Below, in pieces: positions 1 to 64,000 of a stretch of 64,000 nucleotides of DNA (position 1 is the first letter of the stretch; every line of letters begins with the position of its first letter). The DNA is from Glycomyces terrestris. Its GTDB lineage: Bacteria; Actinomycetota; Actinomycetes; Mycobacteriales; Micromonosporaceae. The notes under the pieces are model-generated. The model had not been told where the DNA came from. It did not search any database and was given only the letters and a program-made list of their open reading frames with translations. Location of the stretch: positions 62,001 to 126,000 of the forward strand of contig NZ_RSEB01000006.1 of the NCBI RefSeq assembly GCF_003933745.1. Reading direction: 5' to 3'. Both the position numbers and the translations under genes were made by a program.

Positions 1-11
1 CGCGCTTCACC

Positions 12-37
12 GACTCCCATATGCAGATACGGGAGTC
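12..37. terminator. Hairpin upstream of the first gene
   Basis: An inverted repeat with arms GACTCCC and GGGAGTC extends inward to about 10 of 11 pairs around a GCAG loop. It could end an upstream transcript that lies off the window, or be an operator for the gene at 122. There is no clear T tract, so the role is open. Confidence 0.35.
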
Positions 38-121
38 TGTTCGTCATATTCGAACCGATCCGCGCCTGAGCGCCCGCCCACCCGCTATCCGGCACCACGC
101 CGTGCGGTCCGAGAGGAATCC

Positions 122-2125
122 ATGCTGATCCTTGCCATCGTCCTCGCCGCCGTCGGCGCCTGCTGCCTCGCCGGCGCCGCCTGCCTTCAGCACGGCGTCG
201 TCACCCAATCGACGACAGGCCCGGTGCTGCGGCTCCCCGCGATCCGGACGATCCTGCGCTCGCCCGCCTGGTACGTCGGGAACGGGCTCGTCGTGCTCGG
301 CTCCGGCCTGCACATCATCGCGCTCACTCTCGCGCCCCTTGCCGTCGTGCAGCCGGTCGGCATGATCGCGCTCGTGCTCACCGTCGTGTTCACCGGTGCC
401 GCCCTCACCCGCTCCGTCGTCGTCGCGCTGGCGCTGAGCACGGTCGGCATCGCGGGCCTGACGGTCCTCTCCGCCATCGGCAGCAGCACGCTGACGCCGT
501 CGCCGGACCTCGCCCTCGCCCACTGGGCGCTCCCGGCCGCCGCAGCGCTCGTCGCCGCGGCCTTCGTCTTCAAGGGCCGGGCGCGCTGCCTGCTCCTGGC
601 CGTCGCGGGCGCCGTCCTGTTCGGGTTCACCTCCGCGCTCGTGCGCGCCGCCGCCGTCGCCTCGTTCTCGCCCGAGCTCCTGGCCCTCGTGATCGCCGAG
701 GCCGCCGCGGCCGCGCTCGCGGGCGCGTGGCTCGTGCACCAGGCGTACGCCGCCGGATCGGCCGCCACCGTCGTGGGCGCCCTCACCGTCGTCGACCCCC
801 TCGTGGCCGTCCTCATCGGCGCCTTCGCCTACGGCGAGACCAGCATCGGGACGCTCGCCGCCATGGCCGCGCCCGCCGTCGTCGCCGTCGCCGGCCTCGT
901 GGTCCTCGCCCGCGCGCTCCCCAAGCGCGCCACCGCGCCCGCCCGCCCCCGCACCACCGAAGGCGCGCTGCGCATCGCGCTCAGCGCCGACACCTACTGG
1001 CCCGACGTCAACGGCGCCGCGAACTTCGCCCACCGCCTCGCCCTCGGCCTGGCCGAGCGCGGCCACGACGTGCACGTCATGTGCCCCTCGACCACCGGCA
1101 AGTCCTTCACCGAGGCCGTCGGCGGCGTCACCGTCCACCGCATCGCCTCGCTCCGCACCCCCTTCCACCCCGACTTCCGCTTCTGCCCGCCCTGGCGCGC
1201 GGACAAGGCCGTGCCGGAGCTCCTGGCCGAGATCGACCCCGACGTCGTCCACACCCAGGCCCACTTCATCGTCGGCCGCGCCGCCGTGCGCGCCGCCACC
1301 GCCGCGGGCATCCCGGTCGTCGCCACCAACCACTTCATGCCCGAGAACCTCCTCGGCTTCGGCCCCCTCCCGCGCTGGACGCACCGCCTCATCGCGAAGC
1401 TCGCCTGGCGGGACCTCGCCCGCGTCTACGGCCTCGCCACGGTCTGCACCACCCCCACCCCGCGCGCGGCCGAGCTCCTCGAGCGCAACGGCCTCGACCG
1501 CCCCGTCATGGCCATCTCCTGCGGCATCGACCGCGCCAAGTACGCGGGGGCGCAAGAGAAGTCGGAGCACACCACGCTCCTGTTCGTGGGCCGCCTCGAA
1601 GCGGAGAAGAACGTCCACGAGCTCATCGAGGCCGCCGCGCTCCTGCCGCAGGACGTGCGCGTCGAGGTCGCCGGCGACGGCAGCGTCCGCCCTCGCCTCG
1701 AAGCGCTCGCCGCCCAGCTCGGCATCGCCGACCGCGTCACCTTCCACGGCTTCCTCCCCGACGAGGACCTCGTGCGGGCCTACCGGCGCTGCGACGTGTT
1801 CGTCATGCCCGGCACCGCCGAACTCCAGAGCATCGCCACCATGGAGGCCATGGCCGCGGGCAAGCCCGTCGTCGCCGCCGACGCCATGGCCCTCCCGCAC
1901 CTGGTGCGCCCCGGCGAGAACGGCTGGCTCTACCAGCCCGCCGACACCGACGAGCTCGCCCTCCGCATCGGCGCGATCATCGCCGACGAGGCCGCCCGCG
2001 CCGCGATGGGCCGGACCAGCCTGGAGATGATCGCCTCCCACGACCTCGAGTCCACTCTGGTCGAATTCGAGCGCGTCTACCTCGACATCGCGGCCGTCCC
2101 CGCGCCGCTGGCCGTCCGCATCTGA
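122..2125 (+). CDS. DMT-type membrane transporter fused to GT4 glycosyltransferase
   Basis: Residues 1 to about 285 are a multi-span membrane domain of the DMT/NIPA-like kind: hydrophobic helices from the first residue, with the PLAVVQPVG motif near residue 77. Residues from about 288 form a complete GT4 glycosyltransferase with the N-terminal TYWPDVNGAA motif, a donor-site GRLEAEKN segment and an EX7E motif in AELQSIATMEAM. Such GT4 domains transfer sugars from nucleotide donors to lipids or glycans at the cytoplasmic membrane face. The two parts read in one frame with no stop or internal start needed, so I see a true fusion. The start has GAGAGGAA upstream. The acceptor and any transported substrate are unknown. 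Confidence 0.85.
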   Translation: MLILAIVLAAVGACCLAGAACLQHGVVTQSTTGPVLRLPAIRTILRSPAWYVGNGLVVLGSGLHIIALTLAPLAVVQPVGMIALVLTVVFTGAALTRSVVVALALSTVGIAGLTVLSAIGSSTLTPSPDLALAHWALPAAAALVAAAFVFKGRARCLLLAVAGAVLFGFTSALVRAAAVASFSPELLALVIAEAAAAALAGAWLVHQAYAAGSAATVVGALTVVDPLVAVLIGAFAYGETSIGTLAAMAAPAVVAVAGLVVLARALPKRATAPARPRTTEGALRIALSADTYWPDVNGAANFAHRLALGLAERGHDVHVMCPSTTGKSFTEAVGGVTVHRIASLRTPFHPDFRFCPPWRADKAVPELLAEIDPDVVHTQAHFIVGRAAVRAATAAGIPVVATNHFMPENLLGFGPLPRWTHRLIAKLAWRDLARVYGLATVCTTPTPRAAELLERNGLDRPVMAISCGIDRAKYAGAQEKSEHTTLLFVGRLEAEKNVHELIEAAALLPQDVRVEVAGDGSVRPRLEALAAQLGIADRVTFHGFLPDEDLVRAYRRCDVFVMPGTAELQSIATMEAMAAGKPVVAADAMALPHLVRPGENGWLYQPADTDELALRIGAIIADEAARAAMGRTSLEMIASHDLESTLVEFERVYLDIAAVPAPLAVRI

Positions 2126-2148
2126 CGCCGCCCCCGCAGCCCTCCCCG

Positions 2149-2178
2149 AGGCCCGCAGCCGCCCCCGGCTGCGGGCCT
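2149..2178 (+). terminator. Intrinsic terminator hairpin
   Basis: A perfect 13-bp stem (AGGCCCGCAGCCG and its complement) closes a CCCC loop 24 bp after the stop of the fusion glycosyltransferase and is followed by CCTTCC. The remaining 200 bp before cstA are noticeably less GC-rich and presumably hold its promoter, but no clear -35/-10 pair was seen. Confidence 0.65.
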
Positions 2179-2387
2179 CCTTCCATGCGCGGCGCGGGAA
2201 ATGCCGGGGACGACTGGAAATTCACCCGAAATACTGGTAAACCAAGGCAGATGCCGGAAACACCCGGCGAGACACAGGACCACATCGAAGTAGACATTCA
2301 AATATTCAGCTACCTCTCGGTCACGCGGCGGCCCGCCGCGCGACGCCCCAACCCCCGGTCCCAGCGGCCGACGACCCGGAGGACGAC

Positions 2388-4538
2388 ATGACCATTCCCG
2401 GAAGCACCCGCCCAAGGCCCGGTTGGAGATCCGTGCTCACATGGACGGCGGTCTCGATCGCCGGCGCCGCCGCCTGGGGCATGATCGCCCTGGTCCGCGG
2501 TGAGGAGATCTCCGCCTTCTGGCTCGTGGTCGCGGCCCTCGGCTCCTACGCCATCGGGTACCGCTTCTACGCGCTCTTCATCGCCCGCAAGGTCCTCCAG
2601 GTCGACGACACCCGCGCCACCCCCGCCGAGCGCCTCGACGACGCGGTCGACTACCAGCCCACCGACCGCCGCGTCCTCCTCGGCCACCACTTCGCCGCCA
2701 TCGCCGGCGCCGGGCCCCTCGTCGGCCCCGTCCTCGCCGCCCAGATGGGCTACCTGCCCGGCACCATGTGGATCATCATCGGCGCGATCTTCGCCGGCGC
2801 CGTCCAGGACATGGTCGTCCTCTTCATCTCCATGCGCCGCAACGGCAAGAGCCTCGGCCAGATGGCGCGCGACGAGATCGGCCCGTTCGGCGGCGCCGCC
2901 GCCCTCATCGGCGTCTTCTCGATCATGATCATCATCCTCGCGGTGCTCGCCCTCGTCGTCGTGAACGCGCTGGCCCAGTCCCCGTGGGGCACCTTCTCGA
3001 TCGCGATGACGATCCCCATCGCCCTGCTCATGGGCTTCTACCTGCGCACGATCAGACCCGGCCGGGTCCTGGAGACGAGCCTCATCGGCGTGGTCCTGCT
3101 CGTCCTCGCCATCGTCGCGGGCGGCTGGGTCCAGTCCTCGTCCTGGGCCGACGCCTTCACCCTCACCCCGCAGACCCTCGTCTTCTGCCTGGTGGCCTAC
3201 GGCTTCGTGGCCGCGGTGCTGCCGGTGTGGATGCTCCTCGCGCCGCGCGACTACCTGTCGACGTTCATGAAGATCGGCACGATCGCGCTCCTGGCCGTCG
3301 GCGTCCTCATCGTCTCCCCGACCCTCCAGACCGACGCCGTCTCCGAGTTCGCCCTGAGCGGCCTCGGCCCGGTCTTCTCCGGCGAGCTGTTCCCGTTCGT
3401 GTTCATCACGATCGCGTGCGGCGCGCTCTCGGGCTTCCACGCCCTTATCGCCTCCGGCACCACGCCGAAGATGATCCAGAAGGAGTCGCAGGTCCGCATG
3501 ATCGGCTACGGCGCCATGCTCATGGAGTCGTTCGTCGCCGTCATGGCCCTCATCGCCGCCTGCATCCTCGACCCGGGCCTCTACTTCGCGATGAACGCCC
3601 CCGCCGGCGTCCTCGGCACCACGGTGGAGTCCGCCTCGCAGGCCGTCGCCAACCTCGGCTTCACCATCACTCCGCAGGACCTCCAGGCCGCGGCCGACGC
3701 GGTCGGCGAGGAGACCCTGGTCGCCCGCACCGGCGGCGCCCCGACCCTGGCCGTGGGCATGTCCGAGATCCTCTCCTCCGTCTTCGGCGGCGAGGGGCTC
3801 AAGGCGTTCTGGTACCACTTCGCGATCATGTTCGAGGCTCTGTTCATCCTCACCACGGTGGACGCCGGGACCCGCGTGGGCCGCTTCATGCTCCAGGACA
3901 CCCTCGGGAACGTCTGGAAGCCGCTCGGCCGCGTCGGCTGGAAGCCCGGCCTGTGGCTCACCAGCGCGCTCGTGGTCCTCGCCTGGGGCTACTTCCTCTA
4001 CGCCGGCGTCAACGACCCGCTCGGCGGCATCAACCAGCTGTTCCCGCTGTTCGGCATCGCGAACCAGCTGCTCGCCGCCATCGCGCTCACCGTCGCCACC
4101 ACGGTCCTGGTCAAGAGCGGCCGCCTGAAGTGGGCCTGGGTCACCGCCGTCCCGCTCGCCTGGGTGGCGGTGGTGACGCTGACGGCGAGCTGGCAGAAGG
4201 TCTTCTCCAGCGATCCGCGCATCGGGTTCTTCGCGCAGCGCGAGCGCTACGCCGACGCCCTCGCCCAGGGCGAGGTCCTGGCCCCCGCGAAGGACCTCGA
4301 CCAGATGCGCACCGTCGTCACGAACTCCACTGTGGACGGCGTGTTGGCGGCGTTCTTCGCGCTGCTGGTCGTCATCATCATCCTGAACGCGGCCCTGGTG
4401 TGCTGGCGCGCGGTCCGCTCTCCCGAACCCCTCCCGTCGAGCGAGGCCCCGTACGTGGAGTCGCGCCTGCTGGTCACCGCCGGCGCCCGCGCCTCCACTG
4501 AGGACGACGGTGAGGACGGCGCGGAGGCGCGGCCGTGA
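2388..4538 (+). CDS. cstA: Carbon starvation protein CstA family transporter
   Basis: A 716-residue inner-membrane protein with many hydrophobic helices. The conserved CstA N-terminal block is present: the GYRFYALFIARKVL segment, then LLGHHFAAIAGAGPLVGP and a SGFHALIASGTTPKM segment. E. coli relatives (CstA, BtsT) carry pyruvate and have been linked to peptide use. GGAGG lies 9 bases before the ATG. The next gene, a YbdD-type small protein, overlaps by 4 bases, the usual pairing for this family. The exact substrate here cannot be told from sequence. Confidence 0.93.
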   Translation: MTIPGSTRPRPGWRSVLTWTAVSIAGAAAWGMIALVRGEEISAFWLVVAALGSYAIGYRFYALFIARKVLQVDDTRATPAERLDDAVDYQPTDRRVLLGHHFAAIAGAGPLVGPVLAAQMGYLPGTMWIIIGAIFAGAVQDMVVLFISMRRNGKSLGQMARDEIGPFGGAAALIGVFSIMIIILAVLALVVVNALAQSPWGTFSIAMTIPIALLMGFYLRTIRPGRVLETSLIGVVLLVLAIVAGGWVQSSSWADAFTLTPQTLVFCLVAYGFVAAVLPVWMLLAPRDYLSTFMKIGTIALLAVGVLIVSPTLQTDAVSEFALSGLGPVFSGELFPFVFITIACGALSGFHALIASGTTPKMIQKESQVRMIGYGAMLMESFVAVMALIAACILDPGLYFAMNAPAGVLGTTVESASQAVANLGFTITPQDLQAAADAVGEETLVARTGGAPTLAVGMSEILSSVFGGEGLKAFWYHFAIMFEALFILTTVDAGTRVGRFMLQDTLGNVWKPLGRVGWKPGLWLTSALVVLAWGYFLYAGVNDPLGGINQLFPLFGIANQLLAAIALTVATTVLVKSGRLKWAWVTAVPLAWVAVVTLTASWQKVFSSDPRIGFFAQRERYADALAQGEVLAPAKDLDQMRTVVTNSTVDGVLAAFFALLVVIIILNAALVCWRAVRSPEPLPSSEAPYVESRLLVTAGARASTEDDGEDGAEARP

Positions 4539-4723
4539 GCCCGCGCCGCCTGCTCGGCCTCGTCCGGTGGTACCTGCGGGAGCTCACCGGCGAGTCCGCC
4601 TACGACCGGTACCTGGAACGCCACCGCCTCGCCCATCCGGGCGCGCCGGCGCTGCCGCGGCGCGAGTTCGAGCGGATGCGCACCGACCGCGCCGACGCGC
4701 ATCCGCGGACCCGCTGCTGCTGA
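4535..4723 (+). CDS. YbdD/YjiX family small protein
   Basis: A 62-residue protein whose GESAYDRYLERH core is the signature of the YbdD/YjiX (DUF466) family, which is nearly always encoded right after cstA-type transporters. The GTG start overlaps the cstA stop (GTGA), implying translational coupling. In E. coli the partner YjiX is needed for pyruvate uptake by BtsT; the same helper role is inferred here. The tail is Cys-Cys, which is unusual but unexplained. Confidence 0.88.
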   Translation: MSPRRLLGLVRWYLRELTGESAYDRYLERHRLAHPGAPALPRREFERMRTDRADAHPRTRCC

Positions 4724-4726
4724 ACG

Positions 4727-4764
4727 GGATCGCGGCTCCGGGCCCGGGCCGGGAGCCGCGATCC
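4727..4764. terminator. Bidirectional terminator between convergent genes
   Basis: A perfect 13-bp stem (GGATCGCGGCTCC and complement) with a 12-base loop fills the gap between the convergent ybdD-like gene and the iron-binding lipoprotein gene. It could end transcripts from both sides. Confidence 0.65.
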
Positions 4765-4765
4765 G

Positions 4766-5707
4766 CTACGCGCCCAGGTACGTCTGGAGGTCGTCGAGGA
4801 TGAGGCCGGCGGCGGTGACGCCGATGCCGGTCATCCAGACCTCGTCGTCGACGGCGTACGCCTCGCCGGCCCGCACGGCCGCGATCGACTGCCACAGCTC
4901 GCCGCCGGTGTACTCGGCGAGCTTGGCCGCGCCGTCGTCGCCGTACGCGCAGTAGAAGATCACGTCGCCGCCGAGGGTGTCGACCTCCTCGGCCGAGACC
5001 TCGCCGAAGCGGCGGTCCTCGGCCCCTTCGAGCAGCTGGAGCTCGGGCCGGGCGAGCCCGGTGTCGCCGAGGACGATGCCGGAGAAGGAGTCCGGCCCGT
5101 AGAAGCGGATCTGGTCGGGCATGAATCGGACGAGGCTCACCTCGGTGCCGATCGCCTCGCCCAGGGACGCGCCGAAGTCGGCCGCGCGGGCCTCGTAGTC
5201 GGCGAGGAGCTGCGCGGCCTCGTCGGCCTTGCCGAGCGCGTCGCCGTCGAGGAGGAAGTTCTCCTTCCACGTGAGGCCCACCTGCTCGGTGAACACGGTC
5301 GGCGCGATCGCGTCGAGCTCGTCGTAGAACGCCTCCTGGCGGAACTTCGAGCCGAGGATCAGGTCCGGCTCGAGGTTCTCGATCGCCTCCAGGTCGGGCT
5401 CGGCGGTGGTGCCGACGACCGTGACCCCGGAGAGGTCGCCGAGGTAGGACGGCAGCTCGGCCTCGCTCGCGCGGGCGGCGCCGACCGGGGTGACGCCGAG
5501 CGAGAGCGCGGTGTCGATCTTGTCGGTGTCGAGGACGACGACGCGCTGCGGGTCCACCGGGATCTCGCTGGTGCCCATCGCGTGCTCGATGGTGCGCGTC
5601 TCGCCTTCGGCGTCGTTGCGCTCAGTGGCCGGGTCGGACGTCCCGCACGCGGCCAGCGCGAGCCCGCAGGCCGATACGAGCCCGGAGGCCAGCAGTCTTC
5701 TTCTCAT
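4766..5707 (-). CDS. Iron-siderophore ABC transporter substrate-binding lipoprotein
   Basis: This 313-residue protein has a lipoprotein signal ending in LAACG, so it should be anchored outside the membrane. It shows the FecB/FepB-type fold: a PQRVVVLDTDKIDTALSLGV segment and repeated 'DLEAIENLEPDLIL' type motif of ferric-siderophore binding proteins. Its start lies inside the 3' end of the upstream permease gene (86-bp overlap), so the two are co-translated. The ligand is not predictable. No ATPase gene follows, so an ATPase elsewhere must power the system. Confidence 0.88.
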   Translation of the reverse strand: MRRRLLASGLVSACGLALAACGTSDPATERNDAEGETRTIEHAMGTSEIPVDPQRVVVLDTDKIDTALSLGVTPVGAARASEAELPSYLGDLSGVTVVGTTAEPDLEAIENLEPDLILGSKFRQEAFYDELDAIAPTVFTEQVGLTWKENFLLDGDALGKADEAAQLLADYEARAADFGASLGEAIGTEVSLVRFMPDQIRFYGPDSFSGIVLGDTGLARPELQLLEGAEDRRFGEVSAEEVDTLGGDVIFYCAYGDDGAAKLAEYTGGELWQSIAAVRAGEAYAVDDEVWMTGIGVTAAGLILDDLQTYLGA

Positions 5708-6731
5708 TTCGGGTTCCCTTCGTCAGCAGGAGGTACAGCAGGTAGACGCCGCCGAGCGCGGCGGTGAGGACGCCGGCGGGCATCTGGTAGTCGCCGAACG
5801 CGGTGCGGCCCAGCCAGTCCGCGAGGACCAGGAGCACGGCCCCGGTGAGCGCGGAGGCGAGGAGCGGCGGGCGCGGGGTGCGGGCGAGGCGGCGCGCGAT
5901 CTGGGGAGCGGCCAGGGCCACGAACTCGACCGCGCCGACCTGCGCGACGGCCGCGGAGGCGAGGGCGACGCCGAGGACGGCGAGGCCGATGCGCTGCCCG
6001 GTGACGCGCACGCCGATGCCGGTGGCGGTGGGGTCGTCGAGGTCGGTGGTGTCGAGGGCGCGCTGCGCCCACAGCAGGAACGGGAGCGCGAGCGCGAGGG
6101 AGCCGCCGAGGAACGCGGCCTCGGTCCAGCCGCGGCCGCCGAGGGTGCCGATGAGCCAGATCTGCGCCCGCTGGGCGTCGATCGCGTCGGCCGACAGCAG
6201 CAGGAGCTGGATGCCGGACTTGAGGAGCACGGCGACGGCGACGCCCGCGAGCACGAACCGGGGCGCGGAGAGGGAGCCGCGGGCGGCGACGAGGAGCACG
6301 AGCGCGGCGGCGGCGAGCCCTCCGGCGAGCGCGAGCGGCGCGAGGAGCGCGTAGCCGAGGACGACGGCGGCGGTCGCGGCGAGGCCGGCTCCGGCGGTGA
6401 CGCCGACGATGTCGGGGCTGGCGAGCGGGTTGCGGGCGACGGACTGGATGAGCGCGCCGCCGAGCGCGAGCGCGGCCCCGGCGGCGACGGCGAGCACGGT
6501 GCGGGGGAGTCGCAGCACCTCGACGGTGCGGTCGTAGCCGGTGGTGCCAGTGAGGGTGGCGGTCATGTCGGCGAACGTGATGTACGTGTCGCCCAGGCAG
6601 AGCGCGGCGGTGACGGCCCCGGCGAGGAGGACGAGGAGGAGGGCGCAGGCGGCGGCGCTGCGCCGGTGCAGGGTCACGGAGTAGCGTCCGGCGCGGATCG
6701 CGGTGCGGCCCTGGAGCTTGAGGGAGGTCAT
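5622..6731 (-). CDS. FecCD-family iron ABC permease
   Basis: A 369-residue permease with about nine to ten hydrophobic spans. The FecCD markers LRLPRTVLAVAAGAALALGG, IQSVARNPLASPDIVG and a C-terminal FGDYQMPAGVLTAALGG are visible. I chose the ATG at 6731 because it overlaps the previous stop by four bases; longer upstream extension is arginine-rich shadow sequence. The C-terminus runs 86 bp into the binding-protein gene and ends with an Arg-rich tail. It should pair with the neighbouring permease as a heterodimeric channel. Confidence 0.88.
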   Translation of the reverse strand: MTSLKLQGRTAIRAGRYSVTLHRRSAAACALLLVLLAGAVTAALCLGDTYITFADMTATLTGTTGYDRTVEVLRLPRTVLAVAAGAALALGGALIQSVARNPLASPDIVGVTAGAGLAATAAVVLGYALLAPLALAGGLAAAALVLLVAARGSLSAPRFVLAGVAVAVLLKSGIQLLLLSADAIDAQRAQIWLIGTLGGRGWTEAAFLGGSLALALPFLLWAQRALDTTDLDDPTATGIGVRVTGQRIGLAVLGVALASAAVAQVGAVEFVALAAPQIARRLARTPRPPLLASALTGAVLLVLADWLGRTAFGDYQMPAGVLTAALGGVYLLYLLLTKGTRNEKKTAGLRARIGLRARAGRVRDVRPGH

Positions 6732-7741
6732 GCGGTCACCGTCCGGGCGCGGCGCACGAGCGCGATGAGGATGGGGGCGCCGATGACGGCGCAGATGATG
6801 CCGGCGGGGGCTTCGCCGGGGACGATGACGCGGCCGATCACGTCGGCGGCGAGGAGCATCGCGGGCCCGAGGAGGAGGCTCATGGCGAGCTGGGTGCGGT
6901 GCCCGGCGCCGACGGCCCACCGGGCGAGGTGCGGGATCGCGAGGCCGATGAACCCGACGGGGCCGGCGGCGGCGACGGCCGCGCCGGTGAGGAGCGCGAC
7001 CGTGACCGCGGCGGCGGCGCGGGTGAGCCCGACCCGGTGCCCGAGCCCGGCCGCGGCCGCTTCGCCCAGTTGGAGCCCGTCGAGTCCGCGGGCGGCGAGG
7101 AAGGCGAGGGCGAGGCCGGCGAGGAGGAAGGGCGCCATGCCGGCCGCGATGTCGGCGCCGCGTCCGGCGAGGGAGCCCACGGCCCAGAACCGGTACTGGT
7201 CGAAGGACTGCACGTCGGTGGCGAGGACGGCGTAGACGACGGCCGACAGGCTCGCGTCGATGGCCGCGCCGCAGAGCGCGTACGTGGCGGGCCCGCCGCC
7301 GGTGGTGCGCGCGGCGACGGTCGAGACGGCGTAGCCGAGGACGCCGGCCGCGAGCGCTCCCGCGATGCCGAGCCACACGTACTCGCCGATGCCGGTGAGC
7401 CCGAGGACGTTGAGGCCGATGACGACGCCGAGCCCGGCCCCGGAGGCGACGCCGAAGATGCGCGGGTCGGCGAGCGGGTTCCGCGTGAGGGTCTGCATGA
7501 GCACGCCCGCGACCGCGAGCCCGGCCCCGGCGAGGAGGCCGACGACGGTGCGGGGGAGGCGCTGCTCCCACACGACCGCGGCGGCGATCGGGTCGGTGCG
7601 GGTGAGGCCGCCCCACAGCTCGGCGAGGCTCAGGTCCCGCGCCCCGAACGCGAGCGACGCGACCACGACGACCCCGAGCGCGACCGCGGCGATCCCGCAG
7701 GCAGCCCGGCGCCCGCGGGCGGTGGCGGCGGGTCTGGGCAT
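6728..7741 (-). CDS. FecCD-family iron ABC permease (first gene of operon)
   Basis: A 337-residue permease with the same architecture as its neighbour: EQRLPRTVVGLLAGAGLAVAG, MQTLTRNPLADPRIFG and a GPVGFIGLAIPHLAR segment. The start is uncertain. The ATG at 7741 gives a family-like N-terminus; a GTG at 7759 lies closer to the iron box and would add six residues. Neither has a good ribosome site, so a short-leader transcript is possible. Control by an IdeR/DtxR-type repressor is expected from the box at 7769. Confidence 0.85.
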   Translation of the reverse strand: MPRPAATARGRRAACGIAAVALGVVVVASLAFGARDLSLAELWGGLTRTDPIAAAVVWEQRLPRTVVGLLAGAGLAVAGVLMQTLTRNPLADPRIFGVASGAGLGVVIGLNVLGLTGIGEYVWLGIAGALAAGVLGYAVSTVAARTTGGGPATYALCGAAIDASLSAVVYAVLATDVQSFDQYRFWAVGSLAGRGADIAAGMAPFLLAGLALAFLAARGLDGLQLGEAAAAGLGHRVGLTRAAAAVTVALLTGAAVAAAGPVGFIGLAIPHLARWAVGAGHRTQLAMSLLLGPAMLLAADVIGRVIVPGEAPAGIICAVIGAPILIALVRRARTVTA

Positions 7742-7768
7742 CCGGGCGGCGATGAGCACTTCCAGATG

Positions 7769-7787
7769 ATAGGCGAGCCTAACCTTA
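7769..7787 (-). promoter_or_regulatory. IdeR/DtxR-type iron box
   Basis: On the minus strand this reads TAAGGTTAGGCTCGCCTAT, which matches the IdeR/DtxR consensus TTAGGTTAGSCTAACCTAA at 15 of 19 positions. It lies 28 bases before the permease ATG. This is the expected place for Fe(II)-dependent repression of a siderophore importer. Confidence 0.75.
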
Positions 7788-8588
7788 GTGTGAAGGACCT
7801 GCGTGCGGGTGTGATCCCGGTCGGCGCGAGGGCCGCGAGGCCGCGAGTGCGCGGGGGCGCGAGTGCGCGGGGGAGCGGGGGCCGGTCCACGCCGGGCCAG
7901 GAGGGCAGAGCGGGTCGCGGTGTTCGCAATCGCCTTGACGGCTTCGCCCGCCTGAGCCGAGCTGGGCCCGGGGCGGGAGAGAAGACCGCGGCGTGTGCGG
8001 TCGGCCTGCCCGCCCGTCCGGGCCGGGCCGAGACGGGAGCGATCGCCGCGCCCGGCCCTCGCTGTCGCAACGCCCGAGCCCGGCGTCGGTGTTGCCGGAC
8101 ACCGCAGCGCCACCGCAGTCCCCTCGGTCGGTGCCCGCCTCCCGCTCCGCCGACCGCTATCTGGGTCGGCATCCCGCGCTGGCGGGTGCGGAACCGAAGT
8201 CCCCTCTTCCGCTCCGCCCGCCTTCGATCCGCCGGTGCCGCCGCTCCGTGCGCTCGGCGCGGGTCATTCGCGGGTGCGCGACCTCAGCGGCGATCGTCGG
8301 GCGTGGGACTCCACGCCGCCCACTGGCCGCCGCGCCTTCCGCCCGGGCGGCCTGTGCCGCTCGCTGGCCGCCACCATCCCGGCCGACGCACAGGCGTTCC
8401 ACCGGCCGCCGTCTCGCGGCCGCCGCGCCTTCCGCCGGGGCGGCCGCGTCCCTCGCCGACCGCCGCGCTGCCGGGGCCGCTCGTTGTGGACCGCAGCGGT
8501 TCTGGAGTGAAGGGCGGGATTCCGGCCGGGGTCGGAAACCGGTACCCTGGTCATCCGGGTCCCCTCCCCACCAGCCTTCCGGAGTCCC
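7788..8588. other. Long intergenic region, no gene recognised
   Basis: About 800 bp between the divergent iron operon and the SARP gene. It is extremely GC-rich and keeps long open frames by composition only; none has a recognisable motif or ribosome site. A 23-bp segment CCGCGCCTTCCGCCCGGGCG recurs with small changes at about 8331 and 8421. This resembles the diverged tandem copies found elsewhere in the window. The SARP promoter should lie near its 3' end. Confidence 0.5.
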
Positions 8589-11042
8589 ATGCGGTTCATG
8601 GTCCTCGGCCCCCTCCAGATCGTCGTCGAAGGGGAGCCGCGCCCCTCGCTCGGCAAGACCGCGGCGATCCTCGCCGTCCTGCTGCTCAACCGCAACCTGC
8701 CCGTCAGCACCGGCCGCCTCATCGAGGCCGTGTGGGGTGAGGAGCCGCCCCGCACCGCCCTCCGGCAGATCCAGAACCGCATCGCCGAGATCCGCGGCCT
8801 CATCGCCGGCGACCCTCACTGCAACCTCGAGACCATCGGCTCGGCGTACCGCCTGCGCGTCGGCCCCGGCCACATCGACGTCGACCGCTTCGAGTCCGGC
8901 TGCGCCTACGCCCGCTCCCTGGTGGACGAGGGCAGCCCCGTCGAAGCGCTCGCGATGTACGACCGCACCCTCGCCCTCTGGCGCGGGCCCGCGTTCGCCG
9001 GGCTCGAGGGCGCGCTCATCGAATCGGGCGCCGACGTCCTCGAAGAGTCCCGCATGGAGGCCGTCGAGGAACGCCTCGACCTGCTGCTGCGCCTGCGCCG
9101 CTTCGACCAGGCCGCCACCGAGGCCCGCGCCCTCCTCGCCGAGCACCCCTTCCGCGAGCGCCTGGTCTGCCAGCTCATGATCGGCCTCCACGCGACCGGC
9201 CGCACCGCCGAAGCCCTGGAGGCGTACGAGACGCTGCGGCGCGCCCTCGCCGACGCCCTCGGCGCCGACCCCGGCCCGCACGCCCGCCGCACCCACCTCG
9301 ACCTCCTCCGCGGCAACCTCGACCTGCACAACCCCACCACCGGCCCCCGGTCGAAGCCCCGCCGCCCGCCGCTGCCGCGCCAGCTCCCGGCCCCCGTCCC
9401 CGGCTTCGTCGGCCGCACCGCCGAGCTCGCGCGCATCGACGCCCGCTGGTCCGCCCGGGACGGCAAGGGCCCCTTGGCCATCGCGATCACCGGCATCGGC
9501 GGCGCCGGCAAGACCGCGCTCGGCCTCGAATGGGCCCGCCGCCGCCTCGCCGACTTCCCCGACGGGCAGCTCCACGCCGACCTGCGCGCCGGCGACGACC
9601 CCGCCGACCCCCTCGCGGTCCTCCACGGCTTCCTGCGCGCCCTCGGCACCCACCCGACCGACCTGCCCGACGACCGCGGCCAGGCCGCCGCGAACTACCG
9701 GGCCCTCCTCGCCGACAAGCGCGTCCTGATCTTCCTCGACAACGCCCGCGACGCCGACCAGGTCCGCCCCCTCCTGCCCGGCGAGGGCGGCTCGGCGGTC
9801 GTCGTCACCGGCCGCGGCCGCCTCGACCGCCTCCGGCACGTCAGCGACGTCGTCGCCGTCGAGCTCGCCGAACTCCCCGAGGACGACGCCGTCGCGCTCC
9901 TGCGCCGCCTCACCGGCGACACCACCGCCAAGCGGGCCGACGCGGCCGCCGTGGCCGCGCACTGCGGCGGCCTGCCGCTCGCGCTGCGGATCGCCGCCGG
10001 GCTCCTCGACGAGCGGCCCTCACTCGGCTTGGCGGGCTTGGCGAAGCGCCTCGGCGACGGCAGCTTGTGGCGCGCGGGCGAGCGCGACCAGATCGCCCGC
10101 GTCTTCGACCTCTCCTACGCGGGCCTGGACGACGCCGAGCGCCGCTGCCTGCGCGACCTCGCGCTCCTGCCCGGCGCCGACATCGGCGAGCCCACCGCCC
10201 TGCGCCTCGCCGCGGCGACCGGCGGCGACGCCGACCGCGTCCTGGACTCCCTGGCTGCCGCCCACCTGCTGCGCATCGGCGCCGACGGCCGCCTGCGCCT
10301 GCACCGCCTCGTCGCCGAGTACGCCCGCGCCAAAGCGCCCGCCACCGCCGACGAGGAGCGCGCCCTGCGCGAACGCGCCGTCGCCGGCTTCCGTGACCTC
10401 CGCGCCCCGGCCCCCTTGGAGGAGTACGGGTTCCTCACCGCCGCCTACCGCGCCTGGGCCGCCTTCCCGGAGGGTGCCGTCCTCGCCGATGTGTTGTGCG
10501 GCTTCGCGAAGCGCGGCCACCGGCCCGAGGAGCTCGAACGCCTCGGCGAGGACGCGCTCGCCGCGGCCGGCCCGGACCCGGGCCGCCTCGCCCGCCACCG
10601 CAACCTCGTCGCGGTCGCCGCGTACGCGCGCGGCGCGCTCGCCAAGGCCGAGGAGTACAGCCGGGCCGCCCTCGACGCGGTCGAGCGCACCGAGCACGGC
10701 GACCGCTTCGGCGCCGCCCGCGCGAACCTCGCGACCGCGCTCGCGCGGCTCGGCCGCGAGCAGGAGGCGCTACCGCTCCTGAACGCCGCGCTCGCCGCCG
10801 CCGCGGCCGCCGGCCGGGACGCGGACGCCGCCGCCATGGGCATGACCCTCGGCTGGCTCCACTACCGGATGCGCGACTTCGCCGCCGCCGAGCAGGCCCT
10901 CGCGACCGCCTTGGGCCGCTTCGAACGCGGCGGCGACGCCGCCGGGGCCCGCGAGGTCCACGCCCATCTGGTCGAGGTCTACCGCGCCTGGGGCCGCCAC
11001 ACGCAGGCGCGCGCGAGCCTGCGGCGCATCGCGGGTTCATGA
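8589..11042 (+). CDS. SARP-family regulator with BTAD, NB-ARC and TPR-like domains
   Basis: An 817-residue regulator of the AfsR/DnrI/RedD type. Residues 1-90 are an OmpR-like winged helix (MRFMVLGPLQIV start, with RLIEAVWGEEPPRTA). About 95-245 is the helical bacterial transcriptional activation domain. Residues about 270-560 form an NB-ARC/STAND ATPase with a P-loop (GIGGAGKTA) and LIFLDNARDADQV Walker B. The C-terminal third is alpha-helical with TPR-like repeats. Such proteins activate nearby secondary-metabolite or differentiation genes. Here the genes downstream are a PknG-type signalling operon, so its target is unclear. Confidence 0.88.
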   Translation: MRFMVLGPLQIVVEGEPRPSLGKTAAILAVLLLNRNLPVSTGRLIEAVWGEEPPRTALRQIQNRIAEIRGLIAGDPHCNLETIGSAYRLRVGPGHIDVDRFESGCAYARSLVDEGSPVEALAMYDRTLALWRGPAFAGLEGALIESGADVLEESRMEAVEERLDLLLRLRRFDQAATEARALLAEHPFRERLVCQLMIGLHATGRTAEALEAYETLRRALADALGADPGPHARRTHLDLLRGNLDLHNPTTGPRSKPRRPPLPRQLPAPVPGFVGRTAELARIDARWSARDGKGPLAIAITGIGGAGKTALGLEWARRRLADFPDGQLHADLRAGDDPADPLAVLHGFLRALGTHPTDLPDDRGQAAANYRALLADKRVLIFLDNARDADQVRPLLPGEGGSAVVVTGRGRLDRLRHVSDVVAVELAELPEDDAVALLRRLTGDTTAKRADAAAVAAHCGGLPLALRIAAGLLDERPSLGLAGLAKRLGDGSLWRAGERDQIARVFDLSYAGLDDAERRCLRDLALLPGADIGEPTALRLAAATGGDADRVLDSLAAAHLLRIGADGRLRLHRLVAEYARAKAPATADEERALRERAVAGFRDLRAPAPLEEYGFLTAAYRAWAAFPEGAVLADVLCGFAKRGHRPEELERLGEDALAAAGPDPGRLARHRNLVAVAAYARGALAKAEEYSRAALDAVERTEHGDRFGAARANLATALARLGREQEALPLLNAALAAAAAAGRDADAAAMGMTLGWLHYRMRDFAAAEQALATALGRFERGGDAAGAREVHAHLVEVYRAWGRHTQARASLRRIAGS

Positions 11043-11197
11043 TTTCTTCACAGCGGTCTCGACCGCCCCTCGCAGACGCCCGCTTTGCCCGGGTAGCAGC
11101 GCATTCTCCTGCCTACTCGCCGTTACCCCTCCCGGGTCGTTTCGCACTACGCTGTCGCATAGGACACAGGAACCGCTTGCGGCGGAAGGAGGTCGAG

Positions 11198-12100
11198 ATG
11201 GCTCCAGTGGACCGCGAGACGGTCGAGCGCGAGCTCGCCGACCGCCTCGCCGAACGCGACCTGATCGGCGCCCGCCTCCTCGACTGCGAGTCCCGCGCCG
11301 CCTTCGCGGCCCTGCGCGCCGAGGCCGCCGCCGTCCCCGCCGGCCGCTGCGCCGCCGCCCTGCGCGACTGGGACCTGCTGTGGAACCTGTTCCACGCCTG
11401 GAGTGAACACCTCGCCGCGACCGCCGCGCTCCGCGGCCGGAAGGGACGCCTCACCGACCCGGCCAGGGCCGCCGCGATGCTCGCCCGCTTCACCGACCCC
11501 GAGGCTCCGGACGCTCTCGCCCGCAGCCCGATCGCGACCGAGCGCGCCCTCGGGCTCATGGAGGACCGCTACGGGCGCGTCGCCGCGCTCGTCGACGAGA
11601 TCGAGGTGGCCATCGACGCCTCGGGCCTCGCCGACCCGCTCGCCGACCGCATCGACGCCCTCGAAGACCGCGAGCGCCGCCTGCTGACCCGCTGGAACGA
11701 GGCCCGCGAACGCATCAGCGACCCGCCACTTGCCAAGCCCGCCAGGGTTTCCGCGACGCTGCGCGCCGATCTCGACCGTCTTCCCGTGTTCGGTGAGGCG
11801 GGCTGGACCGAGGCCGCCGCCGCCCGCGCCCGCCTCACCCGCCGGGTCGAGGCCGCCGAGCACCGCGTGGAGGCCGACTTCGCCGCCTGCAACGAACCGC
11901 TCAACCGGCGTAACCGCCTCCGCAGCGAAGCCGAGGCGTACCGAGCCCGTGCCGAACGCCTCGGCCGCGGCGCGGACCCCGCGGTCCGGGACGCCTGGAC
12001 CCGCGCCCGTGCAGTGCTGTGGACCGCCCCCTGCTCGCTTCCAGAGGCCCGCAAGGCCGTCGATGAGCTGGCCGCGAGTGTGAACGGAGACCGCACATGA
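11198..12100 (+). CDS. Predicted coiled-coil protein of the PknG operon
   Basis: A 300-residue, Arg/Glu/Ala-rich protein with long heptad-like helices and no signal peptide or membrane span. I do not recognise the family. The ATG at 11198 has a strong GGAAGGAGG ribosome site; frame extensions upstream overlap the SARP gene and look spurious. Its last codons (…VNGDRT, stop TGA at 12098) overlap the next ATG as ATGA. That last 90-bp stretch is the template for the copies in the following array. Position at the head of the kinase operon suggests a structural or adaptor role. Confidence 0.7.
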   Translation: MAPVDRETVERELADRLAERDLIGARLLDCESRAAFAALRAEAAAVPAGRCAAALRDWDLLWNLFHAWSEHLAATAALRGRKGRLTDPARAAAMLARFTDPEAPDALARSPIATERALGLMEDRYGRVAALVDEIEVAIDASGLADPLADRIDALEDRERRLLTRWNEARERISDPPLAKPARVSATLRADLDRLPVFGEAGWTEAAAARARLTRRVEAAEHRVEADFAACNEPLNRRNRLRSEAEAYRARAERLGRGADPAVRDAWTRARAVLWTAPCSLPEARKAVDELAASVNGDRT

Positions 12101-12429
12101 CCGCTTGCATCCGCTCTGGCGAAGCGATCGGGGTCGAAGGCTCTTACGGAGCGGCCCCCGCAGTCGCGGTGACCGCGGCCGTCCTGTGGACTGCCGCTTG
12201 CTCGCGCCCCGGGGCCGTGAGGGTCGTCGGCGGCCTCGCCGCGAGCGTGAACAGACCGGACATGACCGCATGCATCCGCTGCGGTGGAGCGATCGGGGCC
12301 GAAGGTCGCTTCGGCGAGCCCGCCGCCAAGACCGCCCGGACTGGCCGCTGGGCCGCCCCTTGCTCACTTCCGTTGGTCCGCAAGGCAGCGGACGAACTTG
12401 CCGCCAGAGTGAACGGAGACCGCACATGA
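12097..12429 (+). CDS. Chimeric mini-protein made of two junction repeats
   Basis: A 110-residue frame made of two 55-residue units joined in frame. Each has half a zinc knuckle (CIRSG / CIRCG followed by AIG.EG) and a coiled-coil tail; the second CxxC pair of the parental zinc ribbon is gone. The ATGA overlap with the gene before it and with the next unit suggests it is translated and may mainly keep ribosomes moving toward the kinase gene. Protein function, if any, is unknown. Confidence 0.4.
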   Translation: MTACIRSGEAIGVEGSYGAAPAVAVTAAVLWTAACSRPGAVRVVGGLAASVNRPDMTACIRCGGAIGAEGRFGEPAAKTARTGRWAAPCSLPLVRKAADELAARVNGDRT

Positions 12430-12580
12430 GCGCCTGCATCCGCTCTGGCGGGGCGCTGGGAGGTTGCTTCGGCGCGGCCGCCAAGACCGCCCGCGCCGGG
12501 TTGTGGACCACCCCTCGCTCACTCCCCAAGGCCCGCGCGACGGTCGACGACCTGGCTGCGAGTGTGAACGGAGACCGCAC

Positions 12581-12748
12581 ATGGCCGCTTGCATCCGCTG
12601 CGGTGGGGCGATCGGGGCCGAAGGTTGGTTCATCGAGGCCGCCGCCGAGACCGCCCGCGCCGTTCCGTGGACCACCTCTCGCTCACTCCCCAAGGCCCGC
12701 GCGGCCGTCGACGAACTCGCCGCACGCGTGAACGGAGACCGCACATGA
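12581..12748 (+). CDS. Chimeric mini-protein, fourth junction repeat
   Basis: A 55-residue frame beginning with a CIRCGGAIGAEG half-knuckle and ending VDELAARVNGDRT. Its stop overlaps the kinase ATG as ATGA. There is GAACGGAGACC just before its start, the same leader the kinase uses. It may be a translation relay rather than a functional protein. Confidence 0.3.
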   Translation: MAACIRCGGAIGAEGWFIEAAAETARAVPWTTSRSLPKARAAVDELAARVNGDRT

Positions 12749-15144
12749 CCCCCTGCATCCGCTGCGGCGGCGCCATCGACGCCGAAGGCTACTGCGAGGA
12801 CTGCGGTGCCCGCGCTGTCCCTCCCGCGCCCTTTGCCACCGGTCCAGTCGCAATGGGGCCCAAAGTGACCGCCCCGTCCACCGCTGCCCCCTGCGCCCAT
12901 TGCGGCGGGTCGATCGACGCCGAAGGCTACTGCGAGGACTGCGGCCGGCGTTCCGTCCCCGCCGCTGGCCCGGCTTCCAGTAACCCGCCCGCCGCTGGCC
13001 CGGCCTCAAACCACCCGCCCACCGCCGGCCCCGCCTCAACCACCCCGCCCCCCGCCGCCGCCCCCTGCGTCCACTGCGGCGGCGCCATCGACGCCGAGGG
13101 CTACTGCGAAGACTGCGGCCGCCGCGCCGCGCCCGCCGCGCTCCCCTCCCGTCCCTCGACCTCCTCGCGCCGCAGCACCGGCCGGCTCGGCGCCGGGCTC
13201 GCCGACCTGCCCTCGGTCCCCGTCGCCGACCCCGTCTCGGCCCTCATGCCCGACCCCGCCGTGCCCGAAGCCGACCGCCACTGCACCAACGGCCACCCGC
13301 TCGCGCACGTCGGCCGCGTCACCGGCTTCTGCCCCGAGTGCGGCGCCCCCTTCGACTTCACCCCCGCCCTCAAGCCCGGCGACCTCGTCGCCGGCCAGTA
13401 CGAGATCCGCGGCTGCCTCGCCCACGGCGGCCTCGGCTGGATCTACCTCGCCGCCGACCGCAACCTCGACGGCAAATGGGTCGTCCTCAAGGGACTGCTC
13501 AACACCACCGACTTCGCCGCGCTCGCCGCCGCCGAGGCCGAGCGCCGCTACCTCATCGCCGTCGACCACCCCGGCATCGTCAAGATCCACAACTTCGTCC
13601 AGCACCGCGACACCCGCGACGGCACCCTCCACGGCTACCTCGTCATGGAGTACATCGGCGGCGTCTCCCTCGCCGACCAGCTCCGCGCCGGCCTCGGCGA
13701 GCGCCGCGGACCCGTCCCGCCCGAATGGGCGATCCCCTGCCTCCTCGAGACCCTCGCCGCCTTCGACTACCTCCACAACGCCGGCATGGTCTACTGCGAC
13801 CTCAAGCCCGCCAACCTGATCCAGTCCGGCGACCGCATCCGCCTCATCGACCTCGGCGCGATGCGCCGCATCGGCGACACCGGCGGCGACGTCTGGGGCA
13901 CCATCGGCTATCAGGCCCCCGAGATCAACGGCGACCGCTTCCCCGACGTCGCCTCCGACCTGTACACCGTCGGCCGCACCCTCGCCGTCCTCACCCTCGC
14001 CTTCAGCCCCGCGATGCGCACCGAGACCGGCGCCCTCGCCGCCGCCCCGCTGCCCCCGCGTCCCGAGCGCTACGACGAGTCCCTCTACCTCTTCCTCGAA
14101 CGCGCCTGCCACCCCGACCCCGCCTCCCGCTTCGCCTCCGCCGCCGACATGGCCGACCAGCTCACGGGCGTCCTCCGCCAGATCCGCGCCGCCCTCGACG
14201 AGACCCCCTACCCCGCCGTCTCCGCCCACTTCGGACCCGAACGCGGCGCGTACGCCTCCGCCGTCAGCCCCGACCCCACCCGCGTCCTCGCCCCCGCCCA
14301 CCCCGTCCAGGCCCGCCGCCTCCTGCCCGCCCCGCTCACCGACCCCGCCGACCCCGCGGCCGTCGCCCTCGCCGCGCTCGCGGCCGAACCGCCCGAGACC
14401 GCCTTCCCCCTGGTCGAAGCCCTGCCCCGCACCCCCGAGGCCCGCCTCGCGCAGGTCCGCCTCGCCGCCGAGACCGGCTCCGAACGCACCGACCCGCTCC
14501 TCATCGAGGCCGCCGCCGAGCTCGGCGGCGACTGGCGCCTGGACTGGTACCGCGGCATCGCCGCCCTCGGCGACCCGGGCCGCCTCCCCGACGCCGCCTA
14601 CTGGTTCGCCCGCGTCCGCGCCCACCTCCCCGGCGAGCTCGCCCCCTTGCAGGCCCTAGCGATCAGCGCCGAACCGGGCGCCGCGCACCACGCCCGCGTC
14701 TGGCGCACCGACCGCGGCTTCACCAGCGCCGCATTCGGTCTCGCCCGCGGCACCGGCGACTTCGCGGCCCTCGAAGCGGTCCCGGCCTCCTCCTCGAGCC
14801 ACGCCGCGGCCCGCCAGGCGCTCCTGGCGAAGCTCGTCCGCGACCCCGACGTCACCCTCCCCGACCTCAAACGCGCCGCAGTCCTCCTCGAAGGACTCAC
14901 CACACTGGACAGAGCCGAGGCCGACCTCCTCGAAGCCGAACTGTGGCGCGCCGCCGCGCGCGTGCTCCAGACCGAAAGCCCCGACCCGCAGACGATCCTC
15001 TACCGCGTCCCGTTCACCGCCGAAGCCGTCGCCACCGCCCGCGAGGCCGTCCTGCGCCGCATCGCCGGGAGGGTTCCCTCGCCGCGCGTGCGATGGTCGG
15101 TCGTCGGCGAGGCCAACCGCGTCCGCCCCCGCACCTGGCTCTGA
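12745..15144 (+). CDS. pknG: PknG-type serine/threonine protein kinase with N-terminal zinc ribbons
   Basis: A 799-residue protein. Three zinc-ribbon repeats (CIRCGGAIDAEGYCEDCG and close copies) lie near residues 4-22, 51-69 and 109-127, joined by Pro/Ala linkers. A rubredoxin-like element near 175-200 follows, then a kinase domain with AHGGLGWIYLA, the ATP lysine in VVLKGL, VYCDLKPANL and LIDLGAM. A C-terminal TPR region (WRLDWYRGIAAL, LPGELAPLQAL) closely resembles M. tuberculosis PknG. In PknG the first knuckle is CxxC; here it reads CTNGH, so one ligand is changed. PknG controls 2-oxoglutarate metabolism through FHA proteins; an FHA gene sits two genes downstream. Confidence 0.92.
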   Translation: MTPCIRCGGAIDAEGYCEDCGARAVPPAPFATGPVAMGPKVTAPSTAAPCAHCGGSIDAEGYCEDCGRRSVPAAGPASSNPPAAGPASNHPPTAGPASTTPPPAAAPCVHCGGAIDAEGYCEDCGRRAAPAALPSRPSTSSRRSTGRLGAGLADLPSVPVADPVSALMPDPAVPEADRHCTNGHPLAHVGRVTGFCPECGAPFDFTPALKPGDLVAGQYEIRGCLAHGGLGWIYLAADRNLDGKWVVLKGLLNTTDFAALAAAEAERRYLIAVDHPGIVKIHNFVQHRDTRDGTLHGYLVMEYIGGVSLADQLRAGLGERRGPVPPEWAIPCLLETLAAFDYLHNAGMVYCDLKPANLIQSGDRIRLIDLGAMRRIGDTGGDVWGTIGYQAPEINGDRFPDVASDLYTVGRTLAVLTLAFSPAMRTETGALAAAPLPPRPERYDESLYLFLERACHPDPASRFASAADMADQLTGVLRQIRAALDETPYPAVSAHFGPERGAYASAVSPDPTRVLAPAHPVQARRLLPAPLTDPADPAAVALAALAAEPPETAFPLVEALPRTPEARLAQVRLAAETGSERTDPLLIEAAAELGGDWRLDWYRGIAALGDPGRLPDAAYWFARVRAHLPGELAPLQALAISAEPGAAHHARVWRTDRGFTSAAFGLARGTGDFAALEAVPASSSSHAAARQALLAKLVRDPDVTLPDLKRAAVLLEGLTTLDRAEADLLEAELWRAAARVLQTESPDPQTILYRVPFTAEAVATAREAVLRRIAGRVPSPRVRWSVVGEANRVRPRTWL

Positions 15145-15170
15145 CACCCGCCCCACGAGAGGAACCCCCG

Positions 15171-16451
15171 ATGACCGACACCGGCTTCACCCTCACCGTC
15201 GACCAGAACAAGTACCTCCCTCCCGGCGCGAGCGAGATGGCCGCCGTCCTCGCCGTCGAGTGCACCACCGCGCAGGCCCCGGACGCCGAGGTCGCCGAGG
15301 TCATCGTCATCGACCGCTCCCCGTCCATGGGCGGCAGCAAGCTCGCCGAGGCCAAGCGCGCCGCCAAGGCCGCCCTCGACGCCCTCCGCGAGGACGCCCG
15401 CTTCGCGATCGTCGCCGGCGGCCACGACGCCAGGGAGGTCTACCCCGGCGGCGGCGCCCTCGCCACCGCGACCGCCGAGCACCGCAAGAACGCCGCCGCC
15501 GCGATCGACAAGATGGTGATCGGCAACCTCACCTACACCGGCGTGTGGCTGCGCTGCGCCGCCGACCTCCTCGCCTCCCGCCCCGCCGCGATCGGCCACG
15601 TCCTGCTCCTCACCGACGGCATGGTCAACCAGGACGCCGCCTCCTACACCGCCGACCTCGACTACTGCGCGGGCAAGTTCACCTGCGACGCCGTGGGCAT
15701 CGGCACCGACTGGGACCCCGACGAGCTCAAGCAGATCGCCGACCGCTTCCAGGGCACCCGCGCCTTCATCGAGGACCTTGCCGACCTCACCGACTACTTC
15801 ACCGAGGTCTGCGGCAAGGCCATGGGCAAGGCGTACGGCGACGTCGCGATCCTCGTCAAGACCCCCGTGGACGCCGCGCTCACCTCCCTTCGGCAGGTGT
15901 ACCCGACCCTCCAGGACCTCGCCGAGCACCGCCGCGACGCCGACGCCCGCGGCGCCCTGTTCCCCTTGTCCGCGTGGGGCACCGAGACCCGCGAGTACCT
16001 CCTCGAAGTGAGCGGCCCCGCCTGGCCGGTGGGGGAGGAGCTGCGCGCCGCCCAGGTGCTCGTCGTGCGCGGCCCCGACCGCGAGGTCCTCGCCCGCGGC
16101 AACGTCCTCATGTGCTGGGCCGACGACCCGGTCCGCACCGGCCAGGTGAACCCCAAGGTCGCCGCCTACACCGGGCAGGAGCGGATCGCCGAGCACGTCA
16201 CCGCCGGCCTCGCCGCGCTCGCCGCCCACGACCCGGCCACGGCCACGAGCCACCTCGGCACCGCCCGCCGCCTCGCCGGCGAGGTCGGCAACGAGGGCAC
16301 CGCCCGCATCCTCGACCGGCTCGTCGACTTCGACCCCGGCACGGGCACCGCCCGCCTCAAGCCGGGCGTCAGCGCCGCGGACCGGTTCCAGGCCGAGGTC
16401 GGCACCGACCGCACCGTCCGCACCCCCACCAAGAGAACGGAGCAGCCGTGA
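15171..16451 (+). CDS. VWA-domain protein
   Basis: A 426-residue cytoplasmic protein with a von Willebrand factor A domain near residues 35-205. The metal site (MIDAS) is intact: DRSPS, a Thr in NLTYTG, and LLTDG. The C-terminal half is beta-rich and then helical with no recognised family. The start at 15171 has GAGAGGAA upstream; the stop overlaps the GTG of the FHA gene. VWA proteins act as metal-dependent scaffolds, and PknG/VWA/FHA sets occur together in actinobacteria, so a signalling complex is likely. Confidence 0.85.
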   Translation: MTDTGFTLTVDQNKYLPPGASEMAAVLAVECTTAQAPDAEVAEVIVIDRSPSMGGSKLAEAKRAAKAALDALREDARFAIVAGGHDAREVYPGGGALATATAEHRKNAAAAIDKMVIGNLTYTGVWLRCAADLLASRPAAIGHVLLLTDGMVNQDAASYTADLDYCAGKFTCDAVGIGTDWDPDELKQIADRFQGTRAFIEDLADLTDYFTEVCGKAMGKAYGDVAILVKTPVDAALTSLRQVYPTLQDLAEHRRDADARGALFPLSAWGTETREYLLEVSGPAWPVGEELRAAQVLVVRGPDREVLARGNVLMCWADDPVRTGQVNPKVAAYTGQERIAEHVTAGLAALAAHDPATATSHLGTARRLAGEVGNEGTARILDRLVDFDPGTGTARLKPGVSAADRFQAEVGTDRTVRTPTKRTEQP

Positions 16452-17335
16452 CCGTCACCTGCCCCACCTGCGGCCACGAGTCCGCCGACACCGAGTGGTG
16501 CGACGACTGCGGGCGCCCGCTCACCGGCGGCGACCCCGCGCTGCCGCTGCACGCCACAGGCCCGATCCTGCCCGCGCCCCGCTGCCCCGCCTGCGGCGAG
16601 CGCCGCCTCGGCCGCTTCTGCCAGGGCTGCGGCTACAACTTCGAGGACGCCGACGACGCGACCCCGATCAGCGGCGACACCCGCCTCGCGCCCGGTCCCT
16701 ATCCCGCGGACCCCGGCCCGCTCCCCGGCCCCGCTGATCCCGACCGGGCTCCCGGTGTAACCGGTCCCGGCTCGGCCCACCTCCAGGCACCCAGCGCGGT
16801 CCCCGGCTCCGCCGATGCCGACCCGGCCCACGCCCAGGCGCCCGGCCCAGCCGACCGCACGGCAGATCCCGATCGCGCACCAGCGCCCGCCGCCCCGCTG
16901 CGCACCCAGCCGACCCCCCTGCAAGACACCGGCTTCGAAGTCCACATCAGCGCCGACCGCGAGTTCTACGACCGCCTCGCCGACGACCCCGACGCCGACA
17001 CGCCCGTCTGGCCGCCCTATCGCCCCGAGCGCGTCGTAGCCCTCCGCGGCGACACCGTCCGCATCGGACGCCGCCGCAGCGACGGCACCGGCCGCCCCGA
17101 GATCGACCTCTCCGAACCGCCCGGTGACAAGGCCGTCTCACACCTCCACGCCGTCCTCATGCGCGAGGGCGACACCTGGAACATCGTCGACCTCGACTCC
17201 GCCAACGGCACCCGCCTCGCCGGCCGGCGACTCGAAGCCAACGTCTCCGTGCCGGTCCCCGAGGGCGCCGTCATCCACCTCGGTGCCTTCACCGCACTGC
17301 GGCTGCGCCGCAGCGGAACCGGAGGCCCGCGATGA
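16448..17335 (+). CDS. FHA-domain protein with two zinc ribbons
   Basis: A 295-residue protein. Two zinc ribbons (CPTCG…WCDDCG and CPACG…FCQGCG) cover residues 5-65. A Pro/Ala/Asp-rich linker follows to about 160, then an FHA phosphothreonine-binding domain (VRIGRRRS, SHLHA, NGTRL) near 200-285. The GTG start overlaps the VWA stop. In mycobacteria PknG phosphorylates the FHA protein GarA; this protein is larger and lacks a recognisable ETTS-type N-terminus. It may be the local phospho-reader for the kinase rather than a GarA equivalent. Confidence 0.88.
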   Translation: MTVTCPTCGHESADTEWCDDCGRPLTGGDPALPLHATGPILPAPRCPACGERRLGRFCQGCGYNFEDADDATPISGDTRLAPGPYPADPGPLPGPADPDRAPGVTGPGSAHLQAPSAVPGSADADPAHAQAPGPADRTADPDRAPAPAAPLRTQPTPLQDTGFEVHISADREFYDRLADDPDADTPVWPPYRPERVVALRGDTVRIGRRRSDGTGRPEIDLSEPPGDKAVSHLHAVLMREGDTWNIVDLDSANGTRLAGRRLEANVSVPVPEGAVIHLGAFTALRLRRSGTGGPR

Positions 17336-17561
17336 GCTGCCTTTGCGCCCCGCCGCGACTTGAAGTTGCCGCACCCGCACCTCACCCCACCGCCTTCACG
17401 GCGCTGCGGCGCAGCCGCAGCAGCATCGGAAGCTCCCCGATGAGCCTGCCCCGCACCACCCCGCGACCCGAAGATGCCGCACCCGCACTCCACCCCACTA
17501 CCCTCCCGCACTCCGACTCCACCGCACTCCGCTTGCACCGCGAGGGAACCGGAGGCCCGCG
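17332..17561 (+). repeat. Two diverged tandem copies of the FHA/GlnX gene junction
   Basis: Two units, 17332-17440 and 17441-17561, each open like the next gene (ATGAGC…, 'MSLPRT.PR.E') and close like the FHA gene 3' end ('TALRL…GTGGPR', GGAACCGGAGGCCCGCG). As at 12097-12748, duplication has copied the end of one gene plus the start of the next. Both outer ATGA overlaps are preserved. Confidence 0.8.
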
Positions 17562-17565
17562 ATGA
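17332..17565 (+). CDS. Chimeric mini-protein bridging FHA and GlnX-like genes
   Basis: A 77-residue Pro/Arg/Ser-rich frame filling the duplicated junction. It starts by an ATGA overlap with the FHA stop and ends by an ATGA overlap with the next gene. It keeps one reading frame through both copies. I expect translation, but the sequence has no fold that I recognise; a role as a coupling bridge is the simplest reading. Confidence 0.4.
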   Translation: MSCLCAPPRLEVAAPAPHPTAFTALRRSRSSIGSSPMSLPRTTPRPEDAAPALHPTTLPHSDSTALRLHREGTGGPR

Positions 17566-18956
17566 GCCTGCCCCGCACCGTCCCGCGCCTTGAGGACGAC
17601 CCGCTCGCCCTCCGCCTCGACCTCGTCCACCCCACCGCCTCCCCGCCCCGGCTCCTCGTCCGCGCGGTCGCCGCCGTCCTTGCACTCGCCGCCATGCTCA
17701 CGGCCCTCGCCGTCGCCGCCGCGGCCGCCAACGACGCCCTCGACGTCATCGGCCACGAAGCCGGACCCCAGGTCGTCGCCACCACCGACCTCTACTTCGC
17801 GCTCTCCGACGCCGACGCCCAGGTCGCCACCCTCCTGCTCCTCGGCACCTCCGACCCCGACGCCGCCGGCGCCGCCGAAGCCCGCTACGCCCAGCGCCGC
17901 GGCGAGATCGCCGCCGCCCTCCTCGAAGCCCACCGCCTCGCCGGCGACGACGACGCCCAGCGCACCACCATCGAGACCGTCATGGCCCGCTACGGCGAGT
18001 ACGAGCAGCTCGCCGCCGAAGCCCTCCTCCTCGCCCAGCAGGCCGCCTACCCCCAAGGCGAGGCCCCGCCCGAGGTCGTCGCCGCCTACCGCGAGGCCGG
18101 CGACCTCATGAGCGGCCAACTGCTCCCCTTGTCCTACAACCTCACCCTGGAGAACGCCACCACCGTCCGCGAGGCCTACGACCGCGCCGAGGACCGCATC
18201 GACGCCGGCCTCCTCATCGTCGCCGTCGCCGGCCTCATCGCCCTCGCCGCCCTCGTCTGGCTCCAGATCCACCTCGCCCGCGGTTTCGGCCGCGTCTTCA
18301 ACCCCTCCCTCCTCGTCGCCACCGCCGTCTGCCTCCTCTACCTCGGCACCGGACTCGCCGTCCTCGACGCCGAGCAGACCGCCCAAGAGACCGCCAAGGT
18401 GGACGGCTTCGACAGCGCGCTCTCCCTCGCCCGCGCCAACGCCGTCTCCAACGCCCTCTACGTCGACCAGGTCCGCTACCTCCTCGACGACGAACGCGCC
18501 GCCATCTACGAGCAGACCCTCTTCGACAAGGCCCAGGCCCTCCACTACGAGGAGGCCGACAACCTCGACCAGTACCGCGAACGCCTCGCCGCCTCCTGGA
18601 GCCTGCGCTCCACCACCCCGCCCTCCACCGGCGGCCTCCTCTCCGACGGCTTCACCGCCAGCGACGCCACCTGGACCGCCGCCGACGCCTACCGCGCCCT
18701 CATGGACGCCGACGCCGCCATGCGCATCGGCGTCGGCACCGACGCCGAACGCCTCGCCTCCGTCCGCGAGGCGTACGACGCCTACGACACCGCGCTCGAC
18801 GCCCTCGCCGACGAGCACCTGGCCGTCTTCCGCACCGGCATCGACGAAGGCGAGAAGGCCATCGCCGACTTCGGCTTCCTCCTGCCCGCCGCGATGGTCT
18901 CCTTGGCGGCCTTCACCTTCACCGGCATCGCGCCCAGACTCAGGGAGTTCCGATGA
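17562..18956 (+). CDS. glnX: GlnX-like membrane sensor protein
   Basis: A 464-residue membrane protein with four predicted helices (about residues 27-52, 208-230, 245-268 and 437-457) and two acidic, helical extracytoplasmic domains between them. This fits GlnX, the membrane partner encoded with pknG and glnH in mycobacteria and corynebacteria, which passes an amino-acid signal from GlnH to PknG. Identity of family is inferred from topology and gene order, not motif. Its stop overlaps the glnH-like start. Confidence 0.7.
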   Translation: MSLPRTVPRLEDDPLALRLDLVHPTASPPRLLVRAVAAVLALAAMLTALAVAAAAANDALDVIGHEAGPQVVATTDLYFALSDADAQVATLLLLGTSDPDAAGAAEARYAQRRGEIAAALLEAHRLAGDDDAQRTTIETVMARYGEYEQLAAEALLLAQQAAYPQGEAPPEVVAAYREAGDLMSGQLLPLSYNLTLENATTVREAYDRAEDRIDAGLLIVAVAGLIALAALVWLQIHLARGFGRVFNPSLLVATAVCLLYLGTGLAVLDAEQTAQETAKVDGFDSALSLARANAVSNALYVDQVRYLLDDERAAIYEQTLFDKAQALHYEEADNLDQYRERLAASWSLRSTTPPSTGGLLSDGFTASDATWTAADAYRALMDADAAMRIGVGTDAERLASVREAYDAYDTALDALADEHLAVFRTGIDEGEKAIADFGFLLPAAMVSLAAFTFTGIAPRLREFR

Positions 18957-19765
18957 GACGGACCGCGCCCCTCCTCGCCGCCGCGCTGGCCCTGCCGCTC
19001 GCCGCGGCCGGCTGCACCGCCGACGACCAGTCCATACTAGACGCCGACGTGCTCCGCATCGCGATCCAGACCGACCAGCCGCTCATCGGCTGGGAGAACG
19101 AGGACGGCGAGTACGAGGGCTACGACGTCGACACCGCCCGCTACATCGCCGACCACCTCGGCAAGGAGATCGAGTGGGTCCCGGTCCTCACCGCCGACCG
19201 CGAGACCGTGCTCCTGGAGGACCGCGCCGACCTCACCATCGCCTCCTTCTCGATCACCCAGGAACGCAAGCGCGACATCGACTTCGCCGGGCCCTACGCC
19301 ATCGCCCACCAGGACCTCCTGGTCCGCGCCGGCGACACCGAGATCGCCTCGATCGCGGACATCACGGGACGCCGGCTCTGCTCCACCCGCGGCTCGAACG
19401 TCTCCGAGCGGATCAACCTCGAACACGGCGTCTCCTCCGTGCCCGTGCTCGCCGAGGACGCCATCCAGTGCCTGGAGATGCTCATCGACGGCCGGGTCGA
19501 CGTCATCGCCACCGACGACCGCATCCTCGCCGGCCTCGCCTGGCAGTCGAACGGCGCGGCCCGCCTCGTCGGCGCGGGCTACTCCGAGGAGCGCCTCGGC
19601 ATCGGCATGCAGCCGGGCGACACCGCCGGCTGCGAGGCGATCAACCGCGCGATCACCGCGATGTACGCCGACGGCACCGCCGAACTGCTCATGCAGCAGT
19701 GGTTCGCGCCCGCCGGGATGGACCTCTCCTCGATCCCGATCCCCCAGTACGAAGGATGCGAATGA
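18953..19765 (+). CDS. glnH: GlnH-like amino-acid-binding lipoprotein
   Basis: A 270-residue lipoprotein (lipobox LAAAGC) of the amino-acid ABC binding-protein family: GYDVDTARYIADHLGKEIEW, TADRE..LLEDRADL, FAGPY and an Arg-containing TGRRLCSTRGS site. No ABC permease or ATPase genes are nearby. In mycobacteria GlnH binds aspartate or glutamate and signals through GlnX to PknG. The same job is likely here. It overlaps both neighbours by four bases. Confidence 0.85.
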   Translation: MRRTAPLLAAALALPLAAAGCTADDQSILDADVLRIAIQTDQPLIGWENEDGEYEGYDVDTARYIADHLGKEIEWVPVLTADRETVLLEDRADLTIASFSITQERKRDIDFAGPYAIAHQDLLVRAGDTEIASIADITGRRLCSTRGSNVSERINLEHGVSSVPVLAEDAIQCLEMLIDGRVDVIATDDRILAGLAWQSNGAARLVGAGYSEERLGIGMQPGDTAGCEAINRAITAMYADGTAELLMQQWFAPAGMDLSSIPIPQYEGCE

Positions 19766-21039
19766 TGGCCGCCCTCACCGCGCCCCCGGCCGCCCGCCGC
19801 TCGCCCCGCGCTGTCATCGCCGCCTGCGCGGTCGGCACCTCACTGGAGTGGTACGACTTCTTCCTGTACGGCACCGCCGCCGCACTCGTGTTCGGGCCCT
19901 TGTTCTTCCCCTCGGCCTCCCCGGCCGCGGGCACGCTCCTCGCGTTCGCGACCTACGGCGTCGGCTTCGCCGCCAGGCCGATCGGCGGCATCCTCTTCGG
20001 ACACCTCGGCGACCGCGTCGGCCGCCGCAACGTCCTCGCCGTCTCCCTGCTGCTCATGGGCATGTCGACCTTCCTCATCGGCATCCTGCCCACCTACAAC
20101 AGCATCGGCCTGGCCGCGCCCATCATCCTCGTGCTCCTCCGGGTGCTCCAGGGACTCAGCCTCGGCGGCGAGTGGGGCGGCGCGGTCCTGCTCTCGATCG
20201 AGCACGACCGCCGCGACCGCTGGGGCGCGGCCGCCGCCTGGGTCCAGTTCGGCGTCCCGGCCGGGAACCTCCTCGCCGCGGGCGTGCTCGCCGGCACGAA
20301 CCTGATCCTCAGCGACGAGTCCTTCCTGACCTGGGGCTGGCGCCTGGCCTTCCTCGTCTCCGCACTGCTCTCCCTGGTGGGACTGTGGATTCGGAGCAAC
20401 GTCGCCGAGTCGCCCCTGTTCGCCTCGATCCAGGCGGTGCCCGCGAACCCGCTCGGCGAGGTCTTCCGCACCCACAAGCGGGCACTCGCCGCGGCGTTCT
20501 GCACCCGCATCGGCGTCGACGTGGCCTTCTACGTCTTCACGCTCTACCTCATCACCTACCTGACGGAGGTCGCCGGCGTCGGCCAGGACGTCGGCCTCGG
20601 CGCGGTCCTCGCCGGCTCGGCCGTGCAGCTGCTGCTCATCCCGTGGTTCGGCCGCCTCTCGGACCGCATGGGCCGCAAGGGCATCATGGTCGCCGGAGCG
20701 GTCGCCGCCGCGGCCTGGGCCTGGCTCTTCTTCCCGCTCCTCGACACCGGCTCGACCGCGTACATCGCCGTGGCCGTGATCGTCGCCCTCATCGCCCACG
20801 CCGCCATGTACGCCCCGCAGGCGGCCTTCATCGCCGAGCGCTTCGAGACCCGGGTCCGCTACTCCGGGACCTCCCTCGGCTACCAGGTCGCGGGCATCCC
20901 GGGCGGCGCCCTCGCGCCGCTCATCGCGATCGGACTCTTCGGCAGCTTCGGGACCGGCGCCATCGCCCTCTACACGAGTGCGGCCCTAGGGGTCACGCTC
21001 CTGGGGATCGCGATGGCGCCCGCTCCGGTCCCGAGATGA
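19762..21039 (+). CDS. MHS-family (metabolite:H+ symporter) MFS transporter
   Basis: A 425-residue carrier with about 12 helices and the metabolite:H+ symporter signature: SLEWYDFFLYGTAAAL near residue 25, GHLGDRVGRRN, LQGLSLGGEWGGAVLL and GRLSDRMGRKG. Relatives carry shikimate, alpha-ketoglutarate, proline/betaine or citrate. It is the last gene of the kinase operon, coupled to the glnH-like gene. Importing the ligand sensed by GlnH, or a dicarboxylate, is an attractive but unproved idea. An ATG six bases upstream is also possible. Confidence 0.88.
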   Translation: MMAALTAPPAARRSPRAVIAACAVGTSLEWYDFFLYGTAAALVFGPLFFPSASPAAGTLLAFATYGVGFAARPIGGILFGHLGDRVGRRNVLAVSLLLMGMSTFLIGILPTYNSIGLAAPIILVLLRVLQGLSLGGEWGGAVLLSIEHDRRDRWGAAAAWVQFGVPAGNLLAAGVLAGTNLILSDESFLTWGWRLAFLVSALLSLVGLWIRSNVAESPLFASIQAVPANPLGEVFRTHKRALAAAFCTRIGVDVAFYVFTLYLITYLTEVAGVGQDVGLGAVLAGSAVQLLLIPWFGRLSDRMGRKGIMVAGAVAAAAWAWLFFPLLDTGSTAYIAVAVIVALIAHAAMYAPQAAFIAERFETRVRYSGTSLGYQVAGIPGGALAPLIAIGLFGSFGTGAIALYTSAALGVTLLGIAMAPAPVPR

Positions 21040-21040
21040 C

Positions 21041-21084
21041 GGAGCGGCCGGTCGATCTTCCACCAGGGATCGACCGGCCGCTCC
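21041..21084 (+). terminator. Strong terminator of the PknG operon
   Basis: A perfect 16-bp stem (GGAGCGGCCGGTCGAT and complement) with a 12-base loop begins two bases after the MHS transporter stop. No T tract follows, as is common in this genome. Confidence 0.75.
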
Positions 21085-21204
21085 CCGCGCGGACCCGCCT
21101 GAACGGCGGCGTCGCGCGGTGCGGGTGCGGCGGCCTGGGACTGCCGCTGCCGGGGGACCAGGGGTCACACCTCGTGGGCAGCGGCCGGCTGCGCCGCACC
21201 GGGC

Positions 21205-21495
21205 TCAGCTGTTCTCGGGGTGCGCGATCAGCTCATGGGCGCGCCGCAGGATCCAGCCGCACCACTCGTCGCCGCTCCACGCGCCGAACCACTCCGGCAC
21301 CGGTCAGGCTCGTCGAAGAACCGGCAGATCTCGGCGCGGCCCCGCGCCGTCGTTGCACTCGATCCGGTACTCGGCCGGCCCGAGCGGATGCCCGCCCGAC
21401 CCCACGCCCACATGGAAGAGCGCGAACACCGCAGGGCCCCTTCTGAAGTCGCCGAGCGAAATCCTCCCGGTGACCAGTGCACCCGCATCCGCAGC
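21205..21495 (-). pseudogene. Possible frameshifted small gene remnant
   Basis: On the minus strand three neighbouring frames each show coding-like stretches that join end to end. They are GDFRRGPAVFALFHVGVGSG…YRIECNDG, then RAEICRFFDEPD, then PVPEWFGAWSGDEWCGWILR…HPENS and a stop. Each stretch has the genome's G/C third positions only in its own frame. Joined, they make a roughly 90-residue protein directly after the multicopper oxidase. Two frameshifts would be needed, so it is a decayed gene or an assembly error. I do not recognise the family. Confidence 0.35.
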
Positions 21496-21498
21496 GCC

Positions 21499-23070
21499 TC
21501 AAACGATCTCAAGGTTCGCCATCATCCCCATGTCCTCGTGTTCGGCGTTGTGGCAATGGAAGAGGAAGCGGCCGCGATAGCCGTCGAAGCGGGTGATGAT
21601 CTCGACCGCCTCGCCCGGGCGCAGCGACACGGTGTCCTTCAACCCCGCGTCGTGGGGGAGCGGGGTCCGGCCGCCGCGCGAGAGGACCCGGAAGCCGACC
21701 AGGTGCAGGTGCACCGGGTGGTGCACGTCGGCGATGAGCCGCCAGACCTCGACCTCGCCGAAGCGGGCCGTGACATCGGTGCGGGCCGGGTCGAACGGGA
21801 GGCCGTCGACCACCCAGCCATGCCGCCCGTCCTCCATGCGCCCGGCGCGAAACGCCAGGTCGCGCACCACCGCGGCCTCCGAGCGATCCCACTCGGGCAG
21901 GTCGTCCGCCAGCGTCTCGGGGATCGGCGCGCTCGCGCCCTCGCGCGCGATGCGGAAGGCCATCACCTCGGCGGTGCCGCCCGATCCGAGCCGGTTCGCC
22001 AAGCGGACCGTGGAACCGACTGGGAGGCCGGCGAAGTCGATGAGCACGTCGTACCGCTCGGCCGGGGCGAGCGGCAGGCGCTCGTGGCGGACCGGTGCGG
22101 CCAAGAGGCCCTGGTCCGAGCCGATCTGGACCAGCGGCACGGTGCGGCCGTCCTCGGCGACGGCCTCCAGCTCGTAATGCCTCGCATTGGAGGCGTTGAG
22201 GATTCGCAGCCGGTACAGCCCGGTGTCGACCTCGTGGATCGGCCACGGCGCGCCGTTCACGAGCACCACGTCGCCCATGACCCCGGCTAGGAACGGCTCC
22301 TCCACGCCGTGCTCGCCCGTCAGGGTCGGGTCGAGGGAGGGGTACGCGAGCTGGCCCTCGGCGTCGAAGGCGCGGTCGGCGATCATCAGCGGCAGCTCGC
22401 GGTCGCTGCGGGGGAGGTCGAGGGCGTCCTCGACCTCGTCGCGCACGAAGTGGAGCCCGGCGAGGCCGCGCCAGATCGCCGGACCGGTGAAGTCCATGCG
22501 GTGGTCGTGGTACCAGAGCATGGCCGCGCGCTGGTCGAGCGGGAACCCGTACTCGCGCTGCACGTCGGTGACGACCGCGCGGTCGTCGGGCATGGAGTGG
22601 GCGTGGTGGCCGGTCCAGCCCTGGGGGAGGACGAGGTCGGTCGGGTAGCCGTCGGAGGCGGCCGGGGTGCGCCCGCCGTGGAGGTGGACGACCGTGGGAA
22701 CGGTGAGCTCGTTGCGGTGCAGCACGGTCACGGGCCGGCCGCGCCGCGCCTCGATGGTGGGGCCCGGGAACGAGCCCTCGTACGTCCACAGCCGCGTCGC
22801 GTACCCGGGCAGGATCTCCGCCTCGACCTCGCGCTGCACCATCTCGTACCGGTCGCCGCCCGCGCCCGACTCGACCGGCGCGAGCACCGGCGGGATCGGC
22901 AGCGGCAGCGAGAACGCTTGCGGTAGTTCGGCTTCGCTTCGCAGCTCCTCACCGGTCACGGCCGGGCGGCGGGCCCAGGCGGCCGACAGCGCCAGACCGC
23001 CCGCGGCCACCGCGCCGAGGCCCGCCCCGATCCCCAGCAGCCGCCGTCGCGACGTGCGCAGCTCACCCAT
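21499..23070 (-). CDS. Secreted multicopper oxidase
   Basis: A 523-residue enzyme with a twin-arginine signal (SRRRLLG then a hydrophobic run) for export after folding. All four copper motifs are present: VVHLHGG, LWYHDHRMD, HPVHLHLVGF and the C-terminal FHCHNAEHEDMGMM. The last holds the type 1 Cys, two His and axial Met. Three cupredoxin domains are expected, as in CotA/bilirubin-oxidase-like enzymes that oxidise phenols, bilirubin or metals with O2. The start at 23070 overlaps the upstream membrane-protein gene by eight bases, so they are co-translated. Confidence 0.92.
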   Translation of the reverse strand: MGELRTSRRRLLGIGAGLGAVAAGGLALSAAWARRPAVTGEELRSEAELPQAFSLPLPIPPVLAPVESGAGGDRYEMVQREVEAEILPGYATRLWTYEGSFPGPTIEARRGRPVTVLHRNELTVPTVVHLHGGRTPAASDGYPTDLVLPQGWTGHHAHSMPDDRAVVTDVQREYGFPLDQRAAMLWYHDHRMDFTGPAIWRGLAGLHFVRDEVEDALDLPRSDRELPLMIADRAFDAEGQLAYPSLDPTLTGEHGVEEPFLAGVMGDVVLVNGAPWPIHEVDTGLYRLRILNASNARHYELEAVAEDGRTVPLVQIGSDQGLLAAPVRHERLPLAPAERYDVLIDFAGLPVGSTVRLANRLGSGGTAEVMAFRIAREGASAPIPETLADDLPEWDRSEAAVVRDLAFRAGRMEDGRHGWVVDGLPFDPARTDVTARFGEVEVWRLIADVHHPVHLHLVGFRVLSRGGRTPLPHDAGLKDTVSLRPGEAVEIITRFDGYRGRFLFHCHNAEHEDMGMMANLEIV

Positions 23071-24037
23071 GCGCCCGCACCGCCTTGAACCGGCGCGGCA
23101 GCGGCCGCCGCCAGACGGCGGCGAACACGGCCGCGATGCCCGCGATGAGGGCCACGCCCAGCGGGAAGTGGAGCCACAGCGCCCCGACGTCGCCCGCGAA
23201 GTATTGCGCCGTGGCGCCCAGCACCAGGGCCAGCGAGGTCCAGAACGGCCACGCCCGCCGCACCCGCACCCACACCGCGACCGCGGCCCCGAGCTGAATG
23301 ATCCCGATGTAGGACACCAGGTTCGCGCCGGTGACGTGCCACGCGAGGCCGTCGTAGTCCCCGCTGAGGTACACCCCGGCGAACACCGGCTGAAGGAACC
23401 CGGCCACCAGATGCGCGCTCGCCGCCGCACGCAGCACCCAGCCGCTGACGGCGGTTCGCTCCCCAGTGGAATCAGGTTGCGTCCCTGGCTGCGCCGCTGC
23501 CGATCCGGGTGCGGCAGACCGGGAGGAGGCCGGCCTCCGCAAGGAGGTCGGCTGGGGCGATGCCGCTGCGGTGCCGCCGGTCGGCGGCGATGTGGCCGCG
23601 GTGCCGCCGTTCGGGAGTGTCATCGCCGCGGCTTCCAGCCCGGGTTGCGCCCCTGCCGCTTCATCCGACCCGGCCCGCGCCAAGGAGGCCGCTCGGGGCG
23701 AGGTCGCCGGGGTGCCGCCGGTCGGCGGCGTCATCGCCGCGGCTTCCAACTCTGGTCGCACCCCTGCCGCCTCCTCGGACTCGGTCCGCGCCATGGAGGC
23801 TGGCCGAGGCGATGTGGCCGCGGTGCCGCCGACCGGCGGCGTCATTGCCGCCGTTTCCGACCCGGGTCGCACCTCTGCCACCCCCTCCGACCCGGCCCGC
23901 GACGACGCGCCATGCTCCGCCGCGCCGTGCTCCGCCGCGTGGGGTGCAGGTGCTGCGCTCCCCGCCGCATCCGATTCCGTCGCCGCCACTCGTGGCGCCG
24001 CCGCCGTGCGGCCGAAGTTCGTGAGATCTCTTAGCAT
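23063..24037 (-). CDS. Four-helix membrane protein with repeat-expanded N-terminus
   Basis: A 324-residue protein. Residues about 200-315 hold four hydrophobic helices (from VLRAAASAHLVAGFLQPVF onward) with no recognised family name. Residues 1-195 are Ala/Pro/Ser/Thr-rich and contain three 37-residue repeats (…LEAAAMTPPxGGTxATSPRxASxARxxSxE…) seen as 111-bp DNA repeats. The start is the only ATG upstream of the repeats and sits just downstream of a palindrome. Coupling to the multicopper oxidase suggests a partner in its function, perhaps electron or copper related, but that is a guess. Confidence 0.65.
   Translation of the reverse strand: MLRDLTNFGRTAAAPRVAATESDAAGSAAPAPHAAEHGAAEHGASSRAGSEGVAEVRPGSETAAMTPPVGGTAATSPRPASMARTESEEAAGVRPELEAAAMTPPTGGTPATSPRAASLARAGSDEAAGAQPGLEAAAMTLPNGGTAATSPPTGGTAAASPQPTSLRRPASSRSAAPGSAAAQPGTQPDSTGERTAVSGWVLRAAASAHLVAGFLQPVFAGVYLSGDYDGLAWHVTGANLVSYIGIIQLGAAVAVWVRVRRAWPFWTSLALVLGATAQYFAGDVGALWLHFPLGVALIAGIAAVFAAVWRRPLPRRFKAVRAHG
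23560..23925 (-). repeat. In-frame 111-bp tandem repeats
   Basis: The segment GTCATCGCCGCGGCTTCCA and relatives starts at 23619, 23730 and 23841, exactly 111 bp apart. The period is a multiple of three, so the array adds 37 residues per unit to the membrane protein without breaking the frame. Confidence 0.8.
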
Positions 24038-24052
24038 GCCGGCAAGGTTATG

Positions 24053-24062
24053 ACCGATCGGT
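24053..24062. promoter_or_regulatory. Palindrome in the divergent oxidase/LysR promoter
   Basis: ACCGATCGGT is a perfect palindrome 15 bases before the membrane-protein start and 58 bases before the LysR gene. The A/T-rich stretch after it (about 24063-24100) contains the imperfect dyad TATCGCTATGCTGCTATA with the T-N11-A look of LysR sites. Both could control the two divergent transcripts. Confidence 0.4.
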
Positions 24063-24120
24063 TAAGTCACCAAAGACCAATATCGCTATGCTGCTATAAC
24101 ACTCGCGTCATGGAGGACCC

Positions 24121-25017
24121 GTGGACCTGAACACGCTGCGCCAGTTCCTGGCCGTCGCCCGCCTGGAGCACCTCAGCGGCGCCGCCGCCGAACTCCGCGT
24201 CGCCCAGCCCTCGCTCAGCCGCAGCATCGCCCGCCTCGAAGCCGAGCTCGGCGCCCCGCTCTTCGAACGCGCCGGTCGCTTGCGGCTCAACGACACCGGC
24301 AGGCTCTTCCGCGACCACGTCGAACGCGCCCTGGGCGAACTCGAGGCCGGCCGCCGCGCCGTCGCCGAGTCCCTCGACGGCGGCCCCGGTGCCGTGCGTC
24401 TCGCCTCCGAGACGTTCCTCCAGCTCACCGGGCCGCTCCTCGCCTTCAAGGCCGCCCATCCCGACGTCGAGGTCCACCTCCACCAGATGACCCCGGCCGA
24501 GATGGAGCAGGCGCTCCTCGCCCAGGAGGTCGACCTCGCCCTCGCCTCGCAGCCGGTCAACGCGCCCGGCACCGAGTCCGCGGTGGTCCACGTCGAGCAG
24601 GTCTGGCTCGCCACCCCGCCCGGGCACCGCCTCGCCGCCTCCGAACGCGTGCGAATCGAGGACCTCGCCGGCGAGCCCTTCGTGACCACCCGGGCCGGCC
24701 AGTGGCAGCGCCGCCTCCTCGAATGGCTCTTCGCCGACCGCAACCTCGAACCCCGGATCGTCTGCGAGACCGACGAACCCGCCGCGACCTACGCCCTCGT
24801 CAGCGCCGGACTCGGCCTCTGCCTCTTCCCCGCCATCGCCCGCGACTCCCGCCCCGCCCCCGACGTCGCCTGGACCGCCATCGACCACCCCCACTGCAAC
24901 CGCACCCTCAGCCTCCACTGGACCGGCGCCGACCGCCTCCCCGCCGCGGCCCGCCTCATGCGCGCCCAGATCGCGGAATGGCCCTGGAACGACGCCGCCA
25001 CCACCGTCGCCTTGTAG
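24121..25017 (+). CDS. LysR-family transcriptional regulator
   Basis: A 298-residue regulator. The winged helix at residues 1-60 is typical (LNTLRQFLAVARLEHLSGAA, LRVAQPSLSRSIARLEAELG, LFERAGRLRLNDTG), followed by a two-lobed effector domain. The GTG start has GGAGGA eight bases upstream. It is divergent from the multicopper-oxidase operon, the usual arrangement for a regulator and its target. The effector is unknown. Confidence 0.92.
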   Translation: MDLNTLRQFLAVARLEHLSGAAAELRVAQPSLSRSIARLEAELGAPLFERAGRLRLNDTGRLFRDHVERALGELEAGRRAVAESLDGGPGAVRLASETFLQLTGPLLAFKAAHPDVEVHLHQMTPAEMEQALLAQEVDLALASQPVNAPGTESAVVHVEQVWLATPPGHRLAASERVRIEDLAGEPFVTTRAGQWQRRLLEWLFADRNLEPRIVCETDEPAATYALVSAGLGLCLFPAIARDSRPAPDVAWTAIDHPHCNRTLSLHWTGADRLPAAARLMRAQIAEWPWNDAATTVAL

Positions 25018-25079
25018 CCTGCCCCGCGACCCTCGCTCCGGAACCCGCCTGCCGCAAGCGGTCTGAGCCGCAAGCGGAA

Positions 25080-25108
25080 GGGGCCCGACCGGCGACCGGT
25101 CGGGCCCC
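25080..25108 (+). terminator. Intrinsic terminator after the LysR gene
   Basis: A perfect 13-bp stem (GGGGCCCGACCGG and complement) with a three-base loop, followed by CCTT. It lies 63 bp after the LysR stop. Confidence 0.75.
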
Positions 25109-25130
25109 CTTCATGCGGGCCTTGAAACGA

Positions 25131-25228
25131 ACTGAGCCCCTTGGCGACCGAGTTCCTGTGCGGCCGAGCCCCTACACGACTGGGCTCCTACACGACTGAG
25201 CTCCTACACAACTGAGCCTCTACACGAC
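25131..25228 (-). repeat. 16-bp tandem repeats copied from a gene's stop-codon region
   Basis: On the minus strand, units of 16 bp begin GTCGTGTAG, which is Val-Val-stop of the adjacent secreted-protein gene. Clear copies lie at 25213, 25197, 25181 and 25165, with two more decayed copies to about 25131. The first copy is the real gene end; the rest lie downstream of the stop. Confidence 0.8.
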
Positions 25229-25624
25229 AGGGAAGTAGCCGTGGATGAGGTCCTCGGGGTGCTCGGGCTGCGGGAAGTCGCCGGTCACCTGGAACTCGGT
25301 GAAGTAGCCGTTCTCCACGTTGTACAGCGTGATCGTGACGTCCTCGTAGACGCCGCCGTCGATCCAGACCCCGTGCAGGTCACCGGTGCCCACGGCCTGG
25401 TCGGGACCCCAGGAGGTCCACTCGATGCCGAGGCCGGTGGTGTACTCCGAGAGGACCAGGTTCGTCGGCTCGACGTCGTAGTGCAGCTCGCCGCCGGGTC
25501 CCCAGGTGTTGGCGACCTTGGGGGCGTCGGTGACGTGGGTGTCCGCGGCGGCGCTGGCGGCGAATCCGGTGACGCCGATCGTGACGGCCGCGGCGGCCGC
25601 GAGGGCGAGTGCTCGTCTGCGCAT
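25220..25624 (-). CDS. Small secreted protein of unknown function
   Basis: A 134-residue protein with a clear signal peptide (RRRALALAAAAAVTIG…AASAAADT). The mature part is acidic and beta-rich, with many aromatic residues (TWGPGGELHYD, EWTSWGPDQAVG, ENGYFTEFQV). I do not recognise a family. The ATG at 25624 has GGAG at the right distance; an ATG at 25636 is possible. Its 3' end has been copied into the array at 25131. Confidence 0.7.
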   Translation of the reverse strand: MRRRALALAAAAAVTIGVTGFAASAAADTHVTDAPKVANTWGPGGELHYDVEPTNLVLSEYTTGLGIEWTSWGPDQAVGTGDLHGVWIDGGVYEDVTITLYNVENGYFTEFQVTGDFPQPEHPEDLIHGYFPVV

Positions 25625-25785
25625 GGCTGACTCCATTCGGGTGCGAGGTTGCGTTCGCCCCCTGGACGCCCCGAGGCCCGGACCGGGTTGCTTCATGGCG
25701 CTATGGGATGTACGACAGTATTGTTCGCCTGCAACAGGGATCGCGCCATTGACCGGGACTTGTCCGGTTCTCTACGCTGCCCGCC

Positions 25786-26646
25786 ATGGACAACGAACTC
25801 CGTCTCCCCGCCTCCCGCCGCGGCCTCCTGCGACTCGGCGTCGGCGCCTCCGCCGCCGTCCTCGGGGCGGGCCTCGCCTCGAACGCCGCCGCCGAGACCT
25901 CCGCCGCGGACGCGCTCCGCGCCGACCTCGAAGCGCAGCTGAAGGACCGCCTCGACGAGTACCTGGCCTCGACCGGCACGCAGATCTCGCCCTCGGTCGT
26001 CATCGAGCGCTGCGGCACGCGCCTGGAGTACAACACCGCGCAGCGGCACATCACCGCCTCGATCGTCAAGGTCGAGATCATGCTGATGCTGTTCGAGCAC
26101 TACGGCACCGTCGCGGCCATCCCGGCCGACCACCGGGCCCTGCTCGACCGCATGATCCGCGAGTCGCACAACGCCTCCACGACGACGCTCTACAACTTCC
26201 TCGGCGGCGTCAACGCCCTCGTGGCCGCCCACGCGCGCTACGGCCTCCAGAACACGACGCCGGACGCGCAGGGCCGCTGGGGCGTCGGCTGGTCCAGCGC
26301 CCCCGACCAGATGATCATCACGAGGCTCGCGCTGTACGAGGGCCTCCTCGACGACGAGCAGCTGGCGCTCTCGCGGCAGCTCATGGGCACGATCGTGCCG
26401 TCGCAGGCGTGGGGGGTCTCCGCGGCCGCCGCGGACGACGAGACCGTGTGGCTCAAGAACGGCTGGGACGTCGAGTCGCAGCTGGGCGGCCTCTGGGTCG
26501 TCAACTCCATGGGCGTCATCGGCGGCGACGGCCCCGACCCGGTCGACCTCGTCGTCCTCAGCTCCGGCGCGGTGAACGACACCGAGGGCATCCCCGTGGT
26601 CGAGGAGGTCGCCCGCATCGCGCGCGAGGTGGTCGACCAGGCGTAG
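25786..26646 (+). CDS. Exported serine hydrolase of the beta-lactamase class A fold
   Basis: A 286-residue protein with a twin-arginine-like signal (SRRGLLRLGVG). The active-site serine motif reads SIVK (SxxK) near residue 93, followed by SHN in place of SDN near 125. There is no clear KTG; KNG occurs near 225. This fits the broad class A beta-lactamase/serine-hydrolase family, but the changed third motif argues against assuming beta-lactam hydrolysis. Peptidoglycan or other amide/ester substrates are possible. Confidence 0.75.
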   Translation: MDNELRLPASRRGLLRLGVGASAAVLGAGLASNAAAETSAADALRADLEAQLKDRLDEYLASTGTQISPSVVIERCGTRLEYNTAQRHITASIVKVEIMLMLFEHYGTVAAIPADHRALLDRMIRESHNASTTTLYNFLGGVNALVAAHARYGLQNTTPDAQGRWGVGWSSAPDQMIITRLALYEGLLDDEQLALSRQLMGTIVPSQAWGVSAAAADDETVWLKNGWDVESQLGGLWVVNSMGVIGGDGPDPVDLVVLSSGAVNDTEGIPVVEEVARIAREVVDQA

Positions 26647-26651
26647 GACGG

Positions 26652-26688
26652 GGCGCAGGTACTCTCCATAGAGGAGGGTGTCTGCGCC
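26652..26688. terminator. Imperfect bidirectional hairpin
   Basis: Arms GGCGCAG and CTGCGCC with a partly paired inner stem (CTCTCC/GGAG) fill the gap between the convergent hydrolase and dehydrogenase genes. Confidence 0.5.
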
Positions 26689-26693
26689 GCGCT

Positions 26694-27596
26694 TCAGTAC
26701 CCGTGCTCGGTGGTGTTCGCCAGCGGCTCGCCCGCGTCGAGGCGGCGGATCTGGTCGCCCACCAGCGGATAGACCCGCTCGATGAAGCCCTCGACGGCGC
26801 CGCCGACGTGCGGGGTGATGAGCGCGCCCTCCAGGCCCCACAGCTCATGGTCGGCCGGGAGCGGCTCGGGCTCGGTCACGTCGAGCGCGCACCGCAGGCG
26901 CCCGGCGGCGACCTCCCGGGTGAGCGCCTCGGTGTCGACCACGCGCCCGCGGGCGGCGTTGACCAGGAGCGCGCCGTCCTTCATGCGGGCCAGGAACGCC
27001 GCGTCCACCAGTCGTTCCGTCTCCGGCGTCAGCGGCACGATGATCACCACGACGTCGGCCTTCGGCAGCAGGTCGGGCAGGTCGTCGAGGGTGTGCACGC
27101 CGGGCCGCGCGGTGCGGGCGATCTTGAGGACCTCAGTGCGGCTCGCCGCGAACCGGCGGGCCACGGACTCGCCGATCGACCCGGCGCCGACGATGAGCGC
27201 GGTCGCCCCGGTCAGCGTGGTCGTGCGCGCCGGCGCCCACTCGCGGGCCGACTGGCGCCGCGCGAACGCGTCGAACCGCCGGATCGAGGCGAGGGTCGCC
27301 GTCTGGATCCACTCGGCGGTCGCTTCGGTGTGCGCGCCCTTGTTGTCGCACAAGGCGATCCCCTCGGGCACGTGCGGCACCCACTGCTCGGCGCCGGCGC
27401 TGAGCAGCTGCACCGCCCGCAGCCCCGGCAGCTCCGCGAACACCCGCTCAGGCGGCACCCCGCCGGGCGGGACCAGCAGCTCGACGCCCGCGGGGTCCGA
27501 CGGGTACGCGCCGCCCTCGTAGATCTCGACGTCGACGCCGTCGGGCAGGGGACCGAGGTGGGCGAGCCCGTCCTCATGGGGGATCCAGACCTTCAT
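26694..27596 (-). CDS. D-isomer-specific 2-hydroxyacid dehydrogenase
   Basis: A 300-residue NAD(P)-dependent oxidoreductase. The Rossmann motif is GAGSIGESVARRF; the catalytic Arg is in NAARGRVVDTEAL, the Glu in DVTEPEPLP and the His in LITPHVGG. It would reduce 2-keto acids such as glyoxylate or hydroxypyruvate, or oxidise the matching D-hydroxy acids. No close neighbour narrows the substrate. The ATG start is followed by a typical KVWIPHEDG N-terminus. Confidence 0.88.
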   Translation of the reverse strand: MKVWIPHEDGLAHLGPLPDGVDVEIYEGGAYPSDPAGVELLVPPGGVPPERVFAELPGLRAVQLLSAGAEQWVPHVPEGIALCDNKGAHTEATAEWIQTATLASIRRFDAFARRQSAREWAPARTTTLTGATALIVGAGSIGESVARRFAASRTEVLKIARTARPGVHTLDDLPDLLPKADVVVIIVPLTPETERLVDAAFLARMKDGALLVNAARGRVVDTEALTREVAAGRLRCALDVTEPEPLPADHELWGLEGALITPHVGGAVEGFIERVYPLVGDQIRRLDAGEPLANTTEHGY

Positions 27597-27605
27597 GCGG
27601 CCATC

Positions 27606-28018
27606 CTAGAACCTGCGAAGCACCCGCCCACCCGGCCGACCGGTAAGTCCGAGGGCTGGTCACGTTCGTGCCGCCGCGCTGGAGCTGACCGCCCGCGGTC
27701 GCCGGCCGGTTCGATGGACTGGGCCCGCGAAGCGCTCGCCCCGGTCGACCGGTAGGCCCGAGGGCCGGTCACGTCGGCGCCGCCTCCCTGGAGCTGGCCG
27801 CCCGCAGTCACCGGCCCGTTCGGTGGCCTGGCCCCGCGAAGTGCTCGCCCCGCGGCCGACGGGTAAGTCCGAGGGGCGGTCACGTCCGTGCCGTCCGCCG
27901 GGAGCTGATTGCCCGCGGCCGCCGGGCGGTTCGGTCCGTGCCGTCGCCCTGGAGCTGACCGCCCGCGGCCGCCGGCCCGTTCGGTAGCCTGGACCCGAAC
28001 GGGCGGAAGGGGAACGCA
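27606..28018. repeat. Diverged ~110-bp tandem repeats upstream of the arginase-like gene
   Basis: Three units marked by GCGAAG at 27615, 27727 and 27836 (112 and 109 bp apart), and a partial fourth, cover the whole gap. Each carries a GGTCACGT…GTGCCG segment that resembles the start of the arginase-like gene and a GCCCGTTCGG…CCTGG segment matching its upstream region at 27975. The array therefore looks like repeated copying of that gene's promoter and start. No gene is seen in it. Confidence 0.75.
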
Positions 28019-28750
28019 GTGGTCACGGTCGTCGAAGTGCCGGAATGGCGCGGGTCCGGGTCGCCCGAGGCGCGCCGGCTCGCCGAAGGCGCCACTCGCC
28101 TCGCCGCGATGGTCCCCGCCGACCGCCGCCTCCGCGTCGAACCCGGCGCGACCCTCGCCGACACGGCCGCGGCCGTGCGCGACGCCCTGCCCGCGGACGA
28201 CTTCACCTGCGTCGTCGGCGGCGACTGCGGGATCGAACTCGCCCCGGTCCAGGCCGCCCTCGAACGCCACGGCGACCGCCTCGCCGTCGTCTGGTTCGAC
28301 GCCCACCCCGACATGAACACCCCTGAGACCTCGCCCTCCGGCGCGTTCCACGGCATGATCCTCCGTGCGCTGCAAGGCGAAGGCCCCGCGGGCCTCACCG
28401 CCGCGCCCGCGCTGCGCCCCGCGCAGGTCGCGCTCGCCGGCGCCCGCTCGATCGACCCCGGCGAAGCCGAGCACATCGCCCGCCACGGCATCGGCGGACC
28501 GGAGACCGTGCCCGCCGACGCGGTCGTGTACGTCCACGTCGACCTCGACGTCCTCGACGGCATCGCCTCGGTCTGCTACCCCGAGCCCGGCGGCCTCGGC
28601 GAGCAGGAGCTCCTCGACGCCGTCGCCGCGCTCGCGGCCGCGCACGAGATCGCCGGGATCGGCATCACCGAGTACGCCCCCGCCGACCCCGCCGACGAGG
28701 CGATGCTGCGCCGCCTCGTCCCCGCGCTCGTGCGCGCCTGCGCCGGCTGA
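28019..28750 (+). CDS. Arginase/agmatinase-family hydrolase
   Basis: A 243-residue ureohydrolase-fold protein. Metal-site motifs are VVGGDCGIEL, WFDAHPDMN, SGAFHG and HVDLDVLD. The first ligand, normally His in GGDH, is Cys here, a variant seen in some actinobacterial relatives. The protein is shorter than usual arginases (about 300). The start is a GTG with GAAGGGG upstream. Substrate (arginine, agmatine, formiminoglutamate or another guanidino compound) cannot be called. Confidence 0.8.
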   Translation: MVTVVEVPEWRGSGSPEARRLAEGATRLAAMVPADRRLRVEPGATLADTAAAVRDALPADDFTCVVGGDCGIELAPVQAALERHGDRLAVVWFDAHPDMNTPETSPSGAFHGMILRALQGEGPAGLTAAPALRPAQVALAGARSIDPGEAEHIARHGIGGPETVPADAVVYVHVDLDVLDGIASVCYPEPGGLGEQELLDAVAALAAAHEIAGIGITEYAPADPADEAMLRRLVPALVRACAG

Positions 28751-28751
28751 G

Positions 28752-30254
28752 TCAGCAGGTGTCGTTGCCCGTGTAGACGTACGAGAGCGTGATCGGCGCG
28801 TCCTCGCTCTGCTGCGAGCCGCCGTCGGGCGACTGGGCGGTCACGTCGCAGTTCTTCGGCCCCGACCCCTGCTCGCGCGGGATGCCCGAGACCGACACGT
28901 TCGTGAACCCGGCCTCCGCCAGCATCGCCTTCGCGTCTGCGAGCGACTCGCCGACCACGTCGGGGACGGCCGCGGTCGTCGCCACCGGCGTCGCCGAGTG
29001 CGTCGGCACGTCGCCCGCCGGGGTGGCCGACGCCTCGGGCGACGGCGAGGCCGCCTCGCTCGACTCCTCGGCGGGCTCGGCCGAGCCCGCGACGGCGGGC
29101 TCGTCGCTCGCGTCCGGTTCGGCCGCTTCGGAAGTCGCCTCCGCCACCTCCGACGCGCCGGCCCCGCCGGGCAGGGTCGGGGTCTCGGCCGCGGCGTCGA
29201 CGTCCCGCACGTCCGGCTCGTCCCGGTTGAGCAGCGCGACGCCGGCGAACGACAGCACCGCGAGGACCACGACCATCATCGTCACGAGCACTTCGGGACT
29301 CGGCCGCATCCGGGGGACCAGCGGCGCGGACGCGTCCTCGGCCGCCTCGCCGGTGTCGAGCCGCGCGAGGCCCGCCAGCGCCGCGCCCTCGGCGATCACC
29401 AGCTCCGGCAAGTCGGGCAGCACCGGGACGACCCCGAAGTGGTGCCCCACGGCGGCGACGATGAGCGGCGTCCGGCTCGCCCCGCCCACCAGGAGCAGCG
29501 CCGCGATATGCGCGGCCTCGATCCCCGAGTCGCGCATGGCGTCCTCGATGAGGCTGACCGTGCGCAGCGCCGCCGGGGTCAGGCACTGGTCGGCGTCCTC
29601 GCGCGTCAGCCGCAGCTCCCGGTCGAGCCCGGGGAGCCCCACGGTCGCCGACGGATGGTCGGACAGGCGCTCGCGCGCCCGCCGCACCTCGTCGAGCACG
29701 CCCGCCCGCAGCGCGGTCTCGGCCGGGTTCTGCACCCGCGCAAGGTATTCCGGGTCGGTGCGCCGCAGCCGCTCGGCGAGGTGGTCGAGCAGCAGCCGGT
29801 CGAAGGCGCGCCCGCCGATGTCGTCGTCGGTCTTCGCCGACTCCACCTGGTACCGCTCGCCCTCGCGACGCACCACGGCCACATGGCAGGAGGCGGCCCC
29901 GATGTTGCAGACCACCAGCGGCGCACCGGCTTCGAGCCCGCACCCTTGCAGGGCCGCGTAGTGCCGGGCCGCCGCCTCCGGCTCGGACACCAGGAACGCG
30001 GCGTCGAACCCGGCGTTCGCCGCCGCCTCGGCGTGCGCGCGCCGCCGCGTCGGACTCCACGTGGCGGGAACGGCGAGACCGATGACCGCGGACGAGTCCG
30101 CCGACACCGGTCTGTTTCCATCGTGGACGAGATCAGTCGGCCCCTGGCTCACTTCCCGGGGCTCGGATGGGCCGCCTTCACGACGGGTGGACACGGTCGT
30201 GGTCGCGGAGCCGAGGTCGACGCCGACGGCGACCGCTCGCGGGGAGGGATGCAT
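28752..30254 (-). CDS. Hsp70-like ATPase with transmembrane helix and PASTA domain
   Basis: A 500-residue protein. Residues 1-295 are an actin/Hsp70 ATPase fold (VGVDLGSATTTVS phosphate loop, AVPATWSPTRRR, ALLLVGGASRTPLI). One membrane helix lies near 323-343 (VLVTMMVVVLAVLSFAGVALL region). An acidic Ser/Glu/Ala linker follows, then a C-terminal PASTA domain (VPDVVGESLADAKAMLAEAG) near 430-500. No Hsp70 peptide-binding domain is present. PASTA domains bind peptidoglycan, so a cell-wall-sensing membrane ATPase is plausible. It converges on the arginase-like gene with one base between stops. Confidence 0.85.
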   Translation of the reverse strand: MHPSPRAVAVGVDLGSATTTVSTRREGGPSEPREVSQGPTDLVHDGNRPVSADSSAVIGLAVPATWSPTRRRAHAEAAANAGFDAAFLVSEPEAAARHYAALQGCGLEAGAPLVVCNIGAASCHVAVVRREGERYQVESAKTDDDIGGRAFDRLLLDHLAERLRRTDPEYLARVQNPAETALRAGVLDEVRRARERLSDHPSATVGLPGLDRELRLTREDADQCLTPAALRTVSLIEDAMRDSGIEAAHIAALLLVGGASRTPLIVAAVGHHFGVVPVLPDLPELVIAEGAALAGLARLDTGEAAEDASAPLVPRMRPSPEVLVTMMVVVLAVLSFAGVALLNRDEPDVRDVDAAAETPTLPGGAGASEVAEATSEAAEPDASDEPAVAGSAEPAEESSEAASPSPEASATPAGDVPTHSATPVATTAAVPDVVGESLADAKAMLAEAGFTNVSVSGIPREQGSGPKNCDVTAQSPDGGSQQSEDAPITLSYVYTGNDTC

Positions 30255-30383
30255 GACCGCGAGTCTATGGCGTGAATACGAAGCGGTTCAAGGAATCTGA
30301 GAATCCGACGCCGAAGATCCGGCCGCATCCGGCCCGCCCGCCACTCCCGCCACACCCGCCCGAAAAGACCCGTTTCGGCGAAG

Positions 30384-30408
30384 CCTTGACATTGACACAG
30401 TGACAAGG
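30384..30408 (+). promoter_or_regulatory. MerR-type promoter/operator
   Basis: An imperfect dyad with arms CCTTGAC and GACAAGG overlaps a TTGACA -35 element, the layout of MerR-family promoters with over-long spacers. It is 29 bases before the HEAT-repeat gene, whose operon partner is a MerR regulator, so autoregulation is likely. Confidence 0.6.
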
Positions 30409-30436
30409 TGTTTCCTTGGTCCCGGAGGTGCTTCAC

Positions 30437-31111
30437 ATGACCACGGCACACACGGACCCGCAGCTCACCGCTCTCACCGCGGCGCTGCGCGCCCCGAAGT
30501 CGTCCACGCGGCTCAAGGCCGCCCTCGCGGCCGGGACCGACCCCGAACCGGGCGTCGTCGACGAACTCATCGCCCGGTGCGCGACCGAGCCCGACTTCTA
30601 CGTGCGCGACATGCTCACCTGGGCGCTCACCCGCTTCCCCGCCGAGACCACGGTGCCGAAGCTGCTCGACCAGCTCGCCTCACCGCACGACCAGGCCCGC
30701 AGCCAGGCCCTGCACACCCTGTCCAAGATCGGGGACCCGGCCGCCTGGCCCGCCGTCACGCGCGACCTCCTGCGCGACCCGAACGACGAGGTCGCCCGCG
30801 CCGCCTGGCGCGCCGCCGCCGCCCTCGTCCCCGACGGGCAGGAACGCGCCCTCGCCGCCGAACTGGCCGCCCAGTTCGGCCGCGGCGACCGCGACGTGAA
30901 GGCCAGCCTCAGCCGCGTGCTCGTCGCCCTCGGCGAAGCCGCCGAACCCGCGATCCGCGACGCCATGGGCAGCGGCGACCCGCTCGTCGCCGCCCACGCG
31001 GCCGCCACCGAACGGCTCCTGCGCGACCCTGACGCCGCGTTCGAGCTCCACATCGACGCCGCCAAGCGCGCCTTCGCCCTCGGCGGGAAGGAACCCGATG
31101 CTCATCGGTGA
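30437..31111 (+). CDS. HEAT-repeat protein
   Basis: A 224-residue soluble all-helical protein made of HEAT-like repeats (VPKLLDQLASPHDQARSQALHTLSKIG, TRDLLRDPNDEVARAAWRA and later ones). The ATG at 30437 has CGGAGG eight bases upstream. It overlaps the MerR-HEAT gene by 14 bases and its repeats resemble those of that protein. A protein-protein interaction role together with the regulator is inferred. Confidence 0.8.
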   Translation: MTTAHTDPQLTALTAALRAPKSSTRLKAALAAGTDPEPGVVDELIARCATEPDFYVRDMLTWALTRFPAETTVPKLLDQLASPHDQARSQALHTLSKIGDPAAWPAVTRDLLRDPNDEVARAAWRAAAALVPDGQERALAAELAAQFGRGDRDVKASLSRVLVALGEAAEPAIRDAMGSGDPLVAAHAAATERLLRDPDAAFELHIDAAKRAFALGGKEPDAHR

Positions 31112-32102
31112 GGTCGCGCGCCGCTCCGGCGTCAGCACCAGGATGCTCAGGCACTACGACACCCTCGGACTGGTGCGGCCCACCGGCCGCACCGTCGGGG
31201 GCTACCGCGAATACTCCGACGAGGACATCCGCCGGATCTTCCACGTCGAGAGCCTGCGCACCCTGGGGCTGTCGCTGCGCCAGATCGGCCGCGTCCTCGA
31301 CGACCCCGAGTTCGCGCCCGCCGCGCTCATCGGCGACCTCATCGCCGCCGCCGAGCGCCGCCTCGACCGCGAACGCGAACTCCTCAAGCGCCTCAAGGCC
31401 GTCGACGCCACCGACCCGACCGGCTGGGAGGACGTGCTGCGCATCGTCGAACTCCTCCACGGCCTCGCCTCGCCCGACGCCGCCCGCCGCCAGCAGGCCG
31501 TCCTCGCCCCCGCCGCCGAAGTCCCCGGACCGACGCTGGCCGAGGCGGTCCTCGCCGAATCCGACCTCAACGTCGCCGGCGCCCTGCGCTGGGCCCTCGC
31601 CCGCTCCGACCACGACGCCGCCGCGAGCCTCGCCCCCGGCCTCGCCTCCACCGACGTCGCCGTCCGCCGCCGCGCCGTGCTCGCCCTCGCCGAGATCCCC
31701 GGCGACGACGCCACCGCGGCGCTCACCGGCGCCCTCACCGACCCCGACGCCGCCGTCAGCAGACACGCCGCCCTCACCCTCGGCTCCCGCGGCGAACCCG
31801 GAGCGGTGCCCGTCCTCGTGCGCATGGTCGTCGAAGGCGCGAACGACGTGGAGGCCGCCGAAGTGCTCGGCGCGCTGGCCGCCGATCCCGTTCAGGCCCA
31901 ACGCATTGAGGAGGCTCTGACCGGCGGGCTCGAATCGTCCGACGCGAAGGTCGAGGTCCGAATGCGCCTCGTCCAGGCCCTCGCCGAACTCCCACCCGCC
32001 CTCGCCGCACGACTCCTCCGCCAGGCAGCGAACGACCCCGACCCGACCGTCGCCCGTACGGCGAGGGCCCTTGCGGATCTGCTCAATCCGCCGGGCGCGT
32101 GA
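31098..32102 (+). CDS. MerR-family regulator with HEAT-repeat C-terminus
   Basis: A 334-residue protein. Residues 1-110 are a MerR winged helix and dimer coil (IGEVARRSGVSTRMLRHYD, GYREYSDEDIRRI, SLRQIGRVLDD). Residues about 140-330 are HEAT repeats instead of a small-molecule domain. The HEAT half may bind a protein partner, possibly the co-encoded HEAT protein. It probably controls its own operon through the dyad at 30384. Its last 55 bp have been copied downstream. Confidence 0.88.
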   Translation: MLIGEVARRSGVSTRMLRHYDTLGLVRPTGRTVGGYREYSDEDIRRIFHVESLRTLGLSLRQIGRVLDDPEFAPAALIGDLIAAAERRLDRERELLKRLKAVDATDPTGWEDVLRIVELLHGLASPDAARRQQAVLAPAAEVPGPTLAEAVLAESDLNVAGALRWALARSDHDAAASLAPGLASTDVAVRRRAVLALAEIPGDDATAALTGALTDPDAAVSRHAALTLGSRGEPGAVPVLVRMVVEGANDVEAAEVLGALAADPVQAQRIEEALTGGLESSDAKVEVRMRLVQALAELPPALAARLLRQAANDPDPTVARTARALADLLNPPGA

Positions 32103-32340
32103 GCCGAGCGTGGCCTGTAGGGCGAGGGTCGTCGCGTCGCGTGTAGAGCGATGGCCCTGGCGGACTTGCTTGACCCGCCCGGTGCGTGAGCCGAGCGTCG
32201 CCTTCAGGGCGATGGCCCTCGCGCTCCTGCTCGATCCTCCGTGCGTCGCCCGTGCGGCGATGGCCGTCGCGGACCTGCTTGGCCCGCCCGGCGTGTGAGT
32301 CGAGTGCCGCCCGTGCGGCGATGGCCCCCGTGTCGCCGAC
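32049..32340 (+). repeat. Diverged tandem copies of the 3' end of the MerR-HEAT gene
   Basis: The true gene end (encoding ARTARALADLLNPPGA and TGA) is followed by about five decayed copies of 50-60 bp. The best are at about 32146-32189 and 32244-32298, which still encode '(M)ALADLLDPPGA-stop' or 'MAVADLLGPPGV-stop'. The recurring CGGCGATGGCC and GTGAGCCGAGCGT segments mark the units. The region between 32103 and 32349 holds no gene of its own. Confidence 0.8.
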
Positions 32341-32349
32341 CGGGTCGGG

Positions 32350-32964
32350 TCACTCTTCCAGCGCGTCCAGTGCCGACAGGCCGACTACGGCCGCGCGGCG
32401 CATCGCCGCGGTCGTCTCGGCCGCCGAGTCGCCGTCCTGGAGACTTGCGATGGCTGCCGCGCTCACGGCGCCCACCACCGCGCCCACGATGCTCGGCGCC
32501 GTCGTGCGGTCGAGCACCTCTGGGTACGCCTCGCGCAGCGCCTCCGCGATGCGCGCCTGCGCGTTGAACGCCGCGTGCAGGATCCGCGCCTGCACCGTGG
32601 GGGAGTCGGCGATCAGGCGGGCGCGCAGCGCCGCCATCCCGCTCGGGAGGTCGCGGGCCGCCGTGTCGTCGATCATCGCCGTCAGCGACCTGGCGAGGAC
32701 CTCCCGCAGCGGCGCCCCCGGCTCGCGCTCCTCGATCACCCGCAGCGCCAGGTCGAGCCGGGCCCGGCCGTCGCTGATGAGCACGTCCTCCTTGGTCGGG
32801 AAGTGCAGGAAGAACGTCCGCTTGCTGACGTCGGCCGCCTCGGCGATGTCGGCCACGCCGGTCGCCTCGTAACCGCGCTCGGCGAACAGCCGCGCGGCCG
32901 TCTCGATCAAGGTCCGCCTGGTCTGCTGTTTCTTGCGCTCGCGGCGCCCCGTCTCCTCCGGCAC
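32350..32964 (-). CDS. TetR-family transcriptional regulator
   Basis: A 204-residue repressor with the TetR helix-turn-helix at residues 12-58 (RRTLIETAARLFAERGYEATGVADIAEAA, VSKRTFFLHFPTKEDVL). The GTG at 32964 gives the usual N-terminus; a TTG at 32994 would add ten residues. It is divergent from the SDR gene at 33070, with an inverted repeat between them, so it likely represses that gene and itself. Ligand unknown. Confidence 0.87.
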   Translation of the reverse strand: MPEETGRRERKKQQTRRTLIETAARLFAERGYEATGVADIAEAADVSKRTFFLHFPTKEDVLISDGRARLDLALRVIEEREPGAPLREVLARSLTAMIDDTAARDLPSGMAALRARLIADSPTVQARILHAAFNAQARIAEALREAYPEVLDRTTAPSIVGAVVGAVSAAAIASLQDGDSAAETTAAMRRAAVVGLSALDALEE

Positions 32965-32991
32965 CCGGTCAGCATAGTGCAGCCTGGATAT

Positions 32992-33027
32992 CAATGCACC
33001 CGGTATACTTATTTACCAAGTGCATTG
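32992..33027. promoter_or_regulatory. Inverted repeat between TetR and SDR genes
   Basis: Perfect 8-base arms CAATGCAC and GTGCATTG flank a 20-base A/T-rich core containing TATACT, a candidate -10. Placement between the divergent genes suits a TetR operator overlapping both promoters. Confidence 0.5.
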
Positions 33028-33069
33028 TTATCCTCGTTTCACCTCCAACGACAAGACAGGAGACCAGCG

Positions 33070-34047
33070 ATGAACGACCTCCAGGGCCGCACGGTCCTCG
33101 TCACCGGCGCCGGCCGGGGCATCGGCCGCGCCGAAGCCCTCCACCTCGCCTCCCTCGGCGCGAACGTGGTCGTCAACGACCCCGGCGTGGACATCGACGG
33201 CGACGGCGGCGACGCGCGCGTGGCCGAAGCCGTCGCCGCGGAGATCCGCGACCGCGGCGGCCGCGCCGTCGCCGACACCGGCAGCGTCACCGACTGGGCC
33301 GCCGCCGAGCGCATGGTCGCGCTGGCCGTCGCCGAGTTCGGCGACCTCCACGCCGTCGTCAACAACGCCGCCACGGAGGTCAACAAGGGACTCGAACGCC
33401 TCACCGAGGCCGAGTTCGACGGCGTCGTGGCCGTGAAGCTCAAGGGCGCCTTCGCGGTCAGTCACTGGGCCGCCGTCCACTGGCGCCGCCGCCACGACGC
33501 CGGCGACCGGACCGACCGCGCGATCGTGAACACCGCCTCCGGCTCCGGGCTCTACAACCCGCTGCCGACCCAGTCGAACTACGCCGCGGCCAACGCCGCC
33601 GTCGCCGCCATGACCACCGTGCACGCCCTCGAACTGGGCCGCCTGGGCGCGCGCGTCAACTGCGTCGTCCCCTCGATGATCCGCACCCGCCTCACCCTCG
33701 GCGTCCCCGGCATGGACGACGCCCCGCCCGCCGACGGCCCCGACGCGAAGGACCCGGCCGTCGTCGCCCCGCTCGTGTCCTACCTGGTCGGTCCACACTG
33801 CACGCTCACCGGGCAGGTCCTGTCCGTGCGGGGCGGGGCGATCACCGCGCTGCGCGGCTGGGAGCTCGGCGAGGGGATCGAGCGGGACGGCGCCGACTGG
33901 ACCCAGGCGGACCTGGCGGCGCGGCTCGGGGCCCTGCCGTGGCAGGACCCCTTCGACCGTCTCGCCGCCTCGCTCGGCGCCGCCCTCGGAACCCAAGGGC
34001 GGCAAGCACTCGAAGCGATGATCAGCGCCCAGCTCGACCGGGCCTGA
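33070..34047 (+). CDS. Short-chain dehydrogenase/reductase
   Basis: A 325-residue SDR. Motifs: VLVTGAGRGIGRAEALHLA (cofactor), NNAA, the catalytic Ser in NTASGSG and YAAANAAVAAM with the YxxxN variant in place of YxxxK. The loss of the catalytic Lys is worth noting. Length and the extra C-terminal part resemble the 3-hydroxyacyl-CoA dehydrogenase-like SDRs. ACAGGAGACC precedes the ATG. It converges with the MFS gene, six bases between stops. Confidence 0.85.
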   Translation: MNDLQGRTVLVTGAGRGIGRAEALHLASLGANVVVNDPGVDIDGDGGDARVAEAVAAEIRDRGGRAVADTGSVTDWAAAERMVALAVAEFGDLHAVVNNAATEVNKGLERLTEAEFDGVVAVKLKGAFAVSHWAAVHWRRRHDAGDRTDRAIVNTASGSGLYNPLPTQSNYAAANAAVAAMTTVHALELGRLGARVNCVVPSMIRTRLTLGVPGMDDAPPADGPDAKDPAVVAPLVSYLVGPHCTLTGQVLSVRGGAITALRGWELGEGIERDGADWTQADLAARLGALPWQDPFDRLAASLGAALGTQGRQALEAMISAQLDRA

Positions 34048-34053
34048 CCTCCG

Positions 34054-35472
34054 TCACGCCGGGACCCGCTCGCGGGTCTCGGCGCCGTCCGCCTCCGGCT
34101 GCGCGGTCTCGGCGCTCGCGGCGCGGTAGCGCTCGCTCAGCTGCCGGTACTGCGGGGCGAGCATCGCGACCACGGCCAGCGCCGCCGTGAAGACCCCGCC
34201 GAGGAGGAGCAGCAGCGCGATGCCGCGGCTGTCGCCGGTGCCCAGCAGCCACTCCCACTGCCGCTGCCCGGCGTCGGTGCGCATGTAGGGGATGACCAGC
34301 AGCTCGGCCAGCGGCGCGATGAACAGCGCCGTGATCGGCGCGGCTGCGGCCTCGAAGGTCATCGCGAAGCCGAACACGCGGCCCTGCTTCTCGAACGGCA
34401 CCACGCGCTGGATCACGGTCTGCTCGGCGGCCTCGGCGGCGGGGATGAGCGCCATGAACAGCCACACGCCGGCGATGTAGAGCCAGGCCCATTCGCGGAG
34501 CGTGGAGACCGCGCCGGCCGCGCCGAGGACGACGACCACGATCAGGATGGTGCGGATCGGGTTCTTGCCGACGCCCTTCTTCGCGACGACCGCGCCGCCG
34601 GCGATGAAACCGGTGGAGGCCACCGCGAACCAGAAGCCCCAGCCCTGCACGCCGAACATGTCGATCCCGTACGGGTCCATGACCGCCATGGCGACCCCGC
34701 CGAACAGGTTGTTCAGCGACGTGAACAGCACCAGCGCCAGCAGCCCGGGGACGGCCCGCACGGCCAGCCAGCCGCCGCGCACGTCGACCCACGCCTCGAC
34801 CGGCCCGGTCCGCTCCTCGCGCTCCTCGGGGATCGCCAGCGGCGCCAGGTGGACGAGGGTCAGCGCGAGCGCGGCGATGCCGATGACGAGGGTCCAGCCC
34901 ATGCCGAGGAATCCGACGGACAGGCCGCTGAGGACGCTCGTCACGAGCATGGCCACGCCCTGGACGGCACCGACCATGCCGTTCGCGTTCGCATGGCGCT
35001 CTTGGGGGACGAGGAGGGTGACCGTGGTCGACAGCGCGATGCCGCGCAGTTGCTCGACCACCGCGCCGGCGAGCATCACCACGGCGAAGATCCAGAACCA
35101 CGGCGCGCCGAGGTCTTTGACGGCGTCCTGGCCGACCGCGAAGAAGAACAGGGCGTCGAGCACGAAGACCCCGAGCGCGGCGACCGTGGCCCACAGCATC
35201 ACGGCCTTCTTGCGGAACCGGTCGACCAGCGTCCCGAAGAACATCCCGAACAGCGCCAGGAACAGCATGTAGGACGCGCCGATCACGCCGGTGGCGATCA
35301 CGTTGCGCGTCTCGACGTAGATCCAGAACGTCAGCGCGAACCACAGGAAGCTCGTGGTGACGTTGGCGACCGCGGTGTTCACAAGCACGTGCAGGAACGT
35401 CCGGAACCCGTGCTCGGGCACGGCCCGCGGCTCCGGGGCGGGGGACTGCGTTGAGGTCGGCGCCTCGCTCAT
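34054..35472 (-). CDS. MFS transporter
   Basis: A 472-residue carrier with 12 predicted helices and a GTLVDRFRKKAVMLW loop 2-3 motif. It resembles drug/enterobactin-exporter-like MFS proteins (SGLSVGFLGMG, EQLRGIALSTTVTLLVPQE). Substrate unknown. No regulator overlaps it. The gene start is separated from the peptide-transporter operon by 536 bp. Confidence 0.85.
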   Translation of the reverse strand: MSEAPTSTQSPAPEPRAVPEHGFRTFLHVLVNTAVANVTTSFLWFALTFWIYVETRNVIATGVIGASYMLFLALFGMFFGTLVDRFRKKAVMLWATVAALGVFVLDALFFFAVGQDAVKDLGAPWFWIFAVVMLAGAVVEQLRGIALSTTVTLLVPQERHANANGMVGAVQGVAMLVTSVLSGLSVGFLGMGWTLVIGIAALALTLVHLAPLAIPEEREERTGPVEAWVDVRGGWLAVRAVPGLLALVLFTSLNNLFGGVAMAVMDPYGIDMFGVQGWGFWFAVASTGFIAGGAVVAKKGVGKNPIRTILIVVVVLGAAGAVSTLREWAWLYIAGVWLFMALIPAAEAAEQTVIQRVVPFEKQGRVFGFAMTFEAAAAPITALFIAPLAELLVIPYMRTDAGQRQWEWLLGTGDSRGIALLLLLGGVFTAALAVVAMLAPQYRQLSERYRAASAETAQPEADGAETRERVPA

Positions 35473-35880
35473 CTCAGGGTCCTTTCGGCAGGTCCGGTTC
35501 TCGGTGGAACCGCGTTCTCCAGCTAAGACCGGGCCCGGCCCCCGAATTCATCGGTCGCCGCCGGGGAAGGGCCGCCGGGTCGCCGCCACTGCGTCCCCGC
35601 TCGCCGCCGCTGACCGCCGCCCGGAGAGCTGGCCGCCCGCCGGCTGCTCCGCAGCCCGCCGCGGCTGCTCGCTATCGCTTGCCGTCCTTGGCCGCCGCTC
35701 CGGCGGAGGGGCCGCTGGGTGGCCGCCCCGCCTCGCCATCGCTCGCTGCGGGAAGGGCCGCTGGGTCGCCGCCCCGAAGCCCGCCGCTGCATGCCGAACC
35801 TTGGTCGCCTGGGATCCGGCCCGCCGCCACTCTTCCACCGTACGCTGCCGGTTCGGTGCCGAGGTCGAGGCCGATTCAGT
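35473..35880. repeat. Intergenic region with three copies of a ~27-bp GC-rich motif
   Basis: No gene recognised. The motif GGAAGGGCCGCTGGGTCGCC and close relatives occur near 35564, 35704 and 35751, with further partial matches between. Like other regions here it looks like decayed local duplication. The promoter of the peptide-transporter operon should lie at its right end, beside the GATATGT repeats. Confidence 0.45.
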
Positions 35881-35902
35881 GATATGTGATATGTGATATG
35901 TT
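35881..35902 (+). promoter_or_regulatory. Triple GATATGT direct repeat, candidate GntR operator
   Basis: Three exact head-to-tail heptamers GATATGT at 35881, 35888 and 35895, followed by TAC. Aligned as left arm, centre and right arm, 35888-35902 matches 12 of 15 positions of the perfect palindrome AATATGTGACATATT at 47897. It is 107 bases before the first ABC-transporter gene. Confidence 0.6.
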
Positions 35903-36008
35903 ACTGCGAACCGGCGCCCCGAGCGTCGGCCAGACGGCTCCCACGGCGGCCCGCCCCCGGGCCCGCGGAGCGGTCGATCGGCGCGAACAACCGAAAAGGA
36001 AATCCCCC

Positions 36009-37691
36009 ATGCTGAAGAAGCTCACGCGCGCACCGGCGGTCCTCGTCGCCGCGGCGCTGCTCCTCACCGGCTGCAACGGCCAGAACGACGCCGGCGGCGC
36101 GGCCGGCGACGACCCGGTCTCCGGCGGGACCATGCGCATGCTCCAGAACGCCGACTTCTCCTACCTCGACCCGGCCCGGGGCTGGGACGGCGGCGTCAAC
36201 GCCTTCTACCGCCTCGTCTACCGCGGCCTCACCATGCAGGCCGCCGGCGACGCCGAGGACCCGAACGCGATCGTCCCCGACCTGGCCGAGAGCCTCGGCA
36301 CCGCCTCAGAGGACGGTCTCACCTGGACCTACACCCTCAAGGACGGCCTGAAGTTCGACAACGGCGACCCCATCACCTCCGCCGAACTCGAATTCGGCAT
36401 CTCGCGCGCCTGGGACCCGGAGATCGGCATCGGCTCCCCGTGGCTGCGCAACACGATCGAGGCCCCCGCCGACTACGCCGGCCCCTACCAGTCCGGCGAC
36501 CACCCCGGGATCGAGACGCCCGACGAGAAGACCATCGTCTTCCACCTCATCGCGCCCTTCCCCGAGTTCGACTCCGTGCTCGCGCAGCCGAACGCGGTGC
36601 CCTTCCCGGTCGGCTCCGGCGCCGGCGACGAGTTCATCAACGACATCATCGCCTCCGGCCCCTACACGCTCGAGACCTACACGCCCGGCAGCCTCATCAA
36701 GCTGGTGCGCAACGAGCACTGGGACCCCGACACCGACGACGTGCGCAAGGCCTACCCCGACGCGTGGGAGTTCGAGATCGGCCTCGACGGCGCCACCATC
36801 GACGAGCGCCTCATGGCCGGCCAGGGCGCCGACGCCAACGCGATCTCCGGGCGCGTCCAGCCCGCCACCCTGGCCCGGCTCCAAGCGCCCGACCTGGCCG
36901 AGCGGGTCGAGACCGCCGACGCCTACTGCACCACCTACATGGGCATGAACACCACCAAGGCCCCGTTCGACAAGGTCGAGGTGCGGCAGGCGATGAACTA
37001 CGCCATCGACCGCGCCTCCCTCCAGACGGCCTCCGGCGGCAGCCAGCTCGCCGACCCCGCCACCACCATCACCCCGCCGTCCGTCAACGGCCACAAGGAC
37101 TTCGACCTCTACCCGAGCGAAGGCAACGCCGGCGACCCCGAGAAGGCCCTGGAGCTCCTCGCGTCCGTCGGCCTCCAGGACGGCTTCTCGTTCACCCTCG
37201 ACATCCGCTCGCAGCCGACCATGCAGGCGCAGGCCGAGTCCATCCAGCAGGCGCTCGCGAAGATCAACGTCGAGGTCGAGCTGAACGTCATCGACACCTC
37301 CACGTACTACGAGACGATCGGCACGCCCTCGCAGCAGTCCGACGCGGCCATCACCGGCTGGTGCCCCGACTGGGCCTCCAGCGCGTCCACGATGGTCCCG
37401 CCGCTGGTCGACGGCCGCCTCATCACCGACAAGGGCAACAACAACCTCGCCCAGATCGACGACCCGGGCATCAACGCCCGCATCGACGAGATCAAGGCCA
37501 TGACCGACCTCGACGCCGCGAACGTCGAGTGGGGCGAGTTCGACGAGGAGGTCATGGCGCTCGCGCCGATGGCCCCGCTGCTGTGGGAGAAGGGCGTGTT
37601 CCTGCCCGGCGAGAACGTCGCGAACTACATCCCGAACACCAGCATGACCGACCTGACGATCATCGGGCTCAAGGACCCGTCCGCGGGCTGA
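36009..37691 (+). CDS. Peptide ABC transporter substrate-binding lipoprotein
   Basis: A 560-residue family 5 (DppA/OppA-type) binding protein with lipobox LLLTGCNG. It has typical segments: DFSYLDPARGWDGG, WTYTLKDGLKFDNGDPITSAEL, SGPYTLETYTPG. It captures oligopeptides outside the membrane. The ATG at 36009 follows AAAAGGAAAT. It is the first gene of a nine-gene run (binding protein, two permeases, two ATPases, two prolyl peptidases, GH127, then GntR) aimed, I infer, at hydroxyproline-rich glycopeptides. Confidence 0.92.
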   Translation: MLKKLTRAPAVLVAAALLLTGCNGQNDAGGAAGDDPVSGGTMRMLQNADFSYLDPARGWDGGVNAFYRLVYRGLTMQAAGDAEDPNAIVPDLAESLGTASEDGLTWTYTLKDGLKFDNGDPITSAELEFGISRAWDPEIGIGSPWLRNTIEAPADYAGPYQSGDHPGIETPDEKTIVFHLIAPFPEFDSVLAQPNAVPFPVGSGAGDEFINDIIASGPYTLETYTPGSLIKLVRNEHWDPDTDDVRKAYPDAWEFEIGLDGATIDERLMAGQGADANAISGRVQPATLARLQAPDLAERVETADAYCTTYMGMNTTKAPFDKVEVRQAMNYAIDRASLQTASGGSQLADPATTITPPSVNGHKDFDLYPSEGNAGDPEKALELLASVGLQDGFSFTLDIRSQPTMQAQAESIQQALAKINVEVELNVIDTSTYYETIGTPSQQSDAAITGWCPDWASSASTMVPPLVDGRLITDKGNNNLAQIDDPGINARIDEIKAMTDLDAANVEWGEFDEEVMALAPMAPLLWEKGVFLPGENVANYIPNTSMTDLTIIGLKDPSAG

Positions 37692-37696
37692 CACCG

Positions 37697-38671
37697 ATGA
37701 CCTTCACTCCGACAGAACTCGAAGCTGAAGGCGCGGCGGGCGGCGAGCCGACCGGCGATCCCGCGTCGGCTCGCCCGCCCCGCTCCGGGCGGCGCCTCGC
37801 CCGCGCCTTCCTCCGCGACCGCGCCGCGGTCGCGTGCAGCGCCTACATCCTCGTCGTCGTCCTGATGGCCCTCGCCGCGCCGCTCCTGGTCGAGCTCAGC
37901 GGGCATGGCCCCCTGGAGTTCGACCAGGCCGCCGTCGACTCCGACCTCGGCGGCCTCCCCATCGGCTGGGGCGGCGGCATCGGCGCCGACCACTGGTTCG
38001 GCGTCGAACCCGGCAACGGCCGCGACATCTTCGCCCGGATCGTCTACGGCGCCAGGGTGTCCATGACGATCGCGCTCCTCGCCACCGCGCTCACCAGCGT
38101 CCTCGGCGTCGTCTTCGGACTCGTCGCCGGCTACTTCGGCGGACGCGTCGACATGGTGATCTCGCGCGTCATGGAGTTCCTGATGGCCTTCCCGGCCCTC
38201 ATCTTCATGATCGCCGTCCTCTCGGCCCTCCCGGCCGAGAACCGCCAGGCCCTGCTGGTCGTCGTCATCTCCTTCTTCGGCTGGCCCTACCTGGCCCGGA
38301 TCGTGCGCGGCCAGACCATGACGCTCAAGCAGCGCGAGTTCGTCGAGTCCGCGAAGGCGTCGGGCGCCTCCAGCGCCCAGATCATCTTCAAGGAGATCCT
38401 CCCCAACCTCTCCTCCACGATCATCGTCATGACCACCCTCGCGGTGCCCGGCTACGTCGGCACCGAGGCCGGACTGTCCTTTCTGGGCGTCGGCGTCGTC
38501 CCCCCGACGCCCTCCTGGGGCCAGATGATCGCCTCCTCCGTGCCCTGGTACGCCGTCGACCCCGCCTACTTCCTGTTCCCGGGCGCGTTCCTGTTCCTGC
38601 TCGTGCTCTCGTTCACCGTCCTCGGCGACCGCATCAAGAAGATCGCCGAATCCGGGGAGGCCCGCTCGTGA
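37697..38671 (+). CDS. Peptide ABC transporter permease (DppC type)
   Basis: A 324-residue inner-membrane permease. Residues 1-35 are a cytoplasmic leader, then about six helices. The DppC marker segments FGVEPGNGRDIFARIVYGAR and the EAA loop (EFVESAKASGASSAQIIFKEILPN) contact the ATPases. Five bases separate it from the binding-protein stop. Its stop overlaps the next GTG. Confidence 0.92.
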   Translation: MTFTPTELEAEGAAGGEPTGDPASARPPRSGRRLARAFLRDRAAVACSAYILVVVLMALAAPLLVELSGHGPLEFDQAAVDSDLGGLPIGWGGGIGADHWFGVEPGNGRDIFARIVYGARVSMTIALLATALTSVLGVVFGLVAGYFGGRVDMVISRVMEFLMAFPALIFMIAVLSALPAENRQALLVVVISFFGWPYLARIVRGQTMTLKQREFVESAKASGASSAQIIFKEILPNLSSTIIVMTTLAVPGYVGTEAGLSFLGVGVVPPTPSWGQMIASSVPWYAVDPAYFLFPGAFLFLLVLSFTVLGDRIKKIAESGEARS

Positions 38672-39666
38672 TCCGCTTCCTCGTGAACCGCCTCCTCGGC
38701 ATGGCCGTCGTCCTGCTCCTGGTGTGCCTGTTCACCTACGTGATCTTCTTCGTCCTCTCGCCCGATCCGGCCGTGCAGATCTGCGGCAAGAACTGCACCC
38801 CTGAGGCCATCGACCGCATCCGCGCCAACCTCGGCCTCGACGAGCCCTTCCGGACCCAGTTCTGGACGTTCCTCACCGGCCTGTTCGCCGGCCGCGCCTA
38901 CGGGACGGGCGCCAACGCGATCGAATGCGCCGCACCGTGCCTCGGCTACTCCTTCCAGACCAGCCAGCCGGTCACCGACATGATCCTCCAGCGCCTCCCC
39001 GTCTCCGCCACCGTCGCCGTCGGCGCCGCCGTCCTATGGCTCCTCGCCGGGGTCGCCGCCGGACTCCTCAGCGCCGTCAAGGAAGGGCGGTTCGCCGACC
39101 GGTTCATCGCCGGCCTCACCCTCACCGGCATGTCCGTCCCCAACTACGTCCTGGCGCTCTCGCTCCAGTTCCTCCTCGTCGTCACCCTCGGCTGGCTCCC
39201 CTTCCCGCAGGCCGTCCCCTTCGCGGAGGACCCCGGGCAGTGGTTCCTCAACTTCCTCATGCCCTGGACCGTCCTCTCCATCGGCGCCGCGGCCGTCTAC
39301 ACCAGACTCACGCGCGCGAACGTCATCGAGACCCTCCAGGAGAACTACGTGCGCACCGCCCGCGCCAAAGGACTCAGCCCCGGCCTCGTCTGGCGCCGCC
39401 ACGCCCTGCGCCCGGCCCTGACCCCCATCGTCACCATCTTCGGCATGGACTTCGCCGGCCTCCTCGGCGGCGCCCTCATCACCGAGACCGTGTTCGGCCT
39501 CAACGGCGTCGGCAAACTCGCCGCCGACTCCATCACCAAGAACGACCAGCCCGTCATCATGGGTGTCACGCTCCTCGCGGCGTTCCTCGTCGTCGTCGGC
39601 AACATGGTCGTCGACCTGCTGTACACCGCCATCGACCCGCGCGTGCGAGTGGGGAGCGCGACATGA
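38668..39666 (+). CDS. Peptide ABC transporter permease (DppB type)
   Basis: A 332-residue permease with the DppB N-terminus (IRFLVNRLLGMAVVLLLVCL), a periplasmic loop with four Cys (ICGKNC, ECAAPC) and an EAA loop (NYVRTARAKGLSPGLVWRRHALRPAL). The gene order C then B is reversed relative to E. coli dpp. The GTG start overlaps the previous stop. Confidence 0.92.
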   Translation: MIRFLVNRLLGMAVVLLLVCLFTYVIFFVLSPDPAVQICGKNCTPEAIDRIRANLGLDEPFRTQFWTFLTGLFAGRAYGTGANAIECAAPCLGYSFQTSQPVTDMILQRLPVSATVAVGAAVLWLLAGVAAGLLSAVKEGRFADRFIAGLTLTGMSVPNYVLALSLQFLLVVTLGWLPFPQAVPFAEDPGQWFLNFLMPWTVLSIGAAAVYTRLTRANVIETLQENYVRTARAKGLSPGLVWRRHALRPALTPIVTIFGMDFAGLLGGALITETVFGLNGVGKLAADSITKNDQPVIMGVTLLAAFLVVVGNMVVDLLYTAIDPRVRVGSAT

Positions 39667-40505
39667 CCGACCAGCGACCGCTCCTGCGCGTCCGCGACCT
39701 CACCGTCGGCTTCACCACGGCCGCAGGACGAGTCGAGGTCGTCAAGCGCCTCGGCTTCGACCTCGCCCGCGGCGGCGCCCTCGGCATCGTCGGCGAGTCC
39801 GGCTCCGGGAAGTCCATGACCAGCCTCGCCATCATGGGCCTGCTCCCCAAGGGCGCCGAGCGCACCGGCTCCATCGAACTCGACGGCACCGAGCTCACCA
39901 CCCTGCGCGAACGCCAGATGCAGGCCGTCCGCGGCGACCGCATCGCCATGGTCTTCCAGGACCCGCTGTCCTCGCTCAACCCGTACTACACCGTCGGCAC
40001 CCAGATCGCCGAGGCCTACCGCGCGCACCGCACCGGCGTCACCCGCCGCCAGGCCCGCAAGGTCGCGATCGAGGCCATGGAACGCGTCCACATCAAGGAC
40101 GCCGCCCGCCGCGTCGACCACTACCCGCACCAGTTCTCCGGCGGCATGCGCCAGCGCGTCATGATCGCCATGACCCTGAGCATGGAACCCGACCTCATCA
40201 TCGCCGACGAGCCCACCACCGCCCTCGACGTCACCGTCCAGGCCCAGATCCTCGACCTCCTCGCCGAGATCCGCCGCGACACCGGCGCCGGCCTCATCCT
40301 CATCACCCACGACCTCGCCGTCGTCTCCGAAGTGGCCGACCACATCGTCGTCATGCGCGAAGGCGACCTCGTCGAACAGGGCACCGCCGAACAGGTCTTC
40401 AGCGACCCCCGGGCCGACTACACCCGCATGCTCCTCGACGCCGTCCCCCGCATCGACGACGAGATCGGCCTGCTCCGCACCACCGCGACCGAGGAGCCCC
40501 GATGA
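39663..40505 (+). CDS. Peptide ABC transporter ATPase (DppD type)
   Basis: A 280-residue ATPase: Walker [11 protein letters not shown]-loop [11 protein letters not shown], signature FSGGMRQR, Walker [13 protein letters not shown] and switch His in LITHDLAVV. It ends soon after the ATPase domain and lacks the usual long C-terminal Cys-rich tail of DppD. Four-base overlaps join it to both neighbours. Confidence 0.92.
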
Positions 40506-41359
40506 CCGCACCCCTGCTCCGCGCCACCGGCCTCGTCAAGGAGTTCACCGTCCGCGGCACCGGCCTCCTCGGCCGCGCCGCCCGGTTCCGCGCCGTCGAC
40601 GACGTCTCCCTCGACGTGCACGCCGGCGAGACCCTCGCCCTCGTCGGCGAGTCCGGCTCCGGCAAGTCCACCACCGCGCGCCTCATCGCCCGCCTCATCG
40701 ACACCACCAGCGGCACCATCGAGTTCGCCGGCCGCGACGTCCACGCCCTCACCGGCAAGGACCTCCACGCCTACCGCGGCGACGTCCAGGTCGTCTTCCA
40801 GGACCCCTACTCCTCCCTGAACCCCAAGCACACCGTCGAGCGCATCGTCACCGCCCCGCTCGTCTACCAGAAGCGCCCGATTCCCGGCGGCGCCCGCGCC
40901 TTCACCCGGGAGCTCATGGAGCGCGTCGGCCTCGACCCCGACCACTCCGGCCGCTTCCCCGCCCAGTTCTCCGGCGGCCAGGCCCAGCGCATCGGCATCG
41001 CCCGCGCGCTGGCCGTCTCCCCGAAGCTCATCATCGCCGACGAGGCGGTCTCGGCCCTCGACGTCTCCGTGCAGGCCCAGGTGATCAACCTGCTGCGCCG
41101 CCTCCAGGACGAGGAGGGCTTCAGCTACCTGTTCATCGCCCACGACCTCGCCGTGGTGCGCCAGATCGCCCACCGCGTCGCCGTCATGAACGCCGGCCGC
41201 ATCGTCGAGTCCGGCGACCGCGACCAGGTCTTCGGCGACCCGCAGGACCCCTACACCCGCAGGCTGCTCGCGGCCGTCCCGCGCATCCGGCCAGAATGGG
41301 ACGCCGCGAGGCGCCGCAACGAGCGCGCCCGCCGAACCGTAGAGGAGGCCGCCCGATGA
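40502..41359 (+). CDS. Peptide ABC transporter ATPase (DppF type)
   Basis: A 285-residue ATPase: [42 protein letters not shown] and FIAHDLAVV. Walker B carries ADEAVSALD where most have DEPxSALD; the Glu is intact. It pairs with the preceding ATPase as the motor of the importer. Confidence 0.92.
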
Positions 41360-42657
41360 ACACCGCCCCGAACCCGCTCACGTATTCGATGCCCGGCATG
41401 CGCGTCAGCGAGCGCCACGTGCGCGTCCCGCTCGACTGGGACGACCCCGCCCGCGGCGAGATCGAGGTGTTCGTGCGCGAACTGGTCGACCCCGACCGCC
41501 GCGACGCCGACCTCCCGCTCCTCACCTACCTCCAAGGCGGCCCCGGCGGCGCGAACCCGCGCCCCCTCAAGGCCGACGGCTGGATCGAGGAGGCCCTCGC
41601 CGACTACCGGATCGTCCTGGTCGACCAGCGCGGCACCGGCCGCAGCACCCCCGTCGACGCGCAGATCGTCGCCGCGCTCGGCGACGGCGAGGCCGGCGCC
41701 GACTACCTCGCCTGCTTCCGCGCCGACTCGATCGTGCGCGACCTCGAACACGTCCGCACCACCGTCTACAACGGACGGAAATGGACGACGCTGGCGCAGT
41801 CCTACGGCGGCTGGCTCACCCTCGCCTACCTCTCCCGCGCCCCCGAAGCCCTCAGCGCCGCATACGTGTGCGGCGGCATCCCCGGCCTCCCCATGAGCGC
41901 CGACGAGGTCTACCGCCGCACCTTCGACCGCGTCGCCGCCAAGACCGCCGAGTACTACCGCCGCTACCCCCAGGACGCCGCCCGCGTCGCCGCGATCGCC
42001 GACCACCTCGCCGCCGCGCCCGTACGCCTGCCCGACGGCGACCTCCTCACCGTCCGCCGCTTCCAGACCCTCGGCATCGACTTCGGCATGAAACCCGGCC
42101 TCGAACGCATGCACTGGCTCGTCGAACACGCCTTCGTCCAGCAGGGCCGCCTCTCCGAAGGCTTCCTCGCCGACGTCCTCGCCCGCACCTCCTCCGCCGC
42201 CAACCCCCTCTTCTGGACCCTCCAGGAGTCCATCTACGGCGACGGCCACAACGGTCCCACCGCCTGGGCCGCCCAGCGCGAACGCGACCGCCGCCCCGAG
42301 TTCGGCGAGGACCGCCGGCCCCTCCCGTTCACCGGCGAGATGGCCTTCCCCTGGATGTTCGACGAGATCCGGCTCCTGCGCGGCTTCAAACCCGCCGTCC
42401 ACGCCCTCGCCGAACGCCGCGAATGGAGCCCCATCCTCGACCCGGACCGCCTGGCCGCCAACGAGGTCCCCCTCGCCGCCGCCGTCTACTTCGACGACAT
42501 GTTCGTCGACGCCGGCCTGCAACTGGACACCCTCGACCGCATCGGCAACGCCCAGGCCTGGGTCACCAACGAGTTCGAACACGACGGCATCGGATCGGGC
42601 AGGGTCCTCACCCGCCTGCGCGACCTGGTCCGCGACCGAGGAGGAGAACGGCGATGA
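41356..42657 (+). CDS. Proline iminopeptidase-like alpha/beta hydrolase (S33)
   Basis: A 433-residue S33-family hydrolase: oxyanion segment QGGPGGANP, VDQRGTGRS and the nucleophile elbow AQSYGGW. It has no signal peptide, so it acts inside the cell. Members remove N-terminal proline from peptides. Overlap with the transporter ATPase gene (ATGA) ties peptide uptake to prolyl-peptide cleavage. Hydroxyproline as the P1 residue is inferred from the locus. Confidence 0.87.
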   Translation: MNTAPNPLTYSMPGMRVSERHVRVPLDWDDPARGEIEVFVRELVDPDRRDADLPLLTYLQGGPGGANPRPLKADGWIEEALADYRIVLVDQRGTGRSTPVDAQIVAALGDGEAGADYLACFRADSIVRDLEHVRTTVYNGRKWTTLAQSYGGWLTLAYLSRAPEALSAAYVCGGIPGLPMSADEVYRRTFDRVAAKTAEYYRRYPQDAARVAAIADHLAAAPVRLPDGDLLTVRRFQTLGIDFGMKPGLERMHWLVEHAFVQQGRLSEGFLADVLARTSSAANPLFWTLQESIYGDGHNGPTAWAAQRERDRRPEFGEDRRPLPFTGEMAFPWMFDEIRLLRGFKPAVHALAERREWSPILDPDRLAANEVPLAAAVYFDDMFVDAGLQLDTLDRIGNAQAWVTNEFEHDGIGSGRVLTRLRDLVRDRGGERR

Positions 42658-44069
42658 CCGACACCCGCCCGCCCTACGCCGGCACCCGCTACCCGCGGCT
42701 CGCCGAGATCCCCGCGTTCACCGAGCACATCGCGACGGGCTGGAGCACCGCGCCCGTCCCCGCGACCCCCGTCCCCGGCGCGCCCGAGGCCGCCGCCGCC
42801 CACCGCGACCGCCTCTCCGAACGCCTGCCCGGCCAGGCGATCGTCGTCGCCTCCGGCACCGCCCGCGTCCGCAACGACGACAACGACTACCCCTTCCGCG
42901 CCGACAGCGACTTCACCTGGCTCACCGGCTGCCAGGTCGAAGGCGCCGTCCTCGTCATGACCCCGCGCCCCGGCGGCCACGACGCCCGCCTCTTCATGCC
43001 CCCGCCCTTCCGCCCCGGCGACACCGGCTTCTTCGCGAACGCCGCCCACGGCGAACTCTGGGTCGGCGCCTCCCCGGGCCTGCCCGAATGGTCCGACGCC
43101 CTCCAACTCCCCGTCGCACCCGCCGCCGACCTCACCGCGCCGCCCGGCGCCCTCACCACCGGCTCGGCCGGCGACGACCTCACCGCCCGGCACGGCCTCG
43201 AACCCTCTCCGCTCCTCGAACGCCACCTCGCCGCCCTGCGGATGATCAAGGACCCCTGGGAGATCGAGCAGCTGCGCGACGCCGTCGACGCCACCGTCGC
43301 GGGCTTCGCCGCCGTCGCCGCCGAGATCCCGCGCGCCGTCAGCCACGGCCTCGGCGAACGCTGGCTCCAAGGCACCTTCGACCGCCACGCCCGCACCTTC
43401 GGCAACGGCACCGGCTACACCACCATCGTCGGCTCCGGACCGCACGCCCCCACCCTCCACTGGGTCCGCTGCGACGGCCCCGTCCTCCCCGACGAGGTCC
43501 TCCTCCTCGACATGGGCGTCGAGGCCCGCAGCCTCTACACCGCCGACGTCACCCGCACCCTCCCCGCCTCCGGAACCTTCAGCGGCCCCCAGCGCGACGT
43601 CCACGACCTCGTCGAACGCGCCCACCGCGCCGGCCTCGCGCAGATCCGACCCGGCGTCCAGTACCTCGACTTCCACTACGCCGCAATGGAAGTCATCGCA
43701 ACCGGCCTCCACGACTGGGGCCTGCTCCCCGTCTCCGTTGACGAAGCGCTCTCCCCGCACGGCCAGCACCACCGCCGCTACCTCGCCTGCGGCATCGGCC
43801 ACCACCTCGGCCTCGACGTCCACGACTGCTCCGCAGCCGAGTACGAGGACTACATGGGCGCCGACCTCCAGCCCGGCGTCGTCATGACCGTCGAACCCGG
43901 CCTCTACTTCCACGCCAACGACCTCACCGTGCCGCCCGAACTGCGCGGCATCGGCGTGCGCCTCGAAGACGACGTCCTCGTCACCCCCACCGGCGCCGAC
44001 GTCCTCTCCGCCGCCCTCCCGATCGACGCCGCCGGCATCGAGACCTGGACGAAGGCGCAGCAGTCGTGA
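42654..44069 (+). CDS. Xaa-Pro aminopeptidase (M24B)
   Basis: A 471-residue cytoplasmic metallopeptidase. An N-terminal creatinase-like domain (DNDYPFRADSDFTWLTG) precedes the pita-bread catalytic domain with ligands in LLDMGV, YTADVTR, GIGHHLGLDVHD, TVEPGLYF and VRLEDDVLV. It releases the residue before proline. Placed between an iminopeptidase and a beta-arabinofuranosidase, it should help take imported Pro/Hyp-rich peptides down to single residues. Confidence 0.92.
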   Translation: MTDTRPPYAGTRYPRLAEIPAFTEHIATGWSTAPVPATPVPGAPEAAAAHRDRLSERLPGQAIVVASGTARVRNDDNDYPFRADSDFTWLTGCQVEGAVLVMTPRPGGHDARLFMPPPFRPGDTGFFANAAHGELWVGASPGLPEWSDALQLPVAPAADLTAPPGALTTGSAGDDLTARHGLEPSPLLERHLAALRMIKDPWEIEQLRDAVDATVAGFAAVAAEIPRAVSHGLGERWLQGTFDRHARTFGNGTGYTTIVGSGPHAPTLHWVRCDGPVLPDEVLLLDMGVEARSLYTADVTRTLPASGTFSGPQRDVHDLVERAHRAGLAQIRPGVQYLDFHYAAMEVIATGLHDWGLLPVSVDEALSPHGQHHRRYLACGIGHHLGLDVHDCSAAEYEDYMGADLQPGVVMTVEPGLYFHANDLTVPPELRGIGVRLEDDVLVTPTGADVLSAALPIDAAGIETWTKAQQS

Positions 44070-46993
44070 CCGCACCCCTGTTGCGGCCCTTCCCGCTCGG
44101 CGCCGTCCGCATCGACGGCGCGAGCGTCTTCGCCCGCGCCCGAGACGAACTCCTCCACCTCGCCCGCGCCTACCCCGTCGACCGCCTCCTCGCCGTCTTC
44201 CGCCGCAACGCCGGCCTCGACACGCGCGGGGCCCTCCCGCCCGGCAACTGGGAGGACTTCGGCCACCCCGACGAGGACGCCTGGGGCGAGCACGACTACC
44301 CCGGCCGCGAGCACGCCCGCACCGCCAACCTGCTGCGCGGCCACTACGCCGGCCACTTCCTCTCCATGCTCGCGCTCGCCGCCGCGGGCGAGGGCGACCC
44401 GGCGCTGCGCGCCAAAGTGGACGAACTCACGGCCGGCCTCGGCGAGGTCCGGGACGCGCTGGCCGCCACGGGCCGGTACTCGCACTACGGATTCCTCGCC
44501 GCGTACGGGGAGTGGCAGTTCTCGCGCCTGGAGGACTTCGCGCCGTACGGCGAGATCTGGGCCCCGTACTACACCTGCCACAAGCTGATGGCCGGTCTGC
44601 TCGACGCGTACGAGCTCGTCGGCAACGCGCAGGCGCTCGACCTCGCCAACGCCATGGGCCGCTGGGTCCACGGCCGCCTCGCGCGCCTCGAACCCGAACG
44701 GCGGCAGCGCATGTGGTCGCTGTACATCGCGGGGGAGTTCGGCGGGATGAACGAGACCCTGGCCCGGCTCAGCGCCGTCGTCGGAGAACCGCGCTTCCTG
44801 GAGACCGCGGCGTTCTTCGACCAGGACCACCTGCTCGACGCGGGGGCCTCCGGTGCCGACGTGCTCACCGACATGCACGCGAACCAGCATCTGCCGCAGC
44901 TCATCGGCTACGTGGACGAGTACGAGCTGACCGGCGAGCGCCGCTACCTCGACGCCGCGGCCGGCCTGTGGGACCAGATCGTGCCCGGGCGCGTGTACGC
45001 GCACGGCGGCACCGGCGAGAGCGAACTGTGGGGGCCGCCCGGCGTGGTCGCGGGCGACGTGGGGCACCGCAACGCCGAGACCTGCGCGAGCTACAACCTG
45101 CTCAAGCTGGCGCGGCGGCTGTTCGCGCACACGCGCGACGCGCGCTATATGACATATTACGAACGCACCCTGCTCAACCACATCCTCGGCTCCCGCCGCG
45201 CGGTCCGCTCCGACACCGGCCCCGAGGTCACCTACATGTTCCCGGTCCACCCGGGCGCGCGCCGCGAATACGACAACGTCGGCACCTGCTGCGGCGGCAC
45301 CGGCCTCGAGAATCACGTCAAATACCAGGACACGGTCTTCTACCAAGGCCCCGGCGCGCTCTACGCCAACCTCCCCATTGACGCCGAACTCGACTGGACG
45401 GAGCCCGGCCTGCGCGTCACGCAGCGCTCCGGCTTCCCCCTCGGCGAATCGATCACCCTGCGATTCGACGCACTGCACAGTGCCACATCACATACCGCAT
45501 CCGCCGAGGGTGCGACGAGCCCTGCGGGTGAGGTGGGCGCGCCGGCCGCCGAGGGCGGTTCCGCACCCACCGATTGCTCGGCCCCCGGTGCCGCACGGAC
45601 AGTCCTTCTTCGCAAACCCGCTTGGACTGCAAAGGGAGTGACGCTCTCACTCAATGGCGAGCCCACCGGTGTTGAAGCGGTCGCGGGAGCGCCGGCCGCC
45701 GGGGCCGGTGCCGCGCTCACCGACCCTTCGGGGCTCGGTGCCGAGCGAACCGTGCACCTTCGCGTACCTGCTTGGGCCGCAGGGGGAGTGACGCTCTCAC
45801 TGAACGGCAAGCCGGTCGGCGTCGAGGCGGTCGCGGGGGAGTACGCCTCGCTCACCCGCGTCTGGGAGCCCGGCGACGAGCTGGTCCTCACGGCTCCCGT
45901 CTCGCTGCGGGCCGAGCCCACGATCGACGACCCGCGCCAATGCGCCCTGTACCTCGGCGCGACGCTGCTGCTCGCCAGGTCGGAGGCCACCACCGCACTC
46001 GCCTTCGGGCTCAACGGCCGCCGCGCCTTCGACGGCAGCCTCATCACCGGCCGCACCGGCCCGCAGCTCCTCGCCGAACTCGCCCGCGAAGGCACTGTCG
46101 AACTCGACGGGACCGCGTTCGAACCCTGCTGGTCCGGCGAGCACACCCGCTACCACATGTACGTGCTCTCCGCCGACGCCGAGATCGCCTTCGGCGGCAA
46201 CGGCACCGGGGTGCCGAACCGGCAGCGCGCCGACGGCTCCACCTTCCTCGACGAACTCTGGGCCCCGGGCTCCTTCCCCGACCGCGCGGCGTTCCTCCAC
46301 CGCGTCGCGGCCGTCGCCGCCCGCGTGCGCGCCGAAGGACTCCTCGGCCGCGACGAACTCGCGACCGTCCTCACCGCCGCCGCGGCCTTCGACGGCGCGA
46401 CCGGCGACCCGCGGCCCGTCGCCCCCGGCGACGTCCCGCCCGTCCCGGCGTTCGACGGCCCGGTCCCGCCGGCCGTCGCGATCGAGATCCTCGACCAGCC
46501 CGCCCCCTCGGGCTGGTACACCACCGCCCCGCGCATCCGCTTGCGCGGCTTCGACATCGACCGCCCCGACACCGCCGCGGACCTCGCGCTCGAACTGCGC
46601 GTCTCCGGCGGCGACTGGACGCCGTACACCCGGCCGGTCGCGATCACCGAGGAGGGCGTGCACCGCATCGAGGCCCGCGTGACCGGCCCCGACGGCCTCA
46701 CCGGCACCGTCAGCCGCGAGATCAGCGTCGACACCGCGCCGCCGGTCTCGCGCGCCACCGTCAAGGAGCTCGGCGCGAGCGTCGAGATCACCCTCCACGC
46801 CGACGACGGCGTCTCCGGCGTTGAGCGCATCCAGTGGGAGGGCCCGGGCACGTTCTGGGGCACGTTCCAGGAGGCGTTCGTGCGCGCGATCGGCGACGAG
46901 CCCCAGGTCATCGAGTACGCCGCGACCGACCGCGCCGGCAATGAGGAGCCCCGGCGGCGCCTCGTGCTCCCCGGGAAGCGCGACCGTGCATGA
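44066..46993 (+). CDS. GH127 beta-L-arabinofuranosidase with C-terminal Ig-like domain
   Basis: A 975-residue DUF1680/GH127 enzyme without a signal peptide. The (alpha/alpha)6 core carries YYTCHKLMAGLLDAYE, GHRNAETCASYN and the catalytic Cys cluster GTCCGGTGLENH. Characterised members cleave beta-L-arabinofuranose from hydroxyproline-linked arabinans of extensin. Residues about 480-595 contain an in-frame 50-residue duplication of the beta-sandwich motif (R.PAW…GVTLSLNG). The last 170 residues look like an OmpL47/Ig-type domain (EYAATDRAGNEE). Coupling to prolyl peptidases fits glycopeptide use. Confidence 0.88.
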   Translation: MTAPLLRPFPLGAVRIDGASVFARARDELLHLARAYPVDRLLAVFRRNAGLDTRGALPPGNWEDFGHPDEDAWGEHDYPGREHARTANLLRGHYAGHFLSMLALAAAGEGDPALRAKVDELTAGLGEVRDALAATGRYSHYGFLAAYGEWQFSRLEDFAPYGEIWAPYYTCHKLMAGLLDAYELVGNAQALDLANAMGRWVHGRLARLEPERRQRMWSLYIAGEFGGMNETLARLSAVVGEPRFLETAAFFDQDHLLDAGASGADVLTDMHANQHLPQLIGYVDEYELTGERRYLDAAAGLWDQIVPGRVYAHGGTGESELWGPPGVVAGDVGHRNAETCASYNLLKLARRLFAHTRDARYMTYYERTLLNHILGSRRAVRSDTGPEVTYMFPVHPGARREYDNVGTCCGGTGLENHVKYQDTVFYQGPGALYANLPIDAELDWTEPGLRVTQRSGFPLGESITLRFDALHSATSHTASAEGATSPAGEVGAPAAEGGSAPTDCSAPGAARTVLLRKPAWTAKGVTLSLNGEPTGVEAVAGAPAAGAGAALTDPSGLGAERTVHLRVPAWAAGGVTLSLNGKPVGVEAVAGEYASLTRVWEPGDELVLTAPVSLRAEPTIDDPRQCALYLGATLLLARSEATTALAFGLNGRRAFDGSLITGRTGPQLLAELAREGTVELDGTAFEPCWSGEHTRYHMYVLSADAEIAFGGNGTGVPNRQRADGSTFLDELWAPGSFPDRAAFLHRVAAVAARVRAEGLLGRDELATVLTAAAAFDGATGDPRPVAPGDVPPVPAFDGPVPPAVAIEILDQPAPSGWYTTAPRIRLRGFDIDRPDTAADLALELRVSGGDWTPYTRPVAITEEGVHRIEARVTGPDGLTGTVSREISVDTAPPVSRATVKELGASVEITLHADDGVSGVERIQWEGPGTFWGTFQEAFVRAIGDEPQVIEYAATDRAGNEEPRRRLVLPGKRDRA
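45144..45158. promoter_or_regulatory. Intragenic candidate GntR site
   Basis: GCTATATGACATATT inside the GH127 gene matches the palindrome at 47897 at 12 of 15 positions, and the right arm with the following AC (ACATATTAC) is identical. It is written with TAT, ACA and TAT codons, which stand out against the TAC/ACC used nearly everywhere nearby. Confidence 0.35.
45535..45840 (+). repeat. In-frame ~150-bp duplication inside the GH127 gene
   Basis: GGAGTGACGCTCTCACT occurs at 45635 and 45785, 150 bp apart, each within matching flanks (GCGCCGGCCGCC… and CGGTGCCG…). The repeat keeps the frame and adds one extra copy of the beta-sandwich motif plus an Ala/Gly-rich linker. Confidence 0.8.
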
Positions 46994-47150
46994 CCTCGGG
47001 AAACGGGCGCTGGGCGGTCCGCATCGGGTACGCTGCACGCCGGTGTGGAACACGCGTTCGCCACGTGAGGCGCGTGGCGCGCGGGCACGGAGCGACGAGC
47101 CCGCGCAACGGGACCGCGGGGATCGCGCGGCATCAGAAAGCTGGAACGAC

Positions 47151-47828
47151 ATGTTGACCTCTGACAACCGACTCGAGCCGGGCGAGAGCCTGCGCGTGCG
47201 CGTGGAGCGCACGCTGTCGCTGGCGATCATCTCCGGCGAGCTCGCCCCGGGGGCGCTGCTGACGGTGCCGCGGCTCGCGGAGCAGTTCGCGGTGTCTGCC
47301 ACGCCGGTGCGCGAGGCGATCCTCGACCTTGAGAAGCGTGGGTTCGTGGAGCCGGTGCGCAACAAGGGCTTCCGGGTCACGGCCGTGAGCGACGACCTCC
47401 TCCACGACATCGTCGAGATCCGGCTCCTGCTCGAACCGCCCGCGATGGCGCGCCTCGCGGCCTCGTTCCCGGCCGAGCGGCTGGCCTCGCTGCGGGCGCA
47501 GGCCGACGAGATCGTCGCGGGCGCCCGCGCCGGCGACCTCACCGCCTACCTGCTCGCCGACCAGCGCTTCCACCTCGAACTGACCGGGCTCCTCGGCAAC
47601 CCTGTCCTGGTCGAGACGATCGCCGAACTCCGGGCCCGCACCCGCCTGGTCGGCCTCGTCTCGCTGGTGGAGACGAGCATGCTCGACGTCTCGGCCGCCG
47701 AGCACCACCACCTCCTCGACCACCTCGCCGGGGGCGACGCCGACGCGGCCGCTGAGCTGATGCGCCAGCACATCCGCCACGCCATCGGCTGGTGGGCGGG
47801 CAAGGCCGAGGGCCCGACCGCCGACTGA
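47151..47828 (+). CDS. GntR-family regulator with FCD domain
   Basis: A 225-residue regulator. The winged helix at residues 10-75 is typical (IISGELAPGALLTVPRLAEQF, VSATPVREAILDLEKRGFVE), then an all-helical FCD effector domain with metal-ligand His residues (DQRFHLEL, EHHHLLDHL, HIRHAIG). FCD regulators bind small carboxylates. Position between the peptide/GH127 genes and the hydroxyproline genes suggests it controls both through the ATATGT-type sites; hydroxyproline or a breakdown product would be the effector. Confidence 0.9.
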   Translation: MLTSDNRLEPGESLRVRVERTLSLAIISGELAPGALLTVPRLAEQFAVSATPVREAILDLEKRGFVEPVRNKGFRVTAVSDDLLHDIVEIRLLLEPPAMARLAASFPAERLASLRAQADEIVAGARAGDLTAYLLADQRFHLELTGLLGNPVLVETIAELRARTRLVGLVSLVETSMLDVSAAEHHHLLDHLAGGDADAAAELMRQHIRHAIGWWAGKAEGPTAD

Positions 47829-47896
47829 AGCGTTCCTCTGTAGGCCAACGCACGTACACGCAGGGTGAGTGCAACAGGACCACCCCGCACGCTAGA

Positions 47897-47911
47897 AATA
47901 TGTGACATATT
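47897..47911. promoter_or_regulatory. Perfect palindrome, candidate GntR operator
   Basis: AATATGTGACATATT is a perfect 15-base palindrome (arms of 7 around G) in the gap between the GntR gene and the dehydrogenase operon. It is strongly A/T-rich in a very GC-rich region. The same half-site is repeated before the transporter operon. Confidence 0.7.
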
Positions 47912-47951
47912 ACAGACGGAATCGAGCGGAGGAAGACCGTACGATCCTGTC

Positions 47952-48021
47952 GAAGCGGAAGCGGAAGCGGAAGCGGAAGCGGAAGCGGAAGCGGAAGCGG
48001 AAGCGGAAGCGGAAGCGGAAG
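47952..48021 (+). repeat. Hexanucleotide microsatellite (GAAGCG)11
   Basis: Eleven exact copies of GAAGCG plus GAAG in the leader of the dehydrogenase operon, between the operator-like palindrome and the GTG at 48119. Copy number could change by slippage. In one frame it encodes alternating Glu-Ala. That 85-residue frame (47865-48122) ends in a GTGA overlap with the dehydrogenase start, so it might be a translated leader. Confidence 0.9.
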
Positions 48022-48118
48022 TTCGCCCATCGATCGGCGGCACCGGACCGAACCGATCGAGGTCGGACGGACCGGCTCCGCCGGCCGACGCGACCGCACT
48101 GGTTGAGAAGGAGGGAAC

Positions 48119-49729
48119 GTGAACGCAGACGTCGTCGTCATCGGCGCCGGGATCGTCGGTGCGGCGTGCGCTCGCGCGCTGGCGCGCGCAGGGCTGAGCG
48201 TCATCGTCGTCGACTGCGGCGCCCCCGCCAGCGCCACCAGCGCCCGCGGCGAAGGCAACCTCCTCGTCTCCGACAAGGCCCCTGGCCCCGAACTCGACCT
48301 CGCCCTCCTCGCCTCCGCCCACTGGCCCCTCCTGGCGGCCGAACTCGCCGACGAGCTCAGCGGTGACCAGGGCTCGTCTCCTCACGGCGGCTTTCCCGAC
48401 ATCGAGTATGACCGCAAGGGCGGCATCGTCGTCGCCACCACCGATGCCGGGGCCGAGCCGCTGCGGGCGTTTGCGCGCAGCCAGGCCGCGGTCGGGGTCG
48501 AGATCGAGCAACTGACCCCCGCCGATGCGCTTTCCCTTGAGCCTCATCTCAACCCGGCGATCACGGCCGCGGTCCACTACCCGCAGGACGCCCAGCTCCA
48601 ACCGGTCGTCGCAACCGAGGCGCTCCTCGCCTCCGCGCGCCGAGCCGGAGTCAGGGTGCTCGCGAACCAGGAGGTCGTCGGGGCCGTGCGCTCCGGCGGC
48701 CGGATCACCGGCGTCCGCACGACCTCGGGAACCATCGGTGCCGGCGCGGTCGTCGTGGCGGCCGGGCCCTGGTCCGGCCAGGTGGCCGCGGTGCTCGGGG
48801 CCGACCTGCCCGTGCGGCCCCGCCGCGGGATGGTCCTGGTGACCGCGCGGATGCCGCAGCGCGTGTTCCACAAGGTCTACGACGGCGACTACTTCGGTGC
48901 GACCCAGTCGGCCGACGCCGACCTCCAGACCTCGAGCGTGGTCGAGTCGACCCCCGGCGGGACCGTCCTCATCGGATCAAGTCGTCAGCAGATCGGCTTC
49001 GACGACCGGCTCCGGGTGGAGGTCCTCGCGCAGGTCGCCCGGCGCGCCCTGCGCCTGTTCCCGTTCCTCGAAGGCACGCCCGTGATCCGCGCCTACGGCG
49101 GCTTCCGCCCCTACGTGCCCGACCACCTCCCGGTCATCGGCGAGGACCACCGCGACCCCGGACTCTGGTACGCCACAGGCCACGAAGGCGCCGGCATCGG
49201 CCTCGCGGGGGTCACCGGCGACCTCCTGTGCGCCCAGCTCACCGGGACCACACCTGCGCTCGACCCGGCCCCATTTCTGCCCTCGCGCCCCTCCCTCGCC
49301 GCACACTTGAAGACCGACGACGCCGGGCCCGAGGCTGACAGGTCCACGCCGCCCCGGCCCCAGGTCGAAGCGTCCGCGCAAAGGCGGCCCGAAGCCGACA
49401 GCCTCGCGCGATCCCGGCCCGAGACCGGAGCGTTCGTGCAAACGCGGCCTGAGGCCGACAGCCCCGCGCGATACCGGCCGGAGGCGGCGGATGCCCGCTC
49501 CAGGTCCGAGATGGCGGCCGACGCGCTGAGCCGAGGCACCGTCGCCGACTCGAGAAGCGGTGGCGCTGGAATCGAGACCGACGTCCCCGCGCCGCCCCTG
49601 CCCGGGCCCGAAGCGTCCGTGCAGACGCGGCCCGAGGCCGACAGATCTACGTCCTACCGGCCGGATGCGGCGGATGGGCGGTCCACTGCCGTGAGGTCGG
49701 CCGACGCGCTGAACGGAGGCACCGCATGA
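48119..49729 (+). CDS. FAD-dependent D-hydroxyproline dehydrogenase, catalytic (DadA-like) subunit
   Basis: A 536-residue DAO-family flavoprotein. The FAD motif is VVVIGAGIVGAACARALARAG; later parts include VVVAAGPWSGQ and RAYGGFRPYVPDHLPVIG. Residues 1-395 match the usual length; the remaining 140 are a low-complexity tail of PEAD(R/S) repeats. With the small 2Fe-2S and large FAD subunits that follow, it fits the heterotrimeric cis-4-hydroxy-D-proline dehydrogenase of bacteria. The GTG start has GAGAAGGAGG upstream. A sarcosine/glycine or other D-amino acid dehydrogenase is the alternative. Confidence 0.82.
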   Translation: MNADVVVIGAGIVGAACARALARAGLSVIVVDCGAPASATSARGEGNLLVSDKAPGPELDLALLASAHWPLLAAELADELSGDQGSSPHGGFPDIEYDRKGGIVVATTDAGAEPLRAFARSQAAVGVEIEQLTPADALSLEPHLNPAITAAVHYPQDAQLQPVVATEALLASARRAGVRVLANQEVVGAVRSGGRITGVRTTSGTIGAGAVVVAAGPWSGQVAAVLGADLPVRPRRGMVLVTARMPQRVFHKVYDGDYFGATQSADADLQTSSVVESTPGGTVLIGSSRQQIGFDDRLRVEVLAQVARRALRLFPFLEGTPVIRAYGGFRPYVPDHLPVIGEDHRDPGLWYATGHEGAGIGLAGVTGDLLCAQLTGTTPALDPAPFLPSRPSLAAHLKTDDAGPEADRSTPPRPQVEASAQRRPEADSLARSRPETGAFVQTRPEADSPARYRPEAADARSRSEMAADALSRGTVADSRSGGAGIETDVPAPPLPGPEASVQTRPEADRSTSYRPDAADGRSTAVRSADALNGGTA

Positions 49730-49730
49730 G
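49320..49730 (+). repeat. In-frame repeats forming the dehydrogenase tail
   Basis: Recurrent (R)PEADS/R units, and two larger copies of the true gene end: RPEAADARS…ADALSRGT (about 49478) and RPDAADGRS…ADALNGGTA-stop (about 49660). In the first copy GCACCGTCGCCG replaces the GCACCGCATGAG junction with the next gene. So the unit again spans a gene boundary, here absorbed in frame. Confidence 0.7.
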
Positions 49731-50286
49731 CGGCATCGTCCCCTGGCAGACCGATCCGATCCGCCCGGACCGGCCACAGAGCCTTCACATCACTGTGGAT
49801 GGAGCGCGAGTCGAAGGGCTGCAAGGCCAGTCGATCGCCGGGGTCCTCCTCACTCAGGACCGCACCACGTGGCGCACGACCGTCGCGGGCCGCCCCCGCG
49901 GTGTGTTCTGCGGCATCGGCGTGTGCTTCGACTGCATCGCCACCGTCAACGGCGAATCCGACGTGCGCCTGTGCATGCGCCGCGCCCATGACGGCGACGT
50001 CGTCACGACCCAGGACGACACCATCCAGCACGATGCGCACCCGCAGGAGGGACGCTCCGGCCCAGCCCACGGGCCGGGCTTCGGCTCCCGCCTCGCCGTC
50101 GATTCGGGCCCCGACCGTGGCCCGGGTCCCGACCCCGCGCGAAACCTGAGTCGTGATCCCGGTGCCGGCCCCGAACCCGGTGCCGCGCCGGACGCGGCGG
50201 GTGCGCCTGAGCGCCGGGGCGACGGCTCTGAAAGCGATGCAGCGCAAGGCTGCGCCACCCGTGCACCCGAGGCGGAGGCCCGATGA
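49726..50286 (+). CDS. 2Fe-2S subunit of D-hydroxyproline dehydrogenase
   Basis: A 186-residue protein. Residues 20-100 form a small ferredoxin-like 2Fe-2S domain (FCGIGVCFDCIATVNG and a later LCMRRA Cys), as in the HcnA/SoxD-like subunits of amino-acid dehydrogenase complexes. Residues 105-186 are a Pro/Gly/Asp/Ala-rich tail not found in such subunits, which are about 100 residues. Four-base overlaps link it to both neighbours. Confidence 0.82.
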   Translation: MSGIVPWQTDPIRPDRPQSLHITVDGARVEGLQGQSIAGVLLTQDRTTWRTTVAGRPRGVFCGIGVCFDCIATVNGESDVRLCMRRAHDGDVVTTQDDTIQHDAHPQEGRSGPAHGPGFGSRLAVDSGPDRGPGPDPARNLSRDPGAGPEPGAAPDAAGAPERRGDGSESDAAQGCATRAPEAEAR

Positions 50287-52220
50287 AGCATGTTCTCGTG
50301 ATCGGCGCCGGTCCGGCCGGGCTCTCGGCTGCGGTCGCCGCGCGCGATGCCGGCGCCCGGGTGACCCTTCTCGACTCCGGCGACGGCCTCGGCGGCCAAT
50401 ACTGGCGGCACCTGCCGCCGCAGCGCCCGGCCCGCCGCGAAGCCCGACTCCACCACGGCTGGTCGGCCTTCGAACGCCTCCGCGCCCGCCTCGCCGATGA
50501 CGCCATCGAAGTCATCACCGAAGCCCAAGTCTGGGCCATCGAGCGATACGGCACCGCAGACGGCTCCGACGCGACCAGCGCCACCGGCCGCCGTCCGCGC
50601 GGCAGTGCGGAACGGCCGGAAGTCGAGTCCGCCGTCCTTGCCAGCGGTGGCGGGGTCGACCCCGACCTCCTTGGGCACGATGCCGCGCTCGGCGGGTTTG
50701 GCGGCCGTGCCGGTCGCTCGGACAGCGGCGCGAACCGACCTGGAGTCGAGTCCGCCGCGCTTACAAGCGGTGGCGGGGCCGAACCCGGTCGCCTCGGGCG
50801 CGGCTCGGCGCTCGGCGGGTTTGACGGCCGTGCCGATCGTTCGGACAGTGGCGCGAACAGAGCTGGAGTCGAGTCCGCCGCCGTTTCCAGCGGTGGCGGG
50901 GTCGGCCCCGATCGCCTTGGGCGCGGCGCGGTGCTCGGCGGGTTCGGCCGTGCTGATCGCATGGGCAGCGGCGCGAATCGACCTGGAGTCGAGTCCGCCG
51001 CCCGCGCCAGCGGCGGCGAAGCCGCCCCCGACCTCCTTGCGCCGGGCGCGGTTCCCAGCACGCCCGACGACCGCTCCGAGTCGCAAGCCGACGTCGTCGT
51101 GCGCGTCCTCATCGGCCCCGCCGATTCCGGCGGCCGGGAGGCTCGCACCTTTACCGCCGACGCCATCGTGCTCGCCACCGGCGCTCACGACCGCACGCTT
51201 CCGTTCCCCGGCTGGCACCTGCCCGGCGTCTTCTCCGCCGGTGCCGCCCAGGCGCTCGCTAAGGGCGAGCGCATCGCCGTGGGCCGTCGCGCCGTGGTCG
51301 CCGGGGCTGGGCCGTTCCTGTTGCCCGTGGCCCAGTCGCTTACGGCCGCAGGTGCACACGTCGTCGGCGTGTTCGAGGCCGCGCGGCCCGCCGCGCTCGC
51401 GCGCGGTTGGCTTCCCGAGCCCTGGCGGCTCCTCGCCGCCGCCCGCAAGGGCACCGAACTGGCGGGATATGTCACACACCACCTGGTCCGGCGCGTGCCC
51501 TACCGCCTCGGCCGGGCCGTCGTCGAGGCCCGCGGGGACGGGCGCGTCGAAGAGGTCGTGACCGCCCGGCTCGGCCCCGACTGGGCCCCGGTCCCCGGGA
51601 CCGAGCGGACCCTCGCCGCGGACGCCGTCTGCGTCTCGCACGGCTTCACGCCCCGCCTCGAACTGCCCATCGCCGCCGGCTGCGCGATCGGCCCCGACCG
51701 GTTCGTCACCGTCGACGGCGACCAGCGCACCTCCGTCCCCGGCGTCTACGCCGCGGGGGAGATCACCGGCATCGGCGGCGTCGACGCCGCCCTCGTCGAA
51801 GGCCGCATCGCCGGCCGCAGCGCCGCCGGCGGCGAGCCCGACCCCGCCGACCGGCGGCGCCGGCGCGCCACCACCGACTTCGCACGGCGCATCGACGCCG
51901 CCCACGGCATCCGGCCGGGGTGGACGTCGTGGCTGCGCGACGACACCGTCGTCTGCCGCTGCGAGGAGGTCCCGTACGGGCGCCTCCGCGACACGGCCGA
52001 AGCGACGGACCAGACCTCGCTGCGCTCCGTGAAGCTCACGACCCGGGCGGGCCTCGGCATCTGCCAGGCCCGCATGTGCGGGCGCACCGTGGAGGACCTC
52101 ACCGGAGCGGGCGCCGCCCGCGCCGAGGACACCACCGACCGGCGGCCCCTGGCCGCACCCATCCGGCTCGGCGACCTCGCCGGCCTCGACACCACTTGTG
52201 GGAAGGACACCCATGTCTGA
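50283..52220 (+). CDS. FAD/NAD(P) subunit of D-hydroxyproline dehydrogenase with BFD-type iron-sulfur domain
   Basis: A 645-residue flavoprotein: VLVIGAGPAGLSAAVAARDAG at the start, IVLATGAHDRTLPFPGWHLPG in the middle, GVYAAGEITGIGGVDAALVEG later. A C-terminal Cys-rich domain (VCRCEEVPYGRL…GLGICQARMCGRTV) is of the BFD/[2Fe-2S] type. HcnB/SoxA-like subunits are about 450-480 residues; the excess is a four-unit repeat insertion at residues about 113-265. The insertion sits between two strands of the nucleotide fold. It passes electrons from the catalytic flavin onward. Confidence 0.85.
   Translation: MKHVLVIGAGPAGLSAAVAARDAGARVTLLDSGDGLGGQYWRHLPPQRPARREARLHHGWSAFERLRARLADDAIEVITEAQVWAIERYGTADGSDATSATGRRPRGSAERPEVESAVLASGGGVDPDLLGHDAALGGFGGRAGRSDSGANRPGVESAALTSGGGAEPGRLGRGSALGGFDGRADRSDSGANRAGVESAAVSSGGGVGPDRLGRGAVLGGFGRADRMGSGANRPGVESAARASGGEAAPDLLAPGAVPSTPDDRSESQADVVVRVLIGPADSGGREARTFTADAIVLATGAHDRTLPFPGWHLPGVFSAGAAQALAKGERIAVGRRAVVAGAGPFLLPVAQSLTAAGAHVVGVFEAARPAALARGWLPEPWRLLAAARKGTELAGYVTHHLVRRVPYRLGRAVVEARGDGRVEEVVTARLGPDWAPVPGTERTLAADAVCVSHGFTPRLELPIAAGCAIGPDRFVTVDGDQRTSVPGVYAAGEITGIGGVDAALVEGRIAGRSAAGGEPDPADRRRRRATTDFARRIDAAHGIRPGWTSWLRDDTVVCRCEEVPYGRLRDTAEATDQTSLRSVKLTTRAGLGICQARMCGRTVEDLTGAGAARAEDTTDRRPLAAPIRLGDLAGLDTTCGKDTHV
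50619..51100 (+). repeat. In-frame 123-bp tandem repeats inserted in a flavoprotein gene
   Basis: GAGTCGAGTCCGCC recurs with units starting at 50619, 50742, 50865 and 50985 (123, 123, 120 bp). Each encodes about 41 residues: VESAxxxSGGGxxP..LG…LGGFxGRAxRSDSGAN. All periods are multiples of three. Divergence grows toward the 3' end. Confidence 0.9.
51466..51472. promoter_or_regulatory. Intragenic GATATGT half-site
   Basis: GATATGT followed by CACA in the flavoprotein gene equals the heptamer repeated at 35881. It is encoded with TAT and ACA codons, both uncommon nearby. Only the left arm is good, so this is the weakest of the candidate sites. Confidence 0.2.
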
Positions 52221-53130
52221 CAAGAACTTCGACCTCGGAGGCGTCATCGTCGCCACGACCCTGGCGTTCAAGGAGGACCCGAAGGCGCCGGGCGGTCTCG
52301 CGGTCGACTACGACAGGTTCGCCGAGCACTGCGACTTCCTCATCCGCAACGGCTGCCGCGGCGTCGGCCCCAACGGGTCGCTCGGCGAATACTCCTCCCT
52401 CACCGACGAGGAGCGCCGCACGGTCGTGCAGGTCGCCGTCGAGACCGTCGGCGACCGCGGCCTCGTCGTCGCCGGCGTCCACGGCGTCGGCTGGCACCAG
52501 GCCGTCCAGTGGGCCGAGCACGCCAAAGAGGACGGCGCCGACGGCGTCCTCCTCCTGCCGCCCACCATCTACCGCGCCAACCGCGGCGAGGTCCTGGAGC
52601 ACTACGCCAAGGTGAACGAGGTCGGCCTGCCGATCATGATGTACAACAACCCGATCGACACCAAGGTCGACCTCGTGCCCGACCTCGTCGCCGAACTCTA
52701 CGAGCTCGAGCACGTCGTCGCGATCAAGGAGTTCTCCACCGACGTCCGCCGCGTCCTGGAGATCAAGGAGCGCTGCGGCATCGACGTCATCGCCGGCGCC
52801 GACGACCTCCTCTTCGAATCCCTCGTCGTCGGGGCCACCGGCTGGTTCGCCGGCTACCCCAACGCCTTCCCGAAGGAGGCCGTCGAGATCTACACCCTCG
52901 TCCAGGAAGGCCGCGTCGAGGAGGCCCGCCACCTCTACAGCGGCCTCGTGCCGGTGTTCCGCTGGGACTCCAAGACCGAGTTCGTGCAGGCCATCAAGCT
53001 CTCCATGGACATCGCCGGCCACAGCTACGGCGGCCCCACCCGCCCCCCGCGCGGCCCGCTCTCCGAGGCCCAGCGCGAGCAGGTCGCGCGCGACACCCGC
53101 CGCGCCCTCGACTTCGCGGCCGCCCGCTAG
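52213..53130 (+). CDS. DapA-family deaminase, probable 1-pyrroline-4-hydroxy-2-carboxylate deaminase
   Basis: A 305-residue class I aldolase-fold protein: GPNGSLGEYSSL (in place of GTTGE), Tyr in MMYNNPID and the Schiff-base Lys in VVAIKEFSTD. In hydroxyproline catabolism this family deaminates the dehydrogenase product to 2-oxoglutarate semialdehyde. The dehydrogenase before it and epimerase and aldehyde dehydrogenase after it support that call over dihydrodipicolinate synthase. It overlaps the upstream gene by eight bases. Confidence 0.88.
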   Translation: MSDKNFDLGGVIVATTLAFKEDPKAPGGLAVDYDRFAEHCDFLIRNGCRGVGPNGSLGEYSSLTDEERRTVVQVAVETVGDRGLVVAGVHGVGWHQAVQWAEHAKEDGADGVLLLPPTIYRANRGEVLEHYAKVNEVGLPIMMYNNPIDTKVDLVPDLVAELYELEHVVAIKEFSTDVRRVLEIKERCGIDVIAGADDLLFESLVVGATGWFAGYPNAFPKEAVEIYTLVQEGRVEEARHLYSGLVPVFRWDSKTEFVQAIKLSMDIAGHSYGGPTRPPRGPLSEAQREQVARDTRRALDFAAAR

Positions 53131-53185
53131 CGCCCCGCCCTGTACGGTGTCACCGCCGTGCAGGGCGCACACCGGAAGGACGAAC

Positions 53186-54187
53186 ATGAGAACGAACCGG
53201 CTCGTCAGCGCCGTCGACTCGCACACCGAGGGCATGCCCACCCGCGTCGTCACCGGCGGCGTCGGCGTCATCCCCGGCGCGACCATGAACGACAAGCGCC
53301 TCCACTTCATCGAGCACCTGGACGACCTGCGGCTGTTCCTCATGAACGAGCCGCGCGGCCACGCGGCGATGAGCGGCGCGATCCTCCAGCCCTCCACCCG
53401 CCCCGACTGCGACTGGGGCGTGGTCTACATCGAGGTGTCCGGGTGCCTGCCCATGTGCGGGCACGGCACCATCGGCGTCGCCACCGTCCTGGTCGAGACC
53501 GGCATGGTCGACGTGGTCGAGCCCGTCACCGAGATCCGCCTCGACACGCCCGCCGGGCCCGTCACCGCCCGCGTCGCCGTCAAGGACGGCCGCGCCGAGT
53601 CGGTCACCATCGAGAACGTGCTGAGCTACGTGGACGCCCTCGACACCAGCGTCGAGGTCCCCGGCCTCGGCACCGTCCCCTACTCGATGGCCTTCGGCGG
53701 CAACTTCTACGCCATGGTCCACCTCGACGACGTCGGCCTCCCCTTCGACCGCGCCCGCCAGCAGGACATCCTCGCCGCCGGTCTGTCCATCATGGACGCC
53801 ATCAATGCGACCGCCGCCCCCGTGCACCCGCACATCGCCGGACTCGACCACTGCCACCACGTCGAGTTCATCGCCCCCGGCTCCGACGCGAAGCACTCCC
53901 GCCACGCCATGGCCATCCACCCCGGCTGGTTCGACCGATCCCCGTGCGGCACCGGCACCTCCGCGCGCATGGCCGAGCTGTGGGCCCGCGGCGAGCTCGA
54001 CCTCCACACCGACTTCGTGAACGAGTCGTTCATCGGCTCCCGCTTCGTCGGCCGCCTCGTCGCCGAGACCGCCGTCGGCGACCGGCCCGCCGTCGTCCCG
54101 ACCGTGACCGGCCGCGCCTGGATCACCGGCACCGCCCAGTACACGCTCGACCCCACCGACCCGTTCCCCACCGGCTTCCAGTTCTAG
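53186..54187 (+). CDS. lhpA: 4-hydroxyproline 2-epimerase (proline racemase family)
   Basis: A 333-residue proline-racemase-fold enzyme with DSHTEGMPTRVV near the start and both catalytic cysteines: MCGHGTIG near residue 91 and SPCGTGTSARMA near 252. Having Cys at both sites marks an epimerase/racemase rather than the Cys/Thr trans-3-hydroxyproline dehydratase. It turns trans-4-hydroxy-L-proline into cis-4-hydroxy-D-proline, the substrate of the dehydrogenase encoded upstream. GGAAGGA precedes the ATG. Confidence 0.92.
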   Translation: MRTNRLVSAVDSHTEGMPTRVVTGGVGVIPGATMNDKRLHFIEHLDDLRLFLMNEPRGHAAMSGAILQPSTRPDCDWGVVYIEVSGCLPMCGHGTIGVATVLVETGMVDVVEPVTEIRLDTPAGPVTARVAVKDGRAESVTIENVLSYVDALDTSVEVPGLGTVPYSMAFGGNFYAMVHLDDVGLPFDRARQQDILAAGLSIMDAINATAAPVHPHIAGLDHCHHVEFIAPGSDAKHSRHAMAIHPGWFDRSPCGTGTSARMAELWARGELDLHTDFVNESFIGSRFVGRLVAETAVGDRPAVVPTVTGRAWITGTAQYTLDPTDPFPTGFQF

Positions 54188-54195
54188 GAGCGCAC

Positions 54196-55674
54196 ATGGA
54201 CCTGCAACCGATCGACCCCGTCGCCGAGACCGCCGACGCGGCCGCGCACGCGCTCGCCGACGTCGCGCCCGCCGTGCGCGCCGCGGCCCTCGTCGCCTTC
54301 GCCGACGCCCTCACCGCGCACGCCGACGAGCTCGTGGCCCTCGCCATGGAGGAGACCGGCCTCGCCGAGGCCCGCCTGCGCGGGGAGCTCAAGCGCACCG
54401 CCGTCCAGCTGCGCCTGTTCGCCGAGACCGTCCTCGACGGCGCCTATCTCGACGTCCGCATCGACCGCGCCGACCCCGACTTCGCGCTCGGGCCCCGCCC
54501 CGACGTGCGCAGCGGCAACGAGCCGATCGGGCCCGTCCTCAACTTCGCGGCCGGCAACTTCCCGTTCGCGTTCTCCGTCGCCGGGGGCGACACCGCCGCC
54601 GCGCTGGCCGCCGGCAACCCCGTCGTCGTCAAGGCCCACCCCGGCCACCCGCGCCTCGCCGCCCGCACCGCCGAGATCGGCGCCGCGGCCCTCGAAGGCG
54701 CCGGACTCCCTGCGGGCACACTGCAACTCGTGGAAGGCGTCGAGACCGGTGTCGCGATGCTCAAGCACCCGCTCATCAAGGCCGCCTCCTTCACCGGGTC
54801 CCTCAAAGGAGGCCGCCACCTCGCCGACATCGCCGCCGCCCGGCCCGCGCCCATCCCGTTCTACGGCGAGCTCGGCAGCCTCAACCCCGTCTTCGCCACC
54901 GCCGCCGCGATCGCCGCCCGCGGCCCCGAGTTCGCCTCCGGCCTCGCCGCCAGCGTCGGCGGCTCCGCCGGGCAGCTGTGCACCAAGCCCGGCCTCGTGT
55001 TCCTCCCCGCCGGGCACGGCCTCGACGCCGCGATCGCGGCCGCCGCGCAGACCGGGGAGCACCGCATGCTCGACCCGCGCATCGCCGACGGGTACCTGCG
55101 CCGCCGCGAGGCCATCCTCGCCTCCGGCGGCGTCCGCCTCCTCGCCGAGGGCTCGGCCCGCACGGACGCCCGCGCGCAGGGCTGGGTGACCCCCACGATC
55201 GCCGCCCTCGCGCTCGAGGACTTCCGCGCCGAACCCGAGGCGTTCCTCGAGGAGTGCTTCGGCCCCATCGCCCTCCTGGTCGAGACCCCGGCCGGCACCG
55301 ACTACGCCGACCTGCTCGACGAGTTCTTCGAAGGCGAGCTCACCGTCGCCGTCCACCGCGCCGACGGCGACGACGTCTCGCGCCTCGTCCGCGCCGCCGC
55401 CCGCCACGCCGGCCGCGTCCTCTTCGACGGCTGGCCCACCGGCGTCGCCGTCACCCCCGCCATGCAGCACGGCGGCCCCTGGCCCGCGACCACCCTGGGC
55501 GGCACCAGCGTTGGCACGGCCGCCGTCGCCCGCTTCGTGCGCGCCGTCGCCTACCAGAACGCCCCGCAGGACGCCCTCCCGCCGGCGCTGCGCGACGACA
55601 ACCCCTGGGGCGTCCCGCAGCGCATCGCCCCCGCGGGCGAGTCCGCGACCTGGGGTGACCGCGCCCGCGCATGA
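54196..55674 (+). CDS. 2-oxoglutarate semialdehyde dehydrogenase (KGSADH-type ALDH)
   Basis: A 492-residue aldehyde dehydrogenase. NFAAGNFPFAFSVAGGDTAA and the VVVKAHPGHP segment are typical of 2-oxoglutarate semialdehyde dehydrogenases. The nucleophile is in GGSAGQLCTKPG and the general-base Glu in GELGSLNP. It oxidises the deaminase product to 2-oxoglutarate, feeding the TCA cycle. Eight bases separate it from the epimerase gene. Confidence 0.9.
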   Translation: MDLQPIDPVAETADAAAHALADVAPAVRAAALVAFADALTAHADELVALAMEETGLAEARLRGELKRTAVQLRLFAETVLDGAYLDVRIDRADPDFALGPRPDVRSGNEPIGPVLNFAAGNFPFAFSVAGGDTAAALAAGNPVVVKAHPGHPRLAARTAEIGAAALEGAGLPAGTLQLVEGVETGVAMLKHPLIKAASFTGSLKGGRHLADIAAARPAPIPFYGELGSLNPVFATAAAIAARGPEFASGLAASVGGSAGQLCTKPGLVFLPAGHGLDAAIAAAAQTGEHRMLDPRIADGYLRRREAILASGGVRLLAEGSARTDARAQGWVTPTIAALALEDFRAEPEAFLEECFGPIALLVETPAGTDYADLLDEFFEGELTVAVHRADGDDVSRLVRAAARHAGRVLFDGWPTGVAVTPAMQHGGPWPATTLGGTSVGTAAVARFVRAVAYQNAPQDALPPALRDDNPWGVPQRIAPAGESATWGDRARA

Positions 55675-55733
55675 CCGGCGACGGGCTCGCCGGAGCCGCG
55701 CCAACATGCGCCGCCACACGTACTGCCACATTT

Positions 55734-55749
55734 GCTACTGTCGAGTAAC
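55734..55749. promoter_or_regulatory. Dyad before the thioesterase gene
   Basis: GCTACTGTCGAGTAAC: 6-base arms with one mismatch around GTCG (TACT…AGTA). Such short dyads are common TetR-type sites in actinobacterial fatty-acid genes, but no regulator is linked here. It lies 33 bases before the ATG. Confidence 0.35.
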
Positions 55750-55781
55750 TTGATGGCTTCGGGACCTGCGGTGGTGGGCTG

Positions 55782-56306
55782 ATGAACTTGTACTTCCGGC
55801 TGCTGAACCTGTGGCTGCGCGCGCGGCGGCGCGGGCCGGTCGGGCTGTGGGACACGGTCGTGACGCCGTTCCGCGTCGTCCCGACCGACCTCGACCCCTT
55901 GGGGCACATGACCAACGGCCGCTACCTGACGATCATGGACGTCGGCCGCATGGACCTCATGCTCCGCTCGGGCTTCCTCAAGAAGATGCAGCGGGCCGGC
56001 TGGTACCCCGTGGTCGCCGGCCAGACCATCACCTACCGCCGTTCGCTCCAGCCCTGGCAGCGGTTCGAGGTCCACACCCGGGTGCTCGGCTTCGACGAGC
56101 GCTGGGGCTACATCGAGCAGACGTTCCGCGCCGGCGAGACCGTGTACGCGCGGGCGTACGTGCGCACCCGGTTCCTCAAGCGCGGCGGCGGATCGGTCGA
56201 CCACGACGAGCTCGAGCAGGTCGCCGGCGCCTTCCCCGAGCACGCGATCCCGCAGTGGCTCCTCGACTGGACCGCGGCCACCCGCATCACCGAGACCGCC
56301 GCCTGA
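55782..56306 (+). CDS. Hotdog-fold thioesterase
   Basis: A 174-residue acyl-CoA thioesterase-like protein with the PTDLDPLGHMTNGRYL motif (Asp/His/Asn as in 4HBT/THEM6-type hotdog proteins). It is single-domain and cytoplasmic. Substrate is probably an acyl thioester; chain length cannot be told. A stand-alone gene between the hydroxyproline block and an AraC regulator. Confidence 0.85.
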   Translation: MNLYFRLLNLWLRARRRGPVGLWDTVVTPFRVVPTDLDPLGHMTNGRYLTIMDVGRMDLMLRSGFLKKMQRAGWYPVVAGQTITYRRSLQPWQRFEVHTRVLGFDERWGYIEQTFRAGETVYARAYVRTRFLKRGGGSVDHDELEQVAGAFPEHAIPQWLLDWTAATRITETAA

Positions 56307-56330
56307 GCCGCCGCCGGTATCATCGGCGGC

Positions 56331-57092
56331 GTGGCGCACGACCCGCCCGAGGAGATCCCGGGCCTGGAGCACCGCCCGTCCGACTCCCCGTACGTCGAAC
56401 GCGTCTATCGGGTGGAGGAGGGCGCCTCTGGCGCGCCCGCGCCCGAGCGGATGGTGTCGGTCGCGAACTCCAACTGGGAGCTCATCGCCTGGACCGCGGG
56501 CGGCGTCACCAACGTGTCCGTGCGCGGCCCCGAGACCCGCCCGACCGTCGTCCCCATGGGCGGCGCCATGGACGGCGCGTTCGGCGTCGTCTTCCGCCAC
56601 GGCGCCTACCTGCGCAACCTCCCCCTCGCCGGCCTCGTCGACACGGCCGTGACCAGCCCGCACGCCACCGAGCGCACCTTCGTCCTCGACGGCGACGAAT
56701 GGGAGATCCCCGGCTACGGCAACGCGGAGGACTTCGTCGACCGCCTCGTGCGCGCCGGCCTGCTCGTGCGCGACCCCCTCGTCGCCGACGTCCTCGCCGG
56801 GGACACCCCGCTCCTGGTCACCCCCCGGTCCGTGCAGCGCCGCGTCGCCGCCGCCACCGGCCTCACCCAGGGCGTCATCAGGCAGATCGAGCGCGCCCGG
56901 CAGGCCGCCATGCTGCTGCGCGCGGGCGAGGCCGCCGCCGACGTCGTCCACCTCGTCGGCTACCACGACCAGCCCCACCTCGCCCGCTCCCTGGCCCGGT
57001 TCGTCGGCCGCAGGGCCACCCAGCTCCAGAAGCCCGCGCCCGACGAGATCATGTCGCTTCTGTACAAGACCGACGCCGAGGTCCGGCCGTAG
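56331..57092 (+). CDS. AraC-family transcriptional regulator
   Basis: A 253-residue protein. The C-terminal AraC HTH is visible (TPRSVQRRVAAATGLTQGVI, ADVVHLVGYHDQPHLARSLARFVG). The N-terminal half is beta-rich and resembles a sensor domain, with PMGGAMDGAFGVVFRHG. It starts with GTG at 56331. The gene right after it encodes a VOC protein; this regulator-VOC pairing is common and suggests a local target. Confidence 0.82.
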   Translation: MAHDPPEEIPGLEHRPSDSPYVERVYRVEEGASGAPAPERMVSVANSNWELIAWTAGGVTNVSVRGPETRPTVVPMGGAMDGAFGVVFRHGAYLRNLPLAGLVDTAVTSPHATERTFVLDGDEWEIPGYGNAEDFVDRLVRAGLLVRDPLVADVLAGDTPLLVTPRSVQRRVAAATGLTQGVIRQIERARQAAMLLRAGEAAADVVHLVGYHDQPHLARSLARFVGRRATQLQKPAPDEIMSLLYKTDAEVRP

Positions 57093-57140
57093 ATTCGGAG
57101 CAGGCCGGAACGACCGGCCGCCAGTACCGAGGAGCATCCG

Positions 57141-57551
57141 ATGGCCTTCACCCAGATCTACGTCAACCTTCCCGTCGCCGACCTCGAGGCCGCCAAGGCG
57201 TTCTACACCGCGCTCGGCGGCACCGTGAACCCCCAGTTCACCGATGAGACCTCCGCTCAGATCGTCCTCAGCGACGCCATCGCCCTCCAGCTGATGACCC
57301 ACGAGCAGTTCTCCGGCTTCACCAAGCGCGAGATCGCCGCCGGCCCGATCGAGGCCATCAACGCGCTCGCCGCCGGGTCCAAGGAGGAGGTCGACCGGCT
57401 CGTGGAGGCCGCCGTCGCCGCCGGCGGCACCGAGCCCCGGCCCGCGCAGGACATGGGCTGGCTCTACAGCCGGGCGGTCGACGACCTCGACGGCCACTCC
57501 TGGGAGCTCATGGCCTACGACCCCTCCCAGATGCCCGGCGCGCCCGAGTAG
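57141..57551 (+). CDS. VOC (glyoxalase/bleomycin-resistance) superfamily protein
   Basis: A 136-residue single VOC unit pair (FTQIYVNLPVADLEAAKAFYTALGGTVNPQF; later VDDLDGHSWELMAYDPSQMP). It resembles the lactoylglutathione-lyase-like DUF family used as stand-alone proteins in actinobacteria. GAGGAGC precedes the ATG. Activity unknown. It converges with the EamA gene, sharing no bases. Confidence 0.88.
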   Translation: MAFTQIYVNLPVADLEAAKAFYTALGGTVNPQFTDETSAQIVLSDAIALQLMTHEQFSGFTKREIAAGPIEAINALAAGSKEEVDRLVEAAVAAGGTEPRPAQDMGWLYSRAVDDLDGHSWELMAYDPSQMPGAPE

Positions 57552-58493
57552 TCACCGCCCCCGGCGCAGCGCCCCCGCGTTCGCGAGGACCACGCCGCCG
57601 ACGACGATCGCTCCGCCGGCCACCTGGGCCCACGTCCACGGCTGGCCGGCGAGGATCGTGAACACCGCGGTGAACACCGTGATCAGGTTGAGGAACACCC
57701 CCGCCCGCCCCGGCGGCACCGCCGTCAGCGCGTGGTTCCACAGCAGGTACGACAGCACCGACGGGAACACCGCGATGAACAGCAGCGACCCCAGCGCCGC
57801 CCCCGACCCCGGCAGCGCCGGCCCGCCCGAGGCGAGGCTCACCGGCGCGAGCACGGCCACCGCAGCCCCCGCCTGCGCCGCCGTCGCCGCCACCGGCGGC
57901 AGCCGCGGCCCGCGCCGCCCCGCCACCGTGTACGCCGTCCACGCCGCGATCGCCCCCACCATGAGCAGCTCCCCGGTCCCGAACCCGCCCTCCAGGAGCG
58001 CGGCGGGGTCGCCGTCGCCGAGGACCACCAGGACCCCCGCGAGCGCGACGACGACCCCGCCGACCGACAGCGCCGTCAGCCGCTCGCGCAGGAACACCGC
58101 CGCCGCCAGCGTGATCAGCGCCGGGTTGAACGCGTTCACCAGCGAGGCGCTGAACGCGTCCGTGTACTCCAGCGCCCCGTACAGGAACAGGTTGTAGCCC
58201 AGGATGCCGAAGGCGCTCAACGCGAGCAGCCACGGCCACGCCCGCGCCACCGCCCGCCAGTCCGGCCGCTCCAGCAGCTGCGCCGCGACGGCGAGCGGCA
58301 CGAGCGCGAGCGCCCAGCGCAGCAGGGTCAGGCTGACGGGGTCGATCGTCTCGACCGCGCGCTGGCCCACGAGGTAGTTCCCGGCCCAGAACAGGGTCGC
58401 GCCGACGAGCGCGGCCACGGCCGTCCACACCGCGCGCCGGCTCGGCCGCGCGGTCTCGGCAGGGTGGGGCAGCGGGTTCGCGAGGGGTCGCAC
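57552..58493 (-). CDS. EamA/DMT-family transporter
   Basis: A 313-residue membrane protein with ten predicted helices in two EamA repeats (ATLFWAGNYLVGQRAVETIDP; later GRAGVFLNLITVFTAVFTILAG). Such proteins export amino acids or small metabolites. The GTG start lies six bases after the methyltransferase stop (in its shifted frame), so the two form an operon. Confidence 0.88.
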   Translation of the reverse strand: MRPLANPLPHPAETARPSRRAVWTAVAALVGATLFWAGNYLVGQRAVETIDPVSLTLLRWALALVPLAVAAQLLERPDWRAVARAWPWLLALSAFGILGYNLFLYGALEYTDAFSASLVNAFNPALITLAAAVFLRERLTALSVGGVVVALAGVLVVLGDGDPAALLEGGFGTGELLMVGAIAAWTAYTVAGRRGPRLPPVAATAAQAGAAVAVLAPVSLASGGPALPGSGAALGSLLFIAVFPSVLSYLLWNHALTAVPPGRAGVFLNLITVFTAVFTILAGQPWTWAQVAGGAIVVGGVVLANAGALRRGR

Positions 58494-58499
58494 GCGGAC

Positions 58500-59349
58500 T
58501 CAGTCGGGATTGTCGGCGGTGACGAGCCAGACCGCGCCGGGGGAAGCGCACCGCGCCGTTCACGCGGTGCCGCCGGAGCTCCGCGCGGACCTCGTCGAGC
58601 AGGGCCGCCCAGCCGTCGTCCCCGAGGCGCGGCACCAGCTGCTCCCGCGCGAGCCGCCCGGTGCCGCCGCTGAGCATCGTGGCCAGCCGCTCCTCGACGC
58701 CGTCGGTGCCGTCGAAGCCGTAGTCGCACTCGAAGTCGAACGGGTCGATCCGCGCCCCGCTCCAGCCGGCGCCGCCGAGCAGGCCGCGGAGCCGCTCGGG
58801 ATCGGCGAACGCGGCCGGGCCGGGCGCTCCCGGCTCGGGCGCCTCGGGCTGCGGGTCGAGCCGGGCGGCCAGGAGGTCCGACCCGAGGCTGAACATGGGG
58901 TTCTCGTCCAGGCCCCGCCAGCACGCGAACACCAGGCGCGCGCCCGGCGCGGCCGCGCGGCGCAGGTTCGCGAACGCCGCCAGCGGGTCCTCGAAGAACA
59001 TGACGCCGAAGCGCGAGACGATCCGGTCGAAGGGCCGCCCGCCCCCGCGCAGGTCGGCGGTCTGCGCGTCGGCCACGACCACGGTCGCCTCCGGCACGCG
59101 CTTGCGCGCGGCCGCGGCCATGCCCTCGGCGATGTCGACGCCGACGGCCTCCGCCCCCGCGGCGGTCGCCGCCAGCAGGAGCGTCCCGGCCCCGCACCCG
59201 ACGTCGAGCACGCGCTGCCCGCCCGCGAACCCGGCGGCCGTGAGGACCGCCCCCGTCACCGGCGCGAAGACGGCGTCGAACACCGCTTCGTTCGCCACCC
59301 ATCCGGCCGCGCTCTCGGTCCAGAGCTCCCGCATCGATTCGTTCGCCAC
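58500..59349 (-). CDS. SAM-dependent methyltransferase, frameshifted near its C-terminus
   Basis: A class I methyltransferase (about 282 residues if repaired): VLDVGCGAGTLLLAATAAGAEAVGVDIAEG (SAM site), VVVADAQ and RIVSRFGVMFFEDP. The expected end FPGAVWLVTADNPD and stop at 58500-58502 is present, but only after a one-base shift in a run of five C's (minus strand) at 58539-58543. As given, the frame instead runs on for more than 300 codons through the EamA gene. One extra base in the run explains everything. It is a sequencing slip or a recent mutation with minor effect on the fold. Confidence 0.75.
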
Positions 59350-59566
59350 AGCGACACCCTACTGAAGGCCGGCGGGGCTTCGGCCGGGATATTCGAGGAG
59401 TCTCGGACTCCCCGCGCACGCGCTCGACGCGCCCCGAAGGCCCGTGCCGGCCGGGGGAACGCCGTGAGCGATGACTTCGCGCCCCAGGGAAGGCCCGCGA
59501 CCTGCCTTGCGGGCCTTCCGGTCTCGCGCCGCCGTCGCGCCTGCCCGCCCGGCCCCCGCCACTTTA
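59350..59566. other. Intergenic stretch with hairpins
   Basis: No gene recognised. It holds a perfect 11-bp hairpin (GGAAGGCCCGC, 59488-59498, with its complement at 59509-59519) and a short palindrome GGAGTC-TCG-GACTCC at 59397-59411. A terminator-like hairpin between divergent genes is odd and may mark a small RNA or a lost gene. Confidence 0.4.
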
Positions 59567-59626
59567 TGCAACGAAAGGTTGCACATCGCCGCGGCGGGTG
59601 CTATGTTGATAGCAACCAAAGGTTGC
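59567..59626. promoter_or_regulatory. Two ArsR-type operators
   Basis: Box 1 is TGCAACGAAAGGTTGCA (59567-59583) and box 2 GCAACCAAAGGTTGC (59612-59626). Both share the GCAAC…GTTGC arms around an A-rich centre and are 44 bp apart. They lie just before a three-gene operon that includes an ArsR regulator, which most likely binds them. Confidence 0.7.
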
Positions 59627-59642
59627 ATGTTAGGAGCAGGAC

Positions 59643-60098
59643 ATGGAGTACGCCAGCATCGAGCGGGAGATCCGGATCGAGGCCGCGCCGGCGGTCGTCT
59701 TCGAGGTCGTCAGCAGCCCCGAGCACCTCAAGCAGTGGTGGGCCGACGAGGCCGAGTTCGCGCCCGTCGCCGGCGACTCGGGCCGGATCGGCTTCCACCA
59801 GGACGGCGGCGCCGTCGCCTGGGAGCGGTTCACGGTCGTCGACGCGCAGCCGCCGCGCCTGTTCTCCTTCCGCTGGACCCACGCCGACGGCGAGGAGGCC
59901 GCGCCCGGGAACTCGTTCCTCGTCGTGTTCGAACTCGAACCCGAGGGCGCGGGCACGATCCTGCGCATGACCGAGACCGGCTTCCGCGAGCGCGGCTGGA
60001 GCGAGGCCGTCGCGGCCCAGCACCACGCCGACCACGTCTCGGGCTGGGACTTCTTCCTGCCGCGGCTGCCCGCCGTCGCCGAGAAGGCCGCGCGATGA
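59643..60098 (+). CDS. SRPBCC (AHSA1-like) protein
   Basis: A 151-residue START-like fold protein: IEREIRIEAAPAVVFEVVSSPEHLKQWWADEAEF and GWDFFLPRLPAV at the end. Such proteins bind hydrophobic ligands and are often encoded with ArsR regulators, as here. GTTAGGAGCAGG precedes the ATG. Its stop overlaps the next ATG. Confidence 0.88.
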   Translation: MEYASIEREIRIEAAPAVVFEVVSSPEHLKQWWADEAEFAPVAGDSGRIGFHQDGGAVAWERFTVVDAQPPRLFSFRWTHADGEEAAPGNSFLVVFELEPEGAGTILRMTETGFRERGWSEAVAAQHHADHVSGWDFFLPRLPAVAEKAAR

Positions 60099-60439
60099 GC
60101 GTCCTCGTCGACGACGACCTGTGGTCGGCGGTCGGCGACCCGACCCGCCGCCGCATGATCGACCGGCTCCTGGCCGACGGCTCCGGCACCGCCACCAGCC
60201 TCGCCGAGCAGATCCCCGTCACCCGCCAGGCCATCGCCAAGCACCTGGCCGTCCTCGACCGGGTCGGCCTCGTCCACGGGGCCGCCGCCGGCCGCGAGCG
60301 CCGCTACCGCGTCGACGAGGCGCGGCTCGCCCGCGCCGTCGCCCAGCTCAACGCCGTCGGCGACGCCTGGGACTCCCGCATGGAGCGCATCAAGCGCATC
60401 GCCGAGACCATCCAGCAGACCACCGAGACCAAGGAATAG
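60095..60439 (+). CDS. ArsR-family regulator
   Basis: A 114-residue winged-helix protein (AVGDPTRRRMIDRLLADGSGTATSLAEQ, VTRQAIAKHLAVLDRVGLV). It has no obvious metal-binding Cys pair, which fits the non-metal ArsR group linked to SRPBCC proteins. It should repress its operon through the two GCAAC boxes at 59567-59626. Confidence 0.9.
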   Translation: MSVLVDDDLWSAVGDPTRRRMIDRLLADGSGTATSLAEQIPVTRQAIAKHLAVLDRVGLVHGAAAGRERRYRVDEARLARAVAQLNAVGDAWDSRMERIKRIAETIQQTTETKE

Positions 60440-60454
60440 CAAGGAGACACAGCA

Positions 60455-60898
60455 ATGGTCGACATCCTGCACCGCATCGCGGTCGAAGGCCGCACCACCG
60501 ACGACGTCTACCAGGCGCTCGCCACCATCGACGGCCTCGCCGACTGGTGGACCGAGGACACCACCGGCGGCACCGGCACGGGGGAGGAGATCGCGTTCCG
60601 CTTCCCCCAGGGCGGCTTCGACATGAAGGTCCTCGAGTCCGAACCGGGGCGGCGCGTCCTGTGGGAGGTCGTGGGCGGGACCCCCGAGTGGATCGGCACC
60701 CGCATCCACTGGGACCTCCGCCAGGAGGAGGACTGGGCCGTCGTCCTGTTCAAGCACGAGGGCTGGGCCGAGCCGATCGAGTTCATGCACCACTGCTCCA
60801 CCAAGTGGGCCTCGTTCCTGCTGAGCCTCAAGGCGCTCGTGGAGGACGGCAAGGGCGCGCCCGCCCCGCGGGACGTCCGCGTCGACAACTGGGGATGA
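60455..60898 (+). CDS. SRPBCC-domain protein
   Basis: A 147-residue START-like protein (DVYQALATIDGLADWWTEDTTGG, FKHEGWAEPIEFMHHCSTKWASFL), related to but distinct from the first SRPBCC protein of this operon. AAGGAGAC lies before the ATG. Ligand unknown. Confidence 0.87.
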   Translation: MVDILHRIAVEGRTTDDVYQALATIDGLADWWTEDTTGGTGTGEEIAFRFPQGGFDMKVLESEPGRRVLWEVVGGTPEWIGTRIHWDLRQEEDWAVVLFKHEGWAEPIEFMHHCSTKWASFLLSLKALVEDGKGAPAPRDVRVDNWG

Positions 60899-60906
60899 CC
60901 TTCGCA

Positions 60907-60948
60907 GGCCGGCGGCCCCTCCCGCGCTCGCGGGAGGGGCCGCCGGCC
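60907..60948. terminator. Very strong bidirectional terminator
   Basis: A perfect 20-bp inverted repeat (arms 60907-60926 and 60929-60948, GC only) separates the convergent SRPBCC and UbiB-family genes. It starts nine bases after one stop and ends four bases before the other. Confidence 0.8.
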
Positions 60949-60951
60949 GTC

Positions 60952-62916
60952 TCAGTCGGCCCGGGACCGCCTGGTGAAGATGTCGGCCAGCACCCGCAGC
61001 GCCATCACCGAGGCGATGAGCAGGAGCGAGAGCCCGAAGAACTGGTAGACCGTGAGGTCGGCGGTGAGCTCGGGCCCGCCCTCGGTGCCCAGGAGCATCG
61101 CCGCCATGACCCCGGTGGCGGCCGCCAGGACCGTCAGCAGCGTCTGGTGGAGCCAGGCGGTGACGGTGCGGCGGTCCTCGGCCTTCGCGAAGAGCCGGAA
61201 GTTGACCGACAGCTGCCCCGACTCGACGGCGGCGAGCAGGCGGTCGAAGCGGCGGGGGAGCTTGCGCAGCACCGGGAGCAGGTCGTGGACCTCCTCGAGG
61301 ACGAGGTCCTGCACGGCCGCGGGGCGCAGGCGCCGCTCGGCGTAGCCGCGGCCGATCTCGCGGGCCTCGGCGATGAGGTCGAACCCGGGGTCGATCGCCG
61401 TCAGGCACCCTTCGAGGGTCGCGAGCGTGCGGAACACGGCCGCGAGCTCGGGCGGGATCACGATGCGGTGCTTGGCGATGATGCGGAACAGCTCGGTGAA
61501 CATCCGGATGCCCGGGGCCGCGCCGGGGACGAGGTGCCGGGCCATGAACGAGCCGAGGGCGCGTTCGAACGCGCTCTGGTCGAGCTCGTCGGGGCGGCTG
61601 GAGACGGCGATGAGCGCGTCGGCGAGCGCCGGCCCGTCCTGGCGGTCGACGGCCTGGAGGATCGCCTCGAAGGAGGCGCGCAGGTCCCGGTCGAGCCGGC
61701 CCACCGACCCGTAGTCGATGAGGCCGATCCGGTCGTCGTCGAGGAGCATGAGGTTCCCCGGGTGCGGGTCGGCGTGGAAGATCCCGTCGACCATGATCTC
61801 GTCGAACATCTCCCGCAGCAGCGCCGCCGCGAGCGACCGGGCGTCGAGCCCGCGCTCGGCCGGCCGCGCCGACGCGAGCGGGACGCCCGCCAGCCGCTCC
61901 ATCACCAGCACCTGCTCGTCCGAGAGGTCCGCGTAGGGCCGCGGCACCCGCACCTCGGCCCGGCGCCGGTCGTGCGCCGCCGCGACCTGCGCGAGGTTGC
62001 GGGCCTCAACGGTGAAGTCGACCTCCTCGCGCAGCGCCTCGGCGAAGCCGTCGGCGAGCCCGAGCACGTCCATCGAACGGCCCCAGGAGGTGTGGCGGTC
62101 GAGGCTGCGCGCCAGCCGCCGGATGATGTCGAGGTCGCGCTCGACGGTCTGGGCCGCGCCGGGCCGCCGCACCTTGACCACGACGGCCTCGCCGCCGTGC
62201 AGGACCGCGGTGTGCACCTGCGCGATCGACGCGGCCGCGATCGGCTCGGGGTCGAAGCTCGCGAACACCTCGCCGATCGGCGCGCCCGCGGCGGCCTCGA
62301 CCAGCCGCACCGCGCTCGTCCCGGGCACCGGCGCCGCCTGGTCCTGGAGCTTCGACAGCTCCGCGATGTACACGGCCGGAAGGAGGTCGCGCCGCGTCGA
62401 GAGGATCTGGCCGAGCTTCACGAACGTGACGCCGGCGTCGTCCAGGGCCCGCCGCAGCGCCTGCGCCATCTCGGCGTCCTGCGCCGACAGGCGCCGCCCC
62501 CGCAGCAGCCCGATGAGGCCGTGCCGGGCCGCGATCGCCAGGATCTGGAGGTACCTGCGGGTGCGCCGCGCCCGCGTGCGCAGCCCCTTGAACCAGGTGC
62601 GGACCGGCGGCACCGCCCCGGTCGGGATCACCGCCTCCCACACCACCAGCATGATCATCGCGATCACCGGCGCGGTCACGAAGGACAGCGCCCACAGGGC
62701 GAACGCGCCCGGGATCTCGTCGGCCGTCGGCTCGCGGTACCGGAACGGCTCCATCAGCGCCGGCACCAGCCCGTACTGGATCACCCCGTAGCCGCACCCG
62801 CTCACCACAAGCAGGCGCCACACCGTGTACCGCACGTCCAGCAGCCGCGTCGCCACGTACGCCACGGCCGCGGTGTTCACGGCGATGCCCACCACCGACA
62901 GGATCAGCTCGGTCAT
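60952..62916 (-). CDS. ABC1/UbiB-family atypical protein kinase
   Basis: A 654-residue membrane protein. Four N-terminal hydrophobic segments (residues 1-105) are followed by the UbiB kinase core: FVKLGQILSTRRDLLP (KxGQ motif), AAASIAQVH, VVVKVRRPG (ATP Lys), FHADPHPGNLML and IDYGSVG. Two C-terminal helices end the protein. UbiB/ADCK proteins are ATPases needed for quinone or lipid metabolism. ATG 62916 is preferred over one 14 codons upstream because GAGAGG precedes it. Confidence 0.9.
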   Translation of the reverse strand: MTELILSVVGIAVNTAAVAYVATRLLDVRYTVWRLLVVSGCGYGVIQYGLVPALMEPFRYREPTADEIPGAFALWALSFVTAPVIAMIMLVVWEAVIPTGAVPPVRTWFKGLRTRARRTRRYLQILAIAARHGLIGLLRGRRLSAQDAEMAQALRRALDDAGVTFVKLGQILSTRRDLLPAVYIAELSKLQDQAAPVPGTSAVRLVEAAAGAPIGEVFASFDPEPIAAASIAQVHTAVLHGGEAVVVKVRRPGAAQTVERDLDIIRRLARSLDRHTSWGRSMDVLGLADGFAEALREEVDFTVEARNLAQVAAAHDRRRAEVRVPRPYADLSDEQVLVMERLAGVPLASARPAERGLDARSLAAALLREMFDEIMVDGIFHADPHPGNLMLLDDDRIGLIDYGSVGRLDRDLRASFEAILQAVDRQDGPALADALIAVSSRPDELDQSAFERALGSFMARHLVPGAAPGIRMFTELFRIIAKHRIVIPPELAAVFRTLATLEGCLTAIDPGFDLIAEAREIGRGYAERRLRPAAVQDLVLEEVHDLLPVLRKLPRRFDRLLAAVESGQLSVNFRLFAKAEDRRTVTAWLHQTLLTVLAAATGVMAAMLLGTEGGPELTADLTVYQFFGLSLLLIASVMALRVLADIFTRRSRAD

Positions 62917-63074
62917 GCGGATCGGCCTCTCAACGGACGGAACGGTGCTCGACAGCACAGGCTACGCCGCGACGGCCAGGGCCCGGCCGCCGCGCGCCGC
63001 GTGTCGGACCGCCGCGCAATCGGACGCGCGGTTCGAACGGCCGCATGTCGGACACGGCCTTTACGCTGAGTTCC

Positions 63075-63620
63075 ATGACCATCGCAGAAGCGCCGCGGCC
63101 GGCCGCGGCCCGCCCCGCCCCGGACGACCCCGGCCCCAAGGCGATCCGCCGCAACACCGCCCGCGCCCTCGTCCTCGACCCCGACGGCCGCATCCTCCTC
63201 TTCCACCGCGACGCGACGATCCGCGGCGTCGGCGACCGCTACTACTACACACCCGGCGGCGGCATCGAGCCCGGCGAGACCCCGGCCGAGGCCGCCGCCC
63301 GCGAACTCTTCGAGGAACTCCGCCTCCGCGTCGCGCCCGGCGACCTCGGCGACCCGGTCGCCACCTGCTACAGCCTCCAGCAGCGCATCGACACCGGCGC
63401 GTTCGTCGCCGCCGACGACGTCTTCTTCCTCCTGCGCGCCACCGCCGCCGACATCGCCTTCACCTCCCCGGCCCACGCCGCGCCCGCCGGGCACGCCTGG
63501 CTCGACCCCGACGCCATGGAGGCCGCCCCCGACCGCGTCCTGCCGCGCGGCCTCCCCGCGCTCCTGCGCCGCGTCCTCGCCGAAGGCCCGCCCGCGACCC
63601 CGATCCACATCCGCTGGTAG
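63075..63620 (+). CDS. Nudix hydrolase
   Basis: A 181-residue Nudix protein. The Nudix box reads GGGIEPGETPAEAAARELFEEL, close to GX5EX7REUXEEXGU, with the final Gly replaced (RLRV). It hydrolyses a nucleoside diphosphate derivative that cannot be specified. The ATG at 63075 gives a normal N-terminus; one ten codons earlier lacks a ribosome site. Confidence 0.88.
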   Translation: MTIAEAPRPAAARPAPDDPGPKAIRRNTARALVLDPDGRILLFHRDATIRGVGDRYYYTPGGGIEPGETPAEAAARELFEELRLRVAPGDLGDPVATCYSLQQRIDTGAFVAADDVFFLLRATAADIAFTSPAHAAPAGHAWLDPDAMEAAPDRVLPRGLPALLRRVLAEGPPATPIHIRW

Positions 63621-64000
63621 TCACCGCGGCCCGCGCCACGCGAACGCGACCCACCACGCCATGACCGGCAGATGGAGCAGGTACCCGGCCTGCTCCAGGA
63701 CCGGACCCGGACCGCCCGTCCCGGTCGTCCACGGCAGCGCCACCGCCGCCAGACCCGCGGCCGCGGCCGCGATGCCGGTGCGCCGCAACGATTTCGGGGC
63801 ACCCCATGCCGCCGCGGCGGTCGCGGCCGTCCACAGCAGCCCGGCCAGGTTCACCGTCCACTTCGCGGTCAGCAGCACCCCCGTCGCCGCCGTCGCCGCG
63901 CCCGGCACGACCGCGAGCTGCGTGACCGCGAGGTTCCCGGCGTCGTGCAGCATCCCCGCCGCCCCGGCGAGCGCCAGCAGCCCGGCCGCGACGACGTCCC
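63621..64000 (-). CDS. Small membrane protein, 5' end outside the window
   Basis: The frame is open to the window edge, so at least 126 residues are encoded. It has three to four hydrophobic, Ala/Val/Leu-rich helices (LLALAGAAGMLHDAGNLAV, GLLWTAATAAAAWG, LPVMAWWVAFAWRG). No family recognised. Its stop abuts that of the convergent Nudix gene. Confidence 0.6.
   Translation of the reverse strand, partial: DVVAAGLLALAGAAGMLHDAGNLAVTQLAVVPGAATAATGVLLTAKWTVNLAGLLWTAATAAAAWGAPKSLRRTGIAAAAAGLAAVALPWTTGTGGPGPVLEQAGYLLHLPVMAWWVAFAWRGPR

Follow-up and report, generated by a model that had tools for sequence, protein, structure and literature searches.

Described systems and the layout of the locus

The HRGP system of Bifidobacterium longum (HypAA, HypBA2, an ABC importer and HypBA1) acts on β-L-arabinofuranosides attached to plant hydroxyproline (Hyp), and, as proposed below for our locus, its ABC importer feeds a cytosolic β-L-arabinofuranosidase. 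Nevertheless, the disaccharide β-Ara2 is released extracellularly and imported as a sugar, and the sections of the source available to us attribute neither a peptide importer nor peptidases nor Hyp catabolism to the cluster (PMC7263609). Domain scans of the 15 genes described below returned no GH121 β-arabinobiosidase, and their importer is of the Opp type. Bll4HypBA1 (BLLJ_0089), which was reported to cleave Araf-β1-Hyp, and XeHypBA1 are GH146 enzymes acting on this linkage; the zinc site of the family consists of a Glu and three Cys, with a Cys nucleophile (PMC10850190). For the degradation of Hyp itself, the HypR regulon of S. coelicolor (SCO6289-6294) resembles our locus, by domains and description, in its FCD-GntR regulator, three-subunit D-Hyp dehydrogenase (the domain set of our subunits is identical to that of SCO6289-6291), DapA-type deaminase and epimerase. 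HypR, an FCD repressor, binds the core ATGTCAC, and its regulon is induced by L-Hyp. In contrast to our locus, the accessible part of the source lists no glycosidase, Opp importer or prolyl peptidase in the regulon, includes a putative collagenase and places the KGSADH gene elsewhere (PMC6608401). In Hyp gene neighbourhoods of the proline racemase superfamily, genes for DAO, DapA-family and aldehyde dehydrogenase proteins likewise occur near the epimerase gene, as far as the part of the source at hand goes, albeit the word stem "glycosid" is absent from the text (PMC4113996). The preliminary description of our locus knew of no single locus joining all the steps discussed here, and we also found no description of one in the open-access literature searched.

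In the window, i.e., the whole 64,000-nucleotide stretch of Glycomyces terrestris DNA analysed, positions 36009-55674 hold 15 genes for an importer, peptidases, a glycosidase, a regulator and a Hyp pathway (Table 1). Pfam and NCBIfam scans recovered all of the genes named before, in the order given, including the run from the FCD-GntR regulator through the dehydrogenase subunits, the DapA-family protein and the epimerase-family protein to the aldehyde dehydrogenase. The proposed single chain of four-base overlaps from the importer to the glycosidase (GH) holds from permease C through GH (permC-permB, permB-ATPase D, ATPase D-ATPase F, ATPase F-hydrolase, hydrolase-M24 and M24-GH) but not at the junction between the solute-binding protein (SBP) and permC genes, which overlap by four bases only with a CTG/CTA start; the next ATG leaves a 5-base gap. 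The more plausible start of the SBP gene appears to be the ATG at 36009, which gives a lipoprotein signal (...LLLTGC), rather than the GTG at 35886. In the Hyp half, four-base overlaps join DAO to Fer2 and Fer2 to PyrR, while that between ProR and Aldh again requires a CTG/CTA start (the next ATG gives an 8-base gap), and PyrR and DapA overlap by 23 bases with a GTG start or 8 with an ATG. DapA and ProR are separated by 55 bp, GH and FCD by 157 bp, and FCD and DAO by 290 bp.

Table 1. Predicted genes and candidate operators of the locus (positions in the window)
Feature	Position	Strand	Domains and remarks
Candidate HypR-type operator ATATGTGATATGTTAC + overlapping partial repeat	35882..35904	+	Upstream of importer operon
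SBP_bac_5 solute-binding lipoprotein	36009..37691	+	PF00496 5.7e-73; lipobox LLLTGC
Opp/Dpp permease C-type (permC)	37697..38671	+	PF00528; best NCBIfam Opp4C, below cut-off
Opp/Dpp permease B-type (permB)	38668..39666	+	PF19300, PF00528
Opp/Dpp ATPase D	39663..40505	+	PF00005, PF08352
Opp/Dpp ATPase F	40502..41359	+	PF00005, PF08352
Prolyl-aminopeptidase-like α/β hydrolase (S33 type)	41356..42657	+	PF00561; no evident leader
Xaa-Pro aminopeptidase (AMP_N + M24)	42654..44069	+	PF00557 4.6e-42, PF05195; no evident leader
GH146-type β-L-arabinofuranosidase (predicted)	44066..46993	+	PF07944 6.8e-80; no signal peptide
FCD-GntR regulator, candidate HypR counterpart	47151..47828	+	PF07729, PF00392
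Candidate HypR-type operator ATATGTGACATATTAC	47895..47913	+	Upstream of Hyp operon
D-Hyp dehydrogenase β-type subunit (DAO), predicted	48119..49729	+	PF01266 9.7e-70
Dehydrogenase γ-type subunit (2Fe-2S, Fer2_4)	49726..50286	+	PF13510 2.5e-21
Dehydrogenase α-type subunit (PyrR; Pyr_redox_2 + Fer2_BFD)	50283..52220	+	PF07992, PF04324
DapA-family, probable pyrroline-4-hydroxy-2-carboxylate deaminase	52213..53130	+	PF00701 9e-49
Probable 4-hydroxyproline 2-epimerase (ProR; proline-racemase family)	53186..54187	+	PF05544 4.5e-125
Probable 2-oxoglutarate-semialdehyde dehydrogenase (Aldh; aldehyde dehydrogenase family)	54196..55674	+	PF00171 3.9e-38

Predicted functions of the encoded proteins

The importer genes form an Opp/Dpp complement of an SBP_bac_5 protein, two permeases and two ATPases with oligo_HPY domains. 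The nearest solved structure of the SBP is that of an oligopeptide-binding protein (2wok, 1.1e-85), and the scans detected no sugar-type importer among the 15 conserved genes. The α/β hydrolase carries a nucleophile-elbow-like motif (AQSYGG); its match to the prolyl aminopeptidase model TIGR01249 is weak (35.5 bits, below the cut-off of 259.75), and it strongly matches only the structures 8jgm/8jgn (AT3g61540, about 1e-95), a protein for which our literature search found nothing on Hyp specificity. Aminopeptidase P structures were the best structural matches of the M24 protein.

Judged by gene family, the genes cover a complete pathway from 4-hydroxyproline to 2-oxoglutarate. The epimerase-family protein possesses the Cys/Cys pair ascribed to it before (MCGHGT and DRSPCGTG), and its top NCBIfam model is 4-hydroxyproline epimerase (NF010578), albeit at 336.7 bits against an equivalog cut-off of 376. 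Its pocket residues, placed by eye on the alignment with AsProR, were compared with those given for HypE-type enzymes in the available part of the source (PMC4364671). Site 1, where such enzymes have a residue other than Phe, is Ser, and site 4 is His, as in these enzymes, whereas site 5 is Ile instead of Cys/Tyr; two of the three positions thus look HypE-like. The nearest solved structures of the aldehyde dehydrogenase are 3v4c and 1eyy.

The glycosidase scored 269.3 bits against PF07944 (cut-off 24.9). It had been labelled GH127, a name that in its strict sense we replace by GH146-type, because the structures 5opj (1.8e-54) and 8k7y (1e-38), which we take to be GH146 members, the former being BT0349, were matched far better by phmmer than the GH127 structure 4qjy (7e-10, C-terminal part only). 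Among the characterised enzymes compared, the best match was the L195 gene product, which is probably Bll4HypBA1 (44% identity over 591 aa, 470 bits); a BT0349 fragment and Bll3HypBA1 scored 186 and 182 bits, respectively, and the glycosidase's own GH127-like paralogue 52 bits. E320, E338, C340, C408 and C409 were invariant in 13 orthologues, E338 and the three Cys matching the zinc-site and nucleophile set of GH146. The AlphaFold model of the glycosidase (mean pLDDT 64) was set aside. The putative Bll4HypBA1 differs from the window protein in bearing a Tat-like leader and in belonging to an adjacent branch, in whose loci the importer is missing.

Conservation of the locus and of the candidate operator

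The comparison of gene neighbourhoods proposed in the preliminary description revealed all 15 genes together in 10 of the 12 relatives carrying a GH orthologue, and the arrangement is thus far beyond chance. Two of the ten (G084 and G006) have the halves swapped, still adjacent. The importer-GH-FCD half is present without an adjacent Hyp operon in the other two (G108 and G142), so adjacency differs by species and the importer half does not lie beside the Hyp operon everywhere. Four genomes without the GH keep the Hyp operon and the hydrolase.

We then compared the clade of the window GH (33 loci) with its sister group (19 loci), counting genes within the fetched stretches and using only the main splits of two quick GH trees with several long branches; the Fisher values for these contrasts were computed as if loci were independent of shared ancestry. 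The hydrolase or M24 gene occurred in 33/33 clade loci, the SBP gene in 29/33, the FCD gene in 27/33, any Hyp gene in 21/33, the epimerase gene in 15/33 and a GH36 α-galactosidase gene in 6/33, each against 0/19 in the sister group, whose fetched stretches lack importer, peptidase and Hyp genes throughout. A Tat-like leader on the GH showed the opposite distribution (0/33 vs 18/19). Twelve of the 33 clade loci had no Hyp gene within the fetched stretch; an epimerase-family gene was found somewhere in the genome in all 15 genomes searched. Seven of the clade's eight Microbacterium loci have the GH followed by a Hyp operon from a different lineage, and GH and DapA overlap by four bases in L115, L116 and L152. 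The DapA tree thereby places the module next to two different Hyp operon lineages.

Both halves of the locus are preceded by one rare candidate operator type with the HypR core, as its reverse strand contains ATGTCAC. The 5.24-Mb genome matches it exactly at just two places, 35889-35904 and the site before the Hyp operon. The operator was found 5' of the SBP gene in 12/12 relatives (≤3 mismatches) and 5' of DAO in the 10/10 that have the gene in that place (≤2 mismatches), and was absent from all eight Microbacterium loci. The best NCBIfam model for the FCD protein, below cut-off, is a phosphonate-linked regulator. An operator-like site within an NmrA-like reading frame (C8:532102) was treated as a chance match. 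Another lies inside the GH gene (45145-45160); of the relatives, only G124 and G139 have a similar one.

Proposed function and alternatives

We consider it fairly probable that the locus serves the use of short arabinosylated Hyp-rich peptides, most plausibly from extensins or related plant wall glycoproteins. The sequences themselves show the gene families, preserved linkage, common operator sequence, lack of a leader and conserved catalytic residues; the transporter substrate (with uptake in glycosylated form), the specificity of every enzyme, and the target sites and inducer of the regulator are inferred. The Opp-type transporter would import Hyp-containing (glyco)peptides, and the GH146-type enzyme would remove β-L-arabinofuranose from Hyp in the cytosol. 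The Xaa-Pro aminopeptidase would trim the residues preceding Pro/Hyp on the N-terminal side, after which the prolyl-aminopeptidase-like hydrolase would take off the N-terminal Pro/Hyp. Free trans-4-hydroxy-L-proline would be epimerised and oxidised by the three-subunit D-Hyp dehydrogenase, and the product deaminated and oxidised to 2-oxoglutarate, with a HypR-like repressor governing both halves via one operator type. Extensin arabinose chains usually have 3-4 units, and a single GH146 enzyme might not strip a whole chain. As the putative Bll4HypBA1 has a leader, deglycosylation may also be possible outside the cell.

The idea of a single functional unit, put forward before, is supported because the linkage survives rearrangement and the module lies beside two Hyp operon lineages, and because the operator is shared and the leaderless GH clade stands next to leader-bearing relatives. 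Extensin also carries Ser-α-Gal, a second sugar beside arabinose, which the α-galactosidase genes in six clade loci would fit; none was found near the locus in the window's own genome. The earlier interpretation is refined in that the glycosidase is of GH146 type, the operator has a HypR core, adjacency varies and the Hyp operon sometimes lies apart.

A different reading, which we regard as unlikely albeit not negligible, is that importer and peptidases handle Pro/Hyp peptides free of sugar (collagen-type or pre-deglycosylated), the GH146 enzyme acting as an accessory on small β-arabinosides imported separately. In G132, G098 and G067, the hydrolase but neither GH nor importer accompanies the Hyp operon, and in G138 both hydrolase and M24 do. 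The S. coelicolor HypR regulon, in the part of the source available, lists a putative collagenase and no glycosidase (PMC6608401). Nevertheless, the leaderless GH clade is always accompanied by the hydrolase or M24 (33/33), the stop codon of M24 and the start codon of GH overlap in the window, and the 15 conserved genes include no sugar-type importer. To our knowledge, collagen carries no arabinose.

SBP_bac_5 proteins bind varied ligands, and Araf-β-Hyp alone would suffice for the GH, so the imported substrate might be Hyp-arabinosides, either glycosylated amino acids on their own or fragments of very few residues, with peptides cut mostly outside the cell. We find this improbable, given the two proline-peptidase-type enzymes without evident leader in the same overlap chain and the oligopeptide-binding protein as nearest structure of the SBP. 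That the GH targets another plant glycan, such as terminal β-Araf of arabinan or arabinogalactan, and lies near Hyp genes incidentally is very improbable: arabinan or AGP is the substrate of other GH146 enzymes (PMC10850190), but the linkage survives rearrangement and occurs with two Hyp operon lineages, the best match among the characterised enzymes compared is a probable Araf-β1-Hyp enzyme, and the GH has no signal peptide.

Returning to the uptake of arabinosylated Hyp peptides, we lean slightly towards a broader view, in which several actinobacterial lineages use plant HRGPs in a swallow-first manner: intact O-glycopeptides would be imported, lose their sugar and be broken down in the cytosol, with their Hyp burnt under a Hyp-responsive repressor. 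An Araf-β-Hyp glycosidase with secreted relatives would have turned leaderless and come to be associated with peptide import and proline peptidases, and some species would have recruited an α-galactosidase for Ser-α-Gal. If so, the locus would provide an Opp-type importer of O-glycosylated peptides, directly testable together with Hyp-acting peptidases, in a complete operon from wall glycoprotein to the TCA cycle, and a conserved genomic signature for spotting HRGP users. Extensins are a protein-rich component of plant walls; while the published bifidobacterial system takes the sugar, cut off outside the cell, this locus would tap the sugar as well as the peptide for carbon and nitrogen, and, if confirmed, cytosolic deglycosylation would be another route to extensins for root-associated and gut bacteria.

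Other genes of the glycosidase family were also seen. Six clade loci (L107, L109, L117, L118, L123 and L125) contain a second GH127-type gene, which is weak evidence because sister loci L126 and L137 also have one. G058, G078 and G032 carry another PF07944 gene ~7-12 kb from the epimerase gene; with 34% identity to the window GH and no window-type importer in between (in G078 an S15-like peptidase lies there), these possible pairings were not counted. In Paenibacillus JJ-223 (L158), Hyp-type genes, a gene for a secreted LamG protein and a PF07944 gene stand in a row, a suggestive arrangement that was left uncounted.

Gene content of the locus

All fifteen genes of the locus in Glycomyces terrestris (G000; genome of 5.24 Mb in 15 contigs) are read in the same direction, and the importer, hydrolase, M24 peptidase, glycosidase, FCD regulator and hydroxyproline (Hyp) enzymes announced in the preliminary description were all identified (see table). 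The single chain of four-base overlaps it had drawn from importer to glycosidase holds at most of the junctions among the first eight genes. The nearest named relatives of this genome in the trees of the DapA-family protein and of the glycosidase are Glycomyces. The last six genes correspond to the Hyp pathway described for Streptomyces and Pseudomonas, which comprises an epimerase, a three-subunit D-Hyp dehydrogenase, a deaminase and a KGSA dehydrogenase (PMC6608401). That no described single locus joins all these steps, as had been supposed, agrees with the open-access literature searched: the matches listed there describe the separate parts but not the combination.

Features of the locus in window coordinates
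Feature	Position	Description
Whole locus	36009-55674	fifteen genes
Genes 1-5		SBP_bac_5 lipoprotein (SBP), two Opp permeases, two Opp ATPases
Genes 6-8		prolyl-aminopeptidase-like hydrolase, AMP_N+M24 Xaa-Pro aminopeptidase, PF07944 glycosidase
Glycosidase	44066-46993	GH146-type
Operator-like sequence	45145-45160	within the glycosidase coding region; similar site in G124 and G139
Near-identical segments	about 45596-45841	glycosidase residues about 511-592
Gene 9		FCD-GntR regulator, after the glycosidase gene
Hexamer repeat run	about 47953-48021	GAAGCG, between operator and DAO gene
Genes 10-12		DAO, 2Fe-2S and pyridine-nucleotide oxidoreductase subunits
Genes 13-15		DapA-family protein, Cys/Cys proline-racemase-family protein, aldehyde dehydrogenase

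The best NCBIfam model for the proline-racemase-family protein is 4-hydroxyproline epimerase, with a score below its cut-off. Read by eye in the AsProR alignment, two of three discriminating sites carry the HypE-like Ser and His, and the third is Ile. S. lividans is described as using t4Hyp, with raised expression of the corresponding neighbourhood (PMC4113996), and S. coelicolor as losing growth on L-Hyp without its epimerase gene (PMC6608401).

Conservation of the linkage

The preliminary description had proposed a comparison of neighbourhoods in related actinomycetes, and this came out in favour of the linkage. Among 150 genomes of the family, 12 besides G000 carry an orthologue of the glycosidase (at least 64% identity over the catalytic part); all 12 neighbourhoods were fetched, and the fifteen genes lie together in 10 of them. 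In G108 and G142, the importer-glycosidase-FCD half is present without adjoining Hyp enzymes, and an epimerase homologue (~70%) is encoded elsewhere in the genome. In G084 and G006 the halves are swapped, the Hyp operon and FCD gene lying ahead of the importer half, yet they remain adjacent; the linkage has therefore outlasted rearrangement. Three genomes (G132, G098 and G067) retain the Hyp operon and hydrolase, the importer and glycosidase being absent, and G138 has the hydrolase and M24 genes alongside its Hyp operon. A fragment of the second ATPase (69% identical) lies between the FCD and hydrolase genes of G098 (locus L082, about 7075-7248), likely the scar of an importer deletion.

For a wider survey, named genomes were scanned with a 13-sequence glycosidase alignment, and the best 80 of 543 confirmed loci were taken. 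A quick tree placed the window in a 46-row clade (SH-aLRT 100) with 33 named loci (L101-L121, L123-L125, L130, L133, L135, L141, L143, L145, L146, L151 and L152); the remaining 19 of L101-L152 form a sister group in two neighbouring branches. Within the fetched stretches, among these best 80 of 543 loci, the hydrolase or M24 gene was found in 33/33 clade loci, the SBP gene in 29/33, the FCD gene in 27/33, any Hyp gene in 21/33 and the epimerase gene in 15/33, versus 0/19 sister loci in each case (Fisher's test, P = 1e-14 to 3e-4, tests that are not independent because the loci share ancestry). Several stretches end early at contig ends. Of the clade loci, 18 show no epimerase gene within the fetched region; for these, 15 genomes were searched whole (L112, L120 and L143 being left out), and all 15 encode an epimerase-family protein of at least 68% identity. 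In L118, L119, L121, L135, L141 and L145, the coordinates of this protein lie 0.7-3.8 kb past the fetched edge, which probably places it on the contig of the glycosidase locus.

In seven of the eight Microbacterium loci of the clade (the exception being L130), the glycosidase gene is followed by a Hyp operon whose genes are arranged in another order; the glycosidase stop overlaps the DapA start in L115, L116 and L152. Apart from the epimerase, the Hyp operon genes of Microbacterium are ~35-53% identical to those of the window. In the DapA tree, one clade unites Microbacterium with Hyp operons from other members of the family (support 100/97), and a second comprises Glycomyces, G084/G006 and Actinoplanes (support 100/99). 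This reflects either two separate joinings of the module to a Hyp operon or a replacement of the adjoining operon; both point to a functional tie between the module and the Hyp operon.

A candidate operator

The 16-base motif ATATGTGAYATRTTAC has two exact copies genome-wide, one ahead of the SBP gene and the other ahead of the DAO gene, which begins 290 bp after the FCD-GntR gene. Allowing up to two mismatches, it occurs at six places in the genome (reversed-pattern control, 0). It precedes the SBP gene in 12/12 relatives (up to three mismatches) and DAO in 10/10 (up to two), and none of six 40-kb comparison regions that lack the module contains it (up to four). Among further clade loci, 10 of the 21 scanned have a site (up to three mismatches), at least seven of these directly ahead of the SBP gene; none was found in the eight Microbacterium loci, L107, L108 or L113, nor in the 18 sister loci scanned. 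The sequence ATGTCAC, found within the reverse strand of the motif, is the core of the binding site of HypR, described as an FCD repressor of an L-Hyp-inducible regulon (PMC6608401); the FCD-GntR protein of the locus is a candidate HypR counterpart.

The glycosidase and its putative substrates

The glycosidase retains the Glu/Cys3 zinc site. Its best match among the characterised proteins compared was a protein of G201 (470 bits, 44% over 591 residues), compared with 186 bits for a 5opj fragment and 182 bits for Bll3HypBA1. We took G201 to be B. longum JCM 1217, since the crystallised Bll3HypBA1 stretch is present there letter for letter; the best-matching protein sits where BLLJ_0089 (Bll4HypBA1) is expected. 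Bll4HypBA1 is described as acting on Araf-beta1-linked Hyp, and the main substrate hydrolysed by XeHypBA1 as Araf-beta1-Hyp (PMC10850190).

By a simple hydropathy and motif reading, a twin-arginine leader lies in the reading frame of the protein taken as Bll4HypBA1 and in the glycosidases of 18/19 sister loci (the remaining one, L140, is truncated where its contig ends), versus 0/33 clade loci read in the same way; in 30/33 of the latter, a start codon lies within 25 codons of the domain. As the enzyme appears to be leaderless and is encoded with an Opp importer and peptidases, glycopeptides may be taken up whole.

Extensin is described as bearing alpha-galactose on Ser besides arabinose on Hyp (PMC13164431; for the galactose on Ser also PMC7933510). 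Matches to GH36-type alpha-galactosidases were found in 6/33 clade loci (L101, L107, L108, L110, L111 and L112) versus 0/19 sister loci, among the best 80 of 543. The GH36 gene adjoins the SBP gene on the opposite strand in Glycomyces loci, and lies between the M24 and glycosidase genes in L107 and L108; the operator falls in the gap shared by the SBP and GH36 genes in G128 (L101), G108 and G142 (L112). PF02065 was confirmed in L107, G128 and Bifidobacterium L162. G000 has four PF02065 genes, none on the window's contig, and encodes an arabinose isomerase. A different branch of GH146-type genes occurs in bifidobacteria, near genes for GH36, prolyl aminopeptidase, X-Pro dipeptidyl peptidase, M24 and SBP_5 in varying sets (for instance L162, L173, L198 and L199); the genomes of L160 and L173 lack a proline-racemase-family gene.

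Within an insert missing from most orthologues, the glycosidase also appears to be internally duplicated: two adjacent segments, RKPAW...VTLSLNGEP and RVPAW...VTLSLNGKP, are nearly identical. G000 holds three more PF07944 genes, L001, L002 and L004 (BT0349-like; Tat-leader with ricin-like repeats; GH127-like). In G078 (L096, 14106-19350), an S15-like peptidase gene lies between the Hyp operon and another PF07944 gene, the neighbourhood being otherwise different. A row in Paenibacillus JJ-223 (L158, 436-11764) combines two proline-racemase-family genes and genes for a DapA-family protein, an aldehyde dehydrogenase, an FAD oxidoreductase and a secreted LamG protein (itself weakly matching matrixin) with a PF07944 gene.
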